Shown: positions 1 through 26,521 of the stretch, in pieces | How positions within the stretch are numbered: position 1 is the first letter of the stretch | Layout of the letters: every line of letters starts with the position of its first letter | IMG/VR virus record: IMGVR_UViG_3300048686_000196 | Coordinates: 1-26,521 of that record | Source: a virus | Length of the DNA: 26,521 bases | Strand: one strand, 5' to 3' | Made by a program: the position numbers and the translations under genes | The notes under the pieces: model-generated | Told to the model about the DNA's origin: nothing | Databases searched by the model: none | Seen by the model: the letters and a program-made list of their open reading frames with translations, nothing else

Positions 1-589
1 AAACCTTACCCCTTGCTCGCCCACCACTTGAATTCCAGGAAACCATCTGACCAACACGAACAGAATCGGCTTTACCCATTGAATCAACCATTTCATCTAA
101 AAATTCTTGTGACTCTCCACTTGTCATAGCTACTTCACTCATTTCTGTATTAACTAAAGAATCTGGTATTGCTGCAAGTCTGCATTTGGCATCTTCTTCT
201 ACTAAGAATGAAAGTAGCTTACAGCCCAATCCATTTTCAGCATCATAATGAAACGAACAATTTCCACACTTGACACCAATTACAGAATCTTCATTTTCAT
301 TAGATGGCTCATAACCAACCCAAACTCCAGAAGATCCTTGATCGAATGGACCAAATTCTTCAACTATTTGAATTAAGGCATCATGATATGCTTTTTCTTC
401 AGAATTTAGCATACTATATAAATCATTCATTTTTGTTACAGACTTTTTATTATTTGCTTCAGCAGCATACAAAGCTCTTTGCTGATTGATTGCTGCCGCC
501 CTTGTTGAATGACAACCATGCGAACCTGATGGCCCTACAACAGCGTACCCGCTGCATCCACCGTAATTTCTTTTTATATCGTATGGCAC
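1..589 (-). CDS. Capsid maturation protease, N-terminal part (XkdF-like), cut by window edge
   Basis: This is the first 196 residues of a head protein that continues past the left edge. It opens with a short domain (about residues 3-44, CSGYAVV then GCHSTRAAA and a YAAE end) that I know from the N-terminus of actinophage prohead protease (XkdF-like) proteins. A four-cysteine region follows (C108, C111, C123, C136) and may bind metal or an Fe-S cluster. A Tudor-like VSWNSSGGRARGKV motif (183-196) comes last. The protease domain itself should lie beyond the edge, so the protease call is inferred from layout and position after the large terminase. The start is GTG at 589: an in-frame TGA lies 15 bases upstream and the conserved N-terminal motif begins right after it. 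There is no Shine-Dalgarno sequence, but TATAAT ends six bases before GTG. No portal gene lies between terL and this gene, which is slightly unusual. Confidence 0.72.
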   Translation of the reverse strand, partial: MPYDIKRNYGGCSGYAVVGPSGSHGCHSTRAAAINQQRALYAAEANNKKSVTKMNDLYSMLNSEEKAYHDALIQIVEEFGPFDQGSSGVWVGYEPSNENEDSVIGVKCGNCSFHYDAENGLGCKLLSFLVEEDAKCRLAAIPDSLVNTEMSEVAMTSGESQEFLDEMVDSMGKADSVRVGQMVSWNSSGGRARGKV

Positions 590-595
590 AAATAT

Positions 596-604
596 ATTAT
601 ATCA
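596..604 (-). promoter_or_regulatory. Extended -10 promoter for the head genes, possibly leaderless
   Basis: The minus strand reads TGATATAAT, an extended -10 element (TGN then TATAAT), just after the terL stop codon. Six bases separate TATAAT from the GTG start at 589, so transcription would begin at or next to the start codon. There is no good -35 box and no ribosome binding site in between, which fits an extended -10, leaderless design. The region is AT-rich, so chance occurrence cannot be excluded. Confidence 0.45.
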
Positions 605-619
605 TCGCTTACAATATTT

Positions 620-2401
620 TTATAACAATCTATAACTTGAAAGATAATCTTTTATTTCTTCTGTCATTTCTGGTTTTTGTTTTTCTTCAATAAGTTTTTT
701 ATTTTGCTCAGATTTTAAAGATGACCATGTATGAATTTCTATTTCACCAACAACTTCTCTTTTAGAGTGTGAAATAGCATTATAAACTGATCCACACATT
801 GCATCTGCCAAGTCCTTTGACTTCTTTCTTGGGTGGTCTACCTTGTTGTTTGGCATGATTCTTAATTCCAACATTTCATCTAATAACAATTCTATATGTG
901 GAGCAGCAACCCGCTCTTCATATATCAACATTGCAAGATCTTCATAATGCTTTTTAGCAACAGAAAGAGTTTCAGAGTTTATTCCAACGCTCTTAAGGTC
1001 ACGCTGAATATCAAAAGACTGCCACCTGTCAAATGTTACTATGCCAAGATTGAATCCGTTTCTTCTAAGACTTATAATCCAATTCTTTACTTCTGATAAA
1101 TCGACTGGACCCTCAACTCTTGGTTCCCACCAGGCTATAGCATCTACTACTATAAATGGAACGACCTGTTCATAGTTATTAAAAGCTTGCATCTTTACCC
1201 ATTTTTCTACATGGCTAATTGCAATTGCACACTTGTCATGTCTTTGTGCAAGGTCTGCGTGAAGAAAATAAATTTTTTCTGGATCTGGTTTAAATGATGG
1301 GTCGAATCTTCTAAACGAATCTAATGGATTACGAATGGATAGACACTTTTCTATTTTTTCTCTTGACTTAAAAAATGAATCACTTGATGTTGTTGGCATA
1401 CAGGCAAATCTCATCAAAGCATCTGTAGGTTCTTTAAAAAACGCAATCTTAAAATCTTCAATAGACCTTGTAGGATTCATTTCCCAAGTTGGTCTTTTTA
1501 GTGCAAAGACTCTTGGATACTTATAGGAAATTATATGATCTTCTTCCCATTCTATATCAAAGGTATTGCCTGGATCATCTTCTGGCAACTCTGGATTTAA
1601 AACAAATTGATGAGTTCTAAATATAGTTTCTTTTTCTGCAATTGCAGAATCGTAAGCTTGCTGGATAAAGTCGTTTTTGTACCTAGGGAATGAAAGAAGA
1701 ACAACTTTACCAAAGTCTGGAAATCGTGAGTCTACTGACCCACGGAAAGCCCTGTAAATATTTTCAGCAGTTTTAGCCTGTTCATTACCAGCAGAACCTT
1801 GGCTAGCAAATCCAGAGATCTCGTCAAGGATAGCTAGGAATAGGTTAAGACCCTCATGGCTTTCTCTTTCAGAGTGACCAGAATAAAGAGTAATAGATTT
1901 ATTAAACGCAACACTATTTACCTTCGGATCATATTTCCCAGCGAACCATGGTGAGTTTTTAATTTTTCTTACAAAATTATCAAAGAATACGTTTTTTGCC
2001 TGCTCAGCATTGATGGCAATATTGATAAGATCTATTGCATCGTCTGGTGGTTTTCCATAGTACCTGGCAGGATCTTTAAGACACATAAGCTTATATATAA
2101 TGTATGCACAAGCAATGGTTGACGTATGATCTTTTCCAGAACCCTTTCCACACTGTAGAATAATTTCTACTTTTGAATACTTCTTGAAGTGTTCTTTTCC
2201 TTTTTCCTCGCCCATTAACGATATTAAATCTTCTTCACGGTATATTTGACTCATACACTCAACAACCGTATATTGATTTTCAGACAGCGGAGGCTGATTT
2301 AAAAAGTCTTTAGAGGTTACGAATGTAACAACGTCAACTGGATTTTCTTCAAATGGATTATCATTAAGAGCTTCAATGATATCTGATAGATCAAGAGTCA
2401 A
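620..2401 (-). CDS. terL: Terminase large subunit
   Basis: This is the ATP-driven DNA packaging motor with its headful or site-cutting nuclease, acting at the prohead portal. At 593 residues it is of usual length for the family. The N-terminal ATPase has a Walker A-like CGKGSGKDH (84-92) and a Walker B LFLAILDE (187-194, D193 and E194). The C-terminal RNase H-fold nuclease shows its acidic residues at D383 (HADLAQRHD), D458 (VTFDRW) and D530/D533 (KSKDLADA). The start is a TTG at 2401 that overlaps the terS stop within TTGACTCTTGA; GAGG lies nine bases upstream of it. The 11-base overlap suggests translational coupling to terS. The call rests on both catalytic domains being visibly complete. 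Confidence 0.95.
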   Translation of the reverse strand: MTLDLSDIIEALNDNPFEENPVDVVTFVTSKDFLNQPPLSENQYTVVECMSQIYREEDLISLMGEEKGKEHFKKYSKVEIILQCGKGSGKDHTSTIACAYIIYKLMCLKDPARYYGKPPDDAIDLINIAINAEQAKNVFFDNFVRKIKNSPWFAGKYDPKVNSVAFNKSITLYSGHSERESHEGLNLFLAILDEISGFASQGSAGNEQAKTAENIYRAFRGSVDSRFPDFGKVVLLSFPRYKNDFIQQAYDSAIAEKETIFRTHQFVLNPELPEDDPGNTFDIEWEEDHIISYKYPRVFALKRPTWEMNPTRSIEDFKIAFFKEPTDALMRFACMPTTSSDSFFKSREKIEKCLSIRNPLDSFRRFDPSFKPDPEKIYFLHADLAQRHDKCAIAISHVEKWVKMQAFNNYEQVVPFIVVDAIAWWEPRVEGPVDLSEVKNWIISLRRNGFNLGIVTFDRWQSFDIQRDLKSVGINSETLSVAKKHYEDLAMLIYEERVAAPHIELLLDEMLELRIMPNNKVDHPRKKSKDLADAMCGSVYNAISHSKREVVGEIEIHTWSSLKSEQNKKLIEEKQKPEMTEEIKDYLSSYRLL

Positions 2402-2921
2402 TTACAATTACCTCATTTGGAGAATCGTTTATCTCAGATAATCTTTTTAAGATTTCATTTCTTACTGACGGATAGTTAATTGCTACATCCTTAAGAATTC
2501 CAACTAGAATTTCATGTTTACGTTCCATCGCAGCCATCTCGTCTGCGATTTCCTTATTGTCTAAAAGACCAGCACGATGAAGCATGTCTAGTCTTTTTGC
2601 TTCAATATCTGTAATAAGTTTAATTGCTGTAGTCTTTGCACTAAGGTTAGATGTTTGATCAGCAGACTCTATAACCTCGTATGCTTTTTTAATAAGTTCA
2701 GAGTAGTGTTTGTCTGCACCAGCCAACGCCTCCCTGGCTCGTGCATGTATTGCTTGATTGCTTGCAGCCATTTCTCGCCAGTCATTGAGCAATGCCATGA
2801 CTCTAGTCCGTGGTATATCAAGCTCTTTGGATATCTGTGACGCATCCAAACCCTTTAAATATTCTGTAGCAACAGCGTTTACTTGATCAAGATGTTTCAC
2901 CAGATCTAATTCTTTTGACAC
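2391..2921 (-). CDS. terS: Terminase small subunit (putative)
   Basis: This 176-residue protein sits directly upstream of terL and overlaps it by 11 bases. Residues about 15-50 form a helix-turn-helix (YLKGLDASQISKELDI, then RTRVMALLNDW), as expected for the DNA-recognition part of small terminase subunits. The rest is predicted to be mainly helical and charged (DIEAKRLDMLHRAGLL, MAAMERKHEILV), consistent with the central oligomerisation domain of TerS rings. The start is GTG at 2921, with AGAGG six to seven bases upstream. Small terminases are poorly conserved, so the name depends on HTH plus position next to terL. The role would be recognising phage DNA and stimulating the TerL ATPase. Confidence 0.8.
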   Translation of the reverse strand: MSKELDLVKHLDQVNAVATEYLKGLDASQISKELDIPRTRVMALLNDWREMAASNQAIHARAREALAGADKHYSELIKKAYEVIESADQTSNLSAKTTAIKLITDIEAKRLDMLHRAGLLDNKEIADEMAAMERKHEILVGILKDVAINYPSVRNEILKRLSEINDSPNEVIVIDS

Positions 2922-3183
2922 GCTTGCCTCTCTTCTTAGGTATTCTTCTTACCCTCTCTGGATAGAATGATCTAAATCCACATCCAATTCCTTTATCTAA
3001 TTCGATGCAGTCTACCCATACAATTCCATTCTTAGGGTTAGTTGTTAGGCTAAGAAACTTGAATTGAGTTCCCCATATGCCTTTAATTTTTATCAAGTCT
3101 CCCTTGACAATTTTTTTACCATCAATAAACATTTCTTCTTCACGAATAAATGGATCTATTGAGCTACACTTTTTCCTTCTCAT
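2887..3183 (-). CDS. Small basic phage protein, DUF7246-like, next to the terminase
   Basis: This 98-residue protein has a beta-rich core (KKIVKGDLIKIKGIWGTQFKF, then NPKNGIVWVDCIEL), a conserved-looking RSFYPERVRRI motif (71-81) and a very basic tail (residues 82-92). It resembles small proteins, labelled DUF7246 as far as I recall, that sit beside terminase genes in many actinophages; their function is unknown. The basic tail suggests nucleic acid contact, but that is inference. It starts at ATG 3183 with AGGTAGGG upstream and is the first gene after the strong promoter at 3220-3248. It overlaps terS by 35 bases. Confidence 0.7.
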   Translation of the reverse strand: MRRKKCSSIDPFIREEEMFIDGKKIVKGDLIKIKGIWGTQFKFLSLTTNPKNGIVWVDCIELDKGIGCGFRSFYPERVRRIPKKRGKRVKRIRSGETS

Positions 3184-3219
3184 TGTCCCTACCTTTCGAT
3201 TTGAAGGAAATTTTATTAT

Positions 3220-3248
3220 ATTGTATCAGTAGATCTTTTTAATGTCAA
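3220..3248 (-). promoter_or_regulatory. Consensus sigma70-type promoter for the packaging genes
   Basis: On the minus strand TTGACA (3248-3243) is followed by exactly 17 bases and then TACAAT (3225-3220), with TG one base before the -10 (TGATACAAT). This is an almost perfect housekeeping promoter with an extended -10. It lies largely inside the end of the DUF3310 gene and fires into the DUF7246-like, terS and terL genes. The expected start point, near 3213, leaves a leader of about 30 bases containing the AGGTAGGG ribosome binding site before ATG 3183. It is the best promoter match I found in the window. Confidence 0.75.
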
Positions 3249-3465
3249 TAGATGCGTTTTTTTCTAATCTATTTATTTCATCATTAATATAAAATATAGC
3301 CTTTTTTAAATCTTCAATTTGCTTAGCATCATCCTTTATTCCTGCTCTCCAAAGGTACTTGATAGCATTACCGACATTAAAATTTCTATGACGAGTAATC
3401 TGTATGCATTCTACGCCAGATGGATCACTGGTGTAGTGTGGTGGATGATTTACCATATCGCTCAT
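3226..3465 (-). CDS. DUF3310 family protein
   Basis: This 79-residue protein shows the DUF3310 signature: NHPPHYTSDPSGVECIQI near the N-terminus, then NVGNAIKYLWRAG (about 31-43) and a helical DLKKAIFYINDEINRL segment. The family is widespread in phages, often among nucleotide or replication genes. A nucleotide kinase label is sometimes given, but there is no Walker A motif here and the biochemical role is not established. The ATG at 3465 shares one base with the stop codon of the 48-residue HTH gene upstream (TAATG), with AGGGG at good distance. Its last codons carry the -35 and spacer of the downstream promoter. Confidence 0.85.
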   Translation of the reverse strand: MSDMVNHPPHYTSDPSGVECIQITRHRNFNVGNAIKYLWRAGIKDDAKQIEDLKKAIFYINDEINRLEKNASIDIKKIY

Positions 3466-3611
3466 TATTTACCCCTTAGTCCAAATTTAATCAAGTATGA
3501 ATATATAGTTTGTGTAGAACAGTTGCATTCTTTTGCAATTTCTTCTGGTGACTTTTTATCATAAACATATCGTTTTGTCAACCACGTCTTTGACTGATAA
3601 AGCTTAGGCAT
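3465..3611 (-). CDS. 48-residue helix-turn-helix protein
   Basis: This short gene fills the gap between the RuvC-like and DUF3310 genes. The product starts MPKLYQSKTWLTKRY and contains SPEEIAKECNCSTQTIYSYL (about residues 21-40), a clear helix-turn-helix, and ends KFGLRGK. Tiny proteins of this WLxxRY...EIAxxCxCSxxTIxxxLxxxGLRG type occur in many actinophages. Their targets are unknown; DNA binding is inferred. Its ATG lies inside the end of the upstream gene (8-base overlap, ATGCCTAA) and its stop shares one base with the next ATG. The tight coupling on both sides supports it as a real gene despite its size. Confidence 0.8.
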   Translation of the reverse strand: MPKLYQSKTWLTKRYVYDKKSPEEIAKECNCSTQTIYSYLIKFGLRGK

Positions 3612-4212
3612 CTTCTACACCGTCTTCAAACATAGAGTTCCAACGATCAGAAACATACCATCCAACTCCTATCGCATCTGCTACATCATCATCACTTACT
3701 TTAACTTTAAAGTGGCTAGCAACAGCATCTATTGTTTTATTTTTTCTGGTTTCTCTTTCTTTACTTTTATACCAAGATCTTGATTTCCCTGGAAATCTTT
3801 TTTCTATTTCAGCTTTTTCATTTTTTGTAAGCAGTCTATTACCAATATAGTTTTGCCATTGCATTGGAGTAATTGATTTTAATATTTTTATTCCAGCTAC
3901 ATGTGCTGAAGATATAATTGCACCCTGTACCAATGACAACTGCATGGCTGTTTTAGGTGAATTACTATATATAGCTGATTCTATTATCATTGCCTCAGCA
4001 TCAATTGTTTTGAAAAATGCAATACATTTTTTAGCTGCATCACCAGCTTTGTAAAATGCATCAGCACCAGTAAATTTTATTTTTCCATATTTAATTAATC
4101 TACCACTCTCAAAATATGAAAATGCCATTGAATTAGTTGAGGCATCAATAGCAAGAATGCGTTGTGGCTTAGTAACACTAATTAAAGTTTTATTGCTGTA
4201 TCTCGTAGTCAA
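3604..4212 (-). CDS. RuvC-like Holliday junction resolvase
   Basis: This 202-residue protein has the RNase H-fold resolvase layout: RILAIDASTNSMAF with D23, AMIIESAI with E78, and a C-terminal DDDVADAIGVG acidic cluster (D174-D176, D179). It should cut four-way or branched DNA intermediates, for example to debranch DNA before packaging. The start is uncertain: the TTG at 4212 gives the longest form, and its AGGAG lies a long 13 bases upstream. No ATG or GTG occurs before the first catalytic strand, so the true start must be near. It overlaps the zinc-finger gene by 23 bases. It is one of two resolvase-type proteins in the window. Confidence 0.82.
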   Translation of the reverse strand: MTTRYSNKTLISVTKPQRILAIDASTNSMAFSYFESGRLIKYGKIKFTGADAFYKAGDAAKKCIAFFKTIDAEAMIIESAIYSNSPKTAMQLSLVQGAIISSAHVAGIKILKSITPMQWQNYIGNRLLTKNEKAEIEKRFPGKSRSWYKSKERETRKNKTIDAVASHFKVKVSDDDVADAIGVGWYVSDRWNSMFEDGVEDA

Positions 4213-4483
4213 AGTAATCTTTCAGCTCCTTAGCAAAAGTATTTATTCTTTTTTTATTAATTTCACACTGATCGCACATGGTGTCATCATTATATATGCT
4301 TAGTGGAGTGCCACATCCTCCAGCACACATCCTTATCTTTCCACGCCTCTTTTTTCTTTTTTCAACATGATATCTTTCAATAATTTTTTCTTTACTTGCT
4401 TCTGAGCGACATTCAATACCACAGTAAATTTGTTTTCCAGTTTTCTTTTCATATTCTTTGTCGCACCATGAGCAATAGTTCAT
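4190..4483 (-). CDS. Small double zinc-finger protein
   Basis: This 97-residue protein has two cysteine clusters. The first is CSWC at 4-7 with CGIEC at 21-25, and the second is CAGGC (53-57) with CDQC (70-73). A strongly basic linker (KRKKRRGKIR, about 42-51) lies between them. The first cluster resembles treble-clef or MYM-like fingers. The likely role is binding nucleic acid or a protein partner; no enzyme motif is seen. ATG 4483 directly follows the stop codon of the Cas4-like gene, so the two are probably translated together. The C-terminal 23 bases overlap the RuvC-like gene. Confidence 0.72.
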   Translation of the reverse strand: MNYCSWCDKEYEKKTGKQIYCGIECRSEASKEKIIERYHVEKRKKRRGKIRMCAGGCGTPLSIYNDDTMCDQCEINKKRINTFAKELKDYFDYEIQQ

Positions 4484-5311
4484 TTACATTTGTCCCTTTT
4501 CATCCTTTCGTCTTGCAATCTTAATCTCACCACTTGGAGCAGATAAGCATGGATCGCGTAACGGACAAGACATACAAATTTTTATAGAATTATTTTTAAA
4601 TGGAACTTCTGGAATTGTTTTATTAGTCCAAGCTAGGCGAACTTCTTTCATCCAGTCAAACAAATATTCTAGAAAATCAACATGGTTCTGATTGATATTT
4701 ACTGGTATAGCAAGTAAGTCATGAGTGTTTTTGTTTTCATATAATATTATGCCCTTTGTCTTTTTATAAATCTTCATATAAATAATAAGTTGCAGAATAT
4801 GATACGAACTTGCTGTATTAGTCTTCTTATGACGCTCAAATGCATCTTGATTACAGGTCTTAATTTCTACCACATAATCAGTATCATCCCACTTTATAAA
4901 TGAATCAACGTAGCCGAAAATGGGTGGATCTTCATATGAGGTAGCAACCTCCTTGCTTATTAAAACTCCAGCATCCTCCATGGCTTTCTGTATTCTTGCA
5001 TGTCTATCTGTACCACTATCCATATTGGTAATAGACTTACCAGCCTGATACTCGTAAAATGTATTACCTTCAAAAGCTAGATACCAGTACCTTGGACATA
5101 TGCCATGATTCCATACGAGTGATGATGGGGCAAATGACTTTTTTGTTTGAAACTTTGGTATGTTATCTTTTCTATAGCCTTCATAGATTGCATCAATAAG
5201 ATTGTTAAACGGACCATTATCTACTTCTTCAATTTTGGGTTCAACATATTCTTCTTCATCTATACTCTCTATAGGTTTATTTAATATCTTTTTTAAGATC
5301 ATATTAGCCAT
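4484..5311 (-). CDS. Cas4/RecB-like PD-(D/E)XK exonuclease
   Basis: This 275-residue nuclease shows the order of a Cas4-type enzyme: first cysteine at C72 (ICPRYW), H104 (DRHARI), D136 (GYVDSF), E149-x-K151 (VEIKT), Q174 (ILQLIIY), then C246, C249 and C255 (CMSCPLRDPC). The four cysteines match the Fe-S cluster of Cas4 and AddB-type nucleases. With RecA and two resolvases nearby, the likely job is resecting DNA ends for recombination. There is no CRISPR array or other cas gene, so a CRISPR adaptation role is unlikely. ATG 5311 overlaps the upstream stop by eight bases (ATGGCTAA). Confidence 0.88.
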   Translation of the reverse strand: MANMILKKILNKPIESIDEEEYVEPKIEEVDNGPFNNLIDAIYEGYRKDNIPKFQTKKSFAPSSLVWNHGICPRYWYLAFEGNTFYEYQAGKSITNMDSGTDRHARIQKAMEDAGVLISKEVATSYEDPPIFGYVDSFIKWDDTDYVVEIKTCNQDAFERHKKTNTASSYHILQLIIYMKIYKKTKGIILYENKNTHDLLAIPVNINQNHVDFLEYLFDWMKEVRLAWTNKTIPEVPFKNNSIKICMSCPLRDPCLSAPSGEIKIARRKDEKGQM

Positions 5312-5624
5312 AATAATTCCTAGTCGTATACTTCAAGGCATCGCACAATCTATCCAAAGCTTCTTTGGCTGAATAGTATATATTCTTCTTCTGTCTCTCA
5401 TCCTTTTTGACATTGGTGTACCATGACGCAAGCATTGCAAACTTAGCAGAATATGACTGTAACTGTACAATAAGCTGTGCTGCTTTTGCTGGTGGTATAT
5501 CTGGATTTGCTATAAGCTTTGCAACCATAACAAGAGACTTTGTTATTTCTTCATCTTGCATGTATTCTGATATATCATTAAAGCCATTGATCTCGTTGAT
5601 AACGTCTACTATATTGTCGCTCAC
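5304..5624 (-). CDS. Conserved phage protein of unknown function
   Basis: This 106-residue, predicted all-helical protein has a central KLIANPDIPPAKAAQLIVQL segment (about 37-56) and a basic, tyrosine-rich end (KNIYYSAKEALDRL, then YTTRNYYG). I have seen similar proteins beside the nuclease and recombination genes of other phages, without known function. It sits between a methyltransferase and the Cas4-like nuclease and overlaps both by a few bases, so a partner role for the nuclease is conceivable but unproven. It starts at GTG 5624 inside the upstream stop (GTGA overlap), with GGAAAGG seven bases upstream. Confidence 0.72.
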   Translation of the reverse strand: MSDNIVDVINEINGFNDISEYMQDEEITKSLVMVAKLIANPDIPPAKAAQLIVQLQSYSAKFAMLASWYTNVKKDERQKKNIYYSAKEALDRLCDALKYTTRNYYG

Positions 5625-6148
5625 TTACTGACCTTTCCCCAAAAATATAAATCGTGATGATCTTTATTTATAGAAAACTCATATTCAGAAAACATTTCAT
5701 TAAGATTAAAATTATCTCTAAAATCTTTTTCATTTACATTTTCATAATAATCCCAATCAAGAGTCAATGGAGAATCTTCTGGAGTGGTGCGAGTTGTACC
5801 ATGTTCTGCTCTGCCATCTGTTGCACAGGTGACAACAACAAACCTATATGCCATACGGTACATATTAGCAAATGTCTGTATCCAGTACGGGTTGTGCTCA
5901 AAACACTCTGTACTTACCGCCACATCGAAAAAGTTTTCTGGATAGTAAATGTCCTGACCGTGGCCCACAACATCAACACCTGGCCCCTCACTAACGTCTA
6001 CTCCCACATAAACATTCGCATTGTAAAAATCTCTAATAGTTCCATTTATATTAAGAGATCCTATTTCTATTACAGAAACATCATTAAAATATTCTGGAAA
6101 CATTTTTTGTATTCTTAAAAAGAAATCTCTTTGTTCAGGATGTGCCAT
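5621..6148 (-). CDS. Class I SAM-dependent methyltransferase
   Basis: This 175-residue enzyme has a compact Rossmann methyltransferase core: SVIEIGSLNINGT (25-37, motif I), YVGVDVSEGPGVDVV (47-61, acidic D51 for SAM ribose) and FFDVAVSTECFEHNPYW (73-89, motif IV and the typical FEH). I see no target-recognition domain and no DPPY or PCQ motif of DNA adenine or cytosine methyltransferases, so the substrate is unknown (small molecule, sugar, protein or nucleic acid). Proteins of this size are common in environmental phages. Its ATG lies inside the end of the resolvase-like gene (14-base overlap). Confidence 0.82.
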   Translation of the reverse strand: MAHPEQRDFFLRIQKMFPEYFNDVSVIEIGSLNINGTIRDFYNANVYVGVDVSEGPGVDVVGHGQDIYYPENFFDVAVSTECFEHNPYWIQTFANMYRMAYRFVVVTCATDGRAEHGTTRTTPEDSPLTLDWDYYENVNEKDFRDNFNLNEMFSEYEFSINKDHHDLYFWGKVSK

Positions 6149-6437
6149 CTTTACTCATTTCTCTTAGATATTCAAACTCGCTCCACTCAATTATAGCAAG
6201 CCTTGTCTTTACCTTGTCTCCAAGGACTATCATTAGAACTGGAGACTTGTTTGGATCTACCCTTAATGTATCAGTAACAATCTTTGCCCAAACATCTTTA
6301 GTTACTGAAAATGATTTAGAGTATTCTTTTACATCTACTATGTATCTATCCAACGAGCCATCTGCCTTAATGATTCCGCGACCACTATTCTTGTGAGGTC
6401 TAGCACCAATACGCTTAAGCTCTGAACGTTCACTCAC
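6135..6437 (-). CDS. PD-(D/E)XK nuclease, Hjc-like resolvase (putative)
   Basis: This 100-residue protein resembles short phage nucleases related to archaeal Hjc. Residues 16-44 contain KNSGRG, then an acidic DGSLDRYIVDVKEYSKSFSV stretch with D35-x-K37 in the place of the ExK catalytic pair, followed by WAKIVTDTL and a VLMIVLGDK strand. The substitution of D for the usual E is tolerated in PD-(D/E)XK enzymes. The likely activity is cutting Holliday junctions or branched DNA; position just after recA supports this. The start is GTG 6437, with AGAAGGG seven bases upstream, and shares one base with the previous stop (TAGTG). Confidence in the fold is moderate. Confidence 0.6.
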   Translation of the reverse strand: MSERSELKRIGARPHKNSGRGIIKADGSLDRYIVDVKEYSKSFSVTKDVWAKIVTDTLRVDPNKSPVLMIVLGDKVKTRLAIIEWSEFEYLREMSKDGTS

Positions 6438-6613
6438 TAATATCCCTTCTCCTTAAAAATACTAACAGTTGAAACATTGTCACATGACTTACACTTCCAT
6501 GTAAGATCAAGTGTTGACTTATAATATCTACAGCTTAATATTGTTTCGCCACACTTTTGGCACAAAAACTTACCATGAATTACTTCATATTTAGATGATG
6601 GCAACAAGTTCAT
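6437..6613 (-). CDS. 58-residue zinc-ribbon protein
   Basis: This small gene bridges recA and the resolvase-like gene. The product starts MNLLPSSKYEVIHGKFLCQ and carries CQKC (18-21) and CKSC (41-44), a four-cysteine zinc ribbon, with a conserved-looking STLDLTWKC core and a KEKGY end. I recall similar KYExxHGKFLCQ...C proteins in the same place in other actinophages. The function is unknown; DNA or protein binding is inferred. The ATG at 6613 lies inside the end of recA (23-base overlap), and the stop overlaps the next GTG by one base (TAGTG). Confidence 0.8.
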   Translation of the reverse strand: MNLLPSSKYEVIHGKFLCQKCGETILSCRYYKSTLDLTWKCKSCDNVSTVSIFKEKGY

Positions 6614-7583
6614 CAACTTTCTCTGGATTGTTTCGTAACCAATCTACGACCTTTGCTCTACCCTGGAATCTTTCTCCAAGAACGGTGTACCATGCTCCGC
6701 CCTTTTCAATCTTTCCAAGCTGTTCTGCAACATCTACGACTTCTGCAATATTGTCCACACCAATACGGTCGCCATCAAAATAGAAATCATACTGACCAGA
6801 AATGAAAGCGGGGCCAGTTTTATTGAAATCAATATTCCATGTAACCGTTCTACCAATTTTCTTTTCAATTAACCTATCTCCTATCGCAATCTTATCTTTG
6901 ATTGCTTGGTTTTCTGATTCAGAAGACCAAAGCTTTATTACTGTTGATGAAAAGAATTTTACCGCATGTCCACCAGTTGGAGCATGACTTACATACATGG
7001 CACCAATTTGATTTCTCTGCTGAGAGATTAATATAAGCAGCGTCTTTGAGTTTGCATAGTTAAGCATCTTGACTGCATTCGTCATGTCCCTGGCCTCTGC
7101 ACCAATTTGCTTAGTATTTTCAAGTTGCTTTAAATCGTCTGAATCCTTTTCAAAGTAGATTGCTGGAAGCAATGCCGAGATTGAGTCCACAACAATAATG
7201 TCTGCTCCTGCATTCATATAACTAGTAGCATGATCGACCATATTGTTAATAGTCTTTACATTATCATGTAAAAGTCTGTCTGTATCTACTCCCAGTCTTT
7301 TTGCCCACTCTGGATCAAATGACTGCTCTGCATCAAGCCAGACGCATATCTTTCCTTCTGCCTGAGCCATAGCTATAAGCTGCTGGCAAAATGACGACTT
7401 ACCAGCAGATTTATTGCCCCATATCAATACTTGTCTACCATATCCAAGACCGCCTTTTAGGGCGTTGTTTAAACCAATACTAGGTGTCTTCTGCTTGTAT
7501 ATTTCAACATTTGATCCGAGGCTGACTTGCTTTCTTATTTTGGGATCTAGTTGTGATAGGAATTCTTCCATATCAATTGTCAT
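6591..7583 (-). CDS. recA: RecA-like recombinase
   Basis: This 330-residue strand-exchange ATPase has Walker A GNKSAGKSS (56-64), the catalytic glutamate E86 in WLDAEQSFDPEWAKRLGVD, Walker B IIVVDSISAL (129-138), and a Q-rich L2 region (ISQQRNQIGAMYVSHAPTGG). The typical RecA C-terminal lobe (DNIAEVVDVAEQLG, GAWY, GERFQGRAKV) is also present. It forms filaments on single-stranded DNA and probably drives recombination-dependent replication and repair with the Cas4-like nuclease and the SSB. At 330 residues it is slightly shorter than bacterial RecA (about 350) and lacks the long acidic tail. ATG 7583 overlaps the mazG stop by one base (TGATG). Confidence 0.95.
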   Translation of the reverse strand: MTIDMEEFLSQLDPKIRKQVSLGSNVEIYKQKTPSIGLNNALKGGLGYGRQVLIWGNKSAGKSSFCQQLIAMAQAEGKICVWLDAEQSFDPEWAKRLGVDTDRLLHDNVKTINNMVDHATSYMNAGADIIVVDSISALLPAIYFEKDSDDLKQLENTKQIGAEARDMTNAVKMLNYANSKTLLILISQQRNQIGAMYVSHAPTGGHAVKFFSSTVIKLWSSESENQAIKDKIAIGDRLIEKKIGRTVTWNIDFNKTGPAFISGQYDFYFDGDRIGVDNIAEVVDVAEQLGKIEKGGAWYTVLGERFQGRAKVVDWLRNNPEKVDELVAII

Positions 7584-7936
7584 CAGGCAAGTACCCCATG
7601 CATTCTTGGACGATCCTCATTAATCTTTGCCTTTGACTCAAGTGTGTCATGAAGAGAGACAATACTGTATCCCTGAGTCACCATGCCATCATTTCTTAGT
7701 CCCCAATATAAATCAAGAACGCGAATAATAATATCTGCTAACTCTTCTACAATCTTTGCTCCACCCTTTTCCTTACGGATAGCCTCAAGTACCTCACTTG
7801 CTTCTGAATGAATCATAGCAATTTGCTTGAGATAGAAGATAATATGTGTCTCTTCATTATTTGCATCCCAAAACCCCTTTTCCACAGCGGTATCATGGAG
7901 TGCCTTTGCTGTTGCATCTAAATTAATTGTTTTCAT
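7583..7936 (-). CDS. mazG: MazG-like nucleotide pyrophosphohydrolase
   Basis: This 117-residue all-alpha NTP pyrophosphatase shows the metal-binding helices HSEASEVLEAIRKEKGG (43-59, E45, E48 and E51) and VEELADIIIRVLD (63-75, E64/E65 and D68). It is expected to hydrolyse (d)NTPs to monophosphates, either cleaning non-canonical nucleotides or altering host (p)ppGpp or nucleotide pools during infection; the substrate cannot be told from sequence. Single-domain MazG proteins are common in phages. It lies between the polymerase and recA in one operon. ATG 7936 has AAGG nine bases upstream. Confidence 0.88.
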   Translation of the reverse strand: MKTINLDATAKALHDTAVEKGFWDANNEETHIIFYLKQIAMIHSEASEVLEAIRKEKGGAKIVEELADIIIRVLDLYWGLRNDGMVTQGYSIVSLHDTLESKAKINEDRPRMHGVLA

Positions 7937-7939
7937 TTT

Positions 7940-10900
7940 CTATACCTTTACTTCCTCTAACATTGTTGTTCCATCCTTCATGGTTGCTATTTTCATCTTT
8001 ACAGCCTTTCCTGGCTCACATAGCATATATGCGTTAGCAAATGTACTAGAGAAAGCAATCACTGGATGCAAGTCTCTATTATAGTCTGCTGCTGTAATAT
8101 ATGCTATCTTTTTTCCATTTTTTGTTACATTTTTTCTGAAGCTAAGAATAAAAAACTCATCATTAGAATAGGGAACGCTTTTATAATTCAAGAATCTAAT
8201 TAATGGATTATCTTTGTAATTGTCCATTTGATCTATTGGTATTGCAATAGATATTCTATTTGCAGCAGTCAATAACAAATATGTTTTACCCGTTTCTATT
8301 TTTGTCTCTTGTTCATCAAAGAATCCTACCATAGCTGTCTTATCAAGAAACTCTATTCTAGACCAACCAACAGCACGCTTTATCTTCTTTGCAACAGCAA
8401 GAAATATTTGAGATTTCATATCATCAAAATCTTCAAGGTTTTCTATAAACGCATAGTAATGCGATGGAATAGTTACATTAAACTCTGGAAGATTAAGATA
8501 CTCATAAAGATTAGACCTAATACTTTCTTCATTTCTAGGATGATCTGCAAAGGTTAGTGCTCCAACAGCATCCAGCGCCTCAAGTGCGCGACTGTTAATG
8601 CCACTACCCTTTGTAAATACATGATTCTTAAAATGATCATAAGAGTTAAATGGTCTAGAGGCAAGAATTTTACTAGCTATGCCATCTGATATCCACTTAA
8701 TTGAGGTAAGTCCAAACCTGATAGCCTTTCCCTCTATCTTAAAGTCTGCACCAGACTCATTGACGTGTGGCAGCCTGAGTGAGATGCCCATCCTCTTTGC
8801 TTCAATAAGGTATCCTGTTCTTGCATCCTTATCATTTTCATTCTTAAGAAGAGCAAACATAAACTCTATTGGATAGTGGTATTTGAGCCACGCTGTCCAG
8901 TACGATAGGGTTGAGTAAGCCACAGCATGGGACTTATTAAACGAGTACCCAGCATGGGCCTCAAAATCATGCCACATTTTTTCAGCAGCAGCCCCACCAA
9001 GCGGCCCAGTAGCATTCCTAACGAATAGCTCTTTGAATTGATCAAATTCTTTTGCATCCTTTTTCTTGCCAATAATCTTACGAACCTTATCTGCTTCTGC
9101 CATTGTCATGCCACCAAGCCTTACACAGGCAAGCATAACTTGCTCCTGGTAAAGGATGCATCCATAGGTGTCCTCTGTGAACTCCCTAAGAATATTGTGC
9201 TGATAAGATATAGATTGACGGCCCCTCTTTCTTTCAATATATTCTCTACCAATAGTATTCATAGCACCAGGACGTACTAAAGCATTAGAGGCAACTAACT
9301 CATCAAACTTACTGACACCCATCTTAACAAGAAGATTTGTGTATGGTGTTGCCTCACACTGGAATACTCCCTTAGTAAATCCATCAGATAGCATAGCATA
9401 GACATTTGGATCATCAAGGGGAAGGCTAGAAAGATTTATTGTTTTGTGATGCCTTTCCTTAATTATGTCAAGTACGTCACGGATAACCGTGAGAGTCTTT
9501 AGACCAAGTGCATCAATCTTAATAAGTCCAATATCTGCTGCTTCCTCCATGTCAACTGCAACTACTGGAATTCTTTCCTTGCCACCCGTGGGAAGTCTAG
9601 TTTCCATTGGAGCGTGCTTAAATATTGGATCATTAGATGTAACAATTCCAGCAGCATGGATACCAGTGCCACGGACTCTTCCACGAATCTTTTCTGCATA
9701 CTCAAGAACTTCTGGATACTTCTCTCTAAACCATTTTGTAGTATGGTTATTTGTAAAATCTTGCCATGTATCTACTGACTTTAGAACTCTATTTACATCT
9801 GCTAGTGGTACATGTAGTACACGGGCTACGTCACGAACAACGCCCTTGTCCTTAAATGATAAAAATGTAGCAATAGATGCAACATTCTTATACTCCTTTT
9901 CAAGATACTGCTTTACTTCTTCACGGCGATTATCTTGAATATCAGTATCAATATCTGGAAAGTCATTGCGTTCTGGATTAATAAACCTAAAGAATAGTAG
10001 TCCATACTTAATAGGATCAATATCCGTAATGCCCAAAGAGTAACAAACAAGAGAGCCTGCTGCTGAACCTCTGCCTGGACCAACAAGAATATCGTTTTTC
10101 TTTGCCCATGAAATCATATTATGAACAACAAGAAAGTATGGAGCAAAGTTCTTCTGCTTAATAATATCAAGTTCTTCATTTAATCTATCAACATAGACTT
10201 GATTACTACGCAGGTTGTTAGCATCTAGCCAAGCGAATGCATACTTTCTTAGTTGATCATCTGCATTATCTACCTTGACTGGAAGAAGATTTAGATTTTT
10301 TGGTATATCATATTCTTCAACCATATTTGCTATATCAATAGTATTATTGTAGATACTATCATCAATGACAGTATCTTGCATAGAAGCTCTCATTTCATCA
10401 TAGTCAAGAAGGTGAATATCGAAACTTCTAAAAGACATTTGACGATCTTTTCCATACAAATAATCAAGACGATCCATCATATCTTTATGCTGTAAAGACT
10501 TCTCATAGCTAACGTCTTTTTCTATCTTGGCATGTGTATTTAGAATAAGCATCATTTCCTGGACAACTTTTTGATCCTTAGTGCAATGATGACAGTCTGG
10601 AGTTACTATAGACTTTACACCCATTTCATTGGCAAGCTTATATAACTCAACATTCATTCCAGGTACATTGTGCGGCATCAGTTCAATATAAAAATTATCC
10701 TTACCAAACCTGTCACTAAACCAACGGATATGCTGCTTTGCTGCTGCATACTCATCCATTTCAATAGCCTTATTTATAAGGCCAGACATGCAGGCAGTTG
10801 AAACTATAAGACCGTCACCATACTTGTCTAATACATCAAAGTCAATACGAGGCTTCTTATAAAAGCCTTCTGTCCATCCTATCTCATTTAGTTTATTAAG

Positions 10901-11218
10901 GTTCTGAAGACCCTGATTATTCTGAGCAAGGATAATAATATGGTTGTAGACAAGATCAAGTGGTGTAGTTCTTTCCGCTTTATCTCTTTTATCAAAGCGA
11001 TCAAAAGTAATATATGCCTCCATCCCAAGGATGGGCTTTACTCCATTATCCTTACATGCACGATAAAATCTACGATGGGCAGATAAAGATCCATGATCTG
11101 TACACGCCAAAGCTGGCATGTTTAGGCTGCCTGCCCGTGCAGCATACTCTTCTGGTGTCGCCACACCGTCCATCAAAGATCCCATATCAGTATGGACGTG
11201 AAGTGGTGCGTAATTCAA
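7940..11218 (-). CDS. dnaE: DNA polymerase III alpha subunit (DnaE, C family)
   Basis: This is the phage replicative polymerase. It has an N-terminal PHP domain (APLHVHTDMGSLMDG, CTDHGSL, PDCHHCTKD, FDIHLLDY), which keeps its histidines and could proofread. The palm follows with GPGRGSAAGSLV and FPDIDTDI, which hold two catalytic aspartates, and IKIDALGLKTL, which holds the third. NKSHAVAYS and a C-terminal domain come after. At about 1092 residues it is close to bacterial DnaE (1160). I chose the TTG at 11218, four bases after GGAG and directly before the PHP strand. A TTG at 11254 would add 12 residues (SPTTPT...), but it lies in the loop of a strong hairpin with no free ribosome site. No clamp or clamp loader is seen here; the host clamp may be used. 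Confidence 0.96.
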   Translation of the reverse strand: MNYAPLHVHTDMGSLMDGVATPEEYAARAGSLNMPALACTDHGSLSAHRRFYRACKDNGVKPILGMEAYITFDRFDKRDKAERTTPLDLVYNHIIILAQNNQGLQNLNKLNEIGWTEGFYKKPRIDFDVLDKYGDGLIVSTACMSGLINKAIEMDEYAAAKQHIRWFSDRFGKDNFYIELMPHNVPGMNVELYKLANEMGVKSIVTPDCHHCTKDQKVVQEMMLILNTHAKIEKDVSYEKSLQHKDMMDRLDYLYGKDRQMSFRSFDIHLLDYDEMRASMQDTVIDDSIYNNTIDIANMVEEYDIPKNLNLLPVKVDNADDQLRKYAFAWLDANNLRSNQVYVDRLNEELDIIKQKNFAPYFLVVHNMISWAKKNDILVGPGRGSAAGSLVCYSLGITDIDPIKYGLLFFRFINPERNDFPDIDTDIQDNRREEVKQYLEKEYKNVASIATFLSFKDKGVVRDVARVLHVPLADVNRVLKSVDTWQDFTNNHTTKWFREKYPEVLEYAEKIRGRVRGTGIHAAGIVTSNDPIFKHAPMETRLPTGGKERIPVVAVDMEEAADIGLIKIDALGLKTLTVIRDVLDIIKERHHKTINLSSLPLDDPNVYAMLSDGFTKGVFQCEATPYTNLLVKMGVSKFDELVASNALVRPGAMNTIGREYIERKRGRQSISYQHNILREFTEDTYGCILYQEQVMLACVRLGGMTMAEADKVRKIIGKKKDAKEFDQFKELFVRNATGPLGGAAAEKMWHDFEAHAGYSFNKSHAVAYSTLSYWTAWLKYHYPIEFMFALLKNENDKDARTGYLIEAKRMGISLRLPHVNESGADFKIEGKAIRFGLTSIKWISDGIASKILASRPFNSYDHFKNHVFTKGSGINSRALEALDAVGALTFADHPRNEESIRSNLYEYLNLPEFNVTIPSHYYAFIENLEDFDDMKSQIFLAVAKKIKRAVGWSRIEFLDKTAMVGFFDEQETKIETGKTYLLLTAANRISIAIPIDQMDNYKDNPLIRFLNYKSVPYSNDEFFILSFRKNVTKNGKKIAYITAADYNRDLHPVIAFSSTFANAYMLCEPGKAVKMKIATMKDGTTMLEEVKV

Positions 11219-11240
11219 GATTCTCCAATCAATAGTGGGG

Positions 11241-11277
11241 GTGGTGGGGGACAACGTGAGATTTTATCCCCCACCAC
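11241..11277 (-). other. GC-rich 11-bp perfect hairpin in front of dnaE
   Basis: On the minus strand GTGGTGGGGGA (11277-11267) pairs perfectly with TCCCCCACCAC (11251-11241) around a 15-base loop. It lies between the stop codon of the SSB gene at 11284 and the preferred dnaE start at 11218. It stands out in AT-rich DNA. No U-run follows the stem, so a standard intrinsic terminator is unlikely. It could stabilise or process the mRNA, attenuate transcription, or hide the alternative TTG at 11254 and the G-rich sequence upstream of it. The plus strand G-runs (11236-11250) could also form a G-quadruplex. Confidence 0.7.
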
Positions 11278-11283
11278 GCTTAT

Positions 11284-11934
11284 TTACCAATCAATATTTG
11301 TTGAGGTTGAAGGGTTATCATAACCCAAATAGAATGCTTCCTGCTCTGAATATGGAACGTTTCTTACAGCGTTCTCAAGCGGAAATGCCTCATAATCTGA
11401 CCAGTCAAATGGCTCAGTATCAGTTGGCCCAGGCATTAGAACATAGTTTGTCTCTGTGCCCTTTCCATTACGCTTTAGCTTCCACTGCATATTTGTAATA
11501 CCATCAGACTCAATAGCATATTCACGAATTGTGCTAAAGGTGGGTGACTTTGCTACGCCCATACTCCAGACAGCGATATAGGGATCTTCCATTCCATCAT
11601 CAACAAGAACATTGATGTAAAACCTTAGTCTTCCTCCCCAACCCGCCTTGGGATCTTTACGATGCATTTCCTCTGCCCAATCCCTTCCTTCACTCTCCAT
11701 GGTACATACGGCCTTACGCCTGTAATCCTTGGGATTGGTATGCTCACGCACGACAATTGCTGCTCCACGATCTGCATCATAGTATTTTGAATCTTCATCA
11801 AGCTCGTTAGCAAAACGAACCTTGACACTTTGACCGTCCTCTAGCTTAAGCCAGCGTACTCGCGGTCCCGATGAAGGCTTAGATGACTTCTCCATGCTTT
11901 CATTAATATTCTTTAGACCCTTATAAATAGACAT
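11284..11934 (-). CDS. Single-stranded DNA-binding protein, gp32-like (putative)
   Basis: This 216-residue protein matches, as I recall them, phage SSB-type proteins found between primase and polymerase. Key segments are RVRWLKLEDGQSVKVRF (25-41), VREHTNPKDYRRKAVCTMESEG, GGRLRFYINVLVDDG and a C-terminal NVPYSEQEAFYLGYDN. The beta-rich core suits an OB-type fold; the family is not the bacterial SSB type. It would coat single-stranded DNA at the fork and in recombination with RecA. Position among dnaG, dnaE and recA supports this. Only one cysteine remains, so no zinc site is visible. ATG 11934 has a strong AGGAG that includes the primase stop codon (TTAGGAG). Confidence 0.62.
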   Translation of the reverse strand: MSIYKGLKNINESMEKSSKPSSGPRVRWLKLEDGQSVKVRFANELDEDSKYYDADRGAAIVVREHTNPKDYRRKAVCTMESEGRDWAEEMHRKDPKAGWGGRLRFYINVLVDDGMEDPYIAVWSMGVAKSPTFSTIREYAIESDGITNMQWKLKRNGKGTETNYVLMPGPTDTEPFDWSDYEAFPLENAVRNVPYSEQEAFYLGYDNPSTSTNIDW

Positions 11935-11942
11935 ATTTTCTC

Positions 11943-12899
11943 CTAATTAATAATGTATTCAATAATGTTGTCAAAACGATATATAAGTGATTGTATTTGT
12001 TCTTCATTCATATCTGATATATCTTTGTATTCCTCTGGAATATTGCCTATAGTAACAATGCTGCCCAACGACTCTTGCATCTTTCTTGCCATTGATCGCC
12101 CTGCCTCATCATTATCTGGCAATAGTATTATACTATTAAAATATTGCTTTAGCAAGTCTATTTGCCTATTTGATACTGTTGCTCCAAGAGTTGCTACAGC
12201 AGACCTACCAGCTTGTTCTATTCTTATGGCATCAAAAGATGACTCAGTTACAAATATCTGATTTGAAATTTTGTTTCTATTGATATTAAATAGAGTCTTG
12301 CTTTTCGGAAGCCCTGTTGAATTTTTAAAAACCTTTCCTTCAATAGATCTTCCAACGAATCCCAGGCATATATTGTCTGGAGAATATACTGGAATAGTAA
12401 CCATCTTTTGTTTAATAGAGTAACCAATGCAATACTTTATTGCACTATCTTTATTTATTCCTCGCATCTTTAAATACTGTACCGCTTCTGTACCAGAAGC
12501 TGACATTAGATTCTGATGTAGCGATTTAATTAATTCTGTATCAAATTCTTCAAACTCTTTGGGCTTTGATATCATTTTACTAATATCTGAAAGAATATCT
12601 GAGTCTGCACGTTTTGATTCAATTAAACGAACAGCCTCAAAAAATGTTCTTCCTGTACAATGCATAACTAGTTCTGTAAAAGATTTAGTTTGCTGACAAC
12701 CAAAGCAATGTAGGCGTCCAGTATTTTTGTCTACCTCTGCTGCTGGAGTTCTAAAGTTAGAATGTATGGGACAGAATATTAAATAGTCAGCATCTAGTTC
12801 AAGTTCTATATTGATGCCACATGATTGCAGGACTCGTCTGACTTGCTCTGGCGAGTAGTATTCTCTATTATTCGATTCTTGTCTACTCCTGAAATCCAC
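11943..12899 (-). CDS. dnaG: DnaG-type primase
   Basis: This 318-residue primase has an N-terminal zinc-binding domain with C43-x2-H46 (CPIH) and C65-x2-C68 (CFGC), then the Toprim core with IFVTESSFDAIR (E219) and IILLPDNDEAG (D262, D264). It makes RNA primers for the phage fork together with the DnaB-type helicase. It is much shorter than bacterial DnaG (about 580) and lacks a clear helicase-binding C-terminal domain, which is common in phages. The start is GTG 12899 with AAAGG four bases upstream; no other start codon precedes the zinc domain. This creates an unusual 94-base overlap with the upstream gene. Confidence 0.92.
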   Translation of the reverse strand: MDFRSRQESNNREYYSPEQVRRVLQSCGINIELELDADYLIFCPIHSNFRTPAAEVDKNTGRLHCFGCQQTKSFTELVMHCTGRTFFEAVRLIESKRADSDILSDISKMISKPKEFEEFDTELIKSLHQNLMSASGTEAVQYLKMRGINKDSAIKYCIGYSIKQKMVTIPVYSPDNICLGFVGRSIEGKVFKNSTGLPKSKTLFNINRNKISNQIFVTESSFDAIRIEQAGRSAVATLGATVSNRQIDLLKQYFNSIILLPDNDEAGRSMARKMQESLGSIVTIGNIPEEYKDISDMNEEQIQSLIYRFDNIIEYIIN

Positions 12900-13135
12900 T
12901 GCGCCTTTTTCCTTCCAACGAATACTCCATAAATAGATAGTTCAAAATCAAATGATTTACCATTATACGATAACGTAAAGTCGGGGTCAATATCATATCT
13001 AATAACATAACCCTCATATCTCATTGCATTTTTAAGCAGTTCAATATATTGAAGCTTAATTCTAGGAATAATAGAATCATCAGCAATTTCTCCATTTAAA
13101 TAAAATCTTTTTAGATTTTTATGTGAAATTGTCAT
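12806..13135 (-). CDS. Conserved phage protein between helicase and primase genes
   Basis: This 109-residue protein begins MTISHKNLKRFYLNGEI, continues with a helix (KLQYIELLKNAMRYEGYVIRY) and beta-rich DIDPDFTLSYNGKSFDFELSIYGVFVGRKKAQWI. The final 31 residues (IIENTTRQSKSDES...) overlap the primase gene in another frame and look less constrained. I recall similar NLKRFYLNG proteins at this place in other phages; the function is unknown. The ATG at 13135 has no Shine-Dalgarno sequence, but TATAAT ends six bases upstream, suggesting a leaderless transcript. A replication accessory role is inferred from position only. Confidence 0.7.
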   Translation of the reverse strand: MTISHKNLKRFYLNGEIADDSIIPRIKLQYIELLKNAMRYEGYVIRYDIDPDFTLSYNGKSFDFELSIYGVFVGRKKAQWISGVDKNRIIENTTRQSKSDESCNHVASI

Positions 13136-13141
13136 GATTTA

Positions 13142-13147
13142 ATTATA
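13142..13147 (-). promoter_or_regulatory. -10 box placed for a leaderless transcript of the 13135 gene
   Basis: The minus strand reads TAGTATAATTAAATCATG: a perfect TATAAT with six bases to the ATG at 13135. No ribosome binding site fits in between, and no convincing -35 is present. This gap, just after the helicase gene, is one of the few intergenic spaces in the window. The sequence suits a promoter starting the primase, SSB and polymerase transcript at the start codon. Confidence 0.4.
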
Positions 13148-13155
13148 CTAGTTTT

Positions 13156-14379
13156 TTACATATCATCTTCAAAATCTTTAGTGATAAATCTTCCATGGTC
13201 AAAATCTGTCATAACAAGAAATTCTCCTAGTGCTCCATTACGATTCTTTCTCATGGCAGCCTCAATAACGTCGCTATTTGCTGCACGACCAAGAGCTAGT
13301 ACCCAATCAGCATCATAAGAAAGTTGCTTTGACCATGCAACCTGTCCAAGAGTTGGAACACTATGCATGTCACTTGCATCATCTGGAGTTGCAGACGCAA
13401 TAGCAATAATTGGAACTTGCTCACTAATTGCAAGAATCTTTAGTTCACGACTAATATTCTTAATCTTTACAACTTCATTATCAGTACGATTATTAGACTG
13501 CATAAGCTGAATGTAATCAACAAACACAATGTCTGGCTTGTATTGATCTATCTTTCCACGCAGTACCGCTGGAGTTACATCACCAATACCATCATTTGAT
13601 ATGATCTGAAAAGATGGCTTATTCTCAAAATACCTCTTGCCCCATCTTTCAAACTCTTCAGTATCTATATCACCAGAACTCATCTTACGATGAGAGAATC
13701 TACCTTCGCCCATAATCGTATATGCACGATTACGAACCTCCCCTTCACTCATCTCAAGTGAAACAAAAAGTGGCTTTCTATTATTTTTCCAAGCCTGTAC
13801 TGCGAGGAAAAGAGCCAACCAACTTTTTCCAATTGCTGGATATGCTAGAAGGATTCCGAAGTTTCCTGGTGAAATTCCAGATGGGAGGTAGTCGTCAAAT
13901 CCCTTAAGGCCAGTCTTAATTCCAAAGACCCCACGCTCATTAAGTTCACGAACGTGATTAAAGTATGCTATAGCATCATCTACATCTACAACATCAAGGT
14001 CACGAATATCTGCTGTACTTTTCTTTAGATCAGCAGTCTGACTAATAATAGTATTTAGTGCCTCAACTGGACGATTATTCTGTAGTTCATTTGCACTACT
14101 CTTTAGAATAGATTTCAATGACTCATTAAGATAATGCTCTCTTAGTTCATCTAGGTGATGCTTAGTTGAGCCAACATCGTCTAGTGGGGTGAAGTCACGA
14201 AACTTCTCTACTACAAGATGAGTTGGAGGAACGGTACCATTTTGTGAGGAATAGTCCTTAACAAAGTTCCATATATCTTTATGTGTCTTAAAGAGGCTAT
14301 CTACGTTAGCCTGCATTAATACATGAACCTGCTTGTCACTTAAAACAGCACTTATAACTTTATCTTCTATGTTAGCCAT
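13156..14379 (-). CDS. dnaB: Replicative DNA helicase, DnaB type
   Basis: This 407-residue RecA-fold ring helicase has an N-terminal helical domain (1-115), a linker (about 120-150) and an ATPase domain opening with GIKTGLKGFDDYLPSGISPG. Its Walker A-like motif is AYPAIGKS (179-186), followed by SLEMS with E209 and Walker B IVFVDYIQLM (284-293, D288). Near the end a Q-rich QVAWSKQLSYDADWVLAL and MRKNRNGALG resemble motifs H3 and H4 and the arginine finger region. It unwinds DNA at the fork and recruits the primase. ATG 14379 overlaps the previous stop by eight bases (ATGGCTAA). Confidence 0.94.
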   Translation of the reverse strand: MANIEDKVISAVLSDKQVHVLMQANVDSLFKTHKDIWNFVKDYSSQNGTVPPTHLVVEKFRDFTPLDDVGSTKHHLDELREHYLNESLKSILKSSANELQNNRPVEALNTIISQTADLKKSTADIRDLDVVDVDDAIAYFNHVRELNERGVFGIKTGLKGFDDYLPSGISPGNFGILLAYPAIGKSWLALFLAVQAWKNNRKPLFVSLEMSEGEVRNRAYTIMGEGRFSHRKMSSGDIDTEEFERWGKRYFENKPSFQIISNDGIGDVTPAVLRGKIDQYKPDIVFVDYIQLMQSNNRTDNEVVKIKNISRELKILAISEQVPIIAIASATPDDASDMHSVPTLGQVAWSKQLSYDADWVLALGRAANSDVIEAAMRKNRNGALGEFLVMTDFDHGRFITKDFEDDM

Positions 14380-14686
14380 TTAACCACGCCCTTGCACGAC
14401 TACGATTAATCTTTCTCTCCTGATCATCACGTTCCTTATCCTTCCTGGCCTGATATAGCTTTTCCATGTTTAAAGTAAACCATGACCAATCATGACCCCT
14501 GTCCTTTACATGGAAGTACCAGTCAACAGCTTTTTGACACTCATCAAATCCAAACGATTCAACAAGATCTCTGGCTGCCCACTTAGCAGTATTTTTATTT
14601 ATTAGCGGTTTGTTACCGTATACAGATGAATATTTTAATGAGTAATAGCTTATAAGATCATTGCCTAACCTAATTAGGTCACTCAT
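14372..14686 (-). CDS. Small protein before the helicase, possible helicase loader
   Basis: This 104-residue protein is predicted to be mostly helical, with AKWAARDLVESFGFDECQKAVDWYFH (about 35-60), a tryptophan-rich GHDWSWFTLNMEKLYQ turn and a highly charged tail (KDKERDDQERKINRSRARAW). Proteins of this shape are often encoded just upstream of phage DnaB helicases and may load them, but I see no diagnostic motif, so the loader role is inference from position and size. It overlaps dnaB by eight bases and the preceding gene by a few bases, so it is probably made together with the helicase. Confidence 0.6.
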   Translation of the reverse strand: MSDLIRLGNDLISYYSLKYSSVYGNKPLINKNTAKWAARDLVESFGFDECQKAVDWYFHVKDRGHDWSWFTLNMEKLYQARKDKERDDQERKINRSRARAWLNG

Positions 14687-14882
14687 TCATCTCACTCTTT
14701 GCTGCCTCAATCTTGTTAATAACTTTTGTTTCAACAAAATTATATACGCGATCCATGGCGGCGTCAACATTCTCTCCATCACGAACAAAATCTGTACAGC
14801 CAAGATCTACTCGTAAACTTTGAAAGTTTCCTATATTTAATGTGTAACCTAAATTTACACTTACTGTTGTCTTATCTGACAT
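14679..14882 (-). CDS. Conserved 67-residue phage protein
   Basis: This small protein reads MSDKTTVSVNLGYTLNIGN, then FQSLRVDLGCTDFVRDGE and a helical DAAMDRVYNFVETKVINKIE end. The alternating hydrophobic strands followed by a helix suggest a compact alpha/beta fold. I recall similar TTVSVxLGxTxNxGxFxSxRVDxG proteins in replication regions of other phages; the function is unknown. I chose ATG 14882 because a strong AGGAG stands five bases upstream. An upstream start at 14930 would add 16 residues that merely overlap the previous gene. It overlaps the next gene by eight bases. Confidence 0.75.
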   Translation of the reverse strand: MSDKTTVSVNLGYTLNIGNFQSLRVDLGCTDFVRDGENVDAAMDRVYNFVETKVINKIEAAKSEMNE

Positions 14883-14889
14883 TTTTCTC

Positions 14890-15426
14890 CTAATATGTTT
14901 CTTCAGCCCACACTGGGATGAAATCACCATCTTTGGTCCTGGTATACAGGATTAGTGCATCACCCATTCTAGCACGCAGCTCCTGTTCAGTCAAGACCTT
15001 GTTGGAAATCTTACCATCTTTTCTTGGCCTTCCCGTGTGTACTCCAGAAAGAAACTCTCTAATAGAGAAAACGTCCTCTTCTGAATAGTAAGATTTTCTT
15101 TTAAATGATCGTTCACCATTTGGTAAAATTCCAACTGGTGGTTTTATGTTACCACTATCAACGTGTCTTCTCAACTGTGTAGCTGTTCTATTTAAAAGTC
15201 TAGCTGTATTGTGTACCGTATATGCTCTTTTTTTATGTTTTTTAAAATCAGAATATAGCATTGTTTGTTCTTTTTGATCTACTATATTAAAAAGATATAC
15301 TATATTTTGACCACGATTAATTGATAATGTTTTGACTAATTTATTATTTATAAAAAATAAATTAGGGCTTGGCTTTATAGGCCGTTCCTGTTTTTTATCA
15401 AATCCATTTCCATCTGATGGAGCCAT
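14890..15426 (-). CDS. MerR-like helix-turn-helix DNA-binding protein
   Basis: This 178-residue protein has an N-terminal part with NLFFINNKLVKTLSINRGQN and a YSDFKKHKKRAY linker. A MerR-type winged helix follows at about 69-125 (YTVHNTARLLNRTATQLRRHVDSG, then YYSEEDVFSIREFL), then a basic GRPRKDG hook (about 132-138). The C-terminus is a small domain ending PVWAEETY. It may regulate phage promoters or mark the replication origin; neither is shown. ATG 15426 has AAGG eight bases upstream, which supports it despite a 52-base overlap with the zinc-ribbon gene. It is the second gene of the putative early operon that starts at 15566. Confidence 0.72.
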   Translation of the reverse strand: MAPSDGNGFDKKQERPIKPSPNLFFINNKLVKTLSINRGQNIVYLFNIVDQKEQTMLYSDFKKHKKRAYTVHNTARLLNRTATQLRRHVDSGNIKPPVGILPNGERSFKRKSYYSEEDVFSIREFLSGVHTGRPRKDGKISNKVLTEQELRARMGDALILYTRTKDGDFIPVWAEETY

Positions 15427-15566
15427 TGAACAGACCTTCCAAACTTAGAGGGTGGATGAAAAATCTTTCTCATGCCACACATAATACAATATATTTCTAA
15501 ATGATCAATAGATAATTCAACCCTATCAACAAAAACTCTTCCTGTACATTTCTTACACTTTATCAT
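15375..15566 (-). CDS. 63-residue zinc-ribbon protein
   Basis: The product has two cysteine pairs, CKKC (4-7) and CIMC (27-30), separated by a beta hairpin (GRVFVDRVELSIDHLEIY). This is a rubredoxin-like zinc ribbon, followed by a basic, tryptophan-containing tail (KFGRSVQWLHQME). It is similar in plan to small zinc ribbons near regulatory genes in other actinophages. The function is unknown; nucleic acid or RNA polymerase contact is only a guess. It starts at ATG 15566 without a Shine-Dalgarno sequence, just after a TATAAT box, and is the first gene of the replication block. Confidence 0.72.
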   Translation of the reverse strand: MIKCKKCTGRVFVDRVELSIDHLEIYCIMCGMRKIFHPPSKFGRSVQWLHQMEMDLIKNRNGL

Positions 15567-15575
15567 TGTTTAGGT

Positions 15576-15581
15576 ATTATA
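15576..15581 (-). promoter_or_regulatory. -10 box before the replication gene block
   Basis: TATAAT lies directly after the stop codon of the last tail gene, and nine bases separate it from ATG 15566. Transcription would start about three bases before the ATG, giving a leaderless or nearly leaderless message. There is no ribosome site between. The position is sensible, as it separates the tail genes from the regulatory and replication genes. No clear -35 box is present. Confidence 0.42.
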
Positions 15582-15583
15582 CA

Positions 15584-16018
15584 CTAAGTTGTACCAATTG
15601 CGATAACATTTATATTCACGTCTGCTTGACCAGCCTGATTGAAAATTATGCTTCCGTCTACTCTGGATGTGCTGACATTTTTAATTACTACAGATAAACT
15701 GTTTCCAGCTGGAGATGAAGAATTGTTTACTGGGGTTGCAGTAACAATTGGAATATAAATAAAACTAGGATTAAAATCAATAAACCAGGATTCAGAGGCT
15801 CCAGCAGTTACATTTCCCTTCTTAACTGATTTAGTAAATGCATAAAATCTTAAATTATTTGTAGTTGATTCTTTTATACCATTTACACCATTATCAACAG
15901 CAGATAGAACAGTAGAAGTAGAAGAAATCTGATTAGTTAATGTATTAATTTGACTAACGATTTGATACAAGTAGTCAATATCTATTGGCTGCCCTCGTTG
16001 TGGAAGTGGTATTTTCAT
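15584..16018 (-). CDS. Tail or baseplate structural protein (putative)
   Basis: This 144-residue protein starts MKIPLPQRGQPIDIDYLYQI, continues with a short coiled helix (VSQINTLTNQISSTSTVL) and ends in a beta-sandwich-like domain (SWFIDFNPSFIYIPIVTATP, SLSVVIKNVSTSRVDGSIIF, DVNINVIAIG). The N-terminus looks like a tail attachment segment and the C-terminus like the small beta domain of baseplate or fibre proteins, perhaps host-contacting. It is the last gene of the tail block. ATG 16018 has a strong AAGGAG five bases upstream and a TGATATAAT element just before it. No specific family name can be given. Confidence 0.62.
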   Translation of the reverse strand: MKIPLPQRGQPIDIDYLYQIVSQINTLTNQISSTSTVLSAVDNGVNGIKESTTNNLRFYAFTKSVKKGNVTAGASESWFIDFNPSFIYIPIVTATPVNNSSSPAGNSLSVVIKNVSTSRVDGSIIFNQAGQADVNINVIAIGTT

Positions 16019-16033
16019 TATATCTCCTTATAT

Positions 16034-16042
16034 ATTATATCA
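16034..16042 (-). promoter_or_regulatory. Possible extended -10 element before the last tail gene
   Basis: The minus strand reads TGATATAAT, the same nine bases as upstream of the head gene at 589, followed by AAGGAG and ATG 16018. Here the predicted transcription start falls at the ribosome site itself, which is tight. The run is also very AT-rich, so this may be chance. Confidence 0.3.
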
Positions 16043-16043
16043 G

Positions 16044-16841
16044 CTAGGGAAAACTAACCTGTTGACCAACTAATGAAATGGCTCCTGTATCAAAAAACTG
16101 ATAAATTGAATTAATTGCTGGTTCATAGCTAGCTATTTGTCCTATCATTCTTACATAAGAATAGTTGTTAACAATAAAAGATATTTGACTTTCTTTGGTT
16201 CTGCCTAAATAATTAAAGGTAGCGGTAGCACTTGCTGAAGGAGAATTAAAATATTGTGCAAATATATCTATATTTCCAACTCCCCATTTTGTTGAAACAT
16301 CATATTCCTTTAGTAATGCTGTACGCACAATTTCATCTATATTTGCAGAAATTACTCCAGGGGTTGAAAGAAATTTTTGAATTACATTTAATGCATCTGC
16401 TCGTGTAACATTATCAAAAAATTTATATGTATTTGTTGTTGTAGAAATTCCAATTAACGATTGACTTAAATATACGTTTGGGACTATTCCAGAAACATCA
16501 ATATTGGATGCGCTACTAGAAACAACAACATTGATTCCAGCAACTGGGAAAAGTGATGTATAGTCTAAGTTTGCACTTGCTCCAATATTATACTTTGTTG
16601 GAGCTTCCCATAAAACATTTACAGTTATAGTGCTGGCCGATTTTCCTAAAGTTACTCTATAATTTCCAGCAAGGGATTGTGGATATACTTGCCCTTCACT
16701 TTTTATTAAATATAGATTTGAATATTCTGAAACTCTTGCGCGATCCTCAGATGCAATTCTGAACCTAAAAAGATGATTACCATCAGCATTAGCTGGTGGC
16801 AAAGTTGACAATGGTATTCTAAACTTAGCCAATGTCAACAC
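16044..16841 (-). CDS. Minor tail protein (putative)
   Basis: This 265-residue protein has an N-terminal part AKFRIPLSTLPPANADG, then HLFRFRIASEDRARVSEYS, which reads like a fibronectin-III-type strand pair seen in some tail proteins. Long Ser/Thr/Val-rich beta regions follow, with RADALNVIQKFLSTPGVISA as one clear helical stretch. It lies in the tail block and is probably part of the tail tip or fibre. The longest frame starts at GTG 16841. An inner TTG at 16832 (giving MAKFRIP) is more likely, because AGGTG stands six bases before it and TTGGCTAA repeats the eight-base stop/start overlap seen elsewhere in the window. Confidence 0.62.
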   Translation of the reverse strand: MLTLAKFRIPLSTLPPANADGNHLFRFRIASEDRARVSEYSNLYLIKSEGQVYPQSLAGNYRVTLGKSASTITVNVLWEAPTKYNIGASANLDYTSLFPVAGINVVVSSSASNIDVSGIVPNVYLSQSLIGISTTTNTYKFFDNVTRADALNVIQKFLSTPGVISANIDEIVRTALLKEYDVSTKWGVGNIDIFAQYFNSPSASATATFNYLGRTKESQISFIVNNYSYVRMIGQIASYEPAINSIYQFFDTGAISLVGQQVSFP

Positions 16842-18207
16842 CTATACCAAATCTATACTCAATATAGTTGTTACTGTTTTCTGTTTTAATAACTGGATAT
16901 GACGAGCTTTCTCTAACAATGTCATAACCAACTAAAGAATATAATGGGTTGTCTGTAGTAGTATTTTCAAATCTAAGTCCATCTAGTAATATTTTATAAT
17001 TTTTATTTCCACCTTCATATTGAGCACTGCCACTTATAACGCTTGCAGAAATTGGAGAAGCTGAATTTGCTGTTGGATGATTAAAGGTAATAGTAGATTC
17101 TGTAGAGCTAACAACAGTTAAATTAGTTTGATTAAAATATGAGTATGGTGCAGAGACACCAGATATGTCAAATTTCATTCCAGGGTATAGCCCGTGTTCT
17201 GGTGCCGTTACTGTTGCTACAGATTGATTTAAGGCTACATTTGTAATTTGATCAATAACATCAGTTTGATCAATTACACATGCATATATTCTAATAAGGT
17301 TAATATTTGCCCAAGAAAATCCGTCATCTAATTTAAAAGAAGAAAGTGGCTTTGTAAAAATATAATATCTGCTATCAGCTATATCAGATGAATCAAGAAC
17401 CATGGTAGCTCTAGCTTTTGGAGAAAGAGCTGAAAGTGTAGGAAGATTGTTAATAAACTCTATTGCAAAACGAACTTTATATGGTTCGGTATCGTTATTA
17501 TGTATGTTGCTTAATATTGATATAGCAAATCTAATTTGATCAGAAGGAAGATTTTGACTGAAGTTAAATGCAAGTGAAGTATTTTCAATTCTATATCCAT
17601 AGGAATTATATGAGGTTCCATCGCTATCTAAATAACAAGAGTTGCCAGAAACTAGTAGTGCCCTGTTATAAAACCTGGGTGGCTCCTGACGATCTTTTCT
17701 ATTAATAGAATTAAATACTGTTGCATCTGATGGTACAAATTTAGCCTTATCAGTTAAGATAAAATCTGATAAAGAGTTTGATATATTTGCATTTATTGTT
17801 TCAGTAGTGATGGTTGATGCAGAAACATCAGAAGCAATAATCCAGTTCTCAGCTGGATTGAATGTTGACAAAGTTTTACTATCAAAAGATCCAGCCAGTG
17901 TATTTGCTGCTCCCGAAAAGAATCCTACTTCTGTAATTTGATACCTTTGTTCTGTAGGCATCTCTGCTTTAAAAACAATCTTTTCTACCCCGTTTTCTTT
18001 AATGAATCCTTTTGAAATAATTGGAACGCGGAACATTTCAAAATCAAGATTTGTTTTATTTTTAATATCTATGACTTCTTGTGTGGTAAGAGATTCAGTT
18101 GGAGATAGCGGGGTTGGTCCACAACCTGCTGCTATATGAGTAGCAAACTCTGAAGTTTGACCTAATAGAAACTTGGCTATAATTTTTTTTCCCGTATTGG
18201 TAATCAT
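16825..18207 (-). CDS. Tail fibre or tail tip protein (putative)
   Basis: This 460-residue protein begins MITNTGKKIIAKFLLGQ followed by EFATHIAAGCGPTPL, a type of N-terminal segment seen in phage tail fibre or tail tip proteins. It continues with YQITEVGFFSG and a long beta-rich body, including a VATVTAPEHGLYPGMKFDISGV section (about residue 345) and a C-terminal YIEYRFGIGVDIG. No enzymatic motif is seen. It probably forms part of the adsorption apparatus. ATG 18207 has AAGGAG a few bases upstream, nine bases after the previous stop codon. The family assignment is weak; the structural role rests on composition and position. Confidence 0.62.
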   Translation of the reverse strand: MITNTGKKIIAKFLLGQTSEFATHIAAGCGPTPLSPTESLTTQEVIDIKNKTNLDFEMFRVPIISKGFIKENGVEKIVFKAEMPTEQRYQITEVGFFSGAANTLAGSFDSKTLSTFNPAENWIIASDVSASTITTETINANISNSLSDFILTDKAKFVPSDATVFNSINRKDRQEPPRFYNRALLVSGNSCYLDSDGTSYNSYGYRIENTSLAFNFSQNLPSDQIRFAISILSNIHNNDTEPYKVRFAIEFINNLPTLSALSPKARATMVLDSSDIADSRYYIFTKPLSSFKLDDGFSWANINLIRIYACVIDQTDVIDQITNVALNQSVATVTAPEHGLYPGMKFDISGVSAPYSYFNQTNLTVVSSTESTITFNHPTANSASPISASVISGSAQYEGGNKNYKILLDGLRFENTTTDNPLYSLVGYDIVRESSSYPVIKTENSNNYIEYRFGIGVDIG

Positions 18208-18216
18208 GTTTACTCC

Positions 18217-19356
18217 TTATGTAATTTTACCACTTGTTGCAATTTCAATTTCAATAATTTCATCAGAAAGAAGATTGTCAAGTTCTATAATCAAATCTCC
18301 ATTAGTATCAACATAGTAAAAATTACTAATATTGTTTCTTAACAGATATTCATCATTTGGAATTTTTTCATATAGATTAATTTGATAAATATCAAATAAT
18401 GTTTGATTTGGTTTTTGCAAAGCTATTATTTGAGATGGGTCATATTCTTTTCTAATTGATGACAAATTAGATATAACAGAGTAATATGGATTTAATCCTT
18501 CAACTGTATCTCTTCTAGCCATATTTACTAATTCAAAACTACTAAGCTGTTGGAATAATACCTGTTCCATTGCTTCAACAGATGCTGGAACTGATTGAAA
18601 GTTAACAACATCTCTAGCTGGAACAAGAGTTTGTTTTGGTGGACTTGGAGGTGGACTATATGAAAATGCCCCTATATTTTCAGTTTCTGGAGTTGGTTCC
18701 TCATCTACCTCTGTATCGCCCCCACCAGGATCAGTAGAAGTGGTTGGTTTTTGAGGATTCGGAATTACCAAAACTCCTGGATTTTTTGGAGGGATTCTTC
18801 TAGTAACACGGTTATCTTTATCGTCATCTTTATTAGGCTTTTGTGTTTTTCCAGATTGTTGTCTTGCCTGGTTTTCTTTTGCCCTTTGTCGATCTCTTGC
18901 AGCTTCAGCATTAATTAAACTTTGTAAGTAAGGAGATCTAGAAGGAATTTTTTCTTTAGCTGATTGATAATTATTTCTAGATTGCTCTAAAAGCAAGCGA
19001 GTCATAGGATTTGTATTTTTTGAATAAACGCCTTTAACTTGTGCTAGTTGTTCAGCAGCTTTAAATGCAGCCTGTGTAGCAGCACCTCTTGCTGATGAAG
19101 GTACTTTAGTTTCAGGCTTTGATGCTGGTTTAGCAGTTTTTGCAGAAGTAACTGTTGAACTGGTTGCTGCTCTTGCTGCCGCAGCAGCTTTTGATTGAGC
19201 AGTAGCAGCTTTTGATTGAGCAGCCGAAGCAGCAGCAGTAACTGCTGAATTTGCTGTTGCACGACTTGGAGTATTGGATGGTTTAGGTGCTGGGCTAGGT
19301 GCTGTACTTGGTGTTGCTTTGGGTGTTACTTTTGCTGGCGGTTTTGTTGAACCCAT
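18217..19356 (-). CDS. Pro/Ala-rich tail protein with a globular C-terminal domain
   Basis: This 379-residue protein has a long low-complexity N-terminal half. A Pro/Lys/Thr stretch (residues 1-35) precedes an Ala/Ser/Thr/Lys region with AAQSKAA repeats (about 40-95). A charged, basic Arg/Lys/Gln segment (about 130-190) and a Pro-rich acidic spacer (190-245) follow. The last 130 residues look folded (VNFQSVPASVEAMEQVLFQQ, YSVISNLSSIRKEYDPSQI, then ILELDN-like strands near the end). I recognise no family. The disordered half could act as a linker or scaffold in the tail tip. ATG 19356 abuts the stop codon of the large tail gene, with GGTGGAG upstream. Confidence 0.65.
   Translation of the reverse strand: MGSTKPPAKVTPKATPSTAPSPAPKPSNTPSRATANSAVTAAASAAQSKAATAQSKAAAAARAATSSTVTSAKTAKPASKPETKVPSSARGAATQAAFKAAEQLAQVKGVYSKNTNPMTRLLLEQSRNNYQSAKEKIPSRSPYLQSLINAEAARDRQRAKENQARQQSGKTQKPNKDDDKDNRVTRRIPPKNPGVLVIPNPQKPTTSTDPGGGDTEVDEEPTPETENIGAFSYSPPPSPPKQTLVPARDVVNFQSVPASVEAMEQVLFQQLSSFELVNMARRDTVEGLNPYYSVISNLSSIRKEYDPSQIIALQKPNQTLFDIYQINLYEKIPNDEYLLRNNISNFYYVDTNGDLIIELDNLLSDEIIEIEIATSGKIT
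19184..19223 (-). repeat. 21-bp direct repeat coding for AAQSKA units
   Basis: GCAGCTTTTGATTGAGCAG occurs twice in a row with a period of 21 bases (19184-19202 and 19205-19223, plus-strand reading). It encodes back-to-back AQSKAA units in the disordered region of the protein at 18217-19356. The identical DNA suggests recent slippage duplication, a possible site of length variation between relatives. Confidence 0.85.
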
Positions 19357-22300
19357 TTAAATCTCCACCAATACTAATTCAGTAGATCTTTCATCAGCCT
19401 GTATTGAATGAGAAATAGATTGAACAACAAATTGCTTTGTAGAATCAATGAAAGAGATATTTGCTCTTGGCTTATAGTTAATAGAAACAAGATCTCCTAA
19501 TTGTACATGTGGAGTAGCAAATGTTGATATTGAAAGCTTTTGTCTTTGTCTCAATGTTTTTGTCATCATCCAATCCATTAGATTATTTGCATCATCTTCA
19601 CTTTGAATGTATTCTGATTCAATAACAAATTCCTTTTTACCATATTTTTTTCTACTTAAAAGTATATCATCGTATACTTTATCAGCTATTATTGGAGATT
19701 GAATAATATTATTTTGTGTAGTTGGATTTGAAAAACTTGATTTACGATTAAAATAACTGTCAACTGAAAGTTCTCCATTTGACTCTTGTGTAAATGTGAT
19801 GCCAAGAATTCTCAAATAATTGCCCGTTGTCTCATCAAGACTAATAGCTTTGTCAGTAGTATTAAACACTAAAAACTCTGCTCCATATGCGCCAGCCCTG
19901 AATCCTGAAACCACATACCCTCTTTCATTATTAAATGTTGGGGCCAGGACAGCTAATAATGCTGGATATGCTTTATCATATTTAACATTAAAGTATGCAC
20001 ACTCACGCATGATTGTTCCAAATTCTTCAAAGTAGATCTTATATTTTGGTGACGAATTTGGTCCAATTCCAGTTAGGTATGTAGGCTTGACAAATCCAGA
20101 TACCGAATACTTTCTCATTGCCTCTGGTGTCTTTATTTCATCTGAATAAAACATATCTTTAATTTCTTCAATAACAGTTTCATTAGTATTTGTAGCAAGA
20201 ACACTTTGAAGAGCATAAATATTTTCAAACATACACTCAGAAGCTCCACGAACGAATACCGCTACATTGTTATACTCTGGCAAAGGATTTGTATCATCTA
20301 CATATGCAATTTGTTTGTTATTGATATAGAGGTAAAATCTTCTACCTCCGCCTGGAAGATTTTGATACTCTACAGAAAGATCATACACTGTTGGATTTTC
20401 TTGCAAACCAATTCTATCTTGACCAACAAAGGTTCCTTCATCAACAATAATTGATCCAAGACCTCCCCATAGCTTTCTAGGTATAGCCTTACCCCCACTA
20501 TTTTGAACCTTATAAAATACAATATTATGTAGAACTTTATCATATGCACCAGTCTCAGAATTTATTTCATTATATTGTTGAATATTGCTTCCTGTAAGCG
20601 CACAGATTTCAAAGAAATATCCTTGATTAGTTGATGGATTAATACCAATAGCAATTCCTCCAGACCCTCCATTTATTTCTACCTTTTCTGAAGAATTTTC
20701 TGGTTGAATTGTATAATAAGGAACTTGAGAAGTTCCATTATTTACTGTTTGCGCTTTCTCAGAGTCTCTTTCATATTTACCAATTATTCTTAATCTGGTA
20801 CCGAAATGCCTATATGCTGAATCAAGCTCTTTGTATACATAAGAAACAAAATTAATTTTACTTGTTGGATAAGTATTAGTATTTGTATCTGTTAATTCTG
20901 GAGGACCGACAAATACTAGTGCAGAAGACTGAATAGTTCCAGACTGAGTTGTCTTTAAGTCTTTAATAATTTTATCAGTTGGATATGTTTTGCGTAAAAA
21001 GTTTTTAATAATTCCATTTCTTTTTGATCTTTGTGCAATATCATTTCGTACTCCAACTGCCGTACCACTACTATCTTGAGTTGGATATGAAATACTAGTT
21101 ATTGGTTTTGTAGAAAATAGATATGTTTGTGTACTATCCATTTCTATACCACGGACATTATTGTTATCTGACCAATATGCTGGAAGGCCAGCTGGGTGCT
21201 CAACTATTTCTGTACCAAACTGTCCTCGTCCATGTCTTTGAACTGCACCATTTTTGTATGTAACATTCGTATCAAGATCTGTTGCGTCCTGTGTTGGATT
21301 TTCATATTTTACATAATATGGTTCAACAAAAATTCTTATATTGCCAGTAGGATAAATTTTACCGCCAAAGGGGAGGGATGAGAAATATTTTTGATATTCT
21401 CTATTGCTTGTAATCCATACTGTACCTTCCTGGCTTACAGAAGATTGTGGTGTAGGAATTCCTACGGTTTTTGTTACCTTATATTCAACAGCATCAAAAC
21501 GAATAACCTCTCCATTTGCATAAAGATATCCATTAAATCTTCCCAACCAGTTTACATTTTCACCAACATCTATTACATTATTTGTTATTTTGTTATTAAC
21601 AACTATTGGAATAGCTGATGACAATGTTGTGTTAAGGCCCATTGCTGTTAATGCGTAACCAGAAGCCTGACCAGCATCATCATTAACTGGTCTTAATTCA
21701 TCATTTGATCCAGCTTCCCATAAAAGTACTGGTTTATAGATATATGTTCTATCTTGAGCAGCAAATCTTGCCTGGGAAATGCTACTGAATGATTTCTGAA
21801 TATATTTAATTGTGTACCTAATAACTCCACTATTAAGAATTTGTTCTTCATTGTTCCCAATGGCTAGAATATTTGGTAATCTTCCATTTGTTTTTTGACC
21901 ATATAAAACTAAGTCAGTCTTTCTTTCTGGTTTTTCAGGATTTGGCATGAAATATTCTTTTGGCATAACTACAAAATTATTATATTCATCAAAAAACATT
22001 GCAGTTTGTGTAGCAGCAGCTATGTTTGAAAGTGCCTGAGCAATAGACATTTCTGGTCCTATGAAAAAGAATGGAATGATTGGATCTCTAATGCTTGCAT
22101 AAAAATCTCTTTTGTTTATATTTGTTACCATTTTAGAAACTGGTGTAAAGTTATACTGTTTCGATAGGTTCCAATATATATTCCAGGCATCTTCCAAGGG
22201 AACATTCTGTCCTGTTGCAGGATTTAAATATGGATTTGTAGTTACTTGTGATGGAACTGGTGGATAAAATACTGGATAATCTATAGATGTATTTACAACA

Positions 22301-24069
22301 ACTTCATCTTTTTTGTATAGCTCTGGAAGATCATCAATTCCCTTAAAAACATAATTACTAAATCCAGCATTATCAAGTAACATAGATATTGCAGAAGTTA
22401 CAGTAGTATCAGTTAAAAATATTTCTGGTGCTTTTGTAGTTTCAAATTTAAAAAATTGATCTCTTAGAATAACACGAACATCGTTCATGCCATTAGCAGC
22501 ATATGGAAAGTTTTCAGAATACATCGACTGCATAGGTATATATTTATCATATCCATCAACATCAAGAATTATTTCATAGAAATCAAATTTTACATTTGGT
22601 TTTAAATATTGAGAAACTAAGCTACCTTTATTATTGGCAAACAGTGGAATTGTTGCTGAAGATGAAGAATTATAATTATTTAAAGTAAATGCATCATCAA
22701 AGTTCATTAACGATACGTCGCCATTGGATGCTAAAAGTCCACCTACTGGCAACTGTGTTTGATCATTACCTGTGCTTTTTGTAATTTGAAAAGATTCAAC
22801 ATAATCAGAAACATTAACCTTAAGTCTCGGAGAAAGCTCAATTAAACTAAATGTTTGTTCTGGAGCAATCATTGTTTCAATAACAAGTCTTAATCCTTTA
22901 ATAAACAAAAGCTCAGTAAAAACATCTTGACCATATTGATTAAAATAAACTGGATCTGTTAAAGATGAAACTATACCAATCTTTTTTGTATCATCTTGCT
23001 CTACTAATGAGAATCCATATCTGGCAGCTTCACTGTACCAAGATCCAGTTACGTTATTCCATATATATAAAGTTCCAGGGTTATCTTGTGTCATACCAAT
23101 GACGTAAGATTCACCACGATTAATTCCTGTTGGTGGACGGCTAGATAGATCACTTAAATATCCAACTAGATGGAAGCTAGATCTGTATTCTTCTGGAACA
23201 AGAACTCCATAGTACAATTCTACATACCCGTCCCAATCTACTATTTCTGTACCATTTAGTCGTTTTGAATTTTCATTAAATGTTTGAGCAGTTACCCAAT
23301 TATTATTAATATCAAGATACTCTATTCTCCATCTTTTTGGAATTGAAGACAATGACCTATTGCCTAATGGATCTTGTATTGTTGTGCCATTTTGCGTATT
23401 AAAGTTTCCCAATGAATTTTTTGCAAGATTTGTTTGCATTTTAATAACAATTCTATTTGTTGGTACAGCTTTTTCATACACAACAAAGGGAGCGGTATCA
23501 TCAATATAGTATCCTACAATACTTGCATCTGGTTTATTAATTGGATTTTTTAAATTTGATACTCCTACCTCAGTTAAAACATTATCTACTATTTGATTTC
23601 TATAAGAATTCCAATATTTAAAATTATCATATCTAGATGCCATATAGTACCTTGGTCTTTTAGCACTTTTTACATTATCAATATATTTATCATTAAAATA
23701 TAAAAGCTTGTTAATTCCAGATCTTGGTCTAAATGGTGCAAAACAATCTTCTAAATCAAAATATAGTTGCCTATCAACATCAGCATTTTCAAATAGAACT
23801 GGTTCATCATTATTATTAACAAAATCAGAATATGTAAAAAAAGAGCGAGCTGCATTAGTATAATAATTTGCTGTATCATCTGCTGAATAGCTAGAAACTA
23901 TTGGATTATATTTAGAAGCTGAAGCAGAAGGTCTAAATCTATATGTTCCATAATTTTTTATGGTTTGAAAATCATTCATATTCCATTCTGCAATAATTAA
24001 AGACTCTACTCTTAAGGTATTGTTCTTTTCTAAATGATCAATTAACTTACCTTGGGGATCTATCCACAT
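19357..24069 (-). CDS. Large minor tail protein, tail-tip hub with LamG-like domain
   Basis: This is the largest gene in the window, coding for about 1570 residues. The N-terminus (MWIDPQGKLIDHLEKN, then a WNMNDFQTIKNYG region) and the C-terminus (LMDWMMTKTLRQRQKLSI, QLGDLVSINY, FVVQSISHSIQ) look like tail-tip hub parts seen in siphophage minor tail proteins. Around residues 1080-1260 is a concanavalin/LamG-like section (SAYRHFGTRLRIIGKYE, GGIAIGINPSTNQGYFFEI, FYLYINNKQIAYVDDTNPLP), probably binding sugars. I chose ATG 24069: it overlaps the previous stop by one base (TAATG) and GAGG stands upstream. A longer TTG frame would start inside the previous gene. Its role is tail-tip assembly and probably cell-surface binding. 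Confidence 0.8.
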   Translation of the reverse strand: MWIDPQGKLIDHLEKNNTLRVESLIIAEWNMNDFQTIKNYGTYRFRPSASASKYNPIVSSYSADDTANYYTNAARSFFTYSDFVNNNDEPVLFENADVDRQLYFDLEDCFAPFRPRSGINKLLYFNDKYIDNVKSAKRPRYYMASRYDNFKYWNSYRNQIVDNVLTEVGVSNLKNPINKPDASIVGYYIDDTAPFVVYEKAVPTNRIVIKMQTNLAKNSLGNFNTQNGTTIQDPLGNRSLSSIPKRWRIEYLDINNNWVTAQTFNENSKRLNGTEIVDWDGYVELYYGVLVPEEYRSSFHLVGYLSDLSSRPPTGINRGESYVIGMTQDNPGTLYIWNNVTGSWYSEAARYGFSLVEQDDTKKIGIVSSLTDPVYFNQYGQDVFTELLFIKGLRLVIETMIAPEQTFSLIELSPRLKVNVSDYVESFQITKSTGNDQTQLPVGGLLASNGDVSLMNFDDAFTLNNYNSSSSATIPLFANNKGSLVSQYLKPNVKFDFYEIILDVDGYDKYIPMQSMYSENFPYAANGMNDVRVILRDQFFKFETTKAPEIFLTDTTVTSAISMLLDNAGFSNYVFKGIDDLPELYKKDEVVVNTSIDYPVFYPPVPSQVTTNPYLNPATGQNVPLEDAWNIYWNLSKQYNFTPVSKMVTNINKRDFYASIRDPIIPFFFIGPEMSIAQALSNIAAATQTAMFFDEYNNFVVMPKEYFMPNPEKPERKTDLVLYGQKTNGRLPNILAIGNNEEQILNSGVIRYTIKYIQKSFSSISQARFAAQDRTYIYKPVLLWEAGSNDELRPVNDDAGQASGYALTAMGLNTTLSSAIPIVVNNKITNNVIDVGENVNWLGRFNGYLYANGEVIRFDAVEYKVTKTVGIPTPQSSVSQEGTVWITSNREYQKYFSSLPFGGKIYPTGNIRIFVEPYYVKYENPTQDATDLDTNVTYKNGAVQRHGRGQFGTEIVEHPAGLPAYWSDNNNVRGIEMDSTQTYLFSTKPITSISYPTQDSSGTAVGVRNDIAQRSKRNGIIKNFLRKTYPTDKIIKDLKTTQSGTIQSSALVFVGPPELTDTNTNTYPTSKINFVSYVYKELDSAYRHFGTRLRIIGKYERDSEKAQTVNNGTSQVPYYTIQPENSSEKVEINGGSGGIAIGINPSTNQGYFFEICALTGSNIQQYNEINSETGAYDKVLHNIVFYKVQNSGGKAIPRKLWGGLGSIIVDEGTFVGQDRIGLQENPTVYDLSVEYQNLPGGGRRFYLYINNKQIAYVDDTNPLPEYNNVAVFVRGASECMFENIYALQSVLATNTNETVIEEIKDMFYSDEIKTPEAMRKYSVSGFVKPTYLTGIGPNSSPKYKIYFEEFGTIMRECAYFNVKYDKAYPALLAVLAPTFNNERGYVVSGFRAGAYGAEFLVFNTTDKAISLDETTGNYLRILGITFTQESNGELSVDSYFNRKSSFSNPTTQNNIIQSPIIADKVYDDILLSRKKYGKKEFVIESEYIQSEDDANNLMDWMMTKTLRQRQKLSISTFATPHVQLGDLVSINYKPRANISFIDSTKQFVVQSISHSIQADERSTELVLVEI

Positions 24070-24713
24070 TATGCTTCCTCTAATGATACGGATATGTTCC
24101 AAAGATCGTGTTTACTTCCGCCTCTTTTTACAACGGTATAGTCAAATGATGAAAAATAAACTTCAAGTAATTGATTATATTGATTTATATAACTATATTC
24201 ATTTGAAGTAAATTCGTTATACTTGTCATACGAAAGAAGCATCCAAAATGATCCTTGATGTTTTTCATACCAGTCAAGAATTTCTACTCCACCAGCACCA
24301 CCATCAGCAGTATAATCTTCAAGATTAATTGCTGTTGGGAATCCAGTACTAGGATCAAATAAAGGATCTTTATTAAAAGATCTTGATGGAAGATTGTCCC
24401 AACTAAAAGATATTTCTAATTTATCTGCAACGTGATAACTTCTCATTGTTGCATTAATCATTCTCTTTCTATTTTCAATTCTATTTTTATTAAACTGAAG
24501 CTCTGATCTATTATGATCAGAAAGTATTAAAAAATTATTAAACTCAGTACCGTTTGGAACAGCAAGCTGTAAAGATGCAGATGCACCAGTATTTGGATTA
24601 GTATATGTACTTGAATCAAGTGTGCCAAAATTATCTGACCATAAAATAGCTTGTGGCCTTTGCCTCAAACCATTTGTTGCCCATCTTCCTCTAATATAAC
24701 TAGCATTAGCCAT
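24069..24713 (-). CDS. Minor tail protein, distal-tail (Dit)-like
   Basis: This 214-residue protein lies between the tape measure and the large hub gene, the usual place of a distal tail protein. Characteristic segments are FLILSDHNRSELQF, NRIENRKRMINATMRSYHVADKLEISFSWDNLPSR, GGAGGVEILDWYEKHQGSFWMLLSYDKYN and FSSFDYTVVKRGG ending WNISVSLEEA. I know this pattern from minor tail proteins of several siphophages, where the beta-rich fold forms a ring at the end of the tube. ATG 24713 overlaps the tape measure stop by eight bases (ATGGCTAA), suggesting coupled translation. The Dit label is by position and general pattern, not a specific motif. Confidence 0.78.
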   Translation of the reverse strand: MANASYIRGRWATNGLRQRPQAILWSDNFGTLDSSTYTNPNTGASASLQLAVPNGTEFNNFLILSDHNRSELQFNKNRIENRKRMINATMRSYHVADKLEISFSWDNLPSRSFNKDPLFDPSTGFPTAINLEDYTADGGAGGVEILDWYEKHQGSFWMLLSYDKYNEFTSNEYSYINQYNQLLEVYFSSFDYTVVKRGGSKHDLWNISVSLEEA

Positions 24714-26521
24714 TTATTTTTGTTCCCCTAATTGTCCTCTGTTGTCTTTGATTCATCTTAAAGGCAATTGCTTTAGCAATATCATCTGCACTAGCATTTG
24801 TCTTTGCACTAACATTGATATTATAATTATACGCCATAGGGGTGTAGTTGTTTACGCTTGTTGGTACATTTGTAACATTAGTAACAGTTGTCTGAGAAGC
24901 ATAATCCATTGTTGAAAGATCAGGGAAGGTATTCATATTTATACTAGATGTATCAATAACTGGTGCCACAACATCTGAATAATTACTAATTGGAGAAATA
25001 GAATTAATTTGACCAGCAGACACTAAAGCATCTATTCCATTTAAACGATATCTTGTTGGTGTTCCAGGATATACTTCATCATTAGCTGAACTAGGATATA
25101 TTTGACTATTTAATGCCTCAAGTTGTGAACCAAATGCTTGTGCGACTGGTTTTCTTACTACAAATTCCCCAGGAGTAAGCATAGCTGGAACCTTATCTGT
25201 AGCACCAATACCAGGAACAAATGATCCAAATGCAAATCCTGGTGCCCTTTCTCTTGATCCAACATTTGCAATGCTTCCACCATACATTTTCTTTTGTCCT
25301 TCAGTAACTATGGAAGCAAGCTTTTGAACATTTGTTGTAACAGCTTTTGTTACTGCAACACCAGAAACAGTTCCAGTTTTACCTTTACCTGCATTATATG
25401 TAGCAGACCACGGAATAGAAATTGGTGGAATAACAATTGGTGCTGCATTTAATGCACCAGCAACATAGGCAAAGAACTGGTTTACAGATGTTACCATTCC
25501 GTTAACAAACTGATCCATAACACTTGGAAGACCATTTTCTCCAGTAAGGGCCTTTACTGCTTCATCAAGTTTTGGAAGCTCCTTTTTCAAGTTTTCATTA
25601 AACTGTGTTATTGGACTTCCACTAGCAGATACTCCTGGCATTCCTGGAGTAACTGGTACACCTGGCTGACCAAGCATAGACATTATGTTTTCTGCTCCAG
25701 GTATTCCACCAACCCCGCCTGGAAGACCGCTAAGGGTGCCCATCTGAATACCAAGAAGACCTTGAAGAAGGGTTGCTTCATCTCCAGCGCCTCTTGCTTG
25801 AGCATCTTGTATTGCCTGTTTAGTAGCAATAGCATCTCTAAGCAATTGAACTTTATAAAGCTTTTCTTCAATAGCAAGTTGTCTCAATTTAGCTTGTTCA
25901 ATTAAATCTTGCTTAGCTGCAATTGCATCTTGAACTGCAAGAATTTGATCATCAATAGCCTTAATTTGTTCTTCATAGCCTTTAATTTTTTCTGCTATAA
26001 CTGCTCTTTCATTTTCAAATTGTTGCTGCACTGCGTTTCTTGCATCATCTGCACGTTGCTGTGCCATAGTTCTTTGAAGTTCAAGTGCAGCAGATGCAGC
26101 GCCAGCAATATCTCCACGAGATAGCGCAGACGCAACATCCATTTGACCACGTTGCTGATCAATAATTCTTTGATTAATTCTTTGTACTTCATCAAGTGCC
26201 TTGACTCTTTCATCATATACTTCTTGTAGCTTTTCTTCTTCTTCACGAAGATTGTCAATAGCATCTTGATGTGGCTTCTTACTTTTTTCAAGTCCAGTAA
26301 TTGTCTTGTTAAGTTTATCTATGTCCTTTTGTATTGGATCAATTTCAAGTTTATTAATTGCTTCAACTTGTGCTCCAAGAGTTTGACCATAAATGTCTAG
26401 ATTTTCTGTTGCATTTGTTAGTGGTCCCTTTAATACTTCTAATGCTGCCTTTTGCTTGTAAAGTTCAGCAGTAAATTCTTTTAGTTTTGCTGTACCCATA
26501 TCATATGTATATCCCAAAGCC
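24706..26521 (-). CDS. Tail tape measure protein, C-terminal part, cut by window edge
   Basis: The visible 604 residues are the end of a longer protein; the frame is open to the right edge. The first 230 or so form long charged coiled coils (IQKDIDKLNKTITGLEKSKK, LREEEEKLQEVYDERVKALD), and a Gly/Pro-rich linker (GLPGGVGGIPG, GQPGVPVTPGMPGV) follows. A hydrophobic stretch (FFAYVAGALNAAPIVIPPIS) comes next, then a C-terminal FAFGSFVPGIGATDKVPAMLT with PGEFVVRKPVAQAFG, a motif typical of tape measure C-termini. This protein sets tail length, and the presence of a long tape measure implies a long tail (siphovirus or myovirus form). An internal TTG at 26517 is not a plausible true start. Confidence 0.88.
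   Translation of the reverse strand, partial: ALGYTYDMGTAKLKEFTAELYKQKAALEVLKGPLTNATENLDIYGQTLGAQVEAINKLEIDPIQKDIDKLNKTITGLEKSKKPHQDAIDNLREEEEKLQEVYDERVKALDEVQRINQRIIDQQRGQMDVASALSRGDIAGAASAALELQRTMAQQRADDARNAVQQQFENERAVIAEKIKGYEEQIKAIDDQILAVQDAIAAKQDLIEQAKLRQLAIEEKLYKVQLLRDAIATKQAIQDAQARGAGDEATLLQGLLGIQMGTLSGLPGGVGGIPGAENIMSMLGQPGVPVTPGMPGVSASGSPITQFNENLKKELPKLDEAVKALTGENGLPSVMDQFVNGMVTSVNQFFAYVAGALNAAPIVIPPISIPWSATYNAGKGKTGTVSGVAVTKAVTTNVQKLASIVTEGQKKMYGGSIANVGSRERAPGFAFGSFVPGIGATDKVPAMLTPGEFVVRKPVAQAFGSQLEALNSQIYPSSANDEVYPGTPTRYRLNGIDALVSAGQINSISPISNYSDVVAPVIDTSSINMNTFPDLSTMDYASQTTVTNVTNVPTSVNNYTPMAYNYNINVSAKTNASADDIAKAIAFKMNQRQQRTIRGTKING

Follow-up and report, generated by a model that had tools for sequence, protein, structure and literature searches.

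The window, the whole stretch of DNA analysed here, is a viral contig of 26.5 kb (26,521 nucleotides) with 35% GC, and its genes lie on the minus strand. Three of these genes, with starts at 589 (GTG), 13135 (ATG) and 15566 (ATG), had been predicted from a perfect TATAAT close to the start codon to yield leaderless transcripts. The elements were confirmed on the minus strand, ending 6, 6 and 9 nt before the respective starts. The features at these sites and at one neighboring gene are the following.

2-589, minus strand: first gene after the terminase gene, GTG start at 589, running off the window
596-601, minus strand: TATAAT -10 element in the extended form TGATATAAT, 6 nt upstream of GTG 589
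12806-13135, minus strand: 109-aa protein of unknown function (phrog_17515) that opens the primase/SSB-like/Pol III alpha block
13142-13147, minus strand: TATAAT -10 element in the interval between the helicase stop and ATG 13135, gap 6 nt, without TGn and without a -35 element
15375-15566, minus strand: 63-aa Cys-rich (CxxC) protein, phrog_12850, unknown function
15576-15581, minus strand: TATAAT -10 element 9 nt upstream of ATG 15566; a transcript leader of a few nt is possible
15584-16018, minus strand: 144-aa protein whose orthologs divide into leaderless-type and leadered forms
16034-16039, minus strand: extended -10 element TGATATAAT of gene 15584-16018, with a 15-nt gap that holds an AAGGAG Shine-Dalgarno (SD) site

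In-frame stop codons, which end 12 nt before the start at 589 and 3 nt before each of those at 13135 and 15566, force these starts, since none is possible further upstream. No SD sequence was found in the upstream stretches inspected for the three genes, an absence that is partly forced at gaps of 5-7 nt, where TATAAT itself fills that stretch. A consensus scan found no match to a -35 element at any of the three sites, which counts against a leaderless promoter. The proposal that all three starts open functional blocks was borne out for 13135, which opens the primase/SSB-like/Pol III alpha genes, but not for 589 as a head gene. The full-length 589 protein, found in a near-identical contig, has 380 aa, carries a Hva1_TUDOR domain and belongs to phrog_2859. 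The supposed regulator/replication block at 15566 turned out to begin with the small Cys-rich protein, upstream of the helicase genes.

Host and phage kinship

The closest isolates were Streptomyces phages of the Stanwilliamsviridae (Evy, Samisti12, Gilson and Wakanda), with tblastn identities of ~52% for Pol III alpha, ~54% for the terminase and 41% for the helicase. Of 26 large relatives, 13 had WhiB (PF02467) over the cut-off, among them a 57 kb contig with a 100% identical helicase. WhiB proteins are restricted to Actinobacteria and the phages that infect them (PMC10202952), and the actinobacterial host assumed in the original prediction is supported by these genes together with the kinship to Streptomyces phages. 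The window thus appears to be a fragment of an AT-rich actinobacterial phage that is distantly related to the Stanwilliamsviridae. A helicase profile search of genome contigs for a prophage or host contig returned only relatives at or below about 33% identity. Sigma70_r4 was not over the cut-off in 14 large relatives, which suggests that a host sigma-A-type factor is used.

Conservation of TATAAT before the starts at 13135 and 589

Five proteins served as queries to gather relatives from IMG/VR: the helicase, the terminase, a prohead protease, the 13135 protein and the 589 protein in its full-length version. The collection scans covered the best 80 matches each, and more distant relatives may differ. 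Orthologs of each window gene were placed by tblastn, and the region before the start was then read. A first gene-by-gene survey found, among the matches listed, that most window genes had no leaderless-type start in their orthologs; such starts were seen for 13135 (36/36), 15584-16018 (32/50), 589 (8/14), 15566 (5/24) and 2391-2921 (5/25), with stray cases for 14679-14930 (1/49) and 16825-18207 (2/42).

At 13135, TATAAT stood 5, 6 or 7 nt from the start in all 59 distinct orthologs among the matches listed, which are distinct at an 85% cut-off, not fully independent, and were read with gaps of 3-12 nt permitted. In the same 59, again among the matches listed, the start codon was ATG in 53, GTG in 6 and TTG in none, and base -1 was always a pyrimidine (T 46, C 13). 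The window copy itself has a gap of 6 nt, C at -1 and A at +1. The spacing is conserved in orthologs with as little as 37% amino acid identity. The standard deviation of the distance from TATAAT to the start was 0.6 nt, as compared to 4.7 nt for the distance from TATAAT to the GxI motif; the element therefore moves with the start codon and not with the coding body. Many of these orthologs have an in-frame stop inside or adjoining TATAAT, as well as a conserved HHKPIKRF stretch 3-5 codons after the start, so that no alternative start codon is available to them.

At 589, TATAAT was found at a gap of 6 nt (21) or 5 nt (1) in 22 of the 47 distinct orthologs among the matches listed, and all 22 had T or C at -1. 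Six further orthologs among these matches carried TATAAT further upstream, each with an SD site (6/6), and the remainder had no TATAAT. In the orthologs of the leaderless type, TATAAT follows a TGn extension. The terminase stop lies 30 nt upstream of the start. The window copy has T at -1 and G at +1.

These data bear on the possibility that both genes are translated by termination and re-initiation on read-through mRNAs, with TATAAT acting as a minor internal promoter or as an AT-rich, unstructured spacer that aids re-initiation. The start at 13135 is only 20 nt past the helicase stop, a spacing that is even shorter in many relatives. Its orthologs in isolated Streptomyces and Rhodococcus phages of matching gene order begin at or near the helicase stop, as expected of coupled starts, and no TATAAT was found before the ortholog start in those phages. 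However, an AT-rich spacer has no need of an exact TATAAT at 5-7 nt, of an invariant pyrimidine at -1 or of the avoidance of TTG. At 589, moreover, the same -10 element and spacing recur with a TGn extension, yet here the preceding stop codon is more distant. We consider re-initiation improbable.

Several further observations were made around 13135. The gene overlaps the primase gene by 94 nt in a different frame (window 12806-12899), and the annotation of Streptomyces phages shows a comparable overlap (L163, L164, L168). In Streptomyces phage Riptide (L165), positions 1501-1818 gave a tblastn match to the 13135 ortholog that is unannotated in the record, and several further Streptomyces phages have only the primase and helicase annotated under the matching region. 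A fold search with the predicted structure of the 13135 protein (pLDDT 84) found no PDB match at E<=0.001. Within the gene, TTGACC-17-TATAAT at 12962-12990 on the minus strand (11/12 consensus) lies 62 nt ahead of position 12899, where the primase starts, and is a possible leadered promoter for this gene. Two similar sequences lie elsewhere on the minus strand: TTGACG-17-TATAAT at 14739-14767 (11/12 consensus), inside gene 14679-14930 and upstream of gene 14372-14686, and TTGACA-17-TACAAT at 3220-3248, with TG before the -10, which resembles an ordinary promoter and leaves space for a leader ahead of the start at 3183.

Divergent forms at 15566 and 15584-16018

The start at 15566 behaved differently. 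Only 11 of its 57 distinct orthologs among the matches listed were of the leaderless type, with the start assignment uncertain in some. The window copy, with a gap of 9 nt and A at -1, lies outside the 5-7 nt spacing and the initiator bases of that type. Because of this low retention, the longer gap and the A at -1, a leader of a few bases on the 15566 transcript would be as likely as none. The distance from TATAAT to the start, whose conservation was the proposed check on the original prediction, is thus invariant within a narrow range at 13135, partly kept at 589 and mostly lost at 15566.

Gene 15584-16018 divides into two forms. Among the matches listed, 35 of 62 orthologs were of the leaderless type, while 19 had TATAAT with a leader; in the latter, the element was 14-17 nt away and an SD site was present in 18 of 19. 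The window copy is of the leadered form, at a junction where many relatives have the leaderless one. From this dichotomy, also seen at 589, it follows that the promoter is often held while its distance to the start switches.

Signature of leaderless-type starts across gene families

The TATAAT word is not enriched across the window (41 found, 44 expected), and conservation at 15566 is poor, as would be the case if AT-rich phage DNA simply placed TATAAT near some starts by chance. Nevertheless, TATAAT lies 5-9 nt before 3 of the 29 starts, with P(>=3)=0.0014 when the upstream regions were dinucleotide-shuffled 5000 times, and in the window plus four large relatives it occurred 31 times at that distance, while its anagrams averaged 4.8. 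Together with the strict conservation at 13135, these results make chance an extremely improbable explanation. Conservation rejects it at 13135 and 589; at 15566, it may still apply.

General tests were made over gene families, with genes taken from a simple ORF picker. A pyrimidine at -1 was found in 33 of 39 leaderless-type families versus 31 of 120 SD-led families (p=1e-10) and 179 of 440 families with other starts (p=1e-7), in a family-level comparison that reduces the dependence among orthologs without removing it. Bacterial transcription usually initiates at a purine (+1) that is preceded by a pyrimidine (-1). Since leaderless-type starts show this pattern, their start codon looks like a transcription start. 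TTG was used in 2 of 127 leaderless-type starts versus 28 of 417 SD-type starts. The pooled leaderless-type sequences had an extended -10, in which the two TG positions held T in 61% and G in 72%, and a conserved -35 was not found in this set. A permissive scan gave 7-12 leaderless-type candidates per large relative, block-opening genes included. One relative has an FtsZ gene (PF00091 plus PF12327; G024:C1:16580-17515, L341) with a leaderless-type start.

The prohead protease gene (G001:C1:3360-4763, L329; orthologs L426-L505) had TATAAT 8-10 nt upstream in 21 of 23 distinct orthologs among the matches listed; in many cases A occupies -3 and a TAACA...AAAAAGG stretch recurs upstream. This TATAAT looks like a distinct late promoter with a leader of ~3 nt.

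Such spacing raises the question of whether the promoters are real but produce a very short leader of 1-5 nt, with transcription not starting at the start codon. The gap of 9 nt at 15566, the prohead protease arrangement and the gap-9 class as a whole, with A at -3 in 89%, all fit this reading. Against it, gaps of 5-7 nt put a start 6-7 nt past the -10 directly onto the start codon, where the pyrimidine/purine signature is found. We regard a general short leader as unlikely, though with an appreciable chance of being correct.

Proposed mechanism and its regulatory meaning

Taken together, the data make it highly probable that these are host-type promoters of the -10-only or extended -10 kind, whose transcripts would begin on the start codon or 1-3 nt ahead of it. 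This reading of the original prediction gained strongly at 13135 and 589 from the conserved spacing, the pyrimidine at -1, the absence of TTG at 13135 and the SD sites of leadered forms, and stays weak at 15566. TATAAT before 13135 and 589 would be the -10 element of a promoter of the host sigma-A type that needs no -35, at 589 as an extended -10 (TGnTATAAT). RNA polymerase would start at the purine of the ATG or GTG, 6-7 nt past the -10, to give a leaderless mRNA, and the ribosome would initiate directly on the 5' terminal start codon. The downstream genes on that mRNA are mostly SD-led. The 15566 promoter is likely similar in type, and its transcript would have a leader of 0-5 nt.

Whether leaderless starts serve as a regulatory class is a separate matter. 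A change in the host initiation machinery might lead to selective translation of blocks, as has been put forward for the Thermus phage phiYS40, whose middle and late mRNAs are leaderless and in which IF2 goes up and IF3 down (Sevostyanova 2007, as summarised in PMC3594737). The presence of block-opening genes among the several candidates of each large relative would fit such a class. However, orthologs at 589, 15566 and 15584 switch between leaderless and SD-led forms and therefore do not make up a fixed class; such switching at homologous junctions argues against a strict need for leaderlessness at most blocks. Mycobacteria, moreover, translate leaderless mRNA robustly with no change of initiation machinery (PMC4633059). 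We give the regulatory class little credence, and the suggestion in the original prediction that leaderless starts set the time at which blocks are translated gained no support from any of the present results. A narrower proposal, which we consider doubtful, is that in this uncultured actinophage clade an invariably leaderless gene opens the replication block and is selected for a regulatory advantage, while other openers flip around a fixed promoter. If true, one example of such an advantage would be translation that persists under altered host initiation.

Comparison with known systems

TA-like signals ~12 bp upstream mark leaderless genes, which make up >20% of genes in Actinobacteria (PMC3160421), and leaderless translation in mycobacteria is initiated by ATG or GTG only (PMC4633059). 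In Deinococcus, a -10 motif adjoining the ORF drives leaderless expression (PMC12340547). The starts described here resemble actinobacterial leaderless genes (PMC3160421, PMC4633059) in having a -10 element 5-7 nt before ATG or GTG, no SD and an avoidance of TTG; they differ in the perfect TATAAT, as opposed to TANNNT, and in belonging to an uncultured AT-rich phage. A freshwater-phage paper (PMC6802176) does not mention leaderless genes.

Among phages, the Stanwilliamsviridae share the order helicase, small protein, primase, SSB and Pol III alpha, but their 13135 ortholog begins at the helicase stop without TATAAT. PhiYS40, as far as PMC3594737 summarises it, is likewise a phage with a set of leaderless transcripts, established there in an experimental study tied to initiation-factor changes and predicted here from sequence alone. 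The window and its relatives offer a concrete sequence-only case for following viral leaderless initiation through evolution: one junction was never seen to lose the leaderless form, whereas others keep the promoter but convert to an SD-led start. They also help to locate promoters and gene starts in phages whose actinobacterial hosts are seldom cultured; such starts could be misplaced by gene callers that look for an SD site.

Leaderless SigA-like promoters have been predicted in the cluster O mycobacteriophages, Corndog and its relatives (PMC4351075). Those phages are unrelated to the present ones, and their promoters were picked by sigma-70 scoring that included the -35, whereas here the -10 stands alone or extended and many relatives were used to measure how well the spacing is conserved. 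Because Actinobacteria are known to have leaderless starts and mycobacteriophages are predicted to have them, the present phage starts belong to a known kind of gene start. What appears to be new is the exceptionless conservation at one gene of the replication block among the relatives examined, together with the switching at other junctions.
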